Shown here piece after piece: positions 1-64,000 of a stretch of 64,000 nt of DNA. The stretch lies in NCBI GenBank assembly GCA_001560895.1, contig CP014326.1, forward strand, positions 632,001 through 696,000, given 5' to 3'. Under the pieces are notes generated by a model that saw only the letters and a list, made by a program, of their open reading frames with translations, ran no database searches and was not told the origin of the DNA. Source of the stretch: Streptococcus mitis. Its GTDB lineage: Bacteria > Bacillota > Bacilli > Lactobacillales > Streptococcaceae. The first letter of the stretch is position 1; every line of letters starts with the position of its first letter. A program made the translations under genes and the position numbers.

Positions 1-354
1 TATGATAAAGTTATAGCTCAGGACCGTATTGTAGAGGTTGGTACAGCTATAAAGGATACAAAATCAGCTTCTCAAGAAAATCTTAAACCAGCTCCTCAGG
101 AAGCTAGCAAGTCTGTTCTACAAGATCAAGATGTTCAAAAACCAGAATCTCAAGAAACTACAAAACAACAAGTAGCAACTGAGAAAACGGATGTAAAACA
201 AGTGAGCTCACGTTCAGTTGAAGCCCAGCAAGATGAAAAGAACCACTTGCCAAACACTGGAACAGAGGCAGAACAGGCAGCAGTCGCAGCAGGTTTAGCT
301 CTTCTAGGTTTGAGTGCAGGATTAGTAGCCACTAAAGGTAAAAAAGAAGATTAG
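1..354 (+). CDS. C-terminal part of an LPXTG cell-wall surface protein (5' end outside window)
   Basis: The reading frame is open from base 1 and gives 117 residues. The first residues contain DRIVEVGT, which looks like the end of a G5 domain. A Gln/Lys/Ser-rich linker follows, then the sortase motif LPNTG (about residue 85), a hydrophobic segment and a positively charged tail GKKED. It would be secreted, then cut and anchored to peptidoglycan by sortase A. Its tail lacks the DTKTTVDNGAKS block shared by the three giant surface proteins further on, so it is a separate lineage. The N-terminal function is outside the window and cannot be judged. Confidence 0.85.
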   Translation, partial: YDKVIAQDRIVEVGTAIKDTKSASQENLKPAPQEASKSVLQDQDVQKPESQETTKQQVATEKTDVKQVSSRSVEAQQDEKNHLPNTGTEAEQAAVAAGLALLGLSAGLVATKGKKED

Positions 355-416
355 AAATTTTGATACCGTCTTTATCGTTAAAGATTAGAGAGAAGTTCTT
401 GTCCTAGATAGAAGAT

Positions 417-456
417 AAATCCCTTGGAATATAAGTTTCTAAGGGATTTTCTTTGT
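417..456 (+). terminator. Rho-independent terminator after the LPXTG gene
   Basis: A perfect 9-bp stem, AAATCCCTT (417-425) with AAGGGATTT (441-449), is followed by a T-rich stretch. Confidence 0.7.
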
Positions 457-499
457 ATAAAATTGTATAGTGTTATTGTCTATCCTATTTTGTAGAGAA

Positions 500-535
500 A
501 GTAAAAATCCCTAGGCCTCAACTTTCTAGGGATTT
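500..535 (-). terminator. Rho-independent terminator of the DUF3397-like gene
   Basis: Read on the minus strand, a perfect 10-bp stem AAATCCCTAG / CTAGGGATTT (526-535 and 505-514) runs into TTTTT. It lies just past the stop codon of the minus-strand gene. Confidence 0.7.
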
Positions 536-537
536 GA

Positions 538-891
538 CTATTTTATTAAGAACAATTCAACAATCATCTCGATATACATGATCAGGGTTAATAAGAATCC
601 TGCACGCCAGAAGAATTTGATGAATTTAGGATAGTAAAAGCTGCGTTTTTTCAAAAGGAAGAAAAAAACGAGAATAATGGCTAGGACTGAGAGGGCTAGG
701 CCTAGTCTAGGGAGAAAATTATGGGTAAAGGTCTTAGCTGTAATCAAGTAATACTCAAATACCAAGACCGGAAAAGCTAAATCCGCAAAGTTTCGTCCTA
801 GTTTTTTTAATCTAAACAGTTTGGTTAGGATGATGCAGACTACTAAGGTCAGTATCAATAATAAAATAGATGCTAATTTCATTAAAATCAT
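538..891 (-). CDS. Small polytopic membrane protein, DUF3397-like
   Basis: The product has about 117 residues and is almost entirely hydrophobic, with about four predicted membrane segments separated by short basic loops (KLFRLKKLGR, LLKKRSFYYPK). Size and pattern fit the DUF3397 family of Firmicute membrane proteins of unknown function; that assignment is from memory. In-frame ATGs occur at 897, 891 and 882. The predicted -10 box ends immediately before 897, so transcription should start near 891-889. I therefore prefer the ATG at 889-891 (MILMKLAS), which would give a nearly leaderless mRNA; 882 is also possible. No ribosome binding site is visible for any of them. It is divergent from mnmL. 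Confidence 0.65.
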   Translation of the reverse strand: MILMKLASILLLILTLVVCIILTKLFRLKKLGRNFADLAFPVLVFEYYLITAKTFTHNFLPRLGLALSVLAIILVFFFLLKKRSFYYPKFIKFFWRAGFLLTLIMYIEMIVELFLIK

Positions 892-897
892 ATCCAT

Positions 898-926
898 ATT
901 GTATCATAAAAAATGGCTAATGGAAA
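898..926 (-). promoter_or_regulatory. Promoter of the DUF3397-like gene
   Basis: On the minus strand a -35 TTTCCA (926-921) and a -10 TACAAT (903-898) are separated by 17 nt. It lies back-to-back with the mnmL promoter. Confidence 0.5.
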
Positions 927-961
927 CGAGAAATAGAGGAATTTATAGGAAAGTCAGGCTT

Positions 962-990
962 TTGAGATTGTGGGTGTTTTTTGTTATAAT
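962..990 (+). promoter_or_regulatory. Promoter of mnmL-mnmM operon
   Basis: TTGAGA (962-967), a 17-nt spacer, then TATAAT (985-990). The -10 ends 7 nt before the ATG at 998, so the transcript probably starts at or next to the initiation codon. Confidence 0.7.
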
Positions 991-997
991 GAAGGTT

Positions 998-1945
998 ATG
1001 AAATCTTATAATACCTTGAATGATTATTATCGAAAACTTTTTGGAGAAAAGACCTTTAAAGTCCCTATTGATGCGGGATTTGACTGTCCCAATCGTGATG
1101 GAACTGTAGCTCATGGAGGCTGTACTTTTTGTACGGTTTCAGGTTCTGGAGATGCTATCGTAGCACCGGATGCGCCTATCCGTGAGCAATTTTATAAGGA
1201 AATTGACTTTATGCATCGCAAGTGGCCAGACGTGCAGAAGTATCTGGTTTATTTTCAAAATTTTACCAATACCCATGAAAAGGTGGAAGTGATTCGGGAA
1301 CGCTATGAGCAGGCTATCAACGAGCCAGGTGTAGTGGGAATTAATATCGGAACACGCCCTGACTGTTTACCAGACGAAACCATTGAATATTTGGCTGAAT
1401 TGTCGGAGCGCATGCATGTGACGGTTGAATTGGGCTTGCAGACTACTTTTGAAACAACTTCTGATTTGATTAACCGTGCCCACTCTTATGAATTGTACGT
1501 GGAAACGGTCAAGCGTTTGAGAAAGTATCCCAAAATTGAGATTGTCTCCCATCTGATCAATGGACTTCCTGGTGAAACCCATGAGATGATGGTTGAAAAT
1601 GTCCGCCGCTGTGTCACGGATAACGATATTCAAGGAATTAAACTGCACTTGCTTCACCTGATGACCAATACGCGTATGCAACGAGATTACCACGAGGGAC
1701 GTTTGCAACTGATGAGTCAGGACGAATATGTCAAGGTCATCTGCGACCAACTGGAAATCATTCCCAAGCATATTGTTATCCATCGAATCACAGGAGATGC
1801 ACCTAGGGATATGCTGATTGGTCCTATGTGGAGCCTCAATAAATGGGAAGTTCTCAACAGTATTGAGACGGAGATGCGACGTCGTGGAAGCGTTCAAGGA
1901 TGCAAGGCTGTAAAACAGGAGTTTAATAATGAAAAGACCACTTGA
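998..1945 (+). CDS. mnmL: Radical SAM protein MnmL (YtqA, TIGR01212 type)
   Basis: The protein has 315 residues and belongs to the YtqA group of radical SAM enzymes. Recent genetics in Bacillus and streptococci places this group in conversion of cmnm5s2U34 toward nm5s2U34 in tRNA. The cluster motif is visible as C30-x11-C42-x2-C45, within GFDCPNRDGT...GGCTFC, which is the wide-spaced pattern of this family. GINIGTRPDC and VELGLQT are further radical-SAM core motifs. An ATG at 989 overlaps the -10 box and is excluded, so ATG 998 is chosen. There is no ribosome binding site and the message looks leaderless. The gene overlaps mnmM by 17 nt, consistent with a two-step pathway encoded as an operon. 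Confidence 0.88.
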   Translation: MKSYNTLNDYYRKLFGEKTFKVPIDAGFDCPNRDGTVAHGGCTFCTVSGSGDAIVAPDAPIREQFYKEIDFMHRKWPDVQKYLVYFQNFTNTHEKVEVIRERYEQAINEPGVVGINIGTRPDCLPDETIEYLAELSERMHVTVELGLQTTFETTSDLINRAHSYELYVETVKRLRKYPKIEIVSHLINGLPGETHEMMVENVRRCVTDNDIQGIKLHLLHLMTNTRMQRDYHEGRLQLMSQDEYVKVICDQLEIIPKHIVIHRITGDAPRDMLIGPMWSLNKWEVLNSIETEMRRRGSVQGCKAVKQEFNNEKTT

Positions 1946-2486
1946 GATGGCACATGATTTTTTAGATGAGGTTGTAACTCAGGACGATACCGTAGTGGAT
2001 GCGACCATGGGAAATGGGCATGATACTCTATTTCTAGCCAAGCTAGCCAAGCAAGTCTATGCCTTTGATATTCAGGAGCAAGCCTTGGAAAAGACGCAAG
2101 AGCGTTTGGACCAGGCTGGAATGACAAATGCCCAGTTAATCTTGCAAGGTCATGAGACACTGGACCAGTTTGTGACAGAAGCCAAGGCAGGGATTTTTAA
2201 TCTGGGCTATCTGCCGTCAGCTGATAAGTCTGTCATCACCCGACCTCAGACAACTATTGAAGCATTAGAAAAGCTGTGTGGTTTACTTGTCAAAGGTGGA
2301 CGAATTGCCATTATGATTTACTATGGTCATGAAGGAGGAGACATCGAGAAAGATGCTGTCTTGGATTTTGTTAGCCAGTTGAACCAACAAGAGTACACAG
2401 CTACCATTTATCGAACCCTGAATCAAGTTAACAACCCACCATTTTTAGTGATGATTGAAAAATTAGAAAGATATAGACATGGATAA
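1929..2486 (+). CDS. mnmM: tRNA 5-aminomethyl-2-thiouridine methyltransferase MnmM (YtqB)
   Basis: This 185-residue class I SAM-dependent methyltransferase was formerly called an rRNA-methylase-like protein and is now known as MnmM. It methylates nm5s2U34 to mnm5s2U34 in tRNA. Motif I is VVDATMGNGHDT (residues about 22-33), and NLGYLPSADK (about 91-100) is the family's catalytic-loop signature. AGGAG at 1916-1920 lies 8 nt before ATG 1929, so the start is well supported. It overlaps mnmL by 17 nt and the next small gene by 8 nt, so all three are translationally coupled. Confidence 0.88.
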   Translation: MKRPLEMAHDFLDEVVTQDDTVVDATMGNGHDTLFLAKLAKQVYAFDIQEQALEKTQERLDQAGMTNAQLILQGHETLDQFVTEAKAGIFNLGYLPSADKSVITRPQTTIEALEKLCGLLVKGGRIAIMIYYGHEGGDIEKDAVLDFVSQLNQQEYTATIYRTLNQVNNPPFLVMIEKLERYRHG

Positions 2487-2733
2487 ACAATATCTACGTG
2501 AAAAGCTGGATGCCATGCGCCAGAATTTTGTTGAATCAACCCACCACGAACGAGCGGTGGGGGTGTTAGATCAAGCGCATATGAGCAAAAAAATGCTTAA
2601 AATCAAGAAAAAATTAGTTGCTCTTGAAATGGAACGGTGCCAGAGAAAAATTGAGCACAAAGATTGTTCCAAGATTGACCAAAAAATCAAAGAGCAGAAG
2701 GAGATATTTGAATTCTGTTGTAAAAAAGACTAA
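2479..2733 (+). CDS. Small basic, helical hypothetical protein
   Basis: This 84-residue lysine-rich protein appears to be mostly alpha-helical, with two heptad-like stretches (HMSKKMLKIKKKLVALEMERC and CSKIDQKIKEQKEIF). It ends in FCCKKD and has four cysteines. There are no membrane segments or signal peptide. Its ATG lies inside the mnmM stop region (8-nt overlap), and its stop is 11 nt before the antiporter start, so it belongs to the mnmLM transcript. I do not recognise the family. A role beside tRNA modification is only a guess from position. Confidence 0.7.
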   Translation: MDKQYLREKLDAMRQNFVESTHHERAVGVLDQAHMSKKMLKIKKKLVALEMERCQRKIEHKDCSKIDQKIKEQKEIFEFCCKKD

Positions 2734-2744
2734 GGAGGAAGTGC

Positions 2745-4799
2745 GTGGAATTACTGATTTACCTAATCCTATTTTTACTGGTCTTGATTGTCTCAAGTAC
2801 AACCAATAAGCTTCTGCCCTTTTTGCCTCTCCCTTTGGTGCAAATTCTTTTGGGAACTGTGATTGGTCTCTTTTTACCTAATACCGACTTTCACCTCAAT
2901 ACGGAGTTGTTTTTGGCCCTGGTTATCGGGCCCTTGCTTTTCCGAGAGTCGGAAGAAGCGGATATTACAGCTATTTTAAAACACTGGCGAATTATTGTTT
3001 ATCTCATATTTCCAGTGATTTTTATCTCGACTCTGAGTTTGGGTGGCTTGGCCCATCTTCTTTGGCTTAGCCTTCCCTTGGTGGCTTGCTTGGCTGTTGG
3101 GGCAGCCCTTGGGCCTACGGACTTGGTGGCTTTTGCTTCTCTTTCGGAGCGCTTTAGCTTTCCTAAGCGCGTGTCCAATATCCTTAAGGGTGAAGGACTC
3201 TTGAATGATGCTTCTGGTTTGGTGGCCTTTCAGGTAGCCTTGACAGCTTGGACAACAGGAGCCTTTTCCCTTGGGCAAGCTAGTAGTTCGCTTATCTTTT
3301 CAATCCTAGGCGGTTTTTTAGTTGGCTTTTTAACAGCTATGACCAACCGTTTCCTCCATACCTTCTTGCTGAGTGTGCGAGCAACGGATATTGCCAGCGA
3401 ACTTTTATTAGAATTGAGTTTGCCTCTGGTGACCTTCTTCCTGGCAGAAGAAGTCCATGTTTCAGGAATTATTGCCGTGGTGGTTGCTGGGATTTTAAAG
3501 GCAAGCCGTTTTAAGAAAATTACTCTCCTTGAAGCCCAAGTGGATACGGTGACTGAGACGGTCTGGCATACAGTGAACTTTATGCTCAACGGTTCTGTCT
3601 TTGTGATTTTAGGGATGGAGTTGGAAATGATAGCAGAACCTATCTTGACCAATCCAATCTATAATCCTCTACTCTTACTAGTATCTCTTTTAGCCCTTAC
3701 CTTTGTCCTCTTTGCCATTCGTTTTGTCATGATCTATGGCTATTTTGCCTATAGGACTAGACGACTCAAGAAAAAGCTAAATAAGTATATAAAGGATATG
3801 CTTCTCCTGACCTTCTCAGGTGTTAAGGGAACCGTGTCGATTGCTACGATTCTTTTGATACCAAGTAATCTAGAGCAGGAGTATCCTCTCTTACTTTTCC
3901 TCGTTGCAGGTGTGACGCTGGTAAGCTTTTTAACAGGTCTCTTAATCCTGCCTCATCTTTCGGATGAACAGGAAGAAAGCAAGAATTATCTCATGCATAT
4001 TGCTATTTTGAATGAAGTAACGCTAGAGTTAGAAAAAGAGTTGGAAGGGACCAGAAATAAACTTCCCCTCTATGCGGCTATTGACAATTATCATGGACGT
4101 ATTGAAAATCTTATCCTGAGCCAAGAAAATAAGGGTGAGCAAGAAGACTGGGAGGCCTTGAAACTTCTCATCCTCAGTATTGAAAGTGATGGTTTAGAAC
4201 AAGCCTACGAAGAAGGCAAGATGAGTGAGCGTGCCTATCGAGTCTACCAACGTTATCTGAAAAACATGGAACAAAGCATCAATCGCAAGTTTGCTTCACG
4301 ATTGACCTATTATTTCCTTGTTTCCTTGCGGATTTTACGTTTTCTCCTTCACGAAGTCTTTACCTTAGGCAAGACCTTCCGCAGTTGGAAAAATGAAGAA
4401 TCTAAGAAACTCAGAGCCCTTGACTATGACCAAATTGCAGAGCTCTATCTAGAAAATACAGAGATGATTATCGAAAGTTTGGAGAACCTAAAAGGAGTTT
4501 ATAAGAGTTCTTTAATCAGCTTCATGCAGGATTCTCGTCTCCGAGAAACAGCTATTATTACCAGTGGTGCTTTTGTCGAACGGGTTATCAATCGTGTCAA
4601 ACCCAACAATATCGATGAAATGCTGAGAGGCTATTATCTGGAGCGCAAGTTGATTTTCGAATATGAAGAGAAACGATTGATTACAACCAAGTATGCCAAG
4701 AAGTTACGACAAAATGTGAATAACTTAGAGAACTATTCCTTGAAGGAAGCTGCCAATACCCTGCCTTATGATATGGTGGAATTGGTAAGAAGAAATTAA
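2745..4799 (+). CDS. CPA1-family Na+/H+ antiporter
   Basis: The 684-residue protein has about 12 membrane segments in residues 1-405 and a long charged cytoplasmic C-terminal part (about 410-684). Features of the CPA1/NhaP fold are the segment GAALGPTDLVAF, the ND pair in KGEGLLNDASGLVAF (ion-binding Asp expected here) and FSGVKGTVSIA. It exchanges external H+ for internal Na+ or K+. The start is GTG 2745, preceded by a strong AAGGAGGAA (2732-2740) that overlaps the stop of the upstream gene. It is the last gene of the mnmL transcript or is followed closely by the YihY gene (27 nt gap). Confidence 0.85.
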   Translation: MELLIYLILFLLVLIVSSTTNKLLPFLPLPLVQILLGTVIGLFLPNTDFHLNTELFLALVIGPLLFRESEEADITAILKHWRIIVYLIFPVIFISTLSLGGLAHLLWLSLPLVACLAVGAALGPTDLVAFASLSERFSFPKRVSNILKGEGLLNDASGLVAFQVALTAWTTGAFSLGQASSSLIFSILGGFLVGFLTAMTNRFLHTFLLSVRATDIASELLLELSLPLVTFFLAEEVHVSGIIAVVVAGILKASRFKKITLLEAQVDTVTETVWHTVNFMLNGSVFVILGMELEMIAEPILTNPIYNPLLLLVSLLALTFVLFAIRFVMIYGYFAYRTRRLKKKLNKYIKDMLLLTFSGVKGTVSIATILLIPSNLEQEYPLLLFLVAGVTLVSFLTGLLILPHLSDEQEESKNYLMHIAILNEVTLELEKELEGTRNKLPLYAAIDNYHGRIENLILSQENKGEQEDWEALKLLILSIESDGLEQAYEEGKMSERAYRVYQRYLKNMEQSINRKFASRLTYYFLVSLRILRFLLHEVFTLGKTFRSWKNEESKKLRALDYDQIAELYLENTEMIIESLENLKGVYKSSLISFMQDSRLRETAIITSGAFVERVINRVKPNNIDEMLRGYYLERKLIFEYEEKRLITTKYAKKLRQNVNNLENYSLKEAANTLPYDMVELVRRN

Positions 4800-4826
4800 T
4801 CAAGATTGTAAATAAAGGAGTATGAC

Positions 4827-5687
4827 ATGAAGAAGTGGTGGAAAGAGCTGATAGATAAGCCTTTATTAAAAGCATTTTTGCATTATTATCAAGTATCAGA
4901 TAGTGAGTTTACCAGTGTCGCAGTAGCCTACTATTGGTTGATTTCGATTTTTCCATTGCTTTTGGTGGTGGTCAATATCCTCCCCTATTTTCAGATTCCA
5001 GTTTCCAATTTTTTAAAGGTTGTCAATGAATTTTTACCGGATACTATGTATGATGTGGTGGCAAAGATTATCACAGAAGTGTTGACCCAACCTTCAACGG
5101 GTTTATTGAGTTTTGCGGTTTTGTCAGCCCTATGGACCTTTTCAAAATCCATGAATTTCCTACAGAAAGCTTTTAATAAAGCCTACGGAGTTGCTAAAAA
5201 TCGTGGAATGATTTCCCGTCAGCTCATGAGTTTGTTTGTCAGTTTTGGCTTGCAGATTCTCTTCGCCTTAGCTCTGTTTCTCAGTGTCTTTGGTCGTATG
5301 CTTCTCAACCTTATCAAGAATCACTGGAAATCGGATAGTCCTATCTTTGATTATCTGCAAGACCTAACAGGCCCCTTGATCTATACCTTGATTTTCGCTA
5401 TCTTGGTCATGCTTTATTATTTCCTGCCTAATGTTACGGTCCGACGAATTCGCTATGTGTTGCCAGGTAGTGCCTTTGTCTTGTTGACTCTGGCCTTACT
5501 GCTCAACATCTTTTCAGTCTATGTCAACAATTATGTCAATCACCTAGTAGACGTCCGCTTTTTCAGTTCCGTCGTCGTGGTGGTTATGATGTTCTGGTTT
5601 ATTCTCATTGCTAAGATTTTGATTGTCGGCGCGGTGATTAATGCCAGTGTGCAGAGTTTGAAAGATCTGAATTTTAGAAAAGACTAA
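4827..5687 (+). CDS. YihY/virulence factor BrkB family membrane protein
   Basis: This is a 286-residue polytopic membrane protein. The motif VAVAYYWLISIFPLLLVVVNIL near residues 30-52 and the LSALWTFSKSMNFLQKAFNKAYG segment (about 94-116) are characteristic of the YihY/BrkB (YhjD) family. About six membrane helices can be counted. The family was once called ribonuclease BN by mistake and its transport role is not settled. AAAGGAG lies 6 nt before the ATG. Its normal terminator seems to have been broken by the insertion that follows. Confidence 0.85.
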   Translation: MKKWWKELIDKPLLKAFLHYYQVSDSEFTSVAVAYYWLISIFPLLLVVVNILPYFQIPVSNFLKVVNEFLPDTMYDVVAKIITEVLTQPSTGLLSFAVLSALWTFSKSMNFLQKAFNKAYGVAKNRGMISRQLMSLFVSFGLQILFALALFLSVFGRMLLNLIKNHWKSDSPIFDYLQDLTGPLIYTLIFAILVMLYYFLPNVTVRRIRYVLPGSAFVLLTLALLLNIFSVYVNNYVNHLVDVRFFSSVVVVVMMFWFILIAKILIVGAVINASVQSLKDLNFRKD

Positions 5688-5706
5688 CGAATTTTTAATT
5701 CATTAC

Positions 5707-5725
5707 AAAACGCATAATATCAAGG
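5707..5725 (+). other. Left half of a broken terminator stem at an insertion boundary
   Basis: AAAACGCATAATATCAAGG matches, with one difference, the left arm of the complete terminator at 12146-12193. No right arm (TGATATTATGCGTTTT) was found between here and queA. It fits the remains of the YihY-gene terminator, cut where foreign DNA begins. Confidence 0.5.
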
Positions 5726-5727
5726 TT

Positions 5728-6012
5728 GATGCACGAAAATTCCACGAGGCCAACTATAGTCAGAAAGCTGAACAACAAGCCAAAACGTCCAAAAAAGGCG
5801 GCAAAAAGCAAGCACCTGCAAGCAACGTGCCGAAATGGTCAAATCCTGATTATGTCAACGAATTAGACCCAAAAATCGTTGATATGCTAGTAGAATTTCA
5901 CAAGTCACAATGCACTTTGGAAACTCCCGAGGCACAAGCAGAAATCGCCCAAAAACGTGAAGAAATCGAGCAAAGGAGAGCTGAGCTTGAGGATAAAAAC
6001 AAGAGCTTTTGA
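5728..6012 (+). pseudogene. 3' remnant of a phage/mobile-element replication-type protein
   Basis: A reading frame with no good start runs from the broken terminator to TGA 6012. It encodes a linker rich in Lys and Ala (QKAEQQAKTSKKGGKKQAPA), then VPKWSNPDYVN, then a charged coiled coil (QAEIAQKREEIEQRRAELED). A WSNxDY block near the C-terminus is reminiscent of DnaD-type phage replication proteins; this comparison is from memory and weak. GTG 5827 could start a 61-residue peptide but has no clear ribosome binding site. I read it as the tail of a gene whose 5' part was lost. Confidence 0.5.
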
Positions 6013-6082
6013 ACCGCTTGAACAAATAGAGTTTCGCAAGTATTATGCTTACAAATTACTTGAGCAATTAACTAAAATATAA
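5987..6082 (+). CDS. Possible 31-residue peptide overlapping the remnant
   Basis: A short reading frame starts at TTG 5987, 7 nt after AGGAGAG, and ends at TAA 6082, next to the 6081-6110 hairpin. The peptide is basic at the start (RIKTRAFEPLEQIEF) and ends YYAYKLLEQLTKI. Overlapping small genes with this geometry are common in phage-derived operons. It may be non-functional like the remnant it overlaps. Confidence 0.3.
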   Translation: MRIKTRAFEPLEQIEFRKYYAYKLLEQLTKI

Positions 6083-6117
6083 ACCCTGCCTTTATATCTA
6101 GGCAGGGTTTATATTTT
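6081..6117. terminator. Bidirectional terminator hairpin
   Basis: A perfect 10-bp stem AAACCCTGCC (6081-6090) / GGCAGGGTTT (6101-6110) has AT-rich tails on both sides. It sits at the 3' end of the minus-strand secreted-protein gene (intended stop at 6116-6118) and of the plus-strand remnant. Confidence 0.7.
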
Positions 6118-6774
6118 AGAAATTCACGTAGCTTGTTTCGGTTTTTACATACCCAGTATAATCTGAGTTTCTATAGTATTCAGTGATAAACTTCCATTTT
6201 CTTTGAGAAAGATGGATATAAGTACTTTTTATGTAGTATGGATATGGGCTTTGTGAATCCAAGTAAGACTGATAAGCTTGTATACCAAAATATGCTCCAC
6301 CAATTATGCCACTCCATGGCCCCCCAATATAGAACCTATAAAGCCAAACATCGCGGTTATTCCAGAATCAATCATGAAGTGAGCGAATGTGTTGGCTTGT
6401 TTATTCCCATGTATTGTGTTGACGTAATTCCAAACATTAGGATCGTATGATCTAAAAGATATATTTAGATCGAGTTCATTCTTTTGATAAGCCATATAAA
6501 ATGACCCATTGATATAGACGCCATCAGCACCTCGTTCAATAGTGTCTACACTTCCATTTGGATTGAGCACCTCAAGAATTTCATCACTTAAAATATTTAC
6601 TTGCGTATCTCCGAACCGCACTGATGAGCCATTCTCAAACTGAGCCTCACCAGATACAACTTTAGAGTTTGCCGATAAGCTATCATCAGCAAAAACAACA
6701 AGCGACGGGGAAATGCTAGACATACAGAAAACAGACATAACTAGCAAACACATGCATTTAGACATCTTAGACAT
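6116..6774 (-). pseudogene. Secreted protein gene with a frameshift at a G6 tract
   Basis: Minus-strand translation starts at 6774 behind AAAGGAG (8-nt spacing). It gives a clear signal peptide (MSKMSKCMCLLVM...SLVVFA, cleavage about residue 29) and continues in frame to TAA at 6304 (156 residues, ending GGHGVA). A run of six C (6320-6325, GGGGGG in the gene) lies just before this stop. Shifting one frame there opens a further 68 codons or so, rich in Tyr, to a stop at 6116-6118 immediately before a terminator. The intact product would be about 219 residues, exported, with a Gly-rich hydrophobic stretch (FGFIGSILGG...GIIGGAYFG) followed by an aromatic C-terminus. A bacteriocin-like secreted protein is possible. 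I cannot tell a real frameshift or phase variation from a sequencing error. Confidence 0.6.
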
Positions 6775-6795
6775 AACGGAAACTCCTTTGTATTT

Positions 6796-6824
6796 TTGAT
6801 TTTTTTCAACTTTTGTTATACAAT
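6796..6824 (+). promoter_or_regulatory. Promoter of the two-TM miniprotein gene
   Basis: TTGATT (6796-6801), a 17-nt spacer, then TACAAT (6819-6824). It lies within the divergent intergenic region shared with the secreted-protein gene. Confidence 0.5.
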
Positions 6825-6854
6825 AAAACCAAATAAAAAGAAAGCGGTAACAAT

Positions 6855-7052
6855 ATGCTTAATGTGAAAATTTTTTATATATTTTTCTTTTTGATCTTTG
6901 TCGAAACTACAGGCTTGTTGTTGTTGAAAAACGGTCTTGAAAGAGGTTATTTAGATACAGGAGCTATCATCCTTGCAGTTTTTTCATTTGCTTTCTACAA
7001 CCTATGTTCATTCGGTTGGGTCTACTTTACAATAAAAAACCATAAAAAATAA
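6855..7052 (+). CDS. Two-transmembrane miniprotein
   Basis: The 65-residue protein has two hydrophobic helices (about 5-25 and 34-57) joined by a short polar loop (KNGLERGYLDTG) and ends in a basic tail (IKNHKK). It has its own promoter and a strong terminator and is divergent from the secreted-protein gene. Small two-helix membrane proteins beside secreted peptides are often immunity factors, which is the basis for a tentative toxin/immunity reading. The ribosome binding site is weak (GAAAG, well upstream). I recognise no family. Confidence 0.55.
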   Translation: MLNVKIFYIFFFLIFVETTGLLLLKNGLERGYLDTGAIILAVFSFAFYNLCSFGWVYFTIKNHKK

Positions 7053-7093
7053 ATAGACGTATTTTCAAAAAAAGATTGCATATTTATATCAGT

Positions 7094-7123
7094 AAAACGA
7101 CGATTTAAATCGTCGTTTTTTTG
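7094..7123 (+). terminator. Terminator after the miniprotein gene
   Basis: A perfect palindrome of two 13-nt arms, AAAACGACGATTT and AAATCGTCGTTTT (7094-7119), is followed by more T. It could also act in the other direction for queA. Confidence 0.75.
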
Positions 7124-7225
7124 TATAACTCCCCCTGAAATTTATTTTAATTATGCAAATTTCACGTATTTTTGGTGCTGAGACAACGATTCTGAGAGCT
7201 TTTCAGACTTTTTTGATTGTAAAAA

Positions 7226-8254
7226 TTAATAGATAAACATGGCATCGCCAAAACTAAAGAAGCGGTAGTGTTCTTGGATGGCATGGTGGTAGGCATCTAA
7301 GACTAATTCGCGACCTGCAAAGGCAGAAACCAACATGACCAGAGTTGATTTTGGCAGGTGGAAGTTGGTTGAGAAGGCATCCACAACCTTCCATTCATAG
7401 CCAGGTTTGATAAAGATATTGGTCCAGCCAGAATCTGCTTGGATTTGCCCCTCAAACTTGGAACCAATAGTCTCCAAGGTGCGAATAGAAGTGGTTCCGA
7501 CAGCGATGACACGACCACCATTTTCCTTAACAGAGCGAAGAGTGGCAGCCGCTTCCTCAGAAAGTTGGTAGAATTCTGAGTGCATTTCATGTTCGTCCAG
7601 ATTGTCAACAGAAACGGGTCTAAAGGTTCCGAGCCCGACATGCAGAGTCAGATAGACTAGATGAACGCCTTTAGCTTGGATTTCTGTTAGCAGTTCTTTG
7701 GTGAAGTGCAGTCCAGCAGTTGGTGCAGCAGCAGAGCCACTTTCTTTGGCGTAGACGGTTTGATAACGCTCACGGTCATCTAGTTTTTCGTGGATATAAG
7801 GTGGCAGAGGCATTTCACCTAGACTTTCCAAAACTTCTAGGAAAATTCCTTGGTATTCAAAGCGGACAATGCGGCCCCCATGGGTCAATTCTTCTGTCAC
7901 GACAGCGCTGAGGCGACCATCACCAAAACTGACACGAGTACCAACCTTGAGACGTTTGGCAGGTTTAGCCAGAACTTCCCACTCATCTCCACTAGTATTT
8001 TTGAGTAGAAGAAGTTCCACATGGCCCCCTGTTTCCTCTTTTTGACCATAGAGGCGGGCAGGGAGAACGCGGGTGTCGTTCATGACAAGGGCATCACCAG
8101 GTTCCAGCATATCAATAATAGAGTGGAAGTGTTTATCCTGCATTTCTCCCGTCTCACGGTTGACAATGAGGAGTTTAGAGGCATCCCGTTTTTCAAGGGG
8201 CGTTTGGGCAATCAATTCCTCGGGTAAGTGGAAGTCAAAATCAGCTGTATTCAT
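7226..8254 (-). CDS. queA: S-adenosylmethionine:tRNA ribosyltransferase-isomerase QueA
   Basis: This 342-residue cytoplasmic enzyme transfers and isomerises the ribose of SAM onto preQ1 in tRNA to make epoxyqueuosine. The protein is full-length and collinear with the family. Signature stretches include [20 protein letters not shown] at the N-terminus, [16 protein letters not shown] (about 53-68), [10 protein letters not shown] (about 178-187) and [10 protein letters not shown] (about 206-215). I chose ATG 8254 ([14 protein letters not shown]), the usual start of streptococcal QueA. An in-frame ATG four codons upstream (8266) is possible but would be atypical. It is transcribed divergently from nagB. 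Confidence 0.95.
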
Positions 8255-8330
8255 ATATCTGTTCATTCTTTCTAAGTTCTAATCCTATCCATTATAACAT
8301 GTTTCAAGTTTGGACGCTCTTTTTTAGAAA

Positions 8331-8344
8331 TTAAATCGTTTTCA
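8331..8344 (+). promoter_or_regulatory. Candidate cre (CcpA) site upstream of nagB
   Basis: TTAAATCGTTTTCA matches the cre consensus TGNAANCGNWNNCA at all but the second defined position. It lies just upstream of the nagB -35. Carbon catabolite control of nagB is expected in streptococci. Confidence 0.45.
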
Positions 8345-8345
8345 C

Positions 8346-8374
8346 TTGACAAAAATTGGTCTATACCATATAAT
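8346..8374 (+). promoter_or_regulatory. nagB promoter
   Basis: Consensus TTGACA (8346-8351), a 17-nt spacer, then TATAAT (8369-8374). Confidence 0.8.
8355..8369 (+). promoter_or_regulatory. NagR (GntR-type) operator in the nagB promoter spacer
   Basis: ATTGGTCTATACCAT is an inverted repeat (TGGT...ACCA) centred between the -35 and -10 boxes. It matches the dre-type operator that NagR repressors bind to control glucosamine catabolism genes, so occupation would block RNA polymerase directly. NagR itself is not in the window. Confidence 0.65.
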
Positions 8375-8403
8375 AAATATAGATTGAAACGGAGGATAAA
8401 AAG

Positions 8404-9111
8404 ATGAAAGTTATTAAAGTTGAAAACCAAATCGAAGGTGGAAAAGTTGCTTTTGAGATTTTGAAGGAAAAATTGGCCAACGGCGCTCAAACCCTAGGAC
8501 TTGCGACAGGAAGTAGCCCACTTGAATTTTACAAGGAAATTGTTGAGAGTGACCTTGATTTTTCAAATCTAACCAGTGTCAACCTTGATGAGTATGTAGG
8601 GCTTGATGGGGACAATCCACAGTCTTATCGTTACTTCATGCAAGAAAACTTGTTTAACAAAAAACCATTTAAAGAAAGTTTCTTGCCTCGTGGGGTTAAG
8701 GACAATGCTGAAGCTGAAGTTGAACGCTACAACCAAATTTTGGCTGACCATCCAGTTGACCTCCAAATCTTGGGAATCGGTCGCAATGGACACATCGGAT
8801 TTAATGAGCCAGGAACTGCCTTTGATAGCCAGACACACCTTGTAGATCTAGACCAGTCTACAATCGAAGCCAATGCGCGCTTCTTTGACAAGATTGAAGA
8901 CGTCCCAACCCAAGCCATTTCAATGGGAATTAAAAATATCTTGGATGCCAAGTCTATTATTCTCTTTGCTTATGGTGAGTCGAAAGCAGAAGCCATTGCC
9001 GGAACCGTGTCTGGCCCAGTGACTGAAAGTCTACCAGCAAGTAGTCTGCAAAATCACCCTGATGTGACCATTATCGCAGATGCTGAAGCACTTAGCTTAC
9101 TTGAAAAATAA
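8404..9111 (+). CDS. nagB: Glucosamine-6-phosphate deaminase NagB
   Basis: This 235-residue cytoplasmic enzyme converts glucosamine-6-phosphate to fructose-6-phosphate and ammonia, feeding amino sugars into glycolysis. Visible signatures are the phosphate-binding LGLATGSSP (about 31-39), NLDEYVGL with the catalytic Asp62, and the active-site block [14 protein letters not shown] (about 124-137) with His130. The protein is the shorter Gram-positive form without the allosteric C-terminal extension of E. coli NagB. ACGGAGG precedes the ATG. It is monocistronic, with its own promoter carrying NagR- and CcpA-like sites. Confidence 0.96.
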
Positions 9112-9138
9112 AAAAGTGAAACCATTCAGTATTTTCTA

Positions 9139-9152
9139 TTGAGCGCTTTCAA
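9139..9152 (-). promoter_or_regulatory. cre-like palindrome between nagB and rpsU
   Basis: On the minus strand the site reads TTGAAAGCGCTCAA, close to a CcpA cre element. It lies about 50 nt upstream of the rpsU -35. Functional meaning is uncertain; it is also a short imperfect palindrome that could arise by chance. Confidence 0.3.
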
Positions 9153-9199
9153 GACTTGTATAAATGGCAGAAAAAATCAAAATTAAACCGCATTTTTTC

Positions 9200-9228
9200 T
9201 TGACAATTATTCCTTTTACGTGTAGAAT
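9200..9228 (+). promoter_or_regulatory. rpsU promoter
   Basis: TTGACA (9200-9205), a 17-nt spacer, then TAGAAT (9223-9228), with an extended TG before the -10. Confidence 0.75.
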
Positions 9229-9262
9229 AGAATAGATCTTGAACTTGAAGGGAGTGAAAAAA

Positions 9263-9439
9263 ATGTCTAAAACAGTAGTACGTAAGAATGAATCTCTTGA
9301 CGACGCACTTCGTCGTTTCAAACGTGCGGTTACTAAAGCTGGTACTCTTCAAGAAACACGCAAACGTGAATTCTATGAAAAACCTTCTGTAAAACGTAAA
9401 CGTAAATCAGAAGCAGCTCGTAAACGTAAAAAATTCTAA
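9263..9439 (+). CDS. rpsU: 30S ribosomal protein bS21
   Basis: This 58-residue, extremely basic small-subunit protein sits near the anti-Shine-Dalgarno end of 16S rRNA. The sequence begins [20 protein letters not shown] and ends in the Arg/Lys-rich tail RKRKKF typical of Firmicute bS21. ATG 9263 is preceded by AAGGGAG at the right distance; an upstream in-frame extension to 9239 would swallow the ribosome binding site. It has its own strong promoter and terminator. Confidence 0.97.
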
Positions 9440-9447
9440 TTGAAATG

Positions 9448-9477
9448 AAAGGCTAGAGAAATCTAGTCCTTTTTCTT
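9448..9477 (+). terminator. rpsU terminator
   Basis: AAAGGCTAGA pairs with TCTAGTCCTTT (one bulged base) and is followed by TTTC. Confidence 0.65.
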
Positions 9478-9568
9478 TTAAATAAATACTCCAAAGCCTG
9501 CAAAAATCTCAAATATCCTCCTACAATTTGATATAATAGTAAAAAGAACTCGATTGAAGGAGGAAATG

Positions 9569-10507
9569 ATGTCGGTTTTAGTAAAAGAAGTGATTGAAAA
9601 GCTTAGACTAGACATTGTCTATGGCGAACCAGAATTACTTGAAAAGGAAATCAATACAGCGGACATTACGCGACCTGGTCTTGAAATGACAGGTTATTTT
9701 GACTACTACACGCCAGAGCGGATCCAGCTCTTAGGGATGAAGGAGTGGTCTTATCTGATTAGCATGCCTTCTAACAGCCGTTATGAAGTTTTGAAAAAAA
9801 TGTTTCTACCTGAGACACCTGCGGTTATTGTTGCCCGTGGTTTGGTGGTTCCAGAGGAGATGTTAAAGGCAGCCAGAGAATGTAAGATTGCCATTTTAAC
9901 CAGCCGTACAGCTACCAGTCGTTTGTCTGGAGAATTATCTAGTTATCTGGATTCTCGTTTGGCGGAACGCACCAGTGTTCACGGTGTCTTGATGGATATC
10001 TATGGGATGGGTGTCTTGATTCAAGGAGATAGTGGTATCGGTAAGAGTGAAACAGGTCTGGAGCTTGTCAAACGTGGTCACCGCTTGGTAGCAGATGATC
10101 GGGTAGATATTTATTCTAAGGATGAATTAACTCTTTGGGGAGAGCCTGCTGAAATCTTGAAACACTTGATTGAAATTCGTGGGGTTGGTATTATCGATGT
10201 CATGAGCCTCTACGGTGCGAGTGCGGTAAAAGATTCTTCACAAGTTCAGTTGGCTGTCTACTTGGAAAATTACGATACGCATAAGACCTTTGATCGACTT
10301 GGAAATAATGCAGAGGAATTAGAAATTTCTGGCGTAGCCATTCCTCGTATCCGTATTCCAGTTAAAACAGGTCGTAATATCTCTGTCGTGATTGAGGCTG
10401 CTGCCATGAATTATCGTGCTAAGGAAATGGGCTTTGATGCGACGCGTTTATTTGAAGAACGATTGACAAATCTTATTGCTCAAAACGAGGAGGTCCCTAA
10501 TGCTTGA
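9569..10507 (+). CDS. hprK: HPr kinase/phosphorylase
   Basis: This 312-residue enzyme phosphorylates and dephosphorylates HPr at Ser46, setting carbon catabolite repression through CcpA. The P-loop GDSGIGKS is at about 153-160, the conserved His138 lies in RTSVHGV, and the C-terminal signature VTGRNI-like region is seen as [18 protein letters not shown]. Two ATGs are adjacent (9566, 9569); GGAGG is better spaced to the second, and [12 protein letters not shown] is the usual streptococcal N-terminus. A TATAAT at 9533-9538 is the likely -10. Its last 8 nt overlap lgt. Confidence 0.96.
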
Positions 10508-11288
10508 TCCAATTGCTATTCATCTAGGCCCTATAGCCATTCGTTGGTATGCTTTGTGTATTGTGACAGGCTTGATTCTTGCGGTTTATTTGACCATGAA
10601 AGAAGCGCCTAGGAAGAAGATCATACCAGACGATATTTTAGATTTTATCTTAGTAGCCTTTCCTCTGGCTATTTTAGGAGCTCGTCTCTACTATGTCATT
10701 TTCCGTTTTGATTACTATAGTCAGAATTTAGGAGAGATTTTTGCCATTTGGAATGGTGGTTTGGCCATCTACGGTGGTTTGATAACTGGGGCCCTTGTAC
10801 TCTACATCTTTGCCGATCGTAAACTCATCAATACTTGGGATTTTCTAGACATTGCAGCGCCTAGTGTCATGATTGCCCAAAGTTTGGGGCGCTGGGGCAA
10901 TTTCTTTAATCAAGAAGCTTATGGTGCAGCAGTGGATAATTTGGATTATCTACCTGCCTTTATCCGTGATCAGATGTATATTGAGGGGAGCTACCGTCAG
11001 CCGACCTTCCTTTATGAATCCCTATGGAATCTACTTGGCTTTGCCTTGATTCTGATATTCAGACGAAAATGGAAGAGCCTCAGACGAGGTCATATCACTG
11101 CTTTCTACTTAATTTGGTATGGTTTCGGTCGTATGGTTATCGAAGGCATGCGGGCAGATAGCCTTATGTTCTTTGGTCTTCGAGTATCTCAGTGGCTTTC
11201 AGTTGTCCTTATCGGTCTCGGTATTTTTATCGTTCTATATCAAAATCGAAAGAAGGCCCCTTACTATGTTACAGAGGAGGAAAACTAA
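10500..11288 (+). CDS. lgt: Phosphatidylglycerol:prolipoprotein diacylglyceryl transferase Lgt
   Basis: This 262-residue polytopic membrane enzyme attaches diacylglycerol to the lipobox cysteine of prolipoproteins. Substrates in this window would be PstS and the amino-acid-binding lipoprotein. The Lgt signature [13 protein letters not shown] (about 131-143) is intact, as are [11 protein letters not shown] and the C-terminal [15 protein letters not shown]. The start is ATG 10500, behind GAGGAGG, overlapping the hprK stop by 8 nt. The linkage with hprK is typical of streptococci. Confidence 0.96.
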
Positions 11289-11672
11289 ATGTTAGAAGTT
11301 GCATATATTCTTGTAGCCCTTGCTTTGATTGTATTTTTGGTTTATCTGATTATCACTGTACAAAAGCTTGGACGTGTGATCGATGAAACAGAGAAGACGA
11401 TTAAAACCTTAACTTCAGATGTGGATGTGACCTTGCACCATACCAATGAGTTATTGGCTAAGGTCAATGTCTTGGCAGATGATATCAATGTCAAGGTGGC
11501 AACAATTGATCCACTCTTTAGTGCTGTTGCAGATTTATCTCTATCTGTTTCAGATCTCAATGACCATGCGCGTGTCTTGAGCAAGAAAGCTTCATCAGCT
11601 GGTTCAAAAACCATTAAGACTGGTGCAAGTTTGTCAGCTCTTCGTCTTGCAAGTAAATTTTTCAAAAAATAA
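11289..11672 (+). CDS. DUF948-type membrane-anchored protein
   Basis: The 127-residue protein has one N-terminal membrane helix (about 3-26) followed by a long amphipathic helical region with repeating T/V/D heptads (TIKTLTSDVDVTLHHTNELLAKVNVLADDINVKV). This architecture is that of the DUF948 family. Its ATG abuts the lgt stop. Members often sit with a YtxH-like partner, as here; the function is unknown and an envelope-associated role is inferred. Confidence 0.8.
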   Translation: MLEVAYILVALALIVFLVYLIITVQKLGRVIDETEKTIKTLTSDVDVTLHHTNELLAKVNVLADDINVKVATIDPLFSAVADLSLSVSDLNDHARVLSKKASSAGSKTIKTGASLSALRLASKFFKK

Positions 11673-11687
11673 AAAAGGAGAATCCTT

Positions 11688-12083
11688 ATGGGTAAACTAT
11701 CCTCAATCCTTTTAGGAACCGTTTCAGGTGCAGCTCTTGCCTTGTTTTTAACAAGCGACAAGGGCAAACAAGTTTGCAGTCAAGCTCAAGATTTTCTAGA
11801 TGATTTGAGAGAAGATCCTGAATATGCTAAAGAGCAGGTCTGTGAAAAACTGACAGAAGTTAAGGAACAAGCTACAGATTTTGTTCTTAAAACCAAAGAA
11901 CAGGTTGAGTCAGGTGAAATCACTGTGGATAGTGTCCTTGCTCAAGCTAAATCATGTGCTCGTCAAGCGACAGAAGCATCAAAAGATCGATTCAATAATC
12001 TCAAGGAGCAGTGGCAAGAAAAGTCCGATAGTCTTGATGAATCAGAAGAGATTGTGATTGATATCGAAGAAGAAAAAATCTAA
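11688..12083 (+). CDS. YtxH-domain protein
   Basis: The 131-residue protein has a short N-terminal hydrophobic Gly-rich segment (LSSILLGTVSGAALALFLTS) followed by a charged helical region with SDKGKQV, the YtxH pattern, and an acidic C-terminus (SEEIVIDIEEEKI). AAAAAGGAG precedes the ATG. It is the last gene of the hprK-lgt-DUF948-YtxH operon and is followed by a terminator. Its function is unknown; relatives are general-stress or envelope-associated proteins in Bacillus. Confidence 0.8.
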   Translation: MGKLSSILLGTVSGAALALFLTSDKGKQVCSQAQDFLDDLREDPEYAKEQVCEKLTEVKEQATDFVLKTKEQVESGEITVDSVLAQAKSCARQATEASKDRFNNLKEQWQEKSDSLDESEEIVIDIEEEKI

Positions 12084-12145
12084 ATTTGACGAGAATGAGC
12101 GAAAACTCAATTCTAGGAGAAAATGAAGCACATTTTCCCACAATC

Positions 12146-12193
12146 AAACGCATAGTATCAAGGATTGTAATTGCCTGATATTATGCGTTTTTT
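12146..12193 (+). terminator. Terminator of the hprK operon
   Basis: AAACGCATA (12146-12154) and TATCA pair with TGATA and TATGCGTTT (12182-12190), followed by TTT. A half copy of this element is found at 5707-5725. Confidence 0.75.
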
Positions 12194-12483
12194 ATGATTT
12201 TTAAGACTTTTTGATAAACCTTTTTTAAAACACATGAGTGTTATGATTTTTTATGGTATAATGGCAGTGTTAGAAGTGAAATATTTACATTTTTTTATAT
12301 TTTACTGATATTTTAGTAATATTAAGCAATCAATTTTCTATGATTAGAAATCAATGTGGTAGCTTATGATCAGGTAGAGGAAAAGCTCTAAAATTTTAGT
12401 CAAGAAACGATTTAGTATTCTGTCAAGGGAAAATATTAGAACCCTCTATTTTGTAAAAAATAGTTAGAAAGAAAGTTAGTAAA
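12194..12483 (+). promoter_or_regulatory. Upstream region and long leader of the first giant surface protein
   Basis: An extended -10 promoter, TGGTATAAT, lies at 12254-12262 without a clear -35. The predicted leader is about 215 nt, AT-rich, with no gene. It is unlike the leaders of the other two giant genes. The ribosome binding site is weak (GAAAGAAAG about 10 nt before ATG). Confidence 0.5.
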
Positions 12484-15400
12484 ATGAAAGACATTTTTAA
12501 TAAACGTCAACGCTTTTCAATTCGAAAGTTTTCGGTTGGAGTGGCTTCTGTATTAATAGGAATTACCTTGTTTACACCATCCCAGGGAGTACTGGCTTCT
12601 ACGGAAAATAATTTGGCAACAGAGATAGGTGCTAATTCTGAAAAGGAGAATGCGACCCCGACTGTGGAGAAAAAAGAAGAGAATCAAAATTCACCAGAGA
12701 ATCAAGATGCTATCCCCAGTCCAGTCCCAAAAGATACTCCAATAATATCTACAAGAACTACAGAACTTGAGACATCTGGGGATAAAGAAAATAATAGCTT
12801 GACCACAAGGGCTTCCGTGGCGGGTGAAGACAGATCAAGTGCTCCAGCGGTGAGAGCGGCATCGAATCCTTCCGAGATAAAAAAATATGAATTGACTGAG
12901 GAAGATGCTAAAAAAATCAAAGCAGGAGTAATCGGTTCAGAAGGCAATAAGCTTGACAGTTTGTTATTAAACGGCCCTGAGTTAAGTCCAGAAGCTTATA
13001 CAGATAATGACTACTTGAAGGATAAAGAAGAACTTTATATTTATGAAAAAGGCGGGAAAAAGTATGTAGGCTATAATAGTCATCCCTTATTAGAAGATAC
13101 TGATGGTGATGGTATTATTGATAGTAAAGAAAAGCCAGATGAAAAATTAAAATGGAATGTCAGTGAGCGCGATATGATTATGTTCATGGAATTGTCCTAC
13201 CGTGATGATAATTATATTGATAGAGTGCTGGATCATAAGAAACCCTTAACAGAGTCAGAGTTATATAAAAATAATGGTGACAGTAGACCACGTTATGAGT
13301 ATATGATGATGAATAAGGAATTGGGACCTTATTGGGAAAGGAAGAAAAGTTATCATACCTCCAGTGGACTAGATGCTGTCTTGTATGAAACAAAGAGTGA
13401 TTTCTCATATTTACCAAATGGAACTGCTCAAGTGTTAGCCTTTCGTGGAACAAGTGATGCCAAAGATATAGGAACTGATATAACACTTGGATTAGGAAGC
13501 AATCCTCAGCAAGGGATCGATGCAGAAAATATCATGCGTGAACTGGCTAAAGATAAGAGTATTACCAATCTTTATTTGACGGGACATTCTTTAGGAGGAT
13601 ATTTAGTACAACGGGCAATGGTTGAAGCCTATCAGTTGGCATATTCTGACAGTAGAGTCATGTCTTCTAAAGACCAGCAGGCTTATAGAAACTTTTATAA
13701 CAATGTATTAAAAAAAGGAACAACATTCAATGCTCCAAAAGTGAGGACAAATTATTTCTCATCATCTGAATTTTGGCAGAAAGGTCTAGATAGTAAAAAA
13801 ATAGCTAAGTCTGGGAAAATGACACATTATATTGTTGATAATGATTCGACGATAAGTAAAGGCGTCAGCAATGATAGTGATGTTGTTATAAATGTTGGAC
13901 GAACCAGTGGAGGTCATAGTTCACGTTCTTATTTTGAAGCCGATATGATTAATAGACGGTCAGAGTTTATATCTGGGAAACGAATTTCTTTAGATAGGAC
14001 AGGTTATCAAGATAAAAAAATTGCAACAGCTAAATCTGTAGAAAAAGTTGGAGAAACTGTTGTATATAGTAAACGTGGAGATGACATCATTAAGTCAACA
14101 ACTGTTAGTATCAAAGATCCTGATACAGGGCAGATTACTAAAAATACACTTAATGAAGTGTTCAAGAAAGATGGTGCCAAATCAACAGTTGTGGTTACGT
14201 CACTTGAGCCAATTGTTCGTTATGAGAAAGACGCTACAAGACCCAAAGGTGAAGCTAATGTAACAACAGCTGGTACTTCAGGCGCTAGAACAGTAACTAC
14301 AACCTATACTGTGAATCCGACAGATGGTAGCCTTGTTTCGCATGAAGAACCGGCAGTAGTAGTCCCATCCAAACCGACAGTGGTCAAAGTGCCAGCTAAA
14401 GATGAGGTTGAATACCTCAAAGAAGGCGATGATGTGGTTAAGAAGACAACCACTTACGAAGTCAATGCCAGTACAGGTAACCTTGCTCCAACAGAGAAAA
14501 AGGAAATCTTCAAACAAAATGGTGCCAAGGCTAAGTTTGTTGTTACACCAATACAGCCAAGTGTCCGTTATGAAAAAGACTCCACAAGAGCTAGAGGTGG
14601 AGAAAATGTAACAATAGCTGGTACTCCAGGTACCCGAACAGTAACCATCACCTACACGGTTAACCCTACAAATGGTAGACTCATTCCGCATGAAGGCAAA
14701 CCAGTTATCAAATCGTCAATTCCGACAGTGGTCAAGGTGCCAGCTAAGGATGAGGTTGAATACCTCAAAGAGGGTGATAATGTGGTTAAGAAGACTACAA
14801 GTTACGCGGTCAATGCAAGCACAGGTACCCTTACTCCAACAGAGAAAAAGGAAATCTTCAAACAAAATGGTGCCAAGGCTAAGGTTGTTGTTACGCCATT
14901 ACAGCCAAGTGTTCGTTATGATAAAGATGCCACAAGAGCTAGAGGTGGAGAAAATGTAACAATAGCTGGCACTCCAGGTACCCGAACAGTAACCACCACC
15001 TACACGGTTAACCCTACAAATGGTAGACTCATTCCGCATGAAGGCAAACCAGTTATCAAATCGTCAATTTCGACAGTGGTCAAGGTGCCAGCTAAGGATG
15101 AGGTTGAATACCTCAAAGAGGGTGATAATGTGGTTAAGAAGACTACAAGTTACGCGGTCAATGCAAGCACAGGTACCCTTACTCCAACAGAGAAAAAGGA
15201 AATCTTCAAACAAAATAGCGCCAAATCTACAGTTGTGGTTACGCCAATCGAGCCAAGTGTTCGTTATGAAAAAGACACCACAAGAGCCAAAGGTGAAGCA
15301 AATGTAACAATAGCTGGTACTTCAGGCGCTAGAACAGTAACTACAACCTATACTGTGAATCCGACAGATGGCAGCCTCATTCCACATGAAGGCAAACCAG

Positions 15401-18400
15401 TTATCAAATCGTCAACTACCACAGTAGTCAAAGTCCCAGCCCAAGATGAGGTTGAATACCTCAAAGAAGGCGACGACGTGGTTAAGAAGACTACGAGTTA
15501 CGCGGTCAATGCAAGTACAGGTACCCTTACTCCAACAGAGAAAAAGGAAATCTTCAAACAAAATGGTGCCAAGGCTAAGGTTGTTGTTACGCCACTTGAG
15601 CCAAGTGTTCGTTATGATAAAGATGCTACAAGAGCTAGAGGTGGAGAAAATGTAACAGTAGCTGGTACTCCAGGTACAAGCACAGTCACTACTACTTATA
15701 CTGTGAATCCTACAGATGGCAGTCTCATTCCACATGAAGAGCTAGCAGTAGTAGTCCCATCAAAACCTACAGTGGTTAGGGTCCCAGCCCAAGATGAGGT
15801 TGAATACCTCAAAGAAGGCGACGACGTGGTTAAGAAGACTACGAGTTACGCGGTCAATGCAAGCACCGGTGCCCTTACTCCAACAGAGAAAAAGGAAATC
15901 TTCAAACAAAATGGCGTTAAAGCTACAGTTGTTGTTACGCCATTACAGCCAAGTGTTCGTTATGATAAAGATGCCACAAGAGCCAGAGGTGGAGAAAATG
16001 TAACAATAGTTGGCACTCAGGGGACAAGTACACTAACTACAACATATACAGTTAATCCGACAGACGGTAGCCTCATTCCACAAGAAGGGCAACCTGTTAT
16101 CAAACCGTCAACTCCGACAGTGGTCAAGGTCCCGGCCAAAGATGAGGTCGAATACCTCAAAGAAGGCGACGACGTGGTTAAGAAGACTACAAGTTACGCG
16201 GTCAATGCAAGTACAGGTAACCTTACTCCAACAGAGAAAAAGGAAATCTTCAAACAAAGTGGTGCCAAATCTACAGTTGTTGTTACCCAACTTGAGCCAA
16301 GTGTTCGTTATGAAAAAGATGTCACAAGAGCCAAAGGTGAAACTAATGTAACAACAGATGGTACACCAGGAACAAGAACAGTAACTACCACCTACACAGT
16401 TAATCCGACAGATGGCAGTCTCATTCCACATGAAGGCCAACCAGTTATCAAACCGTCAACTCCTACAGTGGTCAAAGTTTCAGCTAAAGATGAGGTCGAA
16501 TACCTCAAAGAAGGCGACAACGTGGTTAAGAAGACTACAAGTTACGCGGTCAATTCAAGTACCGGTGCTCTTACTCCAACAGAGAAAAAGGAAATCTTCA
16601 AACAAAATGGTGCTAAATCTACAGTTGCCGTTACCAAACTAGAGCCAAGTGTTCGTTATGAAAAAGACGCCACAAAAGCCAAAGGTGAAGATAATGTAAC
16701 AACAGTTGGTACACCAGGAACAAGCACAGTCACTACTACTTATACTGTTAACCCTGCAGATGGCAGTCTCATTCCATATGAAGGCCAACCTGTTACCATC
16801 CCTTCGACTCCGACAGTGGTCAAGGTGCCAGCTAAAGACGAGGTTGAATACCTCAAAGAAGGCGATGATGTTGTTAAGAAGACCATAACTTACGCGGTCA
16901 ATGCAAGTACCGGTGCTCTTACTCCAACAGAGAAAAAGGAAATCTTCAAACAAAATGGTGCTAAATCTACAGTTGCCGTTACCAAACTAGAGCCAAGTGT
17001 TCGTTATGAAAAAGACGCCACAAGAGCCAAAGGTGGAGCTAATGTAACAGTAGCTGGTACTTCAGGTACTAGAACAGTAACCACAACCTATACTGTCAAT
17101 CCTACAGATGGCAGCCTCATTCCGCATGAAGAACCTGCAGTGGTAGTTCCCGCAAAACCTACAGTGGTCAAAGTCCCAGCTCAAGATGAGGTTGAATACC
17201 TCAAAGAAGGTGATGATGTAGTTAAGAAGACAACCAGCTACCAAGTCAATGCAAGTACCGGTGCTCTCACTCCAACAGAGAAAAAGGAAGTGTTCAAACA
17301 AAATGGCGCCAAATCTACAGTTGTTGTTACCTCACTTGAGCCAAGTGTTCGTTATGAGAAAGACGCCACAAAAGCCAAAGGTGAAGCTAATGTAACAACA
17401 GCTGGTACACCAGGAACAAGAACAGTAACCACAACCTATACTGTTAACCCTGCAGACGGTAGCCTTATTCCACATGAAGGAAAACCAGTTATCAAACTTT
17501 CAACGCCTACAGTGGTCAAGGTCCCAGCTAAGGATGAGGTTGAATACCTTAAAGATGGTGATGATGTAGTTAAGAAGACAACCAGCTATCAAGTCAATTC
17601 AAGTACCGGTGCCCTTACTCCAACTGTAAGGAAAGACATTACCAGTCCAAATGGCGCTAAATCAACAGTTGTTGTTACGTCACTTGAACCAAGTGTTCGT
17701 TATGAGAAAGATGCCACAAGAGCCAAAGGTGAAGCTAATGTAACAGTAGCTGGTACTCCAGGTACCAGAACAGTAACCACAACATATGCAGTTAATCCTA
17801 CAGACGGCAGCCTCATTCCACATGAAGGTCAACCTGTTATCAAACTTTCAACTACTACAGTGGTCAAGGTCTCGGCCAAAGACGAAGTAGTAGAAACTCC
17901 GATTGAACCAGAAGTGGAATATGTTAAAGATGTTGAAAAAGACTTCGGTACACCAGATCAGCGTACTGAGGGTGAAAAAGGTAAAACAGTTACTATAACT
18001 GCTTACGATGTAGATTCAAAGGACGGTCATATCACAGAACACGTTGGTAATCCAGTATTCATCCCCGCAGGTAAGATAATCGTTAAAGTAGGAGCTAAAA
18101 CTAAGGTTGAACAAACTAAAGATTCTGAAGGTCGCGATGTGATTGATACCACTACCTATGAAGTTAATCCAAAAACAGGTAAGGTAACTCCTACAACCGT
18201 TCGAACTTATGGAACAACAAAAGAACCAACAGTTGAGAAGAGAGTAGTAACATCACCTGTTGTCTATGAAAAAGATGGTACGAAAGAAAAAGGTACAGCC
18301 CCAACTACTGTTAAAGGTGAAGATGGTGAAGACACTGTCACAACCATTTACACTGTGGATCCTAATACTGGAAAGATTACAGCAAGTGAAGGTCAACCAG

Positions 18401-19809
18401 TTCGTACGAAAGAACCAACTAATACTATTGTCAAAGTCGCAGCTAAGGATAAAGTAGAAACAACAGAAATCCCATCACCTAAGAAATACGTAAAAGATGA
18501 TACACGCGACAAAGGCCAAGACAATGTAGAAGAAGCAGGCCAAGTAGGTTCACGTACAACAACAACTACTTACGAAGTAAATCCAGCAGATGGAACAATT
18601 ACAGAAAGAGTGGGAGAACCAGTAGTAGTAAATCCAACATCAACAATTGTCAAAGTTGCAGCGAAGGACAAAGTAGTAGAAACACTGATTGAACCAGAAG
18701 TGGAATACGTAAAAGATGTTGAAAAAGACTTCGGTACACCAGATCAGCGTACTGAGGGTGAAAAAGGTAAAACAATTACTACAACCACTTACGATGTAGA
18801 TCCAAAGGACGGTCATATCACAGAGCACGTTGGTAATCCAGTTGTAATCCCAGCAGGTAAGACAATCGTTAAAGTTGGTGCGAAAACTAAGGCTGAACAA
18901 TCTAAAGATCCTGAAGGTCGTGATGTGATTGATACCACTACCTATGAAGTTGATCCAAAAACAGGTAAGGTAACTCCGACAACAGTTCGAACATATGGAA
19001 CAACGAAAGAACCAAAAGTAGAGGTAGAACAAGATCCTAAGACAGGTGACGTTACAGTAACACCGAAGAAACCAGATGGCTCAACATACCCACCAGGAAC
19101 TAAGGTAGAAATCTCAGGCGAAGATGGTAAAGGTAAAGTAGCAAACAGTGATCTACCAGATGTAGAAAAACCAGGTATAGGTAAGACTACTGAGCCAGGT
19201 AAACCATCTGTGGAAGTTCCTAATGTAACAACTCCGCCTAAGGTAACAATTTTTGAAAATGGTCTATTACCAGATTCAATTGAATTGCCAGAGCTCATGA
19301 TTGAGGTTCGATGGATTGGTGAAGATGGAAATGGATTGAAACCATCCCTTAAGACAGGTAGTGAAAAGGATGCTGAACATGGATCAATTTCTGGATATGA
19401 ATTTGTACGAACTGTGATTGATGAAAATGAACCAGTAATGACTCACATTTTCAGAAAAGTAAGTTCAAACACAACTCCAATTCCAGTAACACCTGATACT
19501 AATGGAAATTCTAGTCACGATACGCCTGCGCTAACCACTCCAACTCCAGTTACGCCAGTAATACCTGATGCTAATGGAAATTCTGGTCAAGATACAGCTG
19601 TATCACCAACTCCAATTCCAGATGCAGTTACTCCGAATACAGATCAGGTAGATACTAAAACTACTGTTGATAACGGAGCTAAGTCAAATGATTCTCAAAC
19701 TGTATTACCAAATACAGGAACAGAATCAAATGCTACTCTTGCATCTCTAGGACTTCTTGGTATGCTAGGCGGTCTAGGACTTGCTTTTGGAAAGAAAAAA
19801 GAAGACTAA
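12484..19809 (+). CDS. Giant LPXTG surface protein with lipase-like domain and eleven 116-residue repeats
   Basis: The protein has 2441 residues. In order, it shows a YSIRK-type signal (FSIRK at 11-15, cleavage near 39), a low-complexity spacer to about 130, and a globular region about 130-500 with a calcium-loop DTDGDG (from D205). This region also has FRGTSD (from 320) and the serine-hydrolase elbow GHSLGG (367-372, Ser369). The elbow and flanking LYLT/YLVQRAMVEAYQ fit the Lipase_3 fold. From about 524 to 1800 there are eleven repeats of exactly 348 nt. Diverged G5-like repeats follow, then one copy of the DPKTGDVTVTPKKPDGS module used by the next two proteins, a MucBP-like domain (IEVRWIGEDGNG) and a linker. 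It ends with LPNTG at 2408, a membrane helix and KKKED. It would sit in the cell wall with the hydrolase domain held outward. Substrate and activity are unproven. Confidence 0.85.
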   Translation: MKDIFNKRQRFSIRKFSVGVASVLIGITLFTPSQGVLASTENNLATEIGANSEKENATPTVEKKEENQNSPENQDAIPSPVPKDTPIISTRTTELETSGDKENNSLTTRASVAGEDRSSAPAVRAASNPSEIKKYELTEEDAKKIKAGVIGSEGNKLDSLLLNGPELSPEAYTDNDYLKDKEELYIYEKGGKKYVGYNSHPLLEDTDGDGIIDSKEKPDEKLKWNVSERDMIMFMELSYRDDNYIDRVLDHKKPLTESELYKNNGDSRPRYEYMMMNKELGPYWERKKSYHTSSGLDAVLYETKSDFSYLPNGTAQVLAFRGTSDAKDIGTDITLGLGSNPQQGIDAENIMRELAKDKSITNLYLTGHSLGGYLVQRAMVEAYQLAYSDSRVMSSKDQQAYRNFYNNVLKKGTTFNAPKVRTNYFSSSEFWQKGLDSKKIAKSGKMTHYIVDNDSTISKGVSNDSDVVINVGRTSGGHSSRSYFEADMINRRSEFISGKRISLDRTGYQDKKIATAKSVEKVGETVVYSKRGDDIIKSTTVSIKDPDTGQITKNTLNEVFKKDGAKSTVVVTSLEPIVRYEKDATRPKGEANVTTAGTSGARTVTTTYTVNPTDGSLVSHEEPAVVVPSKPTVVKVPAKDEVEYLKEGDDVVKKTTTYEVNASTGNLAPTEKKEIFKQNGAKAKFVVTPIQPSVRYEKDSTRARGGENVTIAGTPGTRTVTITYTVNPTNGRLIPHEGKPVIKSSIPTVVKVPAKDEVEYLKEGDNVVKKTTSYAVNASTGTLTPTEKKEIFKQNGAKAKVVVTPLQPSVRYDKDATRARGGENVTIAGTPGTRTVTTTYTVNPTNGRLIPHEGKPVIKSSISTVVKVPAKDEVEYLKEGDNVVKKTTSYAVNASTGTLTPTEKKEIFKQNSAKSTVVVTPIEPSVRYEKDTTRAKGEANVTIAGTSGARTVTTTYTVNPTDGSLIPHEGKPVIKSSTTTVVKVPAQDEVEYLKEGDDVVKKTTSYAVNASTGTLTPTEKKEIFKQNGAKAKVVVTPLEPSVRYDKDATRARGGENVTVAGTPGTSTVTTTYTVNPTDGSLIPHEELAVVVPSKPTVVRVPAQDEVEYLKEGDDVVKKTTSYAVNASTGALTPTEKKEIFKQNGVKATVVVTPLQPSVRYDKDATRARGGENVTIVGTQGTSTLTTTYTVNPTDGSLIPQEGQPVIKPSTPTVVKVPAKDEVEYLKEGDDVVKKTTSYAVNASTGNLTPTEKKEIFKQSGAKSTVVVTQLEPSVRYEKDVTRAKGETNVTTDGTPGTRTVTTTYTVNPTDGSLIPHEGQPVIKPSTPTVVKVSAKDEVEYLKEGDNVVKKTTSYAVNSSTGALTPTEKKEIFKQNGAKSTVAVTKLEPSVRYEKDATKAKGEDNVTTVGTPGTSTVTTTYTVNPADGSLIPYEGQPVTIPSTPTVVKVPAKDEVEYLKEGDDVVKKTITYAVNASTGALTPTEKKEIFKQNGAKSTVAVTKLEPSVRYEKDATRAKGGANVTVAGTSGTRTVTTTYTVNPTDGSLIPHEEPAVVVPAKPTVVKVPAQDEVEYLKEGDDVVKKTTSYQVNASTGALTPTEKKEVFKQNGAKSTVVVTSLEPSVRYEKDATKAKGEANVTTAGTPGTRTVTTTYTVNPADGSLIPHEGKPVIKLSTPTVVKVPAKDEVEYLKDGDDVVKKTTSYQVNSSTGALTPTVRKDITSPNGAKSTVVVTSLEPSVRYEKDATRAKGEANVTVAGTPGTRTVTTTYAVNPTDGSLIPHEGQPVIKLSTTTVVKVSAKDEVVETPIEPEVEYVKDVEKDFGTPDQRTEGEKGKTVTITAYDVDSKDGHITEHVGNPVFIPAGKIIVKVGAKTKVEQTKDSEGRDVIDTTTYEVNPKTGKVTPTTVRTYGTTKEPTVEKRVVTSPVVYEKDGTKEKGTAPTTVKGEDGEDTVTTIYTVDPNTGKITASEGQPVRTKEPTNTIVKVAAKDKVETTEIPSPKKYVKDDTRDKGQDNVEEAGQVGSRTTTTTYEVNPADGTITERVGEPVVVNPTSTIVKVAAKDKVVETLIEPEVEYVKDVEKDFGTPDQRTEGEKGKTITTTTYDVDPKDGHITEHVGNPVVIPAGKTIVKVGAKTKAEQSKDPEGRDVIDTTTYEVDPKTGKVTPTTVRTYGTTKEPKVEVEQDPKTGDVTVTPKKPDGSTYPPGTKVEISGEDGKGKVANSDLPDVEKPGIGKTTEPGKPSVEVPNVTTPPKVTIFENGLLPDSIELPELMIEVRWIGEDGNGLKPSLKTGSEKDAEHGSISGYEFVRTVIDENEPVMTHIFRKVSSNTTPIPVTPDTNGNSSHDTPALTTPTPVTPVIPDANGNSGQDTAVSPTPIPDAVTPNTDQVDTKTTVDNGAKSNDSQTVLPNTGTESNATLASLGLLGMLGGLGLAFGKKKED
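14053..17880 (+). repeat. Eleven tandem 348-nt repeats in the first giant gene
   Basis: The landmark GATGAGGTTGAATACCTC recurs at 14401, 14749, 15097, 15445, 15793, 16141, 16489, 16837, 17185 and 17533, always exactly 348 nt apart. The series ends at 17881, and the first unit (from 14053) is diverged. Each 116-residue unit has two similar halves, around KKTTSYAVNASTG and RTVTTTYTVNPTDG, like G5/E beta-strand modules of bacterial stalk proteins. Confidence 0.9.
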
Positions 19810-19875
19810 AGTTAAAATGTAGTCAAAATCTGAACTGTTCATTGTTAAGTGAACAATGAATGTAAAAGATAAAGA

Positions 19876-19917
19876 AACGGCCTTGTTCCTCATTTCAAGA
19901 GGTACAAGGTTGTTTTT
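19876..19917 (+). terminator. Terminator of the first giant gene
   Basis: AACGGCCTTGT (19876-19886) pairs with ACAAGGTTGTT (19904-19914) using two G-U pairs, with inner CCTC/GAGG, then TTT. The homologous hairpin behind the second giant gene keeps the pairing with different bases. Confidence 0.7.
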
Positions 19918-20000
19918 GTATTCTAGAAAAAGTAGATATCAATATTCGTACTTAGAGATCATGGGTTGAAATAAAATATGTACAAATGGATTAGGAATTT

Positions 20001-20104
20001 ATACTCAATGAAAATCAAAGAGCAAACTAGGAAGCTAGCCGAAGGCTATACTTGAGTACGGCAAGCTGAATCTGACGTGGTTTGAAGAGATTTTCGAAGA
20101 GTAT
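20001..20104 (+). repeat. RUP element, copy 1
   Basis: The 104-nt unit begins ATACTCAATGAAAATCAAAG and ends GATTTTCGAAGAGTAT; the ends are inverted repeats. It matches the Repeat Unit of Pneumococcus type, thought to be a non-autonomous relative of IS630-Spn1. It lies in the 813-nt gap between giant genes 1 and 2. Confidence 0.8.
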
Positions 20105-20481
20105 TAGATTAATTTTTAAAAATGAATTAGAGGGCATGTTATACTATTTTAGCTTCAATCTGCGATACTCATTTGAAATCAAGGTTCCCCTTTTGTTGAT
20201 AGACTATTCAAGAAATATTGTTGTATAAGTATATGCTTTAAAATTATAGGTGCAAGGAACCAATGATAGGATTTTTAATTAAAACTATTATATATTTGTT
20301 TTTTAAGGAAGAAATTTATTTTTTTGATTTTGTAATAATATAAATTTATATTTATAGGATATATCTGAAGAATATTTTAAAATTAAGGATGGGATATTTA
20401 TCGTTATTCAGAGTTGTTTTTAATTATTATATATTTACTGATTACGCTTTCTTTGGATTGCTTGCGTTTATACTATTTTGA
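20105..20481. other. AT-rich spacer without a recognised gene
   Basis: A stretch of about 380 nt between RUP copy 1 and the promoter of the second giant gene. It has no convincing reading frame, RNA gene or repeat that I can see. Confidence 0.6.
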
Positions 20482-20510
20482 TTGATTAAATATATTGAAA
20501 GTGGTATAAT
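20482..20510 (+). promoter_or_regulatory. Promoter of the second giant gene
   Basis: TTGATT (20482-20487), a 17-nt spacer ending TGG, then TATAAT (20505-20510). It is homologous to the promoter at 32432-32460. Confidence 0.75.
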
Positions 20511-20622
20511 CTAGCTGTCAAAACTATGATGTGAAATGTCTATCATAGTGGTTTTTATTGTTTTATTCCCAGAGGGAATATTGCTTTTAATTTGATTTTG
20601 TATTTTAACATAAGGAGGAACA
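20511..20622 (+). promoter_or_regulatory. Structured 5' leader of the second giant gene
   Basis: Two hairpins are visible: ACTATGAT/ATCATAGT (20523-20530 with 20542-20549), followed by GGTTTTTATTGTTTTATT, and TATTCCC/GGGAATA (20564-20580) with a 3-nt loop. The segment TTTAATTTGATTTTG and the ribosome binding site AAGGAGGAACA are shared with the third giant gene. The first hairpin plus T-rich run resembles a weak attenuator. Confidence 0.5.
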
Positions 20623-23600
20623 ATGGAAAATAAATCAAATTCACTTAATAGAATCAAGCGCCAGCAACGTGAAAAAGTTTTGCGCTTTTCTATTCGTAAG
20701 TATAGTTTCGGTGCCGCTTCAGTTGCTGTTGCAGCGCTGATGTTTTTAGGTGCCCGCGTTGCGAGTGCGGATAGTCTAGTTGACAAGACTTCACAACTTA
20801 ATGCGGGTGTAGTGAACCCTAAGGATAAGGTTGATTTGCCTGAGGATGTTACAGAATCTACTGCAAACAAAGTAGATGAAGGACATAAATCTCCAGAAAA
20901 TCAAGTGCCTGCAGTTCCTGCAAATAACGCGCCTACAGTTGATAAAGCCAAGTTAAGAAAAGTAGTTGAAGAATTAAATGCTCTTCTTTCAACTAAATTA
21001 AACCTTGACGAGTCAGTAGTATCACCTGTCAAAGATAGACTTCAAAAAGGGAAAGAAGCCCTAGAAAGTTCTGAGCTAGCTCAAAAGGATATTGATAAGC
21101 TTGCGGAACTCTTGTCTAAAGATGTGACAGTCGTATCAGCTGCTAAGGAAGCAACTGAGGTTCAAGTAGATAAACAAGTAGATAAACAAGTAGATAAACA
21201 AGTAGATAAAACTGAGAAGCAAGCTGATAACCTAGCCAACCAATCTTCTCCTGAAGTAAGCGCAAGCGAAGAGAGCCAAACTGTATCAGCTAAAAAAGAT
21301 GCTTTGAAAGTATCTGTAGATCAATTGAAGGCAGCAGTTCTGGAATTGCCTGAGCAGGAGACTAGCAAAGAAGTTCTTGAAAAAGCCAATGAACTATTGG
21401 GCTTAGCCCAAGGTGTTCTTGAAAATACAACAGTTTCTCTGAATGAAGTTGAAGATATGAACAAACTTGTGAAGAGAATGTTTAACTCTGTTAAAAACGC
21501 TACAACGCGTTTGAGTTCAGGTTCTCATGATCCGCGTAATGGCAAGAGCATGGGTCAAGGAACAGGTGGAAGAGCTGCAACGGTATCTTCAAGATGGACC
21601 AATCAAGACAATCTATTATCTTATCAACGTTTCTATGGAAGTGATAGAGATGGGAATAAGAGGAATAACGACAGACAATTCGTAGAGCAAAAAGTGGATA
21701 TGACCGGTCGAATTGAGACGATTGATGGGCAAAAATATGTAGTTTACGATGTGTTCTTTAATAATAACGGTCAAAACATAGCTGAACATAGTTATCAACA
21801 GGCATATAGACTATTGTTGCAACCTAAAATCTTAGATTTGCAACCTAACGGATATTATAAAACAGACGCTATTAGAGATTTATACTTTGAAATCTATCGT
21901 AGAAATAATCAAAATGAAGGTGGGACACTCTCACAAAATCCAGAGAAATTTCATCTTGAAAGGAAACTGAATTACCACTTTGCAAATGATAATGAGCGAA
22001 GTCAGAATGGATTTACCTATTTTAACAGTGCAGGTGTCCGTGCATCAGGAGATCATTGGAAAGATATGAGGGATATCTTTAAGGCGAATCAATATGAGCC
22101 TGATTTGGAAAAGGCTGTAAAATTAGAAGGGAATCACAAAGACAAGAGTTATGGGTTAGGATTGAAAACTAACGATAAAACAGCTGCTGTTCATATGCAT
22201 CTAAAAGCAAAATTAAGACCAGATGTAACGGATGAAGAAGTTAGACAAGCATTTACTATAGGTGTTGCAAGCAGTTTTGGTCTGACAACGCACCAATCCT
22301 ATACTTTCGTGTCAGGGAAAGAACCTAATGAAAATGTAGAACCGACTGTTAAACAAAGTACAAAATACCCTATTATCGGTAAAGAGGTTACAAAAAAAGT
22401 TGGAGAATCTCTTGGAAATTTAAATAAACCAGTAGAAATTGGTTTTGTAACGGGTAAGGATGGAAGTACAAGTTTTCCTAACAACACGTCTTGGGATTGG
22501 CCAGATGGACAACCAAATACTGGTACAGCAGGAGTATTCAAGCGTCAAGTAAAAGCTACCTACAGCGACAATACTTCAAATACTACTACTGCTACATTAA
22601 AGGTTATTCCACATAAACCTGCTATTGATCAAAGCTCTGTAAATGAAAAAGCAGGGAAGACTGGGCAAGAGGTTACTGTAAATGTCGGAAACGGAGTGCC
22701 AGATGGTTCGACAGTGAATCTTTACGAAGGTAAGACACTTATCGGAACTGGAAAAACTACTGGAGGCACTGCGAAAATCACAGTTGAAGGAGCTCTACCA
22801 GAAAAGCCTATTACAGCTGAAACAGTTGTGAATAATGGTGAAACAGTAACTTCTGAACGTAGTACTCCTGTAAAACCAACCCCTGAACGAGATACCCAAA
22901 AACCTACATTAGAAATTTCACGAAAAAGCCAAACAGTAGTAGAAGGTGAAAAAGTAACCTTCACAATAACAGCAAGAGATAATAAAGTTGTTACGATAGA
23001 AGGTAAAGATTTCACTGACAAATATGGTGATAGACTTCTTTCTCGTCAAGCAACAAATAATAAGGTAAAGATTACTGACACTGAAAAAATAATTGAAATT
23101 ACTATTACAACTAAGAAAGAAGACGTTGGTAAACCACATGAGATTACTTTCGGAGCTCATGATGATGCAGGTAATAAAGCTGACCCTGTAAAATTTACTT
23201 TCAATGTAACACCACGTGATAACCAAAAACCAATCGTTGAGGTTGGCGGAATTCGTTTAACAGAAAATGAACCACAATCTGCTCAATTTTATGTCTATCG
23301 TGGAGCTACATTTAATCCAACTGTGAAAGCCTGGGATAATTCAGGTAACATTACTTCTATGAGTGTTGAGAACTTACCAAATGGATCTAAAGTTCAAACT
23401 TATACACCTCAAACTGGGAAAGATGGAAGTACGGAAGATAAAAAATACACTACGAGCCTATCTACAGGAACAGTAGCGGATACACAGACACTAGGAGATC
23501 ACGTAGCTAAGTTCAAAATTTCTGATGGTGTAAATAGTGCTACCTATCTGATGAAGTATAAAGTTGTCGATGTTGTTGTAGAAAACACACCTAAGACAGT

Positions 23601-26600
23601 CGAATTAAACAGCAAGTCAGGTGATCCAAATGAATACCTAAATACAGCTGGTAAGCAAGACAAGTCAGGTAAACCAGTTGTAGAATCGCAAGCAGATGTC
23701 CACTTCCCAGGAGGAATGAAATTCCGTTGGGACGATGCTAAAGGATCAGATACGAATTTAACTTTATCTAAAGTAGGAAAGCAAACTCATAAAGCGATTG
23801 CGGTGTTCCCTAAAAATCCAAGTCAGCGTGGTAGTGTCCAAGTATTTGCACCAGAAAAAGCTGAGAGAAATGTTGTTTTCAATGTAGTGGATAATGAAAA
23901 ACCAAAAGCAAGTCTAAATGGAAAAGAGTTATCAGAAACTGCTAATGAACCAATCTTTACAGTTTATCGTGGAGCTACATTTAACCCAGAGCTAAAAGTA
24001 TCGGATAACTCTGGTGTGATTTCTAAAGTAGAAGTTAAGGGAGGACTTCCAAAAGGAGTGAATCCATCTACATTTACAGCTCAAACAGGAAAAACTGAAG
24101 CAACTCCATATGCAGAGCGTTTATCTTCAGGAGCTGTATTGGATACTGAAACTTTAGGAGTACATGAATCAACTATTCATGTAGAAGGAAGTAATCCTTC
24201 AGATAGCCGTGATTTCAAATTCAAGTACCGCGTAGTTGATATTGAAACGAAAAATGTTGATAAAAATGGTATCGCAAAAGTACCAGTTGCTTCAACATTA
24301 AATAAAGATAATAGTTCTAAAAATATTGATGCGCATAACTATCTGAAAGTAGTCGATAGTGAAGATAAAGCAGATCGTGGTAACAATTATTTACCAAGTG
24401 GTATGACTTGGACATGGAAAGACAGAAACGGCGTTAATAAAGATCGAGGAACAACACTTGACAATTCAGGTAAATATACTCGAACTGCAACAGCAATCTT
24501 CCCAGGCACTAAAGCTAATAATATGACAGATGATACTAGCACGACCAGAGATGTATTTGCACCAGCAGAAATCAAGCGTAAAGTAATTCTAGCAGTAACA
24601 CCAACAGCACCTACCGTAGAAGGTAAAGAGAATGGTAGTGTAACAATTACCCCACCAAAACAACCTGATAGTACTAATCAACAAGATATTGATAAAATTA
24701 CTCTTACTTATACACCGACAGGTAAAACAAGTCCAGAAACTGTAACAGTTACGAAATCTGGAAGCAAATGGACTGTAAATGGTAAGTCTGATGATAAAGT
24801 ATCAGTATCACCTGAAGGAGTTGTAACAATTTCTGATGCTGAAATTGCAGATAAAACAGAAGTAACTGCAAAAGTTTCTAAGAACATTGATGGTGTACTT
24901 ACTCTTGAGAGTCCTGTAGCTAGAGGAACAGCAAATGGACCTTTAGCAGCTGAGGTTACAAACCCAGCACCAGTTCCGGAAAAAGCACAAATTACACCAG
25001 TTACAGTTGTGACACCAAACAAACCAGGTTCAAGCATTACAGTAGATGGCCCAGTAAATGGTTTAACAGTAGATGATGAAGGTAAACTTAAAGGAAAACC
25101 AGAGGTAAATGATTGGAAACCAAAAGAAGAAGAACGCACAGTCGAAATTCCGGTTAAAGTTACAAAAGGTGGCGAGACAGTTACTGTGAAAGTTCCAGTT
25201 CCAATTTTACGCGATACAGATGGAGACGGTATTCCAGATAAAGAAGATTCAGATGATGACAATGATGGAATTCCAGATGAGGAAGAAATCAAAAATGGAA
25301 CAGATCCAAAAACACCAACAACTCAAACTCCAGTTGAGATTGAAATTACTCCACAACCAAATGGAGATGCGATTGTAACGCCTAAGAAACCAGGAGGAGG
25401 AACATATCCACCAGGTACTAAGGTAGAAATCCCAGGTGAAGATGGAAACACAATTACTGTTGAAATCGGTAAAGATGGTTCAGGTAAAGTACCAAATGAC
25501 AAACTTCCTAAGAAAGCTGTCCCAGGTACAGGAACAGTAACAGAACCGAACAAGAAACCATCACAACCAGTGAATGTAACAACACCAGCTCGTAAGACAC
25601 CAACAATAGAGTTGAAACCAGATCCTAAGACAGGTGACGTTACAGTAACACCGCAGAGACCAGGAGGAGGAACATATCCACCAGGAACTACGGTAGAAAT
25701 CCCAGGTGAAGATGGTCCAATCACTGTTGAAATCGGTAAAGATGGTTCAGGTAAAGTACCAAATGATAAACTTCCTAAGAAAGATGTTCCAGGTACAGGT
25801 AAGATTACAGAACCAGGTAAACCAGCTGTGGAAGTTCCTAATGTAACAACACCAGCTAAGGTAACACCAGAAACACCAGAAACTGAAAAACCAGTTGAGA
25901 TTGAAATTACTCCACAACCAAATGGAGATGCGATTGTAACGCCTAAGAAACCAGGAGGAGGAACATATCCACCAGGTACTAAGGTAGAAATCCCAGGTGA
26001 AGATGGAAACACAATTACTGTTGAAATCGGTAAAGACGGTTCAGGTAAAGTACCAAATGACAAACTTCCTAAGAAAGCTGTCCCAGGTACAGGAACAGTA
26101 ACAGAACCGAACAAGAAACCATCACAACCAGTGAATGTAACAACACCAGCTCGTAAGACACCAACAATAGAGTTGAAACCAGATCCTAAGACAGGTGACG
26201 TTACAGTAACACCGCAGAGACCAGGAGGAGGAACATATCCACCAGGAACTACGGTAGAAATCCCAGGTGAAGATGGTCCAATCACTGTTGAAATCGGTAA
26301 AGATGGTAAAGGTAAAGTACCAAATGATAAACTTCCTAAGAAAGATGTTCCAGGTACAGGTAAGATTACAGAACCAGGTAAACCAGCTGTGGAAGTTCCT
26401 AATGTAACAACACCAGCTAAGGTAACACCAGAAACACCAGAAACTGAAAAACCAGTTGAGATTGAAATTACTCCACAACCAAATGGAGATGCGATTGTAA
26501 CGCCTAAGAAACCAGGAGGAGGAACATATCCACCAGGTACTAAGGTAGAAATCCCAGGTGAAGATGGAAACACAATTACTGTTGAAATCGGTAAAGACGG

Positions 26601-29600
26601 TTCAGGTAAAGTACCAAATGACAAACTTCCTAAGAAAGCTGTCCCAGGTACAGGAACAGTAACAGAACCGAACAAGAAACCATCACAACCAGTGAATGTA
26701 ACAACACCAGCTCGTAAGACACCAACAATAGAGTTGAAACCAGATCCTAAGACAGGTGACGTTACAGTAACACCGCAGAGACCAGGAGGAGGAACATATC
26801 CACCAGGAACTACGGTAGAAATCCCAGGTGAAGATGGTCCAATCACTGTTGAAATCGGTAAAGATGGTTCAGGTAAAGTACCAAATGATAAACTTCCTAA
26901 GAAAGATGTTCCAGGTACAGGTAAGATTACAGAACCAGGTAAACCAGCTGTGGAAGTTCCTAATGTAACAACACCAGCTAAGGTCACACCAGAAACACCA
27001 GAAACTGAAAAACCAGTTGAGATTGAAATTACTCCACAACCAAATGGAGATGCGATTGTAACGCCTAAGAAACCAGGAGGAGGAACATATCCACCAGGTA
27101 CTAAGGTAGAAATCCCAGGTGAAGATGGAAACATAATTACTGTTGAAATCGGTAAAGACGGTTCAGGTAAAGTACCAAATGACAAACTTCCTAAGAAAGC
27201 TGTCCCAGGTACAGGAACAGTAACAGAACCGAACAAGAAACCATCACAACCAGTGAATGTAACAACACCAGCTCGTAAGACACCAACAATAGAGTTGAAA
27301 CCAGATCCTAAGACAGGTGACGTTACAGTAACACCGCAGAGACCAGGAGGAGGAACATATCCACCAGGAACTACGGTAGAAATCCCAGGTGAAGATGGTC
27401 CAATCACTGTTGAAATCGGTAAAGATGGTAAAGGTAAAGTACCAAATGATAAACTTCCTAAGAAAGATGTTCCAGGTACAGGTAAGATTACAGAACCAGG
27501 TAAACCAGCTGTGGAAGTTCCTAATGTAACAACACCAGCTAAGGTAACACCAGAAACACCAGAAACTGAAAAACCAGTTGAGATTGAAATTACTCCACAA
27601 CCAAATGGAGATGCGATTGTAACGCCTAAGAAACCAGGAGGAGGAACATATCCACCAGGTACTAAGGTAGAAATCCCAGGTGAAGATGGAAACACAATTA
27701 CTGTTGAAATCGGTAAAGATGGTTCAGGTAAAGTACCAAATGACAAACTTCCTAAGAAAGCTGTCCCAGGTACAGGAACAGTAACAGAACCGAACAAGAA
27801 ACCATCACAACCAGTGAATGTAACAACACCAGCTCGTAAGACACCAACAATAGAGTTGAAACCAGATCCTAAGACAGGTGACGTTACAGTAACACCGCAG
27901 AGACCAGGAGGAGGAACATATCCACCAGGAACTACGGTAGAAATCCCAGGTGAAGATGGTCCAATCACTGTTGAAATCGGTAAAGATGGTAAAGGTAAAG
28001 TACCAAATGATAAACTTCCTAAGAAAGATGTTCCAGGTACAGGTAAGATTACAGAACCAGGTAAACCAGCTGTGGAAGTTCCTAATGTAACAACACCAGC
28101 TAAGGTAACACCAGAAACACCAGAAACTGAAAAACCAGTTGAGATTGAAATTACTCCACAACCAAATGGAGATGCGATTGTAACGCCTAAGAAACCAGGA
28201 GGAGGAACATATCCACCAGGTACTAAGGTAGAAATCCCAGGTGAAGATGGAAACACAATTACTGTTGAAATCGGTAAAGATGGTTCAGGTAAAGTACCAA
28301 ATGACAAACTTCCTAAGAAAGCTGTCCCAGGTACAGGAACAGTAACAGAACCGAACAAGAAACCATCACAACCAGTGAATGTAACAACACCAGCTCGTAA
28401 GACACCAACAATAGAGTTGAAACCAGATCCTAAGACAGGTGACGTTACAGTAACACCGCAGAGACCAGGAGGAGGAACATATCCACCAGGAACTACGGTA
28501 GAAATCCCAGGTGAAGATGGTCCAATCACTGTTGAAATCGGTAAAGATGGTAAAGGTAAAGTACCAAATGATAAACTTCCTAAGAAAGATGTTCCAGGTA
28601 CAGGTAAGATTACAGAACCAGGTAAACCAGCTGTGGAAGTTCCTAATGTAACAACACCAGCTAAGGTAACACCAGAAACACCAGAAACTGAAAAACCAGT
28701 TGAGATTGAAATTACTCCACAACCAAATGGAGATGCGATTGTAACGCCTAAGAAACCAGGAGGAGGAACATATCCACCAGGTACTAAGGTAGAAATCCCA
28801 GGTGAAGATGGAAACACAATTACTGTTGAAATCGGTAAAGACGGTTCAGGTAAAGTACCAAATGACAAACTTCCTAAGAAAGCTGTCCCAGGTACAGGAA
28901 CAGTAACAGAACCGAACAAGAAACCATCACAACCAGTGAATGTAACAACACCAGCTCGTAAGACACCAACAATAGAGTTGAAACCAGATCCTAAGACAGG
29001 TGACGTTACAGTAACACCGCAGAGACCAGGAGGAGGAACATATCCACCAGGAACTACGGTAGAAATCCCAGGTGAAGATGGTCCAATCACTGTTGAAATC
29101 GGTAAAGATGGTAAAGGTAAAGTACCAAATGATAAACTTCCTAAGAAAGATGTTCCAGGTACAGGTAAGATTACAGAACCAGGTAAACCAGCTGTGGAAG
29201 TTCCTAATGTAACAACACCAGCTAAGGTAACACCAGAAACACCAGAAACTGAAAAACCAGTTGAGATTGAAATTACTCCACAACCAAATGGAGATGCGAT
29301 TGTAACGCCTAAGAAACCAGGAGGAGGAACATATCCACCAGGTACTAAGGTAGAAATCCCAGGTGAAGATGGAAACACAATTACTGTTGAAATCGGTAAA
29401 GATGGTTCAGGTAAAGTACCAAATGACAAACTTCCTAAGAAAGCTATCCCAGGTACAGGAACAGTAACAGAACCGAACAAGAAACCATCACAACCAGTGG
29501 ATGTAACAACACCAGCTCGTAAGACACCAACACTAGATGTTGAACAAGATCCTAAGACAGGTGATGTTACAGTAACACCGCAGAGACCAGGAGGAGGAAC

Positions 29601-32055
29601 ATATCCACCAGGAACTACGGTAGAAATTCCAGGAGAAAATGGAACAACAATCACAGTAACAATTGGTGACAATGGTTCAGGTGAAGTGCCAAATGACAAC
29701 CTTCCTAAGAAAGATGTCCCAGGTACAGGAACAGTAACAGAACCGAACAAGAAACCATCACAACCAGTAGATGTAACTACACCAGCTCGTAAGACACCAA
29801 CAGTAGATGTTGAACAAGATCCTAAGACAGGTGACGTTACAGTAACACCTAAGAAACCAGATGGTTCAACATATCCACCAGGAACTAAGGTAGAAATCCC
29901 AGGTGAAAATGGTCCAATCACAGTTGAAATAGGTCAAGATGGTAAAGGTAAAGTACCAAATGACAACCTTCCTAAGAAAGATGTCCCAGGAACAGGTAAG
30001 ATTACAGAACCAGGTAAACCAACAGAAGAAGTTCCTAATGTAACAACACCAGGTAAATTTACACCAGAAACACCAACAACTGAAAAACCAGGTAAGATTG
30101 AAATCACTCAACAACCAAATGGAAATGCGATTGTAACACCTAAGAAACCAGATGGCTCAACATACCCACCAGGAACTAAGGTAGAAATTCCAGGAGAAAA
30201 TGGAACAACAATCACAGTAACAATTGGTGATAACGGTTCAGGTGAAGTACCAAATGACAAACTTCCAAAAGGAAATGTCCCAGGTACAGGAACAGTAACA
30301 GAACCGAACAAGAAACCATCACAACCAGTGGATGTGACAACACCAGCTCGTAAGACACCAACAGTAGATGTTGAACAAGATCCTAAGACAGGTGACGTTA
30401 CAGTAACACCTAAGAAACCAGATGGTTCAACATATCCACCAGGAACTAAGGTAGAAATCCCAGGTAAAGATGGTAACCCAATCACAGTAACAATCGGTGA
30501 AGACGGTAAAGGTAAAGTACCAAACAGCGAATTACCAGACGGTAAAGTACCAGGTACAGCTAAGATTACAGAACCAGGTCAACCAACAGTTGAAGTTCCA
30601 GTAGAAACTCCAGCTAAGGTAACACCAGAAACACCAACAACTGAAAAACCAGGTAAGATTGAAATCACTCAACAACCAAATGGAAATGCGATTGTAACAC
30701 CTAAGAAACCAGATGGCTCAACATACCCACCAGGAACTAAGGTAGAAATTCCAGGAGAAAATGGAACAACAATCACAGTAACAATTGGTGATAACGGTTC
30801 AGGTGAAGTACCAAATGACAAACTTCCAAAAGGAAATGTCCCAGGTACAGGAACAGTAACAGAACCTAACAAGAAACCATCACAACCAGTGGATGTAACC
30901 ACACCAGCTCGTAAGACACCAAAAGTAGAGTTGGAACAAGATCCTAAGACAGGTGACGTTACAGTAACACCTAAGAAACCAGATGGCTCAACATACCCAC
31001 CAGGAACTAAGGTAGAAATCCCAGGTAAAGATGGTAACCCAATCACAGTAACAATCGGTGAAGACGGTAAAGGTAAAGTACCAAACAGTGAATTACCAGA
31101 AGGTAAAGTTCCAGGTACAGCTAAGATTACAGAACCAGGTCAACCAACAGTTGAAGTTCCAGTAGAAACTCCAGCTAAGGTAACACCAGAAACACCAACA
31201 ACTGAAAAACCAGGTAAGATTGAAATCACTCAACAACCAAATGGAAATGCGATTGTAACACCTAAGAAACCAGATGGCTCAACATACCCACCAGGAACTA
31301 AGGTAGAAATTCCAGGAGAAAATGGAACAACAATCACAGTAACAATTGGTGATAACGGTTCAGGTGAAGTGCCAAATGACAACCTTCCTAAGAAAGATGT
31401 CCCAGGTACAGGAACAGTAACAGAACCTAACAAGAAACCATCACAACCAGTAGATGTAACCACACCAGCTCGTAAGACACCAACAGTAGAGTTGGAACAA
31501 GATCCTAAGACAGGTGACGTTACAGTAACACCTAAGAAACCAGATGGATCAACATACCCACCAGGAACTAAGGTAGAAATCCCAGGTAAAGATGGCAAGA
31601 CAATCACTGTTACAATCGGTGAAGACGGTAAAGGTAAAGTACCAAACAGTGAATTACCAGACGGTAAAGTTCCAGGTACAGCTAAGATTACTGAACCAGG
31701 TCAACCAACAGTTGAAGTTCCTGATGTAACAACACCAGGTAAAGTCACACCGTCAACACCAACAGATACAAATCCAGTTGCACCAGTGACACCTGATATG
31801 CCAGTCAAACCTGATACTAATGGAGATTCTGGTCAAGATAAACCAGCACCAGCTACTCCAACTCCAAATGCAGTTACTCCGAATGCAGATCAGGTAGATA
31901 CTAAGACTACTGTTGATAATGGAGCTAAGTCAAATGATTCTCAAAATGTATTGCCAAATACAGGAACAGAATCAAATGCTGCTCTTGCATCTCTAGGACT
32001 TCTTGGACTATTGAGTGGATTTGGACTTGTAGCTCGCAAGAAAAAAGAAGACTAA
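20623..32055 (+). CDS. Giant LPXTG surface protein (3810 residues) with 187-residue repeat stalk
   Basis: The domain order starts with a YSIRK signal (FSIRK 22-26, cleavage after about A49). A helical region with FIVAR-like character follows (about 105-290), including a QVDK minisatellite. A head domain (about 300-560) contains YDVFFNNNGQ...SYQQAY and HMHLKAKL...THQSYTF. Several Ig-like units follow (about 590-1330), then a unit ending in the calcium loop DTDGDGIPD. From residue 1573 to about 3710 runs a stalk of 187-residue repeats, each with two halves containing YPPGTxVEIPGxxG. It ends with LPNTG at 3777, a membrane helix and RKKKED. It should be exported at the septum through the YSIRK signal and anchored by sortase. 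The head is probably the ligand-binding part; the ligand is unknown. Start ATG 20623 has a strong AAGGAGG. Confidence 0.85.
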   Translation: MENKSNSLNRIKRQQREKVLRFSIRKYSFGAASVAVAALMFLGARVASADSLVDKTSQLNAGVVNPKDKVDLPEDVTESTANKVDEGHKSPENQVPAVPANNAPTVDKAKLRKVVEELNALLSTKLNLDESVVSPVKDRLQKGKEALESSELAQKDIDKLAELLSKDVTVVSAAKEATEVQVDKQVDKQVDKQVDKTEKQADNLANQSSPEVSASEESQTVSAKKDALKVSVDQLKAAVLELPEQETSKEVLEKANELLGLAQGVLENTTVSLNEVEDMNKLVKRMFNSVKNATTRLSSGSHDPRNGKSMGQGTGGRAATVSSRWTNQDNLLSYQRFYGSDRDGNKRNNDRQFVEQKVDMTGRIETIDGQKYVVYDVFFNNNGQNIAEHSYQQAYRLLLQPKILDLQPNGYYKTDAIRDLYFEIYRRNNQNEGGTLSQNPEKFHLERKLNYHFANDNERSQNGFTYFNSAGVRASGDHWKDMRDIFKANQYEPDLEKAVKLEGNHKDKSYGLGLKTNDKTAAVHMHLKAKLRPDVTDEEVRQAFTIGVASSFGLTTHQSYTFVSGKEPNENVEPTVKQSTKYPIIGKEVTKKVGESLGNLNKPVEIGFVTGKDGSTSFPNNTSWDWPDGQPNTGTAGVFKRQVKATYSDNTSNTTTATLKVIPHKPAIDQSSVNEKAGKTGQEVTVNVGNGVPDGSTVNLYEGKTLIGTGKTTGGTAKITVEGALPEKPITAETVVNNGETVTSERSTPVKPTPERDTQKPTLEISRKSQTVVEGEKVTFTITARDNKVVTIEGKDFTDKYGDRLLSRQATNNKVKITDTEKIIEITITTKKEDVGKPHEITFGAHDDAGNKADPVKFTFNVTPRDNQKPIVEVGGIRLTENEPQSAQFYVYRGATFNPTVKAWDNSGNITSMSVENLPNGSKVQTYTPQTGKDGSTEDKKYTTSLSTGTVADTQTLGDHVAKFKISDGVNSATYLMKYKVVDVVVENTPKTVELNSKSGDPNEYLNTAGKQDKSGKPVVESQADVHFPGGMKFRWDDAKGSDTNLTLSKVGKQTHKAIAVFPKNPSQRGSVQVFAPEKAERNVVFNVVDNEKPKASLNGKELSETANEPIFTVYRGATFNPELKVSDNSGVISKVEVKGGLPKGVNPSTFTAQTGKTEATPYAERLSSGAVLDTETLGVHESTIHVEGSNPSDSRDFKFKYRVVDIETKNVDKNGIAKVPVASTLNKDNSSKNIDAHNYLKVVDSEDKADRGNNYLPSGMTWTWKDRNGVNKDRGTTLDNSGKYTRTATAIFPGTKANNMTDDTSTTRDVFAPAEIKRKVILAVTPTAPTVEGKENGSVTITPPKQPDSTNQQDIDKITLTYTPTGKTSPETVTVTKSGSKWTVNGKSDDKVSVSPEGVVTISDAEIADKTEVTAKVSKNIDGVLTLESPVARGTANGPLAAEVTNPAPVPEKAQITPVTVVTPNKPGSSITVDGPVNGLTVDDEGKLKGKPEVNDWKPKEEERTVEIPVKVTKGGETVTVKVPVPILRDTDGDGIPDKEDSDDDNDGIPDEEEIKNGTDPKTPTTQTPVEIEITPQPNGDAIVTPKKPGGGTYPPGTKVEIPGEDGNTITVEIGKDGSGKVPNDKLPKKAVPGTGTVTEPNKKPSQPVNVTTPARKTPTIELKPDPKTGDVTVTPQRPGGGTYPPGTTVEIPGEDGPITVEIGKDGSGKVPNDKLPKKDVPGTGKITEPGKPAVEVPNVTTPAKVTPETPETEKPVEIEITPQPNGDAIVTPKKPGGGTYPPGTKVEIPGEDGNTITVEIGKDGSGKVPNDKLPKKAVPGTGTVTEPNKKPSQPVNVTTPARKTPTIELKPDPKTGDVTVTPQRPGGGTYPPGTTVEIPGEDGPITVEIGKDGKGKVPNDKLPKKDVPGTGKITEPGKPAVEVPNVTTPAKVTPETPETEKPVEIEITPQPNGDAIVTPKKPGGGTYPPGTKVEIPGEDGNTITVEIGKDGSGKVPNDKLPKKAVPGTGTVTEPNKKPSQPVNVTTPARKTPTIELKPDPKTGDVTVTPQRPGGGTYPPGTTVEIPGEDGPITVEIGKDGSGKVPNDKLPKKDVPGTGKITEPGKPAVEVPNVTTPAKVTPETPETEKPVEIEITPQPNGDAIVTPKKPGGGTYPPGTKVEIPGEDGNIITVEIGKDGSGKVPNDKLPKKAVPGTGTVTEPNKKPSQPVNVTTPARKTPTIELKPDPKTGDVTVTPQRPGGGTYPPGTTVEIPGEDGPITVEIGKDGKGKVPNDKLPKKDVPGTGKITEPGKPAVEVPNVTTPAKVTPETPETEKPVEIEITPQPNGDAIVTPKKPGGGTYPPGTKVEIPGEDGNTITVEIGKDGSGKVPNDKLPKKAVPGTGTVTEPNKKPSQPVNVTTPARKTPTIELKPDPKTGDVTVTPQRPGGGTYPPGTTVEIPGEDGPITVEIGKDGKGKVPNDKLPKKDVPGTGKITEPGKPAVEVPNVTTPAKVTPETPETEKPVEIEITPQPNGDAIVTPKKPGGGTYPPGTKVEIPGEDGNTITVEIGKDGSGKVPNDKLPKKAVPGTGTVTEPNKKPSQPVNVTTPARKTPTIELKPDPKTGDVTVTPQRPGGGTYPPGTTVEIPGEDGPITVEIGKDGKGKVPNDKLPKKDVPGTGKITEPGKPAVEVPNVTTPAKVTPETPETEKPVEIEITPQPNGDAIVTPKKPGGGTYPPGTKVEIPGEDGNTITVEIGKDGSGKVPNDKLPKKAVPGTGTVTEPNKKPSQPVNVTTPARKTPTIELKPDPKTGDVTVTPQRPGGGTYPPGTTVEIPGEDGPITVEIGKDGKGKVPNDKLPKKDVPGTGKITEPGKPAVEVPNVTTPAKVTPETPETEKPVEIEITPQPNGDAIVTPKKPGGGTYPPGTKVEIPGEDGNTITVEIGKDGSGKVPNDKLPKKAIPGTGTVTEPNKKPSQPVDVTTPARKTPTLDVEQDPKTGDVTVTPQRPGGGTYPPGTTVEIPGENGTTITVTIGDNGSGEVPNDNLPKKDVPGTGTVTEPNKKPSQPVDVTTPARKTPTVDVEQDPKTGDVTVTPKKPDGSTYPPGTKVEIPGENGPITVEIGQDGKGKVPNDNLPKKDVPGTGKITEPGKPTEEVPNVTTPGKFTPETPTTEKPGKIEITQQPNGNAIVTPKKPDGSTYPPGTKVEIPGENGTTITVTIGDNGSGEVPNDKLPKGNVPGTGTVTEPNKKPSQPVDVTTPARKTPTVDVEQDPKTGDVTVTPKKPDGSTYPPGTKVEIPGKDGNPITVTIGEDGKGKVPNSELPDGKVPGTAKITEPGQPTVEVPVETPAKVTPETPTTEKPGKIEITQQPNGNAIVTPKKPDGSTYPPGTKVEIPGENGTTITVTIGDNGSGEVPNDKLPKGNVPGTGTVTEPNKKPSQPVDVTTPARKTPKVELEQDPKTGDVTVTPKKPDGSTYPPGTKVEIPGKDGNPITVTIGEDGKGKVPNSELPEGKVPGTAKITEPGQPTVEVPVETPAKVTPETPTTEKPGKIEITQQPNGNAIVTPKKPDGSTYPPGTKVEIPGENGTTITVTIGDNGSGEVPNDNLPKKDVPGTGTVTEPNKKPSQPVDVTTPARKTPTVELEQDPKTGDVTVTPKKPDGSTYPPGTKVEIPGKDGKTITVTIGEDGKGKVPNSELPDGKVPGTAKITEPGQPTVEVPDVTTPGKVTPSTPTDTNPVAPVTPDMPVKPDTNGDSGQDKPAPATPTPNAVTPNADQVDTKTTVDNGAKSNDSQNVLPNTGTESNAALASLGLLGLLSGFGLVARKKKED
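21163..21210 (+). repeat. 12-nt minisatellite encoding QVDK x4
   Basis: CAAGTAGATAAA is repeated four times in tandem, keeping the frame. The paralogue at 33113 has a single QVDK followed by QADK. It is a likely site of copy-number variation between strains. Confidence 0.85.
25339..31770 (+). repeat. 561-nt repeat array in the second giant gene
   Basis: Nearly identical 561-nt units start at 25339, 25900, 26461, 27022, 27583, 28144, 28705 and 29266. An irregular segment follows, then three diverged units 561 nt apart (about 30093, 30654, 31215). Each unit holds an A half (PQPNGDAIVTPKKPGGGTYP) and a B half (PDPKTGDVTVTPQRPGGGTY). The near-identity of the first eight points to recent amplification or gene conversion. 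Assembly copy number should be treated with caution. Confidence 0.9.
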
Positions 32056-32116
32056 ACATTTAGTCAAAATATGAACTGTTCACTGTTAAGTAGACAATGA
32101 ATAGAAAAGATTAAAC

Positions 32117-32166
32117 AACGGCTTTGTTCCTCGTTTTAAGAGGTACAAGGCCGTTGTTGTGTTTTT
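32117..32166 (+). terminator. Terminator of the second giant gene
   Basis: AACGGCTTTGT (32117-32127) pairs with ACAAGGCCGTT (32145-32155), with inner CCTC/GAGG, and is followed by GTTGTGTTTTT. It is homologous to the hairpin at 19876. Confidence 0.65.
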
Positions 32167-32431
32167 GGAAAGTAGATGCTAATCTTTGTACTAAGAAGCT
32201 CTCAATTGGGTACGCTATTAATTGGGATATGGAGTGAGTCATTTGTTACCATTAAATTTTTTAGGTGATTATTTTTTACTATTAAAAATGACGATGAATT
32301 ATCTGATACGATAAGTGGTTACAGATTTATTTTAAAGCTAGAGAGTTTGTCTATTCAAAACATAACATAATAACATTTTATGTATAGTTAAACAATTTAT
32401 CCTTTATTCTATGGAATAAAACAGTTTTGTC
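32167..32431. other. AT-rich spacer without a recognised gene
   Basis: Part of the 532-nt gap between giant genes 2 and 3. No reading frame, RNA gene or repeat element is visible. Confidence 0.6.
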
Positions 32432-32460
32432 TTGTGTAAATATATTAAAAATGGTATAAT
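32432..32460 (+). promoter_or_regulatory. Promoter of the third giant gene
   Basis: TTGTGT (32432-32437), a 17-nt spacer ending TGG, then TATAAT (32455-32460). Confidence 0.7.
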
Positions 32461-32587
32461 CGAGCTGTGATAGCTGTGATGTGTAAACATGCTCATCATA
32501 GTAGGCTTCATGGGTGCGTTACTATAAGAAGTGTAGCCATGAAGAATACTTTTAATTTGATTTTGTGTTTTAACATAAGGAGGAACA
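32461..32587 (+). promoter_or_regulatory. Structured 5' leader of the third giant gene
   Basis: Hairpin 1 is CTGTGATG/CATCATAG (32474-32481 with 32494-32501). Hairpin 2 is CTTCATGG/CCATGAAG (32506-32513 with 32537-32544). Both occupy the places of the two hairpins in the second gene's leader but with changed sequences. Both leaders end in the same AACATAAGGAGGAACA before ATG. Confidence 0.5.
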
Positions 32588-35500
32588 ATGGAAAATAAAT
32601 CAAATTCGCTCAATAGAATCAAGCGCCAGCAACGTGAAAAAGTTTTGCGCTTTTCTATTCGTAAGTATAGTTTCGGTGCCGCTTCAGTAGCTGTTGCAGC
32701 GCTGATGTTTTTGGGTGCCCGCGCTGCGAGTGCGGATAGTCTAGTTGACAAGACTTCACAACTTAATACAGGTGTAGTGAACCCTAAAGATAAGGTCGAT
32801 TCGCCTGTGGATGTTGCAGCATCTACTGACAATAAAGTAGACGCAGAAAATCAAGCGCTTACAACTGCTGCACCTAGCGCGTCTACAGTTGATAAAGCCA
32901 AGTTGAAAAAAGTAGTTGAAGAATTAAATGCTCTTCTTTCAACTAAATTAAATCTTGACGAGTCAGTAGTATCGCCTGTTAAAGACAGACTTCAAAAAGG
33001 GAAAGAAGCCCTAGAAAGTTCTGAGCTAGCTCAAAAGGATATCGATGAACTTGTAGAACTCTTGTCTAAAGATGTGACAGTTGTATCAGCTGCTAAGGAA
33101 GTAACTGAGGTTCAAGTTGATAAACAAGCAGATAAAACTGAGAAGCCAGCCGACAATCTAGCAAGTCAAACTTCTCCTGAAGTAAGCGCAAGCGAAGAGA
33201 ACCAAACTGTATCAACTAAAAAAGATTCTTTGAAAGTATCTGTAGATCAATTGCAGGCAGCTGTTTTGGAATTGCCTGAGCAGGAGACCAGCAAAGAAGT
33301 TCTTGAAAAAGCCAATGAACTATTGGGCTTGGCACAAGGTGTTCTTGAAAATACAACAGTTTCTTTGACCGATGTTGAAGATATGACAAAACGTGTGAAG
33401 AGAATGTTTAACTCTGTTAAAAACGCTACAACACGTTTGACTTCAGGTGCTCGTGACTCACGTAATGGCAAGAGCATGGCTCAAGGTACAAACTTTAGAG
33501 CAAATGGTGAAATTAATCAAGGTGCTTTAACTAATGTTAAATATTTTGCTTCTGTCGATCCGAGAGAGAACGGTGGACGAAGAACAATAAATGATAATCC
33601 TGAGTTTACTAGAAATAAGACTGATATTAAGGCAACTTATGTACAAGATAGTGAAGGTAAATGGATCGTCTATGATGTCTTTTTCAATAACGATGGGAAA
33701 AAGATGACGGAAAGTTCATACCAACAACAGTATTATTTCCAAGCACCATTTAATATCATGGATCCTTCTAATACAGTAAGAGATTTAAGGTTCACACGTT
33801 ATAGTCCTAAGAATCCAAATGCTGGTAAAAAACTTTCTGATGGATTTGAAGCGTTTAATCAATATGGGAACACAGCTTATATCTCAAATCCATGGGGACA
33901 ACAATACAAAATTTTTAATAATGATGGATACTCATTTTACGATCCAAGTTCAGGGGTAACTCGTAATGATCAAAGAAAGGATGTATTTAAGAACAACGAA
34001 AATGATCCTACATTAAACACACTTACGAAAGATAAAAATGGAAAATATCCTAAATTATCATATTATTTAGGTGTCAAATTAGGAAGAGAGAGTACAAACT
34101 ATGCTATGCATATGCATGCTAAGATTAAAATAAGAGATAATGTGACTCCTCAAGAAGCAGCTCAATACGGTCGTGTCTATGCAGCCTCAACAACATCAGG
34201 ATGGACTACTAATCAGTCTTATATTATGGGGGCAACAGGTTCTCGTTTACAAAATGATCCAGATGCACCAAAAGATCCAATTAAAGGTTTAACCGTTACA
34301 AAAACAGTTGGAGATGACGCAGGAGACCCAATAAACCCTGTATCTTCAGGTTATGTTAAACATGGAAAAAACGGAACTTTCCCTCCAGGTATGAACTGGA
34401 CTTGGAAAGATAATAAGTCACCAAGTACAGCAGAAGCCGGAGTATTCAAGTATAAATCTATTGCAACTTATAAAGATGGTTCAAGTTCAGAAGATAAAAA
34501 TTCTGGTTCAGATGGAACAGTTACATTAAACGTTAAACCAAAACAACCGACGATTACATCAAGTGTTGCCAATAAAAAAGGCTTACCAGGTCAACAAATT
34601 ACTGTAAATGTCGGAACCGGCGTGCCAAACGGTTCGACAGTGAAACTTTATGATGGTAATAGAGTTATTGGAACTGGAACAACTAATGGACAGACTGCTA
34701 CAGTTACAGTTACAGAAGCTTTACCAGGAAATCCTATTAAGGCTGAAACAGTAGTTACTAATGCTAATGGAACAGTAACTTCTGATAAAAGTAACCCTGT
34801 TACTCCAACAGAAGCACCAGATAACCAACCACCTACATTAACAATCTCACCAGCTAGCCAAAACGTAGTAGAAGGTAAAACAGTAACCTTCACAGTAACA
34901 GCAAGAGACGATAAACATGTTAATTTTGATCCTAGTGATTTAACAACGAAATATGGTAAGAGACTTATTACAGGGAATGTATCTGCAACTCCATTAACAA
35001 ACACGGATACTGAACAATCAAGACGAATTACAATTACAACAACTGCAGAAGATGTTGGTAAAACGAATACGATTACATTTAAGGCTACTGATAATGCAGG
35101 TCACGCAGCTAAACCAGTAACATTTACTTTCACTGTAACATCTCGTGACAAGATAGCTCCAACAATTACAGCAGGTGATGCTACAGTAACTAAAAACGAA
35201 CCAATCACGCCAATCCCTGTAACAGCTGTAGATAATCCAGGTGGAGTTGGAATGCGTGATAATAATCCAATTGAGGTAAGCAATTTACCACAAGGATTAA
35301 AATATGAAAATGGCAAAATTACAGGAACTACGAATGCCAAAACAGGATTCTATACTGTAAAAATTAAAGCATATGATAAAAATAATAATTCTTCAGAAAA
35401 AACAATAAGAATTACTGTTCAAGAGCAAGCTAGCAAATATAATCCGACAGGAGACACGTTAACTGTAAACCAAGGTCAGCCAATCACAGATGATGCAGTA

Positions 35501-38500
35501 AAAGCAAAAGTGAAGAACTATGCACCAGGAACATTAACGGTACAAAGTAAACCAACTTCAACTGCAACAGCAGGAAATGCAGGAAATGCGGTAGTAAAAG
35601 TAACCTATTCAGATGGATCAAGTGATACTGTAAATGTACCAGTTACAGTAAAAGACGTAACAGGACCAACAATCACAGCCAATGATACAACTGTAACTAA
35701 AAACGAGCCAATTACACCAATCCCTGTAACAGCTGTAGATAATACAGGTGGTGTTGGAATGCGTGATAATAATCCAATTCAGGTAAGCAATTTACCACAA
35801 GGATTAAAATACGAAAATGGTCAAATTACAGGAACTACGAATGCTAAAACAGGATTCTATACAGTACGAATCACAGCATACGATAAAAACAATACGCCAT
35901 CAACCAAAGCAATCAGAATCACTGTTCAAGAGCAAGCTAGCAAATATAATCCGACAGGAGACACGTTAACAGTTAACCAAGGTCAGCCAATCACAGATGA
36001 AGCAGTAAAAGCAAAAGTAACAAATTATGGCCCTGGAACATTGACAGTAGAAAGCAAACCAACTTCAACTGCAACAGCAGGAAATGCAGGAAATGCGGTA
36101 GTTAAAGTTACATATCCAGATGGATCAAGTGATACTGTAGATGTACCAGTTACAGTAAAAGACGTAACAGGCCCAACAATTACAGCAGAAAGCGCAATAG
36201 TAACTAAAAACACACCAATCACACCAATTCCTGTAACAGCTGTAGATAATACAGGTGGAGTTGGAATGCGTGATAATAATCCAATTCAGGTAAGCAATTT
36301 ACCACAAGGATTAAAATACGAAAATGGTCAAATTACAGGAACTACGAACGCTAAGACAGGTTACTATACTGTAAAAATCACAGCGTATGATAAGAACAAT
36401 ACGCCATCAACCAAATCAATCAGAATCACTGTTCAAGATCAGTTAGCAGGAACAGTAACAGGAAAAACTGTCCCAGAAAAAACACCAGTACCAGCAAATA
36501 CTAAGGTAGTAACACCAAATAGACCAGGTACAACGATTACAACAGATAAACCAGTAAATGGTTTAACAGTTGATAACGGCGGAAATCTAGTAGGAACACC
36601 AACAGTAGACAATTGGGAACCAAAAGAAGAAGAACGCACAGTCGAAATTCCAGTTAAAGTTAAAAATGGTGACGAAGAAGTTGTAGTGGATGTTCCTATA
36701 ACAATCCAACGCGATACAGATGGAGACGGCATTCCAGATGTGACTGATCCAGACGATGACAACGATGGAATTCCAGATACAGAAGATGCAAATCCAAAAG
36801 TAGCTGATAAATTAACAGGAACAGTAACAGGAAAAACTGTACCAGAGAAAACACCTGTCCCAGCGAATACTAAGGTAGTAACACCAAACAAACCAGGTAC
36901 AACGATTACAACAGATAAACCAGTAAATGGTTTAACAGTTGATAACGGCGGAAATCTAGTTGGAACACCAACAGTAGACAATTGGGAACCAAAAGAAGAA
37001 GAACGTACAGTTGAAATTCCAGTTAAACTGAAAAAAGGTACAGAAGAAGTTGTAGTTAAAGTTCCAGTTAAAATTCAACGCGATACAGATGGAGACGGTA
37101 TTCCAGATGTGACTGATCCAGACGATGACAACGATGGAATTCCAGATACAGAAGATGCAAATCCAAAAGTAGCTGATAAATTAACAGGAACAGTAACAGG
37201 AAAAACTGTACCAGAGAAAACACCTGTCCCAGCGAATACTAAGGTAGTAACACCAAACAAACCAGGTACAACGATTACAACAGATAAACCAGTAAATGGT
37301 TTAACAGTTGATAACGGCGGAAATCTAGTTGGAACACCAACAGTAGACAATTGGGAACCAAAAGAAGAAGAACGTACAGTAGAGATTCCAGTTAAACTGA
37401 AAAAAGGCACAGAAGAAGTTGTAGTTAAAGTTCCAGTTAAAATTCAACGCGATACAGATGGAGACGGTATTCCAGATGTGACTGATCCAGACGATGACAA
37501 CGATGGAATTCCAGATACAGAAGATGCAAATCCAAAAGTAGCGGATAAATTAACAGGAACAGTAACAGAAAAAACTGTCCCAGAAAAAACACCGGTACCA
37601 GCAAATACTAAGGTAATCACACCAAACAAACCAGGTACAACGATTACAACAGATAAACCAGTAAATGGTTTAACAGTGGATAATGACGGAAATCTAGTAG
37701 GAACACCAACAGTAGATAATTGGGAACCAAAAGAAGAAGAACGCACAGTCGAAATTCCAGTTAAACTGAAAAAAGGCACAGAAGAAGTTGTAGTCAAAGT
37801 TCCAGTTAAAATTCAACGTGATACAGATGGAGACGGTATTCCAGATGTGACTGATCCAGACGATGACAACGATGGAATTCCAGATGAGGAAGAAATCACA
37901 AATGGAACAGATCCTAAGACACCAACAACTCAAACTCCTACAATCGAAATTACTCAACAACCAAATGGAAATGCGATTGTAACACCTAAGAAACCAGATG
38001 GAAAACCATATCCACCAGGAACTAAGGTAGAAATCCCAGGTAAAGATAAGGATCACCCAATCACAGTAACAATCGGTGACAATGGATCAGGTGAAGTACC
38101 AAATGACAAACTTCCTAAGAAAGCTGTTCCAGGAAAAGGAACAGTAACAGAACCTAATAAGAACCCATCAAAACCAGTAGATGTAACAACACCAGCTCAT
38201 AAGACACCAAAACTAGAGTTGGATCAAGATCCTGAGACAGGTGACGTAACAGTAACACCTAAGAAACCAGATGGTTCAACATTCCCACCAGGAACTAAGG
38301 TAGAAATCCCAGGTGAAAATGGTCCAATCACAGTAACAATCGGTGAAGACGGAAAAGGTAAAGTACCAAACAGTGAATTACCAGAAGGAAAAGTCCCAGG
38401 AACAGGTAAGATTACAGAGCCAGGTAAACCAACGGAAGAAGTTCCAGTTGAAACACCAGGTAAGATAACGCCAGGTGCTCCAACAACAGAACAACCAGTT

Positions 38501-41500
38501 GCGATTGAAATTAATCAAAAACCAAATGGTGATGCAGTAGTAACGCCTAAGAAAGAAGATGGAAAACCATACCCACCAGGAACTAAGGTAGAAATCCCAG
38601 GTGAAGATAAAGATGGTAACCCAATTACAATCACCGTTACGATTGGCGATAATGGTTCAGGTGAAGTACCAAATGACAATCTTCCTAAGAAAGCTATCCC
38701 AGGAAAAGGAAAAGTAACAGAACCTAATAAGAACCCATCACAACCAGTTCCAGTTGAAACACCGGCTCATAAGACACCAACACTAGATGTTGAACAAGAT
38801 CCTAAGACAGGTGATGTAACAGTAACACCTAAGAAACCAGATGGCTCACCATTCCCATCAGGAACTAAGGTAGAAATTCCAGGTAAAGATAAAGACCACC
38901 CAATCACAGTCACAATCGGTGAAGACGGTAAAGGTAAAGTACCAAACAGTGAATTACCAGAAGGAAAAGTACCAGGAACAGGTAAGGTTACAGAACCAGG
39001 TAAACCAACGGAAGAAGTTCCAGTTGAAACACCAGCTCGTAAGATACCAACACTAGATGTTGAACAAGATCCTAAGACAGGTGACGTTACAGTAACACCG
39101 AAGAGACCAGATGGGTCAACATACCCACCAGGAACTACGGTAGAAATTCCAGGTAAAGATAAAGACCACCCAATCACTGTTACAATCGATGAAGAAGGTA
39201 AAGGTAAAGTACCAAATGCTGAATTACCAGAAGGAAAAGTACCAGGAACAGGTAAGATTACAGAACCAGGTAGACCAACAGAAGAAGTTCCTAATGTAAC
39301 AACACCGGCTCATAAGACGCCAACACTAGATGTTGAACAAGATCCTAAGACAGGTGATGTAACAGTAACACCGAAGAGACCAGATGGTTCAACATTCCCA
39401 CCAGGAACTAAGGTAGAAATTCCAGGTAAAGATAAGGATCACCCAATCACAGTAACAATCGGTGAAGACGGTAAAGGTAAAGTACCAAACAGTGAATTAC
39501 CAGAAGGTAAAGTTCCAGGAACAGGTAAGATTACAGAACCAGGTAGACCAGCGGAAGAAGTTCCAAATGTAACAACACCGGCTCATAAGACACCAACACT
39601 AGATGTTGAACAAGATCCTAAGACAGGTGATGTAACAGTAACACCGAAGAGACCAGATGGTTCAACATACCCACCAGGAACTAAGGTAGAAATCCCAGGT
39701 AAAGATGGTAACCCAATCACAGTAACAATCGGTGAAGACGGTAAAGGTAAAGTACCAAACAGTGAATTACCAGAAGGTAAAGTTCCAGGAACAGGTAAGA
39801 TTACAGAACCAGGTAGACCAACGGAAGAAGTTCCTAATGTAACCACACCGGCTCATAAGACACCAACACTAGATGTTGAACAAGATCCTAAGACAGGTGA
39901 TGTAACAGTAACACCGAAGAGACCAGATGGTTCAACATTCCCACCAGGAACTAAGGTAGAAATTCCAGGTAAAGATAAGGATCACCCAATCACAGTAACA
40001 ATCGGTGAAGACGGTAAAGGTAAAGTACCAAACAGTGAATTACCAGAAGGTAGAGTTCCAGGAACAGGTAAGATTACAGAACCAGGTAGACCAACGGAAG
40101 AAGTTCCAAATGTAACAACACCGGCTCATAAGACACCAACACTAGATGTTGAACAAGATCCTAAGACAGGTGATGTAACAGTAACACCGAAGAGACCAGA
40201 TGGTTCAACATTCCCACCAGGAACTAAGGTAGAAATCCCAGGTAAAGATGGTAACCCAATCACAGTAACAATCGGTGAAGACGGTAAAGGTAAAGTACCA
40301 AACAGTGAACTACCAGAAGGTAAAGTTCCAGGAACAGGTAAGATTACAGAACCAGGAAAACCAACAGTGGAAGTTCCAGTAGAAACTCCAGCTAAGGTAA
40401 CACCAGAAACACCAGTAACTGAAAAACCAGGTAAGATTGAAATTACTCAACAACCAAATGGAAATGCGATTGTAACGCCTAAGAAACCAGACGGTTCAAC
40501 ATACCCACCAGGAACTACGGTAGAAATTCCAGGTGAAAATGGCACACCAATCACAGTTACAATTGGCGACAATGGTTCAGGTGAAGTACCAAATGACAAC
40601 CTTCCTAAGAAAGATGTCCCAGGTACAGGAACAGTAACCGAACCTAACAAGAAACCATCACAACCAGTAGATGTAACAACACCAGCTCGTAAGACACCAA
40701 CACTAGATGTTGAACAAGATCCTAAGACAGGTGACGTTACAGTAACACCGAAGAGACCAGATGGGTCAACATACCCACCAGGAACTAAGGTAGAAATCCC
40801 AGGTAAAGATGGTAACCCAATCACAGTAACAATCGGTGAAGACGGTAAAGGTAAAGTACCAAACAGTGAACTACCAGAAGGTAAAGTTCCAGGAACAGGT
40901 AAGATTACAGAACCAGGAAAACCAACAGTGGAAGTTCCAGTAGAAACTCCAGCTAAGGTAACACCAGAAACACCAGTAACTGAAAAACCAGGTAAGATTG
41001 AAATTACTCAACAACCAAATGGAAATGCGATTGTAACGCCTAAGAAACCAGACGGTTCAACATACCCACCAGGAACTACGGTAGAAATTCCAGGTGAAAA
41101 TGGCACACCAATCACAGTTACAATTGGCGACAATGGTTCAGGTGAAGTACCAAATGACAACCTTCCTAAGAAAGATGTCCCAGGTACAGGAACAGTAACC
41201 GAACCTAACAAGAAACCATCACAACCAGTAGATGTAACAACACCAGCTCGTAAGACACCAACACTAGATGTTGAACAAGATCCTAAGACAGGTGACGTTA
41301 CAGTAACACCTAAGAAACCAGATGGCTCAACATTCCCACCAGGAACTAAGGTAGAAATCCCAGGTAAAGATGGTAACCCAATCACAGTAACAATCGGTGA
41401 AGACGGTAAAGGTAAAGTACCAAACAGTGAATTACCAGAAGGTAAAGTTCCAGGAACAGGTAAGATTACAGAACCAGGAAAACCAACAGTGGAAGTTCCA

Positions 41501-44500
41501 GTAGAAACTCCAGCTAAGGTAACACCAGAAACACCAGTAACTGAAAAACCAGGTAAGATTGAAATTACTCAACAACCAAATGGAAATGCGATTGTAACGC
41601 CTAAGAAACCAGACGGTTCAACATACCCACCAGGAACTACGGTAGAAATTCCAGGTGAAAATGGCACACCAATCACAGTTACAATTGGCGACAATGGTTC
41701 AGGTGAAGTACCAAATGACAACCTTCCTAAGAAAGATGTCCCAGGTACAGGAACAGTAACCGAACCTAACAAGAAACCATCACAACCAGTAGATGTAACA
41801 ACACCAGCTCGTAAGACACCAACACTAGATGTTGAACAAGATCCTAAGACAGGTGACGTTACAGTAACACCTAAGAAACCAGATGGCTCAACATACCCAC
41901 CAGGAACTAAGGTAGAAATCCCAGGTAAAGATGGTAACCCAATCACAGTCACAATCGGTGAAGACGGTAAAGGTAAAGTACCAAACAGTGAACTACCAGA
42001 AGGTAAAGTTCCAGGAACAGGTAAGATTACAGAACCAGGTCAACCAGCAGTTGAAGTTCCAGTAGAAACTCCAGCTAAGGTAACACCAGAAACACCAGTA
42101 ACTGAAAAACCAGGTAAGATTGAAATTACTCAACAACCAAATGGAAATGCGATTGTAACGCCTAAGAAACCAGACGGTTCAACATACCCACCAGGAACTA
42201 CGGTAGAAATTCCAGGTGAAAATGGCACACCAATCACAGTTACAATTGGCGACAATGGTTCAGGTGAAGTACCAAATGACAACCTTCCTAAGAAAGATGT
42301 CCCAGGTACAGGAACAGTAACCGAACCTAACAAGAAACCATCACAACCAGTAGATGTAACAACACCAGCTCGTAAGACACCAACACTAGATGTTGAACAA
42401 GATCCTAAGACAGGTGACGTTACAGTAACACCTAAGAAACCAGATGGCTCAACATTCCCACCAGGAACTAAGGTAGAAATCCCAGGTAAAGATGGTAACC
42501 CAATCACAGTAACAATCGGTGAAGACGGTAAAGGTAAAGTACCAAACAGTGAATTACCAGAAGGTAAAGTTCCAGGAACAGGTAAGATTACAGAACCAGG
42601 AAAACCAACAGTGGAAGTTCCAGTAGAAACTCCAGCTAAGGTAACACCAGAAACACCAGTAACTGAAAAACCAGGTAAGATTGAAATTACTCAACAACCA
42701 AATGGAAATGCGATTGTAACGCCTAAGAAACCAGACGGTTCAACATACCCACCAGGAACTACGGTAGAAATTCCAGGTGAAAATGGCACACCAATCACAG
42801 TTACAATTGGCGACAATGGTTCAGGTGAAGTACCAAATGACAACCTTCCTAAGAAAGATGTCCCAGGTACAGGAACAGTAACCGAACCTAACAAGAAACC
42901 ATCACAACCAGTAGATGTAACAACACCAGCTCGTAAGACACCAACACTAGATGTTGAACAAGATCCTAAGACAGGTGACGTTACAGTAACACCTAAGAAA
43001 CCAGATGGCTCAACATACCCACCAGGAACTAAGGTAGAAATCCCAGGTAAAGATGGTAACCCAATCACAGTCACAATCGGTGAAGACGGTAAAGGTAAAG
43101 TACCAAACAGTGAATTACCAGAAGGTAAAGTTCCAGGAACAGGTAAGATTACAGAACCAGGAAAACCAACAGTGGAAGTTCCAGTAGAAACTCCAGCTAA
43201 GGTAACACCAGAAACACCAGTAACTGAAAAACCAGGTAAGATTGAAATTACTCAACAACCAAATGGAAATGCGATTGTAACGCCTAAGAAACCAGACGGT
43301 TCAACATACCCACCAGGAACTACGGTAGAAATTCCAGGTGAAAATGGCACACCAATCACAGTTACAATTGGCGACAATGGTTCAGGTGAAGTACCAAATG
43401 ACAACCTTCCTAAGAAAGATGTCCCAGGTACAGGAACAGTAACCGAACCTAACAAGAAACCATCACAACCAGTAGATGTAACAACACCAGCTCGTAAGAC
43501 ACCAACACTAGATGTTGAACAAGATCCTAAGACAGGTGACGTTACAGTAACACCTAAGAAACCAGATGGCTCAACATACCCACCAGGAACTAAGGTAGAA
43601 ATCCCAGGTAAAGATGGTAACCCAATCACAGTCACAATCGGTGAAGACGGTAAAGGTAAAGTACCAAACAGTGAACTACCAGAAGGTAAAGTTCCAGGAA
43701 CAGGTAAGATTACAGAACCAGGTCAACCAGCAGTTGAAGTTCCAGTAGAAACTCCAGCTAAGGTAACACCAGAAACACCAGTAACTGAAAAACCAGGTAA
43801 GATTGAAATTACTCAACAACCAAATGGAAATGCGATTGTAACGCCTAAGAAACCAGACGGTTCAACATACCCACCAGGAACTACGGTAGAAATTCCAGGT
43901 GAAAATGGCACACCAATCACAGTTACAATTGGCGACAATGGTTCAGGTGAAGTACCAAATGACAACCTTCCTAAGAAAGATGTCCCAGGTACAGGAACAG
44001 TAACCGAACCTAACAAGAAACCATCACAACCAGTAGATGTAACAACACCAGCTCGTAAGACACCAACACTAGATGTTGAACAAGATCCTAAGACAGGTGA
44101 CGTTACAGTAACACCTAAGAAACCAGATGGCTCAACATACCCACCAGGAACTAAGGTAGAAATCCCAGGTAAAGATGGTAACCCAATCACAGTCACAATC
44201 GGTGAAGACGGTAAAGGTAAAGTACCAAACAGTGAATTACCAGAAGGTAAAGTTCCAGGAACAGCTAAGATTACTGAACCAGGTCAACCAGCAGTTGAAG
44301 TTCCAGTAGAAACTCCAGCTAAGGTAACACCAGAAACACCAGTAACTGAAAAACCAGTTGCACCAGTGACACCTGATACGCCAGTCAAACCTGACACTAA
44401 TGGAGGTTCTGGTCAAGATACACCTGCACCAGCTACTCCAACTCCAAATGCAGTTACTCCGAATGCAGATCAGGTAGATACTAAGACTACTGTTGATAAT

Positions 44501-44635
44501 GGAGCTAAGTCAAATGATTCTCAAAATGTATTGCCAAATACAGGAACAGAATCAAATGCTGCTCTTGCATCTCTAGGACTTCTTGGACTATTGAGTGGAT
44601 TTGGACTTGTAGCTCGCAAGAAAAAAGAAGACTAA
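32588..44635 (+). CDS. Giant LPXTG surface protein (4015 residues) with Rib-like, calcium-loop and 187-residue repeats
   Basis: A paralogue of the preceding gene. The YSIRK signal and first 290 residues or so are nearly identical. The head domain (about 300-560) is related but diverged (VYDVFFNNDG...SYQQQY, YAMHMHAKIK...TNQSYIMG). Ig-like units follow. Next come 169-residue units (about 860-1285) pairing a putative-Ig part (LPQGLKYENGKITGTT) with a Rib-like part (DGSSDTVNVPVTVKD). Four 123-residue units with DTDGDGIPDVTDPDDDNDG calcium loops follow (about 1286-1777). Then comes a long stalk of YPPGTKVEIPG modules including seven near-identical 187-residue units. It ends with LPNTG at 3982, a membrane helix and RKKKED. 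The last roughly 200 nt are identical to the second gene. It is probably a wall-anchored adhesin with an exposed head; the ligand is unknown. Confidence 0.85.
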   Translation: MENKSNSLNRIKRQQREKVLRFSIRKYSFGAASVAVAALMFLGARAASADSLVDKTSQLNTGVVNPKDKVDSPVDVAASTDNKVDAENQALTTAAPSASTVDKAKLKKVVEELNALLSTKLNLDESVVSPVKDRLQKGKEALESSELAQKDIDELVELLSKDVTVVSAAKEVTEVQVDKQADKTEKPADNLASQTSPEVSASEENQTVSTKKDSLKVSVDQLQAAVLELPEQETSKEVLEKANELLGLAQGVLENTTVSLTDVEDMTKRVKRMFNSVKNATTRLTSGARDSRNGKSMAQGTNFRANGEINQGALTNVKYFASVDPRENGGRRTINDNPEFTRNKTDIKATYVQDSEGKWIVYDVFFNNDGKKMTESSYQQQYYFQAPFNIMDPSNTVRDLRFTRYSPKNPNAGKKLSDGFEAFNQYGNTAYISNPWGQQYKIFNNDGYSFYDPSSGVTRNDQRKDVFKNNENDPTLNTLTKDKNGKYPKLSYYLGVKLGRESTNYAMHMHAKIKIRDNVTPQEAAQYGRVYAASTTSGWTTNQSYIMGATGSRLQNDPDAPKDPIKGLTVTKTVGDDAGDPINPVSSGYVKHGKNGTFPPGMNWTWKDNKSPSTAEAGVFKYKSIATYKDGSSSEDKNSGSDGTVTLNVKPKQPTITSSVANKKGLPGQQITVNVGTGVPNGSTVKLYDGNRVIGTGTTNGQTATVTVTEALPGNPIKAETVVTNANGTVTSDKSNPVTPTEAPDNQPPTLTISPASQNVVEGKTVTFTVTARDDKHVNFDPSDLTTKYGKRLITGNVSATPLTNTDTEQSRRITITTTAEDVGKTNTITFKATDNAGHAAKPVTFTFTVTSRDKIAPTITAGDATVTKNEPITPIPVTAVDNPGGVGMRDNNPIEVSNLPQGLKYENGKITGTTNAKTGFYTVKIKAYDKNNNSSEKTIRITVQEQASKYNPTGDTLTVNQGQPITDDAVKAKVKNYAPGTLTVQSKPTSTATAGNAGNAVVKVTYSDGSSDTVNVPVTVKDVTGPTITANDTTVTKNEPITPIPVTAVDNTGGVGMRDNNPIQVSNLPQGLKYENGQITGTTNAKTGFYTVRITAYDKNNTPSTKAIRITVQEQASKYNPTGDTLTVNQGQPITDEAVKAKVTNYGPGTLTVESKPTSTATAGNAGNAVVKVTYPDGSSDTVDVPVTVKDVTGPTITAESAIVTKNTPITPIPVTAVDNTGGVGMRDNNPIQVSNLPQGLKYENGQITGTTNAKTGYYTVKITAYDKNNTPSTKSIRITVQDQLAGTVTGKTVPEKTPVPANTKVVTPNRPGTTITTDKPVNGLTVDNGGNLVGTPTVDNWEPKEEERTVEIPVKVKNGDEEVVVDVPITIQRDTDGDGIPDVTDPDDDNDGIPDTEDANPKVADKLTGTVTGKTVPEKTPVPANTKVVTPNKPGTTITTDKPVNGLTVDNGGNLVGTPTVDNWEPKEEERTVEIPVKLKKGTEEVVVKVPVKIQRDTDGDGIPDVTDPDDDNDGIPDTEDANPKVADKLTGTVTGKTVPEKTPVPANTKVVTPNKPGTTITTDKPVNGLTVDNGGNLVGTPTVDNWEPKEEERTVEIPVKLKKGTEEVVVKVPVKIQRDTDGDGIPDVTDPDDDNDGIPDTEDANPKVADKLTGTVTEKTVPEKTPVPANTKVITPNKPGTTITTDKPVNGLTVDNDGNLVGTPTVDNWEPKEEERTVEIPVKLKKGTEEVVVKVPVKIQRDTDGDGIPDVTDPDDDNDGIPDEEEITNGTDPKTPTTQTPTIEITQQPNGNAIVTPKKPDGKPYPPGTKVEIPGKDKDHPITVTIGDNGSGEVPNDKLPKKAVPGKGTVTEPNKNPSKPVDVTTPAHKTPKLELDQDPETGDVTVTPKKPDGSTFPPGTKVEIPGENGPITVTIGEDGKGKVPNSELPEGKVPGTGKITEPGKPTEEVPVETPGKITPGAPTTEQPVAIEINQKPNGDAVVTPKKEDGKPYPPGTKVEIPGEDKDGNPITITVTIGDNGSGEVPNDNLPKKAIPGKGKVTEPNKNPSQPVPVETPAHKTPTLDVEQDPKTGDVTVTPKKPDGSPFPSGTKVEIPGKDKDHPITVTIGEDGKGKVPNSELPEGKVPGTGKVTEPGKPTEEVPVETPARKIPTLDVEQDPKTGDVTVTPKRPDGSTYPPGTTVEIPGKDKDHPITVTIDEEGKGKVPNAELPEGKVPGTGKITEPGRPTEEVPNVTTPAHKTPTLDVEQDPKTGDVTVTPKRPDGSTFPPGTKVEIPGKDKDHPITVTIGEDGKGKVPNSELPEGKVPGTGKITEPGRPAEEVPNVTTPAHKTPTLDVEQDPKTGDVTVTPKRPDGSTYPPGTKVEIPGKDGNPITVTIGEDGKGKVPNSELPEGKVPGTGKITEPGRPTEEVPNVTTPAHKTPTLDVEQDPKTGDVTVTPKRPDGSTFPPGTKVEIPGKDKDHPITVTIGEDGKGKVPNSELPEGRVPGTGKITEPGRPTEEVPNVTTPAHKTPTLDVEQDPKTGDVTVTPKRPDGSTFPPGTKVEIPGKDGNPITVTIGEDGKGKVPNSELPEGKVPGTGKITEPGKPTVEVPVETPAKVTPETPVTEKPGKIEITQQPNGNAIVTPKKPDGSTYPPGTTVEIPGENGTPITVTIGDNGSGEVPNDNLPKKDVPGTGTVTEPNKKPSQPVDVTTPARKTPTLDVEQDPKTGDVTVTPKRPDGSTYPPGTKVEIPGKDGNPITVTIGEDGKGKVPNSELPEGKVPGTGKITEPGKPTVEVPVETPAKVTPETPVTEKPGKIEITQQPNGNAIVTPKKPDGSTYPPGTTVEIPGENGTPITVTIGDNGSGEVPNDNLPKKDVPGTGTVTEPNKKPSQPVDVTTPARKTPTLDVEQDPKTGDVTVTPKKPDGSTFPPGTKVEIPGKDGNPITVTIGEDGKGKVPNSELPEGKVPGTGKITEPGKPTVEVPVETPAKVTPETPVTEKPGKIEITQQPNGNAIVTPKKPDGSTYPPGTTVEIPGENGTPITVTIGDNGSGEVPNDNLPKKDVPGTGTVTEPNKKPSQPVDVTTPARKTPTLDVEQDPKTGDVTVTPKKPDGSTYPPGTKVEIPGKDGNPITVTIGEDGKGKVPNSELPEGKVPGTGKITEPGQPAVEVPVETPAKVTPETPVTEKPGKIEITQQPNGNAIVTPKKPDGSTYPPGTTVEIPGENGTPITVTIGDNGSGEVPNDNLPKKDVPGTGTVTEPNKKPSQPVDVTTPARKTPTLDVEQDPKTGDVTVTPKKPDGSTFPPGTKVEIPGKDGNPITVTIGEDGKGKVPNSELPEGKVPGTGKITEPGKPTVEVPVETPAKVTPETPVTEKPGKIEITQQPNGNAIVTPKKPDGSTYPPGTTVEIPGENGTPITVTIGDNGSGEVPNDNLPKKDVPGTGTVTEPNKKPSQPVDVTTPARKTPTLDVEQDPKTGDVTVTPKKPDGSTYPPGTKVEIPGKDGNPITVTIGEDGKGKVPNSELPEGKVPGTGKITEPGKPTVEVPVETPAKVTPETPVTEKPGKIEITQQPNGNAIVTPKKPDGSTYPPGTTVEIPGENGTPITVTIGDNGSGEVPNDNLPKKDVPGTGTVTEPNKKPSQPVDVTTPARKTPTLDVEQDPKTGDVTVTPKKPDGSTYPPGTKVEIPGKDGNPITVTIGEDGKGKVPNSELPEGKVPGTGKITEPGQPAVEVPVETPAKVTPETPVTEKPGKIEITQQPNGNAIVTPKKPDGSTYPPGTTVEIPGENGTPITVTIGDNGSGEVPNDNLPKKDVPGTGTVTEPNKKPSQPVDVTTPARKTPTLDVEQDPKTGDVTVTPKKPDGSTYPPGTKVEIPGKDGNPITVTIGEDGKGKVPNSELPEGKVPGTAKITEPGQPAVEVPVETPAKVTPETPVTEKPVAPVTPDTPVKPDTNGGSGQDTPAPATPTPNAVTPNADQVDTKTTVDNGAKSNDSQNVLPNTGTESNAALASLGLLGLLSGFGLVARKKKED
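35186..36440 (+). repeat. 507-nt repeats (putative-Ig plus Rib-like units)
   Basis: GTAACTAAAAAC landmarks recur at 35186, 35693 and 36200, exactly 507 nt apart (169 residues). There are two full units and a partial third lacking the Rib-like half. Confidence 0.85.
36443..37918 (+). repeat. Four 369-nt repeats with calcium-binding loops
   Basis: Units begin at 36443, 36812, 37181 and 37550. Each 123-residue unit has an Ig/Rib-like part (EKTPVPANTKVVTPN) and ends in DTDGDGIPD...DDDNDGIPD loops of the thrombospondin-type-3 kind. The second gene has a single unit of this type. Confidence 0.85.
37930..44354 (+). repeat. YPPGTKVEIPG module array with seven 561-nt units
   Basis: The first part (37930-40435) mixes single B-type modules of about 270-280 nt, many with KDKDHPI. 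From 40436 there are seven nearly identical 561-nt units at 40436, 40997, 41558, 42119, 42680, 43241 and 43802. The same period as in the second gene shows common origin. Confidence 0.9.
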
Positions 44636-44734
44636 AAATTTAGTCAATTAAACATTCATTCTTTTGTATTGTAAAGACAAACTAGATTGGTTCTGGGAAT
44701 CGTGTTAGTCATAAAATAAAAAGAATGTTTAGAT

Positions 44735-44794
44735 AAAAAAAGCGAACAATACTAGGATTTTGTTAAACGGAATTCTAAGTATTGTTCGCTTTTT
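44735..44794 (+). terminator. Terminator of the third giant gene, abutting the hemW promoter
   Basis: AGCGAACAATACT (44741-44753) pairs perfectly with AGTATTGTTCGCT (44778-44790) over a 24-nt loop. It is flanked by A6 before and TTTT after. The 3' arm lies where the -35 region of the hemW promoter would be. Confidence 0.8.
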
Positions 44795-44795
44795 G

Positions 44796-44804
44796 TGGTA
44801 TAAT
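44796..44804 (+). promoter_or_regulatory. Extended -10 promoter of hemW
   Basis: TGGTATAAT, with no good -35. The -10 ends 7 nt before the hemW ATG, so the mRNA is predicted to be leaderless. Confidence 0.65.
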
Positions 44805-44811
44805 AATTACT

Positions 44812-45942
44812 ATGCAGAAAAAACCAACGTCAGCCTATGTGCACATCCCATTTTGTACCCAGATTTGTTATTATTGCGACTTTTCAAAGGTCTTCATCAA
44901 GAATCAGCCAGTTGATAGCTATTTGGAGCATCTGCTGGAAGAGTTTCGTTCTTATGATATTCAAAAGTTGCGAACTCTTTATATCGGTGGTGGTACACCG
45001 ACAGCCCTGTCGGCTCCGCAACTGGAGGTATTGCTGGATGGCTTGACTAAAAACTTGGACTTGTCAGTCTTGGAAGAGTTGACCATTGAAGCCAATCCTG
45101 GAGACTTGGATGCGGATAAGATTGCTGTTTTGAAAAATTCGGCTGTCAATCGTGTTTCACTAGGTGTCCAGACCTTTGATGACAAGATGCTGAAAAAGAT
45201 TGGGCGCAGTCATTTGGAGAAGGATATTTATGAAAATATCGACCGTCTGAAACTGGCTGGCTTTGACAACATCTCTATTGACTTGATTTATGCGCTACCT
45301 GGCCAGACTATGGACCAGGTCAAGGAAAACGTGGCTAAAGCCATTGGACTGGATATTCCCCACATGAGTCTCTATAGCTTGATTTTGGAAAACCATACGG
45401 TCTTTATGAATCGGATGCGACGTGGGAAATTGCCTCTGCCTAAAGAGGAACTGGAAGCGGAGATGTTTGAGTACATCATTGCAGAGCTAGAGCGAGCAGG
45501 TTTTGAGCATTATGAGATTTCCAATTTTTCCAAACCTGGTTTTGAAAGTCGCCACAATCTCATGTACTGGGACAATGCCGAATACTATGGCATCGGTGCT
45601 GGGGCATCTGGTTATGTCAATGGTGTTCGTTATAAAAATCATGGTCCCATTCGTCATTATCTCAGTGCGGTTGAGGAAGGGAATGCTCGTATCACAGAAG
45701 AGCACCTGAGTCAAAAAGAGCAAATGGAAGAAGAAATGTTCCTGGGGCTTCGCAAGAAATCAGGGGTTTCTATGGCGCGATTTGAGGAGAAATTTGGTCG
45801 GCCGTTTGAGGGACTTTATGGAGAAATTGTCAGAGACTTGGTGCAACAAGGTCTCATGCAAATAGAGGGTGACCGCGTGCGCATGACAAAGAGAGGTCTC
45901 TTTTTGGGAGACACCGTAGCAGAACGATTTATTTTGGAGTAG
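44812..45942 (+). CDS. hemW: Heme chaperone HemW (radical SAM, HemN-like)
   Basis: The protein has 376 residues. The radical-SAM cluster motif is C15-x3-C19-x2-C22 (PFCTQICYYCDF). It lacks the extra cysteine after the motif that true coproporphyrinogen dehydrogenases carry. It has the HNxxYW motif (HNLMYWDNAEYYGIGAGAS) tied to heme binding in HemW. HemW delivers heme to target proteins; what it serves in a streptococcus that makes no heme is open. The ATG at 44812 has no ribosome binding site and lies 7 nt after TATAAT. The thioesterase gene follows 4 nt after its stop, so hemW leads a four-gene operon. Confidence 0.93.
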   Translation: MQKKPTSAYVHIPFCTQICYYCDFSKVFIKNQPVDSYLEHLLEEFRSYDIQKLRTLYIGGGTPTALSAPQLEVLLDGLTKNLDLSVLEELTIEANPGDLDADKIAVLKNSAVNRVSLGVQTFDDKMLKKIGRSHLEKDIYENIDRLKLAGFDNISIDLIYALPGQTMDQVKENVAKAIGLDIPHMSLYSLILENHTVFMNRMRRGKLPLPKEELEAEMFEYIIAELERAGFEHYEISNFSKPGFESRHNLMYWDNAEYYGIGAGASGYVNGVRYKNHGPIRHYLSAVEEGNARITEEHLSQKEQMEEEMFLGLRKKSGVSMARFEEKFGRPFEGLYGEIVRDLVQQGLMQIEGDRVRMTKRGLFLGDTVAERFILE

Positions 45943-45946
45943 GATC

Positions 45947-46684
45947 ATGGGCTTAACTTATCAGATGAAAATGAAAATTCCTTTTGATATGGCTGATATG
46001 AACGGTCATATTAAACTTCCAGATGTGATTTTACTATCCCTACAAGTTTCAGGGATGCAGTCGATTGAGTTAGGAGTTAGTGATAAGGCCATTTTAGAAG
46101 ACTATAATCTGGTCTGGATTATCACAGACTATGATATTGAGGTAGTTCGTTTGCCTCGTTTTGCGGAAGAAATTACCATCGAAACGGAAGCTTTGAGCTA
46201 CAATCGACTCTTTTGCTACCGTCGCTTTACCATTTATGATGAAACGGGGCAGGAGCTTATCCACATGATGGCGACCTTTGTTCTCATGGACCGAGACAGT
46301 CGAAAAGTCCATGCTGTCGAACCTGAGATTGTGGCTCCTTACCAGTCTGATTTTGATAAAAAGCTTATCCGCGGACCAAAGTATGAGCTTTTGGAAGAGC
46401 CAGTCAGCAAGGATTACCATGTTCGTTTTTACGACTTGGATATGAATGGTCATGTCAATAACAGTAAATACTTGGACTGGATTTTTGAGGTCATGGGAGC
46501 GGATTTTTTGACCCAGTATATTCCCAAGAAAATCAACCTCAAGTATGTCAAGGAAGTGCGACCAGGTGGAGTGATTACATCGGCTGTTGAAGGGACTGGA
46601 TTGGAAAGCAAGCATGAAATTACAAGCGATGGAGCTACTAATGCCCAAGCCATCATCACATGGCAAGAAATAAAAAAGGATTAA
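45947..46684 (+). CDS. Acyl-ACP thioesterase
   Basis: The 245-residue protein has two hotdog folds. The first half contains DMADMNGHIKLPDVILL and the second the catalytic-type motif YDLDMNGHVNNSKYLDW (about 164-180), with the Asp/Asn/His arrangement of plant FatA/B-like and bacterial acyl-ACP thioesterases. It releases fatty acids from acyl-carrier protein. TTGGAGTAGG overlapping the hemW stop serves as ribosome binding site. It is the second gene in the hemW operon. Confidence 0.88.
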   Translation: MGLTYQMKMKIPFDMADMNGHIKLPDVILLSLQVSGMQSIELGVSDKAILEDYNLVWIITDYDIEVVRLPRFAEEITIETEALSYNRLFCYRRFTIYDETGQELIHMMATFVLMDRDSRKVHAVEPEIVAPYQSDFDKKLIRGPKYELLEEPVSKDYHVRFYDLDMNGHVNNSKYLDWIFEVMGADFLTQYIPKKINLKYVKEVRPGGVITSAVEGTGLESKHEITSDGATNAQAIITWQEIKKD

Positions 46685-46693
46685 AGAGAAAGT

Positions 46694-47467
46694 ATGAAAT
46701 ATAAAGGCTATTTAATTGATTTAGACGGTACTATTTATAAGGGGAAAGATCGAATCCCGGCAGGAGAGGCTTTTGTCCATGAATTGCAACAGCGGGACAT
46801 CCCCTATCTCTTTGTAACCAACAATACAACCCGCACTCCAGAGAGCGTTCAGGAGATGTTGGCTCAGAATTTTAATATCGATACGGCCCTATCGACTGTC
46901 TACACAGCGACCTTGGCAACGATCGACTATATGAATGACTTGGGACTGGAAAAGACCGTCTATGTCATTGGTGAAGTAGGGCTCAAGGAAGCCATCAAGG
47001 CGGCTGGTTATGTGGAAGACAAGGAAAATCCTGCCTATGTGGTAGTAGGTCTGGACTGGCAGGTCGACTATGAAAAATTTGCGACAGCAACTCTGGCTAT
47101 CCAAAAGGGTGCTCACTTTATCGGAACCAATCCTGACCTTAACATTCCAACAGAACGAGGACTTTTGCCAGGTGCTGGTTCACTGATTACGCTACTTGAA
47201 GTAGCAACACGAGTGAAGCCTGTTTATATCGGGAAACCAAATGCTATCATTATGAACAAGGCGGTTGAGCACTTAGGTTTGGAACGTGAAGAATTAATCA
47301 TGGTTGGGGACAATTATTTGACTGATATTCGAGCAGGGATTGACAATGGCATTCCAACGCTCTTGGTAACAACAGGTTTTACCAAGGCAGAAGAAGTGGC
47401 AGACCTGCCAATCGCACCGACTCATGTGGTTTCTAGCCTTGCGGAGTGGAACTTTGATGAAAACTAA
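46694..47467 (+). CDS. HAD-superfamily phosphatase, NagD/YutF type
   Basis: This 257-residue cytoplasmic protein shows HAD motif I as DLDGTIYKG (8-16), motif II in [11 protein letters not shown] (about 40-50), a C2-type cap with [10 protein letters not shown], and the motif IV region [14 protein letters not shown] (about 202-215). The family dephosphorylates sugar and nucleotide phosphates, and it is often annotated as acid sugar phosphatase. It lies 9 nt after the thioesterase and overlaps the next gene by 11 nt. Confidence 0.9.
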
Positions 47468-48074
47468 ACTGACTTTTTGGGGCTCTATGCTCTTTCTCTT
47501 CTCTCTTTCAATCCTTCTGACCATTTATCTAGCTTGGATTTTCTATCCGTTTGAAATTCAGTGGCTGAACTTAACGAATCGGGTCTATTTAAAACCAGAA
47601 ACTATTCAGTACAACTTTCATATCTTGATGAATTACCTGACCAATCCTTTTAGTCAGATCTTACAGATGCCTGATTTTCGTTCGTCAGCTGCTGGGCTAC
47701 ACCATTTTGCAGTGGTCAAGAACCTCTTTCACCTAGTTCAGCTAGTAGCCTTAGTGACACTGCCAAGTTTCTATGTCTTTGTCAAAGGGATTGTGAAAAA
47801 GGGCTTCTTGTCTCTATTTAGTAAAGGGCTTTTGGCTCTAGTAGTCTTGCCTGTGCTGATTGGTCTTGGGGGAGTTTTGATTGGTTTTGACCAATTCTTT
47901 ACTCTTTTCCATCAAATTCTCTTTGTGGGAGATGATACCTGGCTTTTTGATCCAGCCAAGGATCCTGTCATTCTGATTTTGCCAGAGACCTTCTTCCTTC
48001 ATGCTTTTCTCCTCTTTTTTGCCCTCTATGAAAGCTTCTTTGGCTATCTTTATCTGAAAAGTCGTAGGAAGTGA
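47457..48074 (+). CDS. DUF1461 (TIGR01906) integral membrane protein
   Basis: The 205-residue protein has five or so membrane helices and an extracellular part with [21 protein letters not shown] and [14 protein letters not shown], typical of the TIGR01906 family; in E. faecalis and L. lactis relatives form part of Lit-type or lipid-related loci. No catalytic residue can be assigned. ATG 47457, with GGAG upstream and overlapping the HAD gene by 11 nt, is chosen over an in-frame ATG at 47424 that lies deeper in the HAD gene. It is the last gene of the hemW operon. No terminator follows directly; RUP copy 2 begins 60 nt on. Confidence 0.82.
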
Positions 48075-48134
48075 ACCGAAAGATGTTCTTATTTCGCATG
48101 TATAAATTAGGTATATGATTCGAAACTATCGTTA

Positions 48135-48238
48135 ATACTCAATGAAAATCAAAGAGCAAACTAGGAAACTAGCCGCAGGCTGTACTTGAGTACGGCAAGG
48201 CGACGTTGACGCAGTTTGAAGAGATTTTCGAAGAGTAT
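48135..48238 (+). repeat. RUP element, copy 2
   Basis: ATACTCAATGAAAATC...ATTTTCGAAGAGTAT, 104 nt with terminal inverted repeats, in the 315-nt gap between the DUF1461 gene and spx. It is in the opposite orientation to copy 3. Confidence 0.8.
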
Positions 48239-48283
48239 AAGAGTGAATTAACTAATTCTGAATAGTATCAATCGTTCGCAAAC

Positions 48284-48315
48284 AGTCTATTTTTCTTGAA
48301 AAATAGGCTTTTTTT
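48284..48315 (+). terminator. Terminator upstream of spx
   Basis: AGTCTATTTTTC (48284-48295) pairs with GAAAAATAGGCT (48298-48309) with one G-U, followed by T7. It ends transcription from the hemW operon or across the RUP. Confidence 0.75.
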
Positions 48316-48326
48316 CTAAAAATCCC

Positions 48327-48355
48327 TAGTCAAGCGCTTTATTTTTTTGTATAAT
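48327..48355 (+). promoter_or_regulatory. spx promoter
   Basis: TAGTCA (48327-48332), a 17-nt spacer, then TATAAT (48350-48355). Confidence 0.6.
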
Positions 48356-48389
48356 AGAAGTAGCAAAGTATAGATAAGAAGAGAAAAGC

Positions 48390-48791
48390 ATGATTACACT
48401 ATTTCTATCACCGAGCTGTACTTCATGTCGTAAGGCAAAGGCCTGGTTAGAAAAACATAAGGTGCCCTTTGAGGAGCACAATATTATGACCAGTCCCTTA
48501 ACAAGAAAGGAATTGCAACACATTCTTTCCTTGACCGAAAATGGTACTGATGACATCATTTCAACTCGTTCAAAAATTTTTCAAAAATTAGATATTGATG
48601 TAGAAAGTATTTCGGTATCGGAATTGCTTCATTTGATTGAGCAGTACCCTAGTCTTTTGCGTCGCCCAATTATTATCGATGCCAAACGCATGCAGATCGG
48701 TTTTAATGAAGATGAGATTCGTGCTTTTCTCCCTCGTAGTTATCGTAAGCAAGAACTAAAAGAAGCAAGAATGAGAGCTGGTATTAGTTAA
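48390..48791 (+). CDS. spxA: Spx-family transcriptional regulator
   Basis: The 133-residue protein has an ArsC-like fold. The redox switch CxxC is at C10-T-S-C13, and the RNA-polymerase-binding family motif [26 protein letters not shown] is present (about 92-117). Spx proteins bind the alpha-subunit C-terminal domain and reprogramme transcription under thiol or oxidative stress. Streptococci have two paralogues, SpxA1 and SpxA2, and I cannot decide firmly which this is. The UPF0223 start codon overlaps its stop (TAATG), so the genes are coupled. Confidence 0.9.
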
Positions 48792-49069
48792 TGAACAAAC
48801 AGTATAGTTACCCACTAGATTTGTCGTGGAGCACTGAAGAACTTGCTTCAGTGCTTTCTTTTTTTAATGATGTTGAAGCTGCCTATGAAGGCAAGGTAGA
48901 GGCTAAAAAGTTACTAAACTCCTATAAGGGATTCAAATTGGTTGTGCCAAGCAAGAGTGAAGAGAAGCGTTTGGGACGAGAATTTGAAACGGTTAGTGGC
49001 TATTCGCTTTACCGAGCAGTTCAGGCTGCCAAGGAAAAAGGGGAAGGAAAGATTTCTCTTGGAAAGTAA
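48791..49069 (+). CDS. UPF0223 family protein
   Basis: This 92-residue soluble protein opens with [30 protein letters not shown], the recognisable UPF0223 (YktA) N-terminus. It also has a conserved basic middle ([28 protein letters not shown]). Its function is unknown. The start overlaps the spx stop by 1 nt, and its end overlaps the TTG start of the phosphatase gene by 11 nt. Confidence 0.88.
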
Positions 49070-49832
49070 GTTTGAATTTGCTAAAGAGCTAATTAGGAAA
49101 GCGGGCCAGTACATCCTTGATCATATGCAGGAAGACTTGCAGGTTGAGACCAAGTCCTCTCCGACAGACTTGGTGACCAGACTGGACAAGGAAGTTCAGG
49201 AACTCTTGGTTGGTGAGATTTTATCCCGTTATCCTGAGGATAAGATTTGTGCTGAAGAGGGCTGTTTGCGTGCTTCAGTTCAAGAGGGCAAGGTTTGGGT
49301 CATTGATCCTATTGATGGTACCAATAACTTTGTAGCCCAGCAGGAAGATTTCGCTGTCATGATGGCTTATTTTGAAAATGGTCAAGGGCAGTTTGGCTTG
49401 ATTTATGATGTGGTCAAAGGGGATTGTTATCACGGTGGTGGGGAATTTCCAGTTTGCCGAAATGATAAGCCCCTAGCTCCCTTTAAAGCAAAACCACTTG
49501 GAGATTTTCTCATTGCAGGGAATAGTGGCATGCTGGAAACCAATGAATGGGGATTGGCTGATTTGAGTCGAGCGGTCCTCGGTGTACGTGTCTATGGGAG
49601 TGCGGCCATTAGTTTTGCCAAGATTTTGTCAGGGCGTTTGTTGACCTATGTCACTTATCTGCAACCATGGGATTATGCTGCCGCTAGTATTTTAGGGGAA
49701 AGTCTGGGCTATCGGGTTGTGACTCTTTCTGGTGAAACTCCTGATTTTCAAACCAGACAGCCTGTCATGATGGTGCCTCTTGAGATGCAGGAGGAAATTC
49801 AGTCCTATATTTATGAAAGGAAAAGAACTTAA
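49059..49832 (+). CDS. Inositol monophosphatase family protein
   Basis: This 257-residue Mg-dependent phosphatase shows the family motifs AEEG (about 65-68), [12 protein letters not shown] (about 84-95) with metal-binding Asp residues, and WDYAAASIL near 205-213 in place of the usual WDxAAG. The substrate may be inositol phosphate, PAP or a sugar phosphate. The start is TTG 49059, preceded by AAGGAAAG and overlapping the UPF0223 gene; longer starts would extend deep into that gene. The rsmF ATG follows its stop directly. Confidence 0.87.
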
Positions 49833-51137
49833 ATGCAATTTCCAGAAGGATTTGTTGAAAAATATGAAGAGATACTAGGAGATGAGGCAAGAGATTTTCT
49901 TGCCTCTTTTGAGGAGGAAGCGGTTTCGGCCTTTCGGATCAATCCTTTAAAAGAAGCCCAAGCTTCATTTTCTGATCCTATTCCTCAAACACCTTGGGGC
50001 CAATATGGGAAGGTTTCAGGAAAATCGCCTGAGCATGCTACTGGTTTGGTTTATTCGCAAGAACCCGCTGCTCAAATGGTGGCTCAGGTAGCCCAGCCTA
50101 GTCCTGGGATGAAGGTTTTAGATTTGGCTGCTGCACCGGGTGGAAAATCAACTCAGCTAGCAGCCTATTTAGCAGGTGAAGGACTTCTCGTCTCCAACGA
50201 AATTTCAAGCAAACGGGCTAAGATTTTAGTAGAAAATATGGAGCGCTTTGGTGCGACAAATGTTGTGGTGACCAATGAATCTGCTGACCGCTTGGCCAAG
50301 GTTTTTAAGGGCTATTTTGACCTCATTGTCCTTGATGCCCCTTGCTCTGGTGAAGGGATGTTTCGTAAGCAGCCAGATGCTATGGACTATTGGAGCTTAG
50401 ATTATCCGAGCCAATGTGCTAGTTTGCAAAGAGAAATTCTGGAGGATGCAGTGACCATGTTAGCTGAAGGTGGCCGTCTGGTTTATTCGACCTGCACTTG
50501 GGCACCTGAGGAAAACGAAGAGGTTGTCAATTGGTTGTTGGAAGAGTATGATTTTGATTTGTTGCCAGTTGAACATATCAATGGAATGGTAGCTGGTATT
50601 GACCTGCCAGAAACGGCTCGGATGTATCCTAATTATTTTAAGGGAGAGGGACAGTTTGTAGCCCATCTACAGTTTAAGGGTGAAAATCCAACCCCTAAAT
50701 TTAAGGCAAGTAAGAGCAATCTCAGCCGAGAACAAGTTGCCTTGTGGCAGGAATTTGCCCAAGACCACTTGAAAGTTAATCTATCGGGAATCTTGCAGAC
50801 TTTTGGAGACCAGCTTTATCTCTTACCAGAACTTTTACCAGATTTAGGGAAACTCAAGATAGCTCGCAATGGCCTGCATTTGGGTACCTTTAAGAAGAAA
50901 CGTTTTGAACCTAGTTTTGCTCTTGGCTTAGCCTTGAAACCGAGTCAGATCAAGCAGTCGGTTGAAATTGACCAAGAAGGGTTTGTAAAGTATGTGGCTG
51001 GAGAGACTGTTCAGCTTGAGGAAAGTCTGCCAAATGGTTGGTACCAAGTTTTGGTTCAGGGCAATGGTTTGGGTTTTGCTAAGGTGACTGGAAATGTTTT
51101 GAAAAATTATTTTCCAAAAGGCCTCAGATTCAAGTGA
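49833..51137 (+). CDS. rsmF: 16S rRNA m5C methyltransferase, RsmF type
   Basis: The 434-residue protein has the SAM-binding DLAAAPGGKSTQLA (about 97-110), motif IV LDAPCSGEGMFRK (about 165-177) and motif VI STCTWAPEENE with the second catalytic Cys (about 217-227). It also has a C-terminal RNA-binding extension of about 130 residues. This two-cysteine arrangement is that of RNA m5C methylases, and the length and C-terminal domain fit the RsmF/YebU-like group. The start abuts the preceding stop codon. It is the last gene of the spx-led operon. Confidence 0.88.
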   Translation: MQFPEGFVEKYEEILGDEARDFLASFEEEAVSAFRINPLKEAQASFSDPIPQTPWGQYGKVSGKSPEHATGLVYSQEPAAQMVAQVAQPSPGMKVLDLAAAPGGKSTQLAAYLAGEGLLVSNEISSKRAKILVENMERFGATNVVVTNESADRLAKVFKGYFDLIVLDAPCSGEGMFRKQPDAMDYWSLDYPSQCASLQREILEDAVTMLAEGGRLVYSTCTWAPEENEEVVNWLLEEYDFDLLPVEHINGMVAGIDLPETARMYPNYFKGEGQFVAHLQFKGENPTPKFKASKSNLSREQVALWQEFAQDHLKVNLSGILQTFGDQLYLLPELLPDLGKLKIARNGLHLGTFKKKRFEPSFALGLALKPSQIKQSVEIDQEGFVKYVAGETVQLEESLPNGWYQVLVQGNGLGFAKVTGNVLKNYFPKGLRFK

Positions 51138-51143
51138 AAATGC

Positions 51144-51172
51144 TAGTCAAAGTAGCTTGTCTATGTTATAGT
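51144..51172 (+). promoter_or_regulatory. Candidate pst operon promoter upstream of the RUP
   Basis: TAGTCA (51144-51149), a 17-nt spacer, then TATAGT (51167-51172). If used, the leader (about 285 nt) contains the whole RUP copy 3. No second promoter downstream of the RUP looks good. No PnpR box was recognised. Confidence 0.4.
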
Positions 51173-51262
51173 GGAAGTATGGATTTTTTTCAAATTGTCT
51201 TTCATTTTAAGTCAAAATTGGTGGAGAAGGTAACTAAGCAAATTTCTAGTTAAACCAAGCTA

Positions 51263-51367
51263 ATACTCTTCGAAAATCAAATTCAAACCGCGTCAACGTC
51301 GCCTTGCCGTACTCAAGTACAGCCTGCGGCTAGTTTCCTAGTTTGCTCTTTGATTTTCATTGAGTAT
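51263..51367 (-). repeat. RUP element, copy 3 (inverted)
   Basis: ATACTCTTCGAAAATC...GATTTTCATTGAGTAT, 105 nt, the reverse complement of the RUP consensus. It fills most of the 326-nt gap between rsmF and pstS. The rest of that gap holds the candidate promoter and the pstS ribosome binding site. Confidence 0.8.
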
Positions 51368-51463
51368 AAGAACTTCAGTTGGCTCCCAATTTTCAAAAGA
51401 AAAACATAAATAAATAGTTGAAAAAATTCACAGCATTCACCATTATTTTCAAGGAGAAAAACA

Positions 51464-52342
51464 GTGAAAAAAAGGAAAAAACTCGCTCTATCCCTTGCGG
51501 CTCTTTTGCTGGCAGGTTCTTTGGCGGGATGTGCTAGCTGGATTGATCGTGGGGAATCCATGACAGCTGTTGGTTCAACGGCTCTTCAGCCCTTGGTCGA
51601 AGCAGCAGCAGATGAATTCGGCTCTTTGCACGTTGGAAAAACAGTCAACGTCCAAGGTGGAGGATCTGGTACAGGTCTGTCTCAGGTTCAATCTGGAGCC
51701 GTTGATGTAGGAAATTCAGACGTATTTGCCGAGGAAAAAGACGGTATCAACGCCTCTGCTCTAGTGGACCACAAGGTTGCTGTAGCAGGTTTGGCGGTGA
51801 TTGTGAACAAGGAAGTTGACGTTGAGAATCTGACAACTGAACAACTCCGTAGCATCTTTACAGGTCAAGTAACCAACTGGAAAGAGGTCGGTGGCAAAGA
51901 CCTAGCCATTTCTATTATCAATCGTGCGGCAAGTTCTGGTTCGCGTGCAACCTTTGATAGTGTTGTCATGGATGGCCAATCTGCCATTCAGAGTCAAGAA
52001 CAGGATTCAAATGGGATGGTCAAAAACATTGTTTCCCAGACACCAGGAGCCATTTCTTACCTAGCTTTTGCTTATGTGGATGACTCAGTTAAACGCATGA
52101 AGTTGAACGGCTATGAGCCGATTGCAGAAAATGTTACAACCAATAACTGGCCCTTGTGGTCTTATGAACACATGTACACCCTAGGTCAACCAAATAAATT
52201 GGTGGCAGAATTCCTCAACTTTGTTCTCTCTGATGAAGCGCAAAGCGGAATCGTTAAGGGGATGGGTTATATTTCTGTTAAGGAAATGAAGGTTGAAAAA
52301 GATGCTGTAGGAACAGTGACAGCACTAGAAGGGAGTCACTAA
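51464..52342 (+). CDS. pstS: Phosphate-binding lipoprotein PstS
   Basis: This 292-residue protein is the extracellular phosphate receptor of the PstSCAB importer. A lipoprotein signal ends in LAGC with lipid-modified Cys23. Phosphate-binding family motifs [16 protein letters not shown] and [12 protein letters not shown] are visible. The start is GTG 51464 behind AAGGAG. It overlaps pstC by 1 nt (TAATG), opening a tight operon pstS-pstC-pstA-pstB-pstB-phoU. In pneumococcal relatives this operon responds to phosphate limitation. Confidence 0.96.
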
Positions 52343-53259
52343 TGAATCAAGAAGAATTAGCTAAAAAATTACTTTCTCCCTCAAAGAACTCTCGTCTAGA
52401 GAAACTAGGAAAAGGCTTGACCTTTGCCTGTCTGTCTTTGATTGTTATCATTGTGGCCATGATTTTGATTTTCGTAGCCCAAAAAGGCTTGTCGACCTTC
52501 TTTGTCAATGGGGTCAATATCTTTGATTTCCTTTTTGGACAAACTTGGAATCCTTCAGGTAAACAATTTGGTGCCCTTCCCATGATTTTGGGTTCCTTTA
52601 TTGTCACAATCCTATCAGCCCTTATCGCAACTCCTTTTGCCATCGGTGCGGCAGTCTTTATGACAGAAGTCTCACCAAAGGGTGCAAAAATCTTGCAACC
52701 AGCCATTGAATTGCTAGTTGGGATTCCTTCAGTCGTGTATGGATTTATCGGTTTGCAGGTCGTAGTTCCTTTTGTCCGTAGTGTCTTTGGTGGAACTGGT
52801 TTTGGAATTTTGTCAGGGATTTTCGTTCTCTTTGTCATGATTTTACCGACGGTAACCTTTATGACAACCGATAGCTTGCGTGCTGTACCTCGTCACTACC
52901 GCGAAGCTAGTTTGGCTATGGGGGCCACTCGTTGGCAAACCATCTGGCGCGTGACCTTGAAGGCAGCGCGTTCAGGGATTTTCACCGCAGTGGTCTTTGG
53001 GATGGCGCGTGCCTTTGGTGAGGCCTTGGCCATTCAGATGGTGGTCGGAAACTCAGCCGTTGTCCCGACTTCACTAACAACACCTGCTGCGACCTTAACC
53101 TCTGTCTTGACCATGGGTATCGGAAATACCGTTATGGGAACCGTTGACAATAACGTTCTCTGGTCACTGGCCTTAGTCTTGCTTTTGATGAGTTTGGCCT
53201 TCAACAGTGTGATTAAATTGATTACGAAAGAAAGAGGAAAGAAAAACTATGCACGCTAA
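52342..53259 (+). CDS. pstC: Phosphate ABC transporter permease PstC
   Basis: The 305-residue permease has six or so membrane helices. The ATP-binding-protein docking loop is seen as YREASLAMGATRWQTIWRVTLKAARSGIFTA (EAA motif, about 191-221). Other family blocks are GVNIFDFLFGQTWNPSGKQFGALPMI and PSVVYGFIGL. Starts overlap with pstS by 1 nt and with pstA by 11 nt. Confidence 0.95.
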   Translation: MNQEELAKKLLSPSKNSRLEKLGKGLTFACLSLIVIIVAMILIFVAQKGLSTFFVNGVNIFDFLFGQTWNPSGKQFGALPMILGSFIVTILSALIATPFAIGAAVFMTEVSPKGAKILQPAIELLVGIPSVVYGFIGLQVVVPFVRSVFGGTGFGILSGIFVLFVMILPTVTFMTTDSLRAVPRHYREASLAMGATRWQTIWRVTLKAARSGIFTAVVFGMARAFGEALAIQMVVGNSAVVPTSLTTPAATLTSVLTMGIGNTVMGTVDNNVLWSLALVLLLMSLAFNSVIKLITKERGKKNYAR

Positions 53260-54133
53260 GAAATTAGATAAAATTGCAACAGCTGTCCTCTACTCGATTG
53301 CAGGAATTATCGTTGCCATCTTGGCATCCTTGATTCTCTATATCTTGGTTCGTGGTTTGCCCCACATCTCTTGGTCTTTCTTGACTGGCAAATCATCTTC
53401 TTACCAAGCAGGTGGGGGGATTGGAATTCAGCTCTATAATTCCTTCTTCCTTCTAGTCATCACCTTGATTATCTCTGTACCCTTGTCTATGGGAGCTGGG
53501 ATTTTTCTAGCTGAATATGCCAAAAAAGGTCCTGTGACAAATTTTGTCAGAACCTGTATTGAGATTTTGTCTTCATTGCCATCTGTGGTTGTTGGTCTCT
53601 TTGGTTACTTAATTTTTGTAGTTCAGTTTGAGTATGGATTTTCAATCATTTCAGGTGCCTTGGCCTTGACAGTCTTTAACTTGCCTCAAATGACTCGAAA
53701 TGTTGAGGACAGTTTGAAACACGTTCACCATACGCAACGTGAGGCTGGCTTGGCTCTAGGAATTTCTCGTTGGGAGACTGTGGTCCATGTGGTCATTCCA
53801 GAAGCCCTTCCAGGTATTGTGACTGGGGTCGTCTTAGCTTCTGGTCGTATCTTTGGTGAGGCAGCAGCTCTTATTTATACAGCAGGACAATCTGCTCCAG
53901 CCCTTGACTGGTCTAACTGGAATATTCTCAGTGTGACGAGCCCAATCTCTATCTTCCGTCAAGCAGAAACCTTGGCTGTCCACATCTGGAAAGTCAATAG
54001 CGAAGGAACTATTCCTGATGGGACCATTGTGTCAGCAGGTTCTGCTGCCGTGCTCCTCATCTTTATCCTCATCTTTAACTTTGGAGCCCGTAAACTCGGA
54101 AGCTACCTACATAAGAAATTAACCGCTGCCTAA
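53249..54133 (+). CDS. pstA: Phosphate ABC transporter permease PstA
   Basis: The 294-residue partner permease of PstC has PSVVVGLFGYL (about 110-120) and an EAA loop REAGLALGISRWETVVHVVIPEALPGIVTG (about 162-191). The PstA-specific C-terminal block DWSNWNILSVTSPIS is present. ATG 53249 overlaps pstC by 11 nt and no better start is available. An AAAGGAG precedes the next gene. Confidence 0.95.
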   Translation: MHAKKLDKIATAVLYSIAGIIVAILASLILYILVRGLPHISWSFLTGKSSSYQAGGGIGIQLYNSFFLLVITLIISVPLSMGAGIFLAEYAKKGPVTNFVRTCIEILSSLPSVVVGLFGYLIFVVQFEYGFSIISGALALTVFNLPQMTRNVEDSLKHVHHTQREAGLALGISRWETVVHVVIPEALPGIVTGVVLASGRIFGEAAALIYTAGQSAPALDWSNWNILSVTSPISIFRQAETLAVHIWKVNSEGTIPDGTIVSAGSAAVLLIFILIFNFGARKLGSYLHKKLTAA

Positions 54134-54143
54134 AGGAGAAGCC

Positions 54144-54947
54144 ATGTCAAAATATAATTGGGATGAAAAGCATATCATCACCTTTCCTGAAGAGAAAGTG
54201 GCCCTCTCTACTAAGGATTTACATGTTTACTACGGTAAAAAAGAATCCATCAAGGGCATCGATATGCAATTTGAAAAAAATAAAATCACAGCCTTAATTG
54301 GCCCATCTGGATCAGGAAAATCAACCTACCTCCGCAGCCTCAATCGGATGAATGATACGATTGATATTGCCAAGGTAACAGGTCAAATCCTCTATCAAGG
54401 AATTGACGTTAACCGTCCAGAAATCAATGTTTATGAGATGCGTAAGCACATCGGGATGGTCTTCCAACGACCAAATCCCTTTGCCAAGTCTATTTACCGC
54501 AATATCACTTTTGCTCATGAACGTGCAGGAGTTAAGGACAAGCAAGTCTTGGATGAAATTGTGGAAACTTCTCTTCGTCAGACTGCCCTTTGGGACCAGG
54601 TCAAAGACGATTTGCATAAGTCAGCCTTGACGCTATCAGGTGGTCAGCAGCAACGTCTCTGTATCGCTCGTGCCATTTCTGTTAAACCAGATATCCTTTT
54701 GATGGATGAGCCTGCGTCAGCTTTGGATCCCATTGCGACAGCCCAGCTGGAAGAAACTATGCTGGAATTGAAGAAGGACTTCACCATCATCATTGTGACC
54801 CACAGTATGCAACAGGCTGCACGTGCTAGTGATTATACAGGATTTTTCTACTTGGGTGACTTGATTGAGTATGATAAGACGTCTAATATTTTCCAAAATG
54901 CCAAACTACAGTCAACCAATGACTACGTAACAGGACACTTTGGATAG
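54144..54947 (+). CDS. pstB: Phosphate ABC transporter ATPase PstB (copy 1)
   Basis: The 267-residue protein has a Walker [10 protein letters not shown] (about 52-60), Q-loop GMVFQRPNPF, signature LSGGQQQR (about 168-175), Walker B ILLMDEPASALD (about 189-200) and switch histidine in IIVTHSMQQA. All ATPase elements are intact. It has an N-terminal extension (MSKYNWDEKHIITFPEEK) compared with copy 2. It powers phosphate import with PstC and PstA. Confidence 0.95.
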   Translation: MSKYNWDEKHIITFPEEKVALSTKDLHVYYGKKESIKGIDMQFEKNKITALIGPSGSGKSTYLRSLNRMNDTIDIAKVTGQILYQGIDVNRPEINVYEMRKHIGMVFQRPNPFAKSIYRNITFAHERAGVKDKQVLDEIVETSLRQTALWDQVKDDLHKSALTLSGGQQQRLCIARAISVKPDILLMDEPASALDPIATAQLEETMLELKKDFTIIIVTHSMQQAARASDYTGFFYLGDLIEYDKTSNIFQNAKLQSTNDYVTGHFG

Positions 54948-54959
54948 AAAGGAAACAGT

Positions 54960-55718
54960 ATGACAGAAGCGATTTTACAGGTGTCAGACCTGTCCGTTTA
55001 CTACAATCAAAAGAAGGCCTTGAATAGTGTTTCCCTATCTTTCCAACCTAAGGAAATTACAGCCTTGATTGGTCCATCTGGATCAGGGAAGTCAACCCTC
55101 CTCAAGGCTATCAACCGCATGGGTGATCTCAATCCAGAGGTGACAACAACGGGATCAGTAGTCTATAATGGTCACAATATCTACAGCCCCCGCACCGATA
55201 CGGTTGAATTGCGTAAGGAAATCGGTATGGTTTTCCAACAACCAAACCCTTTCCCAATGTCTATCTACGAAAATGTTGTCTACGGGCTTCGTATCAATGG
55301 AGTGAAGGACAAGCAAGTTCTGGATGAAGCTGTGGAAAAAGCCTTGCAACGAGCTTCTATCTGGGATGAAGTTAAGGACCGCCTTCATGATTCAGCTATT
55401 GGCCTTTCAGGTGGACAACAGCAACGTGTCTGTGTTGCCCGCGTCTTGGCAACCAGTCCTAAAATCATTCTCTTGGATGAACCTACTTCAGCCTTGGATC
55501 CTATCTCTGCTGGGAAGATTGAGGAAACCTTGTATGGGCTAAAAGATAAATACACCATGCTCTTGGTTACGCGTTCCATGCAACAAGCTTCTCGTATCTC
55601 TGACAAGACAGGATTTTTCCTAGATGGAGATTTGATTGAGTTTAATGATACCAAGAAGATGTTCCTCAACCCACAACACAAGGAAACAGAAGATTATATT
55701 TCAGGAAAATTTGGATAA
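54960..55718 (+). CDS. pstB: Phosphate ABC transporter ATPase PstB (copy 2), switch His replaced by Arg
   Basis: This 252-residue paralogue of the preceding ATPase has Walker [11 protein letters not shown]-loop [10 protein letters not shown], signature LSGGQQQR and Walker [13 protein letters not shown], all intact. The H-loop reads [15 protein letters not shown]: the usual switch histidine is Arg205 (CGT at 55572-55574). Two PstB genes in tandem are normal in streptococci. They may form a heterodimer with one standard and one altered ATP site; that is inference. The start follows GAAAGGAAAC, 12 nt after copy 1. Confidence 0.93.
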
Positions 55719-55729
55719 GGAGATAAATG

Positions 55730-56383
55730 ATGTTACGTTCTCAATTTGAAGAAGATTTGGAGAAATTGCACAACCAGTTCTATGCTATGGGACAGGAAGT
55801 GCTATCCCAAATCAATCGTACAGTGCGTGCCTTTGTTACGCATGACCGTGATTTGGCCAAGGAAGTCATCGAAGACGATGCAGAAGTAAACGAATACGAA
55901 GTGAAGTTGGAGAAGAAATCATTTGAAATGATTGCCCTTCAACAACCCGTTTCTCAAGACTTGCGTACCGTTCTAACCGTCTTGAAAGCTGTATCTGACT
56001 TGGAACGTATGGGTGACCATGCTGTTTCTATTGCTAAAGCAGCAATTCGCATGAAGGGGGAACAACGTATCCCTGCTGTTGAAGAAGAAATCAAGAGAAT
56101 GGGTCGCGATGTCAAGAACTTCGTCGAAGCAGTCCTGGAACTCTATCTCAATGGTTCAGTTGATCAGGCCTATGAAGTAGCAGCTATGGACGAAAAAATC
56201 AACCATTACTTTGATAGCATTCGTGAGTTGGCTACAGAAGAAATCAAGAAAAATCCAGATGCCATCGTTACAGGTCGTGATTATTTCCAAGTGATTGCTT
56301 TCTTGGAACGCATTGGAGACTATGCCAAGAATATCTGTGAATGGGTTGTTTACTTTGAAACAGGTAAGATTGTCGAACTATAA
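55730..56383 (+). CDS. phoU: Phosphate signalling/uptake regulator PhoU
   Basis: The 217-residue all-helical protein has two similar three-helix halves, each with the metal-binding pattern ERMGDHAVSIAK (about 84-95) and LERIGDYAKNICEW (about 188-201). PhoU restrains Pst transport and Pho signalling when phosphate is plentiful. Two adjacent ATGs (55727, 55730) occur; GGAG is better spaced to the second (MLRSQFEEDLEKL). It is the last gene of the pst operon, with a terminator after it. Confidence 0.94.
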   Translation: MLRSQFEEDLEKLHNQFYAMGQEVLSQINRTVRAFVTHDRDLAKEVIEDDAEVNEYEVKLEKKSFEMIALQQPVSQDLRTVLTVLKAVSDLERMGDHAVSIAKAAIRMKGEQRIPAVEEEIKRMGRDVKNFVEAVLELYLNGSVDQAYEVAAMDEKINHYFDSIRELATEEIKKNPDAIVTGRDYFQVIAFLERIGDYAKNICEWVVYFETGKIVEL

Positions 56384-56402
56384 AATAGGTTCATTCTGTA
56401 TA

Positions 56403-56440
56403 AAAAGGAGCTTGAAATCAACTGATAGCTCCTTTTATTG
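56403..56440 (+). terminator. pst operon terminator
   Basis: AAAAGGAGCT (56403-56412) pairs perfectly with AGCTCCTTTT (56427-56436), followed by ATT. Confidence 0.75.
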
Positions 56441-56480
56441 AATGAAAAAAATATTTTTAAGATAAAAATTCAAAAAATGC

Positions 56481-56509
56481 TTGACAAGTATCTTGGATAG
56501 CGTTATAAT
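56481..56509 (+). promoter_or_regulatory. Consensus promoter of the amino-acid-binding lipoprotein gene
   Basis: TTGACA (56481-56486), exactly 17 nt, then TATAAT (56504-56509): a perfect sigma-A consensus, implying high expression or control by other means. Confidence 0.85.
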
Positions 56510-56540
56510 TATACAAAATTAACAGAGAGGTTGTTTATTT

Positions 56541-57356
56541 ATGAAATCAAAAAAATGGATATTTGTTTTATGTAGTTTTATTGCAAGTTTTTTCTTAGTA
56601 GCTTGCCAGTCGGGTTCTAATGGTTCTCAGTCAGCTGTTGAGGCCATTAAGCAAAAGGGGAAATTGGTTGTAGCGACTAGTCCTGACTATGCACCTTTTG
56701 AATTCCAAGCCTTGGTTGACGGAAAAAATCAGGTTGTTGGTGCGGATATTGACATGGCCCAAGCTATCGCTGATGAACTTGGGGTTAAGTTGGAAATCTC
56801 AAGCATGAGTTTTGACAATGTTTTGACCAGTCTTCAAACTGGTAAGGCTGACCTAGCAGTTGCGGGAATTAGCGCTACTGACGAGAGAAAAGAAGTCTTT
56901 GACTTTTCAATTCCTTACTATGAAAACAAGATTAGTTTCTTGGTTCGTAAGGCTGATGTAGAAAAATACAAGGATTTAACTAGCCTAGAAAGTGCCAATA
57001 TTGCAGCGCAAAAAGGGACTGTTCCAGAGTCTATGGTCAAGGAACAATTGCCAAAAGCTCAATTGACTTCCCTAACCAATATGGGTGAAGCTGTCAATGA
57101 ATTGCAGGCTGGAAAAGTAGATGCTGTTCATATGGATGAGCCTGTTGCTCTTAGCTATGCTGCTAAAAACGCCGACCTAGCTGTCGCAACTGTCAGCTTG
57201 AAGATGAAGGATGGCGAAGCCAATGCCGTTGCCCTTAGAAAAAATAGTGCTGATTTGAAAGAAGTGGTGGACAAGATCATCCAAAAACTCAAGGATGATG
57301 GTACTTACCAAAAATATCTTGAAAAAGCGGCAACTCTAACAGAAGTTGAGCAATAA
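56541..57356 (+). CDS. Amino-acid ABC transporter substrate-binding lipoprotein
   Basis: The 271-residue protein has a lipoprotein signal ending LVAC (Cys22). It is an SBP_bac_3 family protein, with LVVATSPDYAPFEFQ at the mature N-terminus, VGADIDMAQAIADELG, FDNVLTSLQTGKADLAVAGIS and KVDAVHMDEPVA. It binds a polar amino acid outside the cell. It is monocistronic; no permease or ATPase gene is adjacent, so it must pair with a transporter encoded elsewhere. AGAGAGG precedes the ATG. Confidence 0.92.
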   Translation: MKSKKWIFVLCSFIASFFLVACQSGSNGSQSAVEAIKQKGKLVVATSPDYAPFEFQALVDGKNQVVGADIDMAQAIADELGVKLEISSMSFDNVLTSLQTGKADLAVAGISATDERKEVFDFSIPYYENKISFLVRKADVEKYKDLTSLESANIAAQKGTVPESMVKEQLPKAQLTSLTNMGEAVNELQAGKVDAVHMDEPVALSYAAKNADLAVATVSLKMKDGEANAVALRKNSADLKEVVDKIIQKLKDDGTYQKYLEKAATLTEVEQ

Positions 57357-57359
57357 GAA

Positions 57360-57395
57360 AAAAGCAGAGTTGGAAGTCATTCCAATTCTGCTTTT
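57360..57395. terminator. Bidirectional terminator between convergent genes
   Basis: AAAAGCAGAGTTGGAA pairs with TTCCAATTCTGCTTTT (one G-U) around a GTCA loop. The right arm is also the last codons (KAELE, stop) of the minus-strand MocR-type gene. Confidence 0.8.
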
Positions 57396-58648
57396 AAATA
57401 GTTTAAAACATTTTCCAGATTGTCTAAGGACACCTTGGTAAATTGATAAGGGCAGGTATCCAAGTAAGCCTCCTCAAAGAAGTCCAAGCCCAGTTGGCTG
57501 TGTTTGAGACTGGCAATTTTAGGGTACGGTCTCAGGTCTAGCAATAAACCATCGTGTAGAGGGAAATGAGGAAGGGGGCAAGTCAATTTAGCTAACCTTT
57601 CCTCGATTTGCTTCTGGTAAGCTTCCTGATTGGCCAAGCGAGCTAGACGATTTTTTTCAAACAATTGACTGTCAATATAGAGTGACAGGGCCTTTTGCAT
57701 GATGAGGTTGCTGTCGTAGTCTAGGATATTTTTGTAGGCTACAAAGGCTTCCTTGATAGCATTTGGCAGAATGAGTGCCGTTATCCGCAGGGCTGGAAAG
57801 AGGCTGGTTGAGAAGGACTTGATGTAAATGACCCGCTCCTCTGTATCCAGATAGTGGAAGGTCTGGCCCTTCTTGGAGTCCAAATCTCCCAAATAATCGT
57901 CCTCTACGATATAAACACCATACTTGGCTGCTAAGTCAAGAATGGCTCGTTTGTCCTGCTCAGAATAGGAATGCCCCAGAGGATAGTGAAAACGAGGAAT
58001 GGTGTAGAAAAGTTTAATTTTTCCTGTTTTGAAGTGACCTTCCAGCTCCTCCAAGTCAATCCCTTCAATGCCTCGTTCAATCGTTTGATAGTCCAAGCCT
58101 TGAGCAATCAAGAGGCGATTCATCCGATGGTAGGTCGGTTGTTCTACCAAGATTTCCTTGGCTTGGCTAGGAAAGGATATTTGAGAGAGGATAAACAAGG
58201 CTTGTTGGGTTCCAGAAGTCAGTACTAGTTGGTCAGTCTTGCAGTAGAGGGCTTGGTCAAAGAGGAGTTTATGAATGGACTGTCTCAGGTCTTCTAAACC
58301 TTCTTGGTTATCATAGTAGTTAAAGAGGTAGTTTTCTCGGCCAATCAAGGTTTCATTGACACAGAGTCGGAAATCATCATAGGCGCTGGCATGTTCGTCC
58401 GTAACCTCGATTTCTAGGTCCTGGTGTTGCCCTTGTTCTAGGACATAGTAGCCACTTTGGGGCTTGGCATAAAGGTATTGTTCGTGCCGTAATTCCAACA
58501 AGGCTCGCTGAATGGTGTCCTTGCTACAGTGGAAGTCAAGGCTTAGTTGACGGATAGAAGGCAGGCGGCTTCCCGTCGGAAAGCGTCCAGACTCGATACT
58601 ATTTTTCAGATAGGAAACGACCTCTTGGTACTTACTTTGTTTCTTCAT
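57377..58648 (-). CDS. MocR-type transcriptional regulator (GntR HTH plus aminotransferase fold)
   Basis: The 423-residue protein has an N-terminal winged helix (about 1-70), with GRFPTGSRLPSIRQLSLDFHCSKDTIQRAL typical of GntR. This is fused to a fold-type I PLP-dependent domain. Visible PLP-site features are LTSGTQQALFIL, YIVEDDYLGDLD and the lysine in YIKSFSTSLFPALRI (about 273-287). MocR proteins usually sense PLP or an amino-acid derivative and regulate a neighbouring gene. Here that would be divergent budA or itself, by inference. GGGAGG precedes the ATG. Confidence 0.88.
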   Translation of the reverse strand: MKKQSKYQEVVSYLKNSIESGRFPTGSRLPSIRQLSLDFHCSKDTIQRALLELRHEQYLYAKPQSGYYVLEQGQHQDLEIEVTDEHASAYDDFRLCVNETLIGRENYLFNYYDNQEGLEDLRQSIHKLLFDQALYCKTDQLVLTSGTQQALFILSQISFPSQAKEILVEQPTYHRMNRLLIAQGLDYQTIERGIEGIDLEELEGHFKTGKIKLFYTIPRFHYPLGHSYSEQDKRAILDLAAKYGVYIVEDDYLGDLDSKKGQTFHYLDTEERVIYIKSFSTSLFPALRITALILPNAIKEAFVAYKNILDYDSNLIMQKALSLYIDSQLFEKNRLARLANQEAYQKQIEERLAKLTCPLPHFPLHDGLLLDLRPYPKIASLKHSQLGLDFFEEAYLDTCPYQFTKVSLDNLENVLNYLKAELE

Positions 58649-58673
58649 TCCAGACCTCCCTTGATTTTGTTAC

Positions 58674-58702
58674 ATTGTACCTTTTTTTTTCCTTCTTGGC
58701 AA
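58674..58702 (-). promoter_or_regulatory. Promoter of the MocR-type gene
   Basis: On the minus strand TTGCCA (58702-58697), a 17-nt spacer, then TACAAT (58679-58674). Confidence 0.6.
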
Positions 58703-58722
58703 TGTTTAGAGTGTTTCTCTCG

Positions 58723-58751
58723 TTCACATCTAGGGGCAAATGTGGTATACT
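58723..58751 (+). promoter_or_regulatory. budA promoter
   Basis: TTCACA (58723-58728), a 17-nt spacer ending TGG, then TATACT (58746-58751). Confidence 0.6.
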
Positions 58752-58789
58752 TAGGAGTAAGATTTATAGAATAACAGACAAGAAAGTGA

Positions 58790-59521
58790 ATGGATAAGAA
58801 CGTGCAGGAACCAGTGAAATTATTTCAATACAATACCCTTGGAGCCTTGATGGCCGGCCTTTATGGTGGTACCATGACAGTGGGAGAATTGCTAGAGCAT
58901 GGTGATCTTGGCTTGGGAACCTTGGATTCTATTGATGGAGAATTGATTGTCTTGGATGGAAAGGCTTATCAGGCCAAGGGGTCAGGAGAGCAACCAGAAA
59001 TTGTGGAAGTGTCACCAGATGCCCTTATTCCTTACGCTGCAGTGGTACCGCATCAGGCAGAGGTCATTTTCCGCCAGCGCTTTGAGATGACAGACAAGGA
59101 ATTGGAAGAGCGAATCGAGTCTTATTATGATGGGGAAAATCTTTTCCGCTCTATCAAGATTCGGGGGGAATTTTCACATATGCATGTGCGCATGATTCCT
59201 AAGTCGACACCAGATACCAAGTTTGCTGATGTCGCAACCCATCAACCGGAATATAGTCGTGACAATGTGGTGGGAACCATCGTTGGTTTCTGGACGCCAG
59301 AGATTTTCCATGGAGTCAGTGTGGCAGGCTACCATCTGCACTTCATCTCAGATGATTTGACTTTCGGTGGACATGTCATGGACTTTGTTATCAAGGAAGG
59401 CATTATCGAGGTGGGAGCAGTTGATCAGTTGGATCAACGTTTCCCAGTCCAAGATCGTCAATACTTGTTTGCTAAGTTCAATGTTGACGAGATGAGAAAA
59501 GATATTGAAAAGGCAGAATAG
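58790..59521 (+). CDS. budA: Alpha-acetolactate decarboxylase
   Basis: This 243-residue cytoplasmic Zn enzyme converts alpha-acetolactate to acetoin, diverting pyruvate from acid formation and from branched-chain amino-acid synthesis. Zinc-site histidines are seen in GYHLHFISDD and LTFGGHV, and a further family block is GTIVGFWTPEIFHGVSVAGYHLH. Length matches the family. It is divergent from the MocR-type regulator and followed 9 nt later by the YhfC-like gene, with which it is probably co-transcribed. Confidence 0.94.
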   Translation: MDKNVQEPVKLFQYNTLGALMAGLYGGTMTVGELLEHGDLGLGTLDSIDGELIVLDGKAYQAKGSGEQPEIVEVSPDALIPYAAVVPHQAEVIFRQRFEMTDKELEERIESYYDGENLFRSIKIRGEFSHMHVRMIPKSTPDTKFADVATHQPEYSRDNVVGTIVGFWTPEIFHGVSVAGYHLHFISDDLTFGGHVMDFVIKEGIIEVGAVDQLDQRFPVQDRQYLFAKFNVDEMRKDIEKAE

Positions 59522-59530
59522 GAGAAGAAA

Positions 59531-60283
59531 ATGACCACTCATATTATCATTACCATGGTGCTATTACTAGCTTTCTTGCTAGGAAGTATTTGGTATGCAA
59601 AAAAGAAATACCAGATTAATCTAGCTGTCTTGGGCTTGGGGGCTGTTGCCTTCTTTGTCTCTTCACAGATTTTAGAAAAACTGGTGCATATCTTGGTTTT
59701 GCATCCTCAAAAAGACGGCAGTATTGCCCTCTTGCAAGACCATCCGCTTGTCTATATCCTCTATGGACTAGCCATGGCAGCATTTTTTGAGGAAACTGCT
59801 CGCCTTATTTTCTTTAAATGGTTGGAGAAAAAGAGAAGTTTGGAAAAGGCAGATGCCTTGGCTTATGGATTGGGGCATGGTGGCTTGGAATTGATTTTCC
59901 TGGGTCTTACTAGTTTGATTAATCTTTACATCGTGCTTTCGGCAGTTCAAACGCAAAATCCACAGGTCATGCAATTGCTGTCTGAAAATATGTTGAAAAC
60001 TATTCAGTCGCTATCAGTCTGGCAGATTTATTTGCTTGGATTTGAACGGATTTTGGCTCTAGGATTCCAATTGCTGTTGACTGTTTGGGTTTACCAAGCT
60101 GTTCGCCAGAAGAAATGGATTTATCTTCTAGCAGCCTATGGGCTACATGCCTTCTTTGACCTGGCTCCATCTCTAGCCCAAATTGGCTGGTTGACAAATC
60201 CAGTCTTGGTTGAAGTGATCCTAGCACTTGAGCTCGTTCTGGTTGCCTATGGAACCAAGGCAATCTTTTGTAAAAAATCATAA
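59531..60283 (+). CDS. YhfC-family integral membrane protein (putative intramembrane metalloprotease)
   Basis: The 250-residue protein has about seven or eight membrane helices. Motifs FFEETARLIFF (about 85-95), YGLGHGGLELI (about 116-126) and GLHAFFDL (about 199-206) supply a Glu-Glu pair and conserved histidines in the arrangement of YhfC/PrsW/CAAX-protease-like families. Activity is unproven. GGAG lies 6 nt before the ATG. It probably shares the budA transcript. Confidence 0.82.
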   Translation: MTTHIIITMVLLLAFLLGSIWYAKKKYQINLAVLGLGAVAFFVSSQILEKLVHILVLHPQKDGSIALLQDHPLVYILYGLAMAAFFEETARLIFFKWLEKKRSLEKADALAYGLGHGGLELIFLGLTSLINLYIVLSAVQTQNPQVMQLLSENMLKTIQSLSVWQIYLLGFERILALGFQLLLTVWVYQAVRQKKWIYLLAAYGLHAFFDLAPSLAQIGWLTNPVLVEVILALELVLVAYGTKAIFCKKS

Positions 60284-60284
60284 G

Positions 60285-60307
60285 AAAAGAGGGAAACCTC
60301 TTTTTTT
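60285..60307 (+). terminator. Terminator after the YhfC-like gene
   Basis: AAAAGAGG / CCTCTTTT with a GAAA tetraloop and further T. Confidence 0.8.
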
Positions 60308-60337
60308 GTGCAAAATCCAAACAAGGTATTTTTATGG

Positions 60338-60366
60338 TCGTCAAATGTCTCTAAAAATGGTATAAT
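60338..60366 (+). promoter_or_regulatory. murB promoter
   Basis: TCGTCA (60338-60343), a 17-nt spacer ending TGG, then TATAAT (60361-60366). Confidence 0.6.
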
Positions 60367-60395
60367 GGGATGAATTTTGTAAAAGGAAGAGTGAC

Positions 60396-61301
60396 ATGTC
60401 TGTAAGAGAAAAAATGCTTGAAATCTTAGAAGGAATTGATATCCGTTTTAAGGAACCCTTGCATAGCTATAGTTATACAAAAGTAGGTGGAGAGGCTGAT
60501 TATCTGGTCTTTCCACGAAATCGTTTTGAGTTGGCGCGCGTTGTTAAATTTGCCAATCAAGAAAATATCCCTTGGATGGTTCTTGGAAATGCCAGCAACA
60601 TCATCGTTCGCGATGGTGGAATTCGTGGATTTGTCATCTTGTGTGACAAGCTCAATAATGTTTCGGTTGATGGCTATACCATCGAAGCAGAAGCTGGTGC
60701 CAACTTGATTGAAACAACTCGCATTGCCCTGCGCCATAGTTTGACTGGTTTTGAGTTTGCTTGTGGCATTCCTGGGAGTGTTGGTGGAGCTGTCTTTATG
60801 AATGCGGGTGCCTATGGTGGCGAGATTGCCCACATCTTGCAGTCTTGTAAGGTTTTGACCAAGGATGGAGAAATCGAGACTCTGTCTGCCAAGGACTTGG
60901 CTTTTGGTTACCGCCATTCAGCTATTCAGGAGTCTGGTGCAGTTGTCTTGTCAGCTAAATTTGCCCTAGCTCCAGGAAACCATCAGGTCATCAAGCAAGA
61001 AATGGAACGCTTGACGCATCTACGTGAACTTAAACAACCTTTAGAATACCCATCTTGTGGTTCGGTCTTTAAACGTCCAGTAGGGCATTTTGCAGGTCAA
61101 TTAATTTCAGAAGCCGGCTTGAAAGGCTATCGTATCGGTGGTGTAGAAGTGTCTGAAAAGCACGCAGGATTTATGATCAATGTCGCAGACGGAACGGCCA
61201 AAGACTACGAGGACTTGATTGAGTCTGTGATTGAAAAAGTCAAGGAGCACTCAGGTGTTACACTTGAGAGAGAAGTTCGTATCTTGGGTGAAAGCAAGTA
61301 G
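60396..61301 (+). CDS. murB: UDP-N-acetylenolpyruvoylglucosamine reductase MurB
   Basis: This 301-residue FAD enzyme performs the second step of UDP-MurNAc synthesis for peptidoglycan. The FAD-binding region shows [14 protein letters not shown] (about 26-39), [14 protein letters not shown] (about 66-79) and [26 protein letters not shown] (about 118-143). The type II active-site part contains [10 protein letters not shown] with the catalytic Ser, and [17 protein letters not shown] precedes the ATG. It is followed by the pot genes without a visible terminator. Confidence 0.96.
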
Positions 61302-61318
61302 GAAGCTGTAGTTGAAAA

Positions 61319-61430
61319 GCTGCTGCTATGTCATGGAAAGGGGGTGAAAGCCTATCGGTAGCGAAGATGTATGCAGGTGGTTTTACTCCCTGCAAGAGGT
61401 AGTGGCAGCCTGACAGAGCCCTGATCTGTT
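61319..61430 (+). ncRNA. Candidate structured leader RNA ahead of potA
   Basis: In the 159-nt murB-potA gap, GCTGCTGCTA (61319-61328) can pair over 10 bp with TAGTGGCAGC (61400-61409), using two G-U pairs. The helix encloses a hairpin TGCAGG/CCTGCA (61372-61377 with 61389-61394) and a purine-rich segment. A third hairpin GACAGA/TCTGTT (61412-61417 with 61425-61430) follows just before the potA ribosome binding site. The higher GC and foldability suggest a cis-regulatory RNA or a small RNA. I do not recognise a known riboswitch class, and there is no clear intrinsic terminator. Confidence 0.4.
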
Positions 61431-61460
61431 AATCTATGAAAAAGAAGGAATTTATGCCAA

Positions 61461-62618
61461 TTGAAAAAACCAATTATCGAATTCAAAAACGTCTCTAAAG
61501 TTTTTGAAGACAGCAACACCAAGGTTCTCAAAGACATCAACTTTGAGTTGGAAGAAGGGAAGTTTTACACCCTTTTAGGAGCATCTGGTTCAGGGAAATC
61601 AACTATCCTAAATATTATTGCAGGTTTACTGGATGCGACGACAGGAGATATCATGCTAGACGGTGTCCGTATCAATGATATCCCAACCAACAAGCGAGAC
61701 GTCCATACGGTCTTCCAATCTTATGCCTTGTTCCCACATATGAATGTGTTTGAAAATGTTGCCTTTCCGCTCCGCTTGCGTAAAATTGATAAGAAAGAAA
61801 TCGAGCAGCGTGTAGCAGAAGTTCTCAAGATGGTTCAGTTGGAAGGTTATGAAAAACGTTCCATCCGTAAACTCTCTGGAGGACAACGTCAGCGTGTGGC
61901 TATTGCCCGTGCCATCATCAACCAACCCCGTGTGGTTTTGTTGGATGAGCCCTTATCAGCGCTGGACTTGAAATTAAGAACAGACATGCAGTACGAACTC
62001 CGTGAACTGCAACAACGATTGGGCATTACCTTCGTCTTTGTCACCCACGATCAGGAAGAAGCTCTTGCCATGAGTGACTGGATTTTCGTTATGAATGATG
62101 GCGAGATTGTCCAGTCTGGAACACCTGTGGATATCTATGATGAGCCAATCAACCACTTTGTTGCCACCTTTATTGGTGAGTCAAACATCTTGCCAGGTAC
62201 CATGATTGAGGACTACTTGGTTGAGTTTAACGGCAAACGCTTTGAAGCGGTCGATGGTGGGATGAAGCCAAATGAACCAGTCGAAGTCGTCATTCGTCCA
62301 GAAGACTTGCGCATTACTCTTCCTGAAGAAGGCAAGCTCCAAGTTAAGGTTGATACTCAGCTCTTCCGTGGGGTTCACTATGAGATTATCGCCTATGACG
62401 AACTAGGAAATGAATGGATGATTCACTCGACTCGTAAGGCCATCGTGGGTGAGGAAATCGGTCTGGACTTTGAACCAGAAGACATCCACATCATGCGTCT
62501 CAACGAAACCGAAGAAGAGTTTGATGCCCGTATCGAAGAGTACGTGGAAATCGAAGAGCAAGAAGCAGGTCTGATCAATGCAATCGAGGAGGAAAGAGAT
62601 GAAGAAAACAAGCTCTAA
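61461..62618 (+). CDS. potA: Spermidine/putrescine ABC transporter ATPase PotA
   Basis: The 385-residue protein has Walker [10 protein letters not shown] (about 38-46), signature LSGGQRQR, Walker [13 protein letters not shown], switch His in [11 protein letters not shown], and a C-terminal TOBE regulatory domain (about 260-360). An acidic Glu-rich tail follows ([10 protein letters not shown]...[10 protein letters not shown]). The start is TTG 61461 ([15 protein letters not shown]), the usual streptococcal PotA N-terminus. The ribosome binding site GAAGGAA is better spaced to an out-of-frame ATG at 61454, which opens a 14-codon mini-ORF. It overlaps potB by 20 nt. Confidence 0.94.
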
Positions 62619-63405
62619 ACTCTTTGTAGTGCCCTACATGCTCTGGATTGCCCTCTTTGTGTTGGCACCCTTGGTCTTGATTTTTGGTCAATCCTTTTTC
62701 AACATCGAAGGACAGTTCAGTTTAGAAAATTATAAATCTTACTTTGCGTCACAAAACTTGACCTATCTCAAAATGAGTTTCAACTCTGTGCTTTATGCAG
62801 GAATTGTGACCTTTGTAACCCTCCTTATCAGCTATCCAACAGCCCTCTTTTTGACCCGCCTCAAGCACCGTCAACTCTGGCTCATGCTGATTATTCTGCC
62901 AACTTGGATCAATTTGCTCCTCAAGGCCTACGCCTTTATCGGGATTTTTGGTCAGAATGGCTCTATTAACCAATTCTTGGAATTTATCGGAATCGGTTCG
63001 CAGCAGTTGCTCTTTACTGATTTCTCCTTTATCTTTGTCGCAAGCTATATCGAGCTTCCCTTTATGATTTTGCCGATTTTTAATGTCTTGGACGATATGG
63101 ATAACAACCTCATCAATGCCAGCTATGACCTCGGTGCGACCAAGTGGGAAACCTTCCGCCATGTCATCTTTCCTCTATCGATGAATGGTGTGCGAAGTGG
63201 GGTTCAGTCGGTCTTTATCCCTAGTTTGAGCCTCTTCATGCTGACACGTTTGATTGGTGGTAACCGCGTTATCACGCTGGGAACGGCTATTGAGCAAAAC
63301 TTCCTGACCAATGACAACTATGGAATGGGTTCTACCATCGGTGTGATTCTTATCCTGACCATGTTCATCACCATGTGGGTGACTAAGGAAAGGAGAGAAC
63401 GATGA
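62599..63405 (+). CDS. potB: Spermidine/putrescine ABC transporter permease PotB
   Basis: The 268-residue permease has six membrane helices and an EAA-type loop [30 protein letters not shown] (about 174-203). The block [21 protein letters not shown] is typical of PotB. ATG 62599, behind GAGGAGG, lies inside the 3' end of potA; an ATG at 62578 in the same frame is less well placed. It overlaps potC by 4 nt (ATGA). Confidence 0.94.
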
Positions 63406-64000
63406 AAAAATTTGCCAACCTTTATCTGGGACTGGTCTTTCTTGTCCTCTACCTGCCGATTTTTTACCTGATTGGCTATGCCTTTAATGCAGGCAACGAC
63501 ATGAATAGCTTTACAGGCTTTAGCTTGAGCCATTTTAAAACCATGTTTGGCGATGGTCGCCTCATGTTGATTGTGACTCAGACCTTTTTCTTGGCCTTTC
63601 TGTCAGCCTTGATAGCGACCATTATCGGGACTTTTGGTGCCATTTACATCTACCAGTCTCGTAAGAAATACCAGGAAGCCTTTCTATCACTCAATAATAT
63701 CCTCATGGTTGCGCCTGACGTTATGATTGGTGCCAGCTTCTTGATTCTCTTTACCCAACTCAAGTTTTCACTTGGCTTTTTGACCGTTCTATCTAGTCAC
63801 GTGGCCTTCTCTATTCCTATCGTGGTCTTGATGGTTTTGCCTCGTCTCAAGGAAATGAACGGCGACATGATTCATGCGGCCTATGACCTGGGAGCCAGTC
63901 AATTTCAGATGTTCAAGGAAATCATGCTTCCTTACCTGACTCCGTCTATCATTGCAGGTTATTTCATGGCTTTCACCTATTCGCTAGATGACTTTGCTGT
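63402..64000 (+). CDS. potC: Spermidine/putrescine ABC transporter permease PotC (3' end outside window)
   Basis: The first 199 residues are present, starting [29 protein letters not shown]. They include the EAA-type loop HAAYDLGASQFQMFKEIMLPYLTPSIIAG. ATG 63402 overlaps the potB stop, with AAGGAGAG upstream. A potD receptor gene would be expected next, outside the window. Confidence 0.94.
   Translation, partial: MKKFANLYLGLVFLVLYLPIFYLIGYAFNAGNDMNSFTGFSLSHFKTMFGDGRLMLIVTQTFFLAFLSALIATIIGTFGAIYIYQSRKKYQEAFLSLNNILMVAPDVMIGASFLILFTQLKFSLGFLTVLSSHVAFSIPIVVLMVLPRLKEMNGDMIHAAYDLGASQFQMFKEIMLPYLTPSIIAGYFMAFTYSLDDFA

Follow-up and report, generated by a model that had tools for sequence, protein, structure and literature searches.

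Three giant wall-anchored protein genes between lgt and hemW

The window, by which we mean the whole 64,000-nucleotide stretch analyzed here, comes from a Streptococcus mitis genome (G000) that consists of one contig of 2.17 Mb. Three consecutive genes, encoding proteins of 2441, 3810 and 4015 aa, lie between lgt and hemW and are referred to below as genes 1, 2 and 3, or slots A, B and C, respectively. The first-pass annotation had described them as same-strand LPXTG genes with YSIRK signals and one common LPNTG tail, and this description was confirmed: the three open reading frames are all on the + strand and free of internal stops, each protein gave Pfam YSIRK and Gram_pos_anchor matches above cut-off, and each ends in the LPNTG tail. 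The tail and 3' flank of gene 1 are 82.6% identical to those of gene 2 over 19543-19956, and 84.5% identical to those of gene 3 over 284 bp. The housekeeping flanks were also as described. On the 5' side are the HPr kinase gene and the left border (10476..12083, + strand), which comprises lgt (10476-11288; TIGR00544, 231.6 bits) and two small genes (11289-11672 and 11688-12083) that adjoin lgt in identical order in the relatives examined. The right border is hemW (44812..45942, + strand; TIGR00539, 377.8 bits; start set by eye), with a thioesterase-like gene and a HAD hydrolase gene on the same side. Splitting of a single gene by the assembly was ruled out, since the heads and the intergenic stretches differ and the genome is a single contig; an assembly artefact is also ruled out by relative G001, where the slots follow one another in the same order, although the first gene is interrupted ahead of its tail.

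The earlier claim that each gene has its own promoter and terminator was borne out in part. An extended -10 box (TGGTATAAT) was seen by eye upstream of each gene, but the consensus scan was patchy, with a 10/12 site for gene 2 only, 9/12 sites for gene 1, and no site listed on the + strand upstream of gene 3. Similarly, folding gave a long hairpin 3' of each gene, whereas the terminator scan had no correctly placed entry. The hairpins behind gene 1 (19870..19930, + strand, -23.6 kcal/mol) and gene 2 (32110..32172, + strand, -28.8 kcal/mol) are likely terminators, and the one behind gene 3 (44735..44802, + strand, -31.2 kcal/mol) is joined to the hemW promoter. Between genes 1 and 2 (window 20000-20110) there is a recurrent intergenic element (ACTCAATGAAAATCAAAGAGC...); in relatives L009, L020 and L025 it is reversed and lies between the slot A promoter and start.

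Gene 1 (12484..19809, + strand) encodes a YSIRK signal, a hydrolase-like head, G5 repeats and the LPNTG tail. Its first 520 aa are 78-95% identical in eight relatives, and the slot A head was found at 20 loci, the named carriers being S. mitis, S. pseudopneumoniae, S. shenyangsis, S. hohhotensis and S. taonis. The head (12838..14049, + strand) contains GHSLGG, that is, a GxSxG nucleophile, together with an Asp and a His; the Ser and the later Asp and His, the latter two chosen by eye, are invariant in all 17 aligned heads. The Pfam score for Lipase_3 was 18.5 bits, below the curated cut-off of 22, and the structural model of the head (pLDDT 55) gave esterase/lipase matches too weak for use. 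The G5-type repeats (14171..17882, + strand) have a 348-bp unit in 10.7 copies, 79-97% identical in succession. Judged from its sequence, slot A combines a conserved hydrolase-like head with G5 repeats.

Gene 2 (20623..32055, + strand) encodes a YSIRK signal, a helical stem, a head, an Ig-like part, a Big_11 stalk and the LPNTG tail, and gene 3 (32588..44635, + strand) follows the same plan. The head of gene 2 (21535..22572, + strand) is 34% identical to that of gene 3 (33452..34507, + strand). When the gene 2 stretch was compared by sequence with solved structures, Fap1 matched at its end (E 2e-6), and the same search with the gene 3 head gave nothing below E 0.1. The modelled fold of the gene 3 head is nearest S. 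suis Fhb/SadP, an assignment made with medium confidence, as the mean pLDDT was 67.9 and Foldseek alone was weak; the head differs from Fhb/SadP in having only 10% sequence identity to it and in sitting in a giant stalked protein. The stalk of gene 2 (25331..31646, + strand) is built of 561-bp units with two Big_11 each, of which the first seven are 99.3-100% identical in succession and four later successive pairs 63-98%. In the stalk of gene 3 (38758..44305, + strand), the last six 561-bp units are 98.8-99.6% identical in succession, and three earlier pairs 32-76%. Gene 3 also contains 3.9 copies of a 369-bp TSP3-like repeat (36443..37885, + strand). Genes 2 and 3 each gave 23 Pfam Big_11 stretches, and none of the 47 Big_11 matches listed genome-wide fell outside the three cluster genes. 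The proteins of genes 2 and 3 are predicted to be stalked and adhesin-like. An antisense open frame of 1532 aa (window 25323-29921, - strand) covers part of the gene 2 stalk; we took it to be probably a by-product of the repeat composition.

The suggestion that such a concentration of giants is uncommon holds only for their arrangement and number in this genome. G000 has 26 LPXTG matches, seven of them in frames of at least 3800 aa, which is the highest such count among the seven genomes compared; the six relatives have 15-31 LPXTG matches and 1-4 such frames, each having at least one and the longest reaching 7108 aa. Giants are therefore common in the S. mitis clade, whereas three consecutive ones are not. 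Two more large LPXTG frames are close by. The first, of 2433 aa, has its end at the window start (226-351); the second, of 2189 aa and with one internal stop, ends about 9.5 kb before the window (G000:C1:622430-622549).

Content of the lgt-hemW site and module exchange

We located lgt and hemW in 147 Streptococcus genomes, of which 50 comparable ones entered a tree of the two genes. Left out were G053 (unrelated genes between them), G079 (lgt 92%, with a YSIRK gene behind the small genes), and genomes with lgt and hemW far apart or on contigs not read. The state of each site was first read by eye from lists; the 33 empty sites were then checked on the DNA, as were the filled ones. The arrangement is lgt, two small genes, a variable content and hemW, and the content ranges from none to three giant YSIRK genes: 33 of the 50 sites are empty and 17 filled. 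This high variability speaks against an invariant, long-known adhesin set at this place. At empty sites, 54-122 bp separate the second small gene from the hemW match (833 bp in one, whose hemW match is split), and in the nine whose gap sequence was read a terminator-like hairpin and the hemW promoter were seen by eye to occupy the gap. Eight filled sites have both ends on one contig (G000, G001, G031, G045, G085, G087, G108 and G145), and the remaining nine, on broken contigs, were read from the lgt end. Only two of these eight intervals hold three genes in a row, one of them being that of G001 with its interrupted first gene. In the 11 filled relatives read at the hemW end, the final ~170 bp are closely similar to those of the window, including the hairpin joined to the hemW promoter.

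Filled sites were found in 15 of 21 genomes of the mitis clade, as delimited by us, as opposed to 2 of 29 others. The state changed at least six times on the lgt and hemW tree, compared with a mean of 14.4 (range 10-17) for shuffled labels. It follows lineage, yet flips within it; lgt and hemW may themselves recombine, which limits the tree. Complete genes at the site, from different lineages, range from 1759 to 4438 aa. Broken slot B genes were seen in G145 (L016, 1978-12833; frames of 474, 2079 and 545 aa) and in G092 (L018, 1-4066; frames of 354 and 999 aa, the latter running off the contig). In contig 14 of G106 (L123), a slot A-type tail at the beginning precedes a slot B gene, and lgt with a slot A start is at the other end; this may reflect a rearrangement or an assembly fold.

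The growth of the locus by duplication and module exchange, proposed in the first-pass annotation together with differing N-terminal domains, is supported by the leader, signal and stem shared by genes 2 and 3 and by head swaps with relatives. The 5' regions of the two genes (leader, signal and stem) are 85.8% identical in DNA over 1.1 kb. We divided the slot B/C proteins into segments, 14 being listed, of which 11 were compared and three were too short. Genes 2 and 3 of the window are 81/83% identical in the stem and 32/39% in the head. Between gene 2 and the slot B protein of G001, the head is 71/70% identical, the first stem segment 48% and the second 68%. The slot C protein of G001 has a stem 71/79% identical to that of gene 2 and an unrelated head (22/16%); its head is 79/69% identical to that of the slot B protein of G085, with a stem identity of 22/25% (28/56% if segmented on the G085 protein). 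The gene 2 counterpart in G076 is 91-100% alike in each segment over the first 760 residues, with 95.7% identity overall there. Such chimeric identities show head exchange between strains and point to recombination with other strains, not duplication alone. Slots B and C have their leader, signal, stem, Big_11 stalk and tail in common, and the heads that these parts surround are exchangeable. That the cluster formed in G000 by recent tandem duplication alone, without exchange between strains, would agree with the 85.8% identity between the 5' ends of genes 2 and 3 and with the similarity of their stalks, but we consider it very improbable given the near-identity of gene 2 to its G076 counterpart, the equal slot order in G001, and a gene 2 head that is closer to the heads of other strains than to that of gene 3.

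Leader repeats and leader RNA

The most unusual part of the locus, which the first-pass annotation did not notice, is a 9-bp tandem repeat (consensus AGCTGTGAT) behind the -10 box of most slot B/C genes. In gene 3, two copies (32463..32480, + strand) follow the extended -10 box, TGG TATAAT (box at 32455..32460, + strand). The leader of gene 2 (20505..20622, + strand) has its -10 box at 20505, two degenerate 9-bp units identified by eye, hairpins and a ribosome-binding site. A pattern of two units plus GT matched 31 places in 27 of 284 genomes of the genus, all 31 being the leader of a YSIRK gene of the slot B/C family; the reversed pattern gave zero matches in the same genomes. A general genomic repeat was thereby ruled out, as the array occurs within the 284 genomes only before this family. 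Outside the genus, two of 128 genomes had a two-unit match, in reading frames of about 150 codons. The 147-genome sample contained 15 matches. By coordinates, 11 of them fall in the lgt-hemW interval or, on a contig with lgt, directly after the small genes; three (one in G076, two in G106) are away from lgt or on unplaceable contigs; and one lies elsewhere, in G045, where a 2572-aa family gene with a seven-copy array is on another contig beside a transposase-like frame.

Copy number was counted in 27 complete arrays, including that of the window, after four of the 31 were left out as incomplete, and every number from 2 to 15 was represented; variant units outside the pattern were uncounted and would add 1-2 units in L092, L103 and L109. 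The array of gene 3 in the window, having two copies, sits at the short end. Units inside one array are mostly identical. Three related leaders (L014, L027 and that of gene 2) lack an array of at least two units, the units being absent or degenerate. In 23 of 26 cases the array starts at a distance of 1-2 bases behind the -10 box; in the other three, variant units fill the space. A loose -35 element (TTG or TTT) lies 16-18 bp from the -10 box in 26 of the 28 arrays having at least 50 bp upstream, and 22 of these 26 have the extended TG. Copy number differed in eight of nine pairs of similar leaders, L099 and L101 being equal; three of the differing pairs, with both flanks at least 93% alike, had 12/11, 6/9 and 15/4 copies. 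The leaders thus have two features of simple sequence repeat (SSR) contingency loci, namely a short array at the promoter or leader and copy variation between relatives with the same flanks.

The RNA of the repeat unit is predicted to pair with itself, so that the array folds as one hairpin lengthening with copy number. This property is good, not unique, and suggestive only: among 560 units of equal composition it ranked 14th, and equally good folding was seen for 3.8% of random 9-mers. An array of ten copies folded at -55.3 kcal/mol, compared with -16.8 kcal/mol on the opposite strand. Two hairpins are predicted behind the array, close to the ribosome-binding site. In hairpin 1 (32474..32501, + strand), the last repeat unit pairs with CATCATAG; 98.7% of cells are paired, three of eight pairs have one-sided changes and none two-sided ones, and the hairpin is broken in one leader. 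Hairpin 2 (32506..32544, + strand) has compensatory changes among relatives: 99.4% of cells are paired in 22 of the 29 leaders with letters there, and five of eight pairs have changed on both sides. The other seven leaders, including that of gene 2, lack hairpin 2 in this form and have a shorter hairpin instead. The two helices together are 99.0% paired, compared with 34-68% in slid controls, the structure having been taken from one sequence, which favors it over the slides; at most nine of 500 column shuffles reached any of five measures. From the last unit on, folding z-scores were -1.0 to -5.3 in the 17 leaders tested, the three values weaker than -2 being those of gene 2 (-1.0), L027 (-1.6) and L042 (-1.2). 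An attenuator-like U-rich stretch (TTGCTTTTT) follows hairpin 2 in most leaders. As a known RNA family the leader was rejected: Rfam gave no match at gathering score over the window and a chance-level match on the other strand (E 0.26). The leaders compared here show that most slot B/C genes have a variable 9-bp array just after the putative -10 box and predicted structured RNA behind it.

We also scanned the leaders of 15 of the 23 other LPXTG genes in G000, using approximate starts of which at least two (L133 and L136) are evidently wrong. One had a repeat in the equivalent place, two had AT runs elsewhere, and no repeat was found in the other 12, those with an evidently wrong start among them. 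The repeat precedes a 4406-aa LPXTG frame near C1:1807181 (L124/L144), where TTGACA-17-TATAAT is followed by six bases and then (TGTATG)13.7. This array was found in eight of 147 genomes, always before the same gene, with n of 3.7-13.7 and closely similar flanks; the backwards control gave 0 in the 147 genomes. It is unrelated to the 9-bp array and yet is at the equivalent position. No exact arrays of four or more copies of 5-9-mers were found within the window. One of the AT runs, (AT)15 at L128 (G000:C1 near 357320), occupies the middle of an inverted repeat that could be a small mobile palindrome and is located ~220 bp upstream of a YSIRK LPXTG frame of 4182 aa. The other, (AT)11 at L129 (G000:C1 near 1749897), precedes the -10 box of an LPXTG frame of 4306 aa whose signal looks SRR-like by eye.

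A probable mosaic adhesin site with possible tuning of expression

Leader repeats are a feature of Moraxella UspA2. In Haemophilus influenzae, a 7-bp repeat overlaps the P2 -10 box of hmw1A and enters the 5' UTR, its copies differ among isolates, and more copies lead to less HMW1A (PMC8262952). The arrangement found here is similar, in that a large adhesin gene has a tandem repeat of variable copy number at its -10 box and in its 5' UTR, and from this likeness in position and variability we infer repeat-tuned expression. It differs in its 9-bp unit, its Gram-positive host and the structured RNA behind the repeat, the portion of the HMW1A text consulted describing no such hairpins. Periscope Proteins are single-chain wall-anchored rods with an N-terminal head and highly identical tandem repeats whose number varies (PMC9704523). 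Genes 2 and 3 are predicted to encode similar rods, with seven units in the former and six in the latter that are 98.8-100% alike in succession, behind an N-terminal head and between YSIRK and LPXTG motifs. Unlike the Periscope Proteins as presented there, the heads here are exchanged at a fixed chromosomal site and the leaders have a length-variable repeat of their own. PsrP/SRR proteins and the zmpB-linked S. mitis giants are likewise giant LPXTG proteins of patchy distribution, but in the accessible text they are at other loci and have other repeats than the lgt-hemW genes (PMC6722419). No mention of the lgt-hemW site was found in the parts of PMC6722419 and PMC4863584 consulted, no S. mitis leader repeats of this kind were found in the open-access literature, and none of the literature matches listed for the 9-mer, as far as their text was available, concerned streptococcal leaders. 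Giant periscope-like adhesins and SSR phase variation are thus already known; no description of the two combined, at a mosaic cassette site and with a structured leader, was found in the open-access texts searched, some of them available in part.

These streptococci are naturally competent. We propose that, in the S. mitis clade, the lgt-hemW interval is probably a mosaic cassette site for adhesins, where giant wall-anchored proteins are integrated and exchanged and their expression is tuned by repeats. Recombination in the shared ends would swap heads, near-identical stalk units would allow the rod to lengthen or shorten, and slippage in the leader array would alter copy number. The array RNA at the 5' end of the mRNA would then form a hairpin that grows with the copies and changes the amount of each giant, perhaps because a 5'-terminal hairpin alters mRNA decay or early transcription, or because the copies form a count-dependent binding site. 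The population could thereby display a changing adhesin set.

It could be instead that the genes form an ordinary accessory LPXTG islet, gained and lost by recombination, and that the array arises neutrally by slippage and leaves expression unaffected. The existence of related leaders free of arrays, the presence of just two copies before gene 3 and the tendency of slippage arrays to drift would all fit this explanation. It is unlikely, however, in view of the restriction of the array to leaders of the slot B/C family among the 284 genomes, its position at only 1-2 bases from the -10 box in 23 of 26 cases, the compensatory changes in the RNA behind it and the unrelated repeat at the equivalent position before another giant gene. 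Alternatively, the leader might be a regulated RNA, an attenuator or a protein-binding element, whose repeats are multiple binding sites and whose copy number sets the strength of a response and not an on/off state. While the U-rich stretch after hairpin 2, the mostly identical units and the proximity of the hairpins to the ribosome-binding site are consistent with such an element, we regard it as improbable, given that Rfam offered no family and no regulator was seen among the ten neighboring genes scanned.

Beyond the mosaic cassette site itself, we tentatively suggest that a contingency system operates in these Gram-positive bacteria: hypervariable repeats directly behind giant-adhesin promoters would tune output through the length of a 5'-terminal RNA hairpin, unrelated 9-bp and 6-bp repeats would have arisen at the equivalent place in two families, and head exchange at a fixed site would be added to this; this broader reading is possible, though we would not yet favor it. 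If it is true, a commensal of the mouth and throat would vary which giant tips it shows and, perhaps, how much of each, without frame-shift switches.
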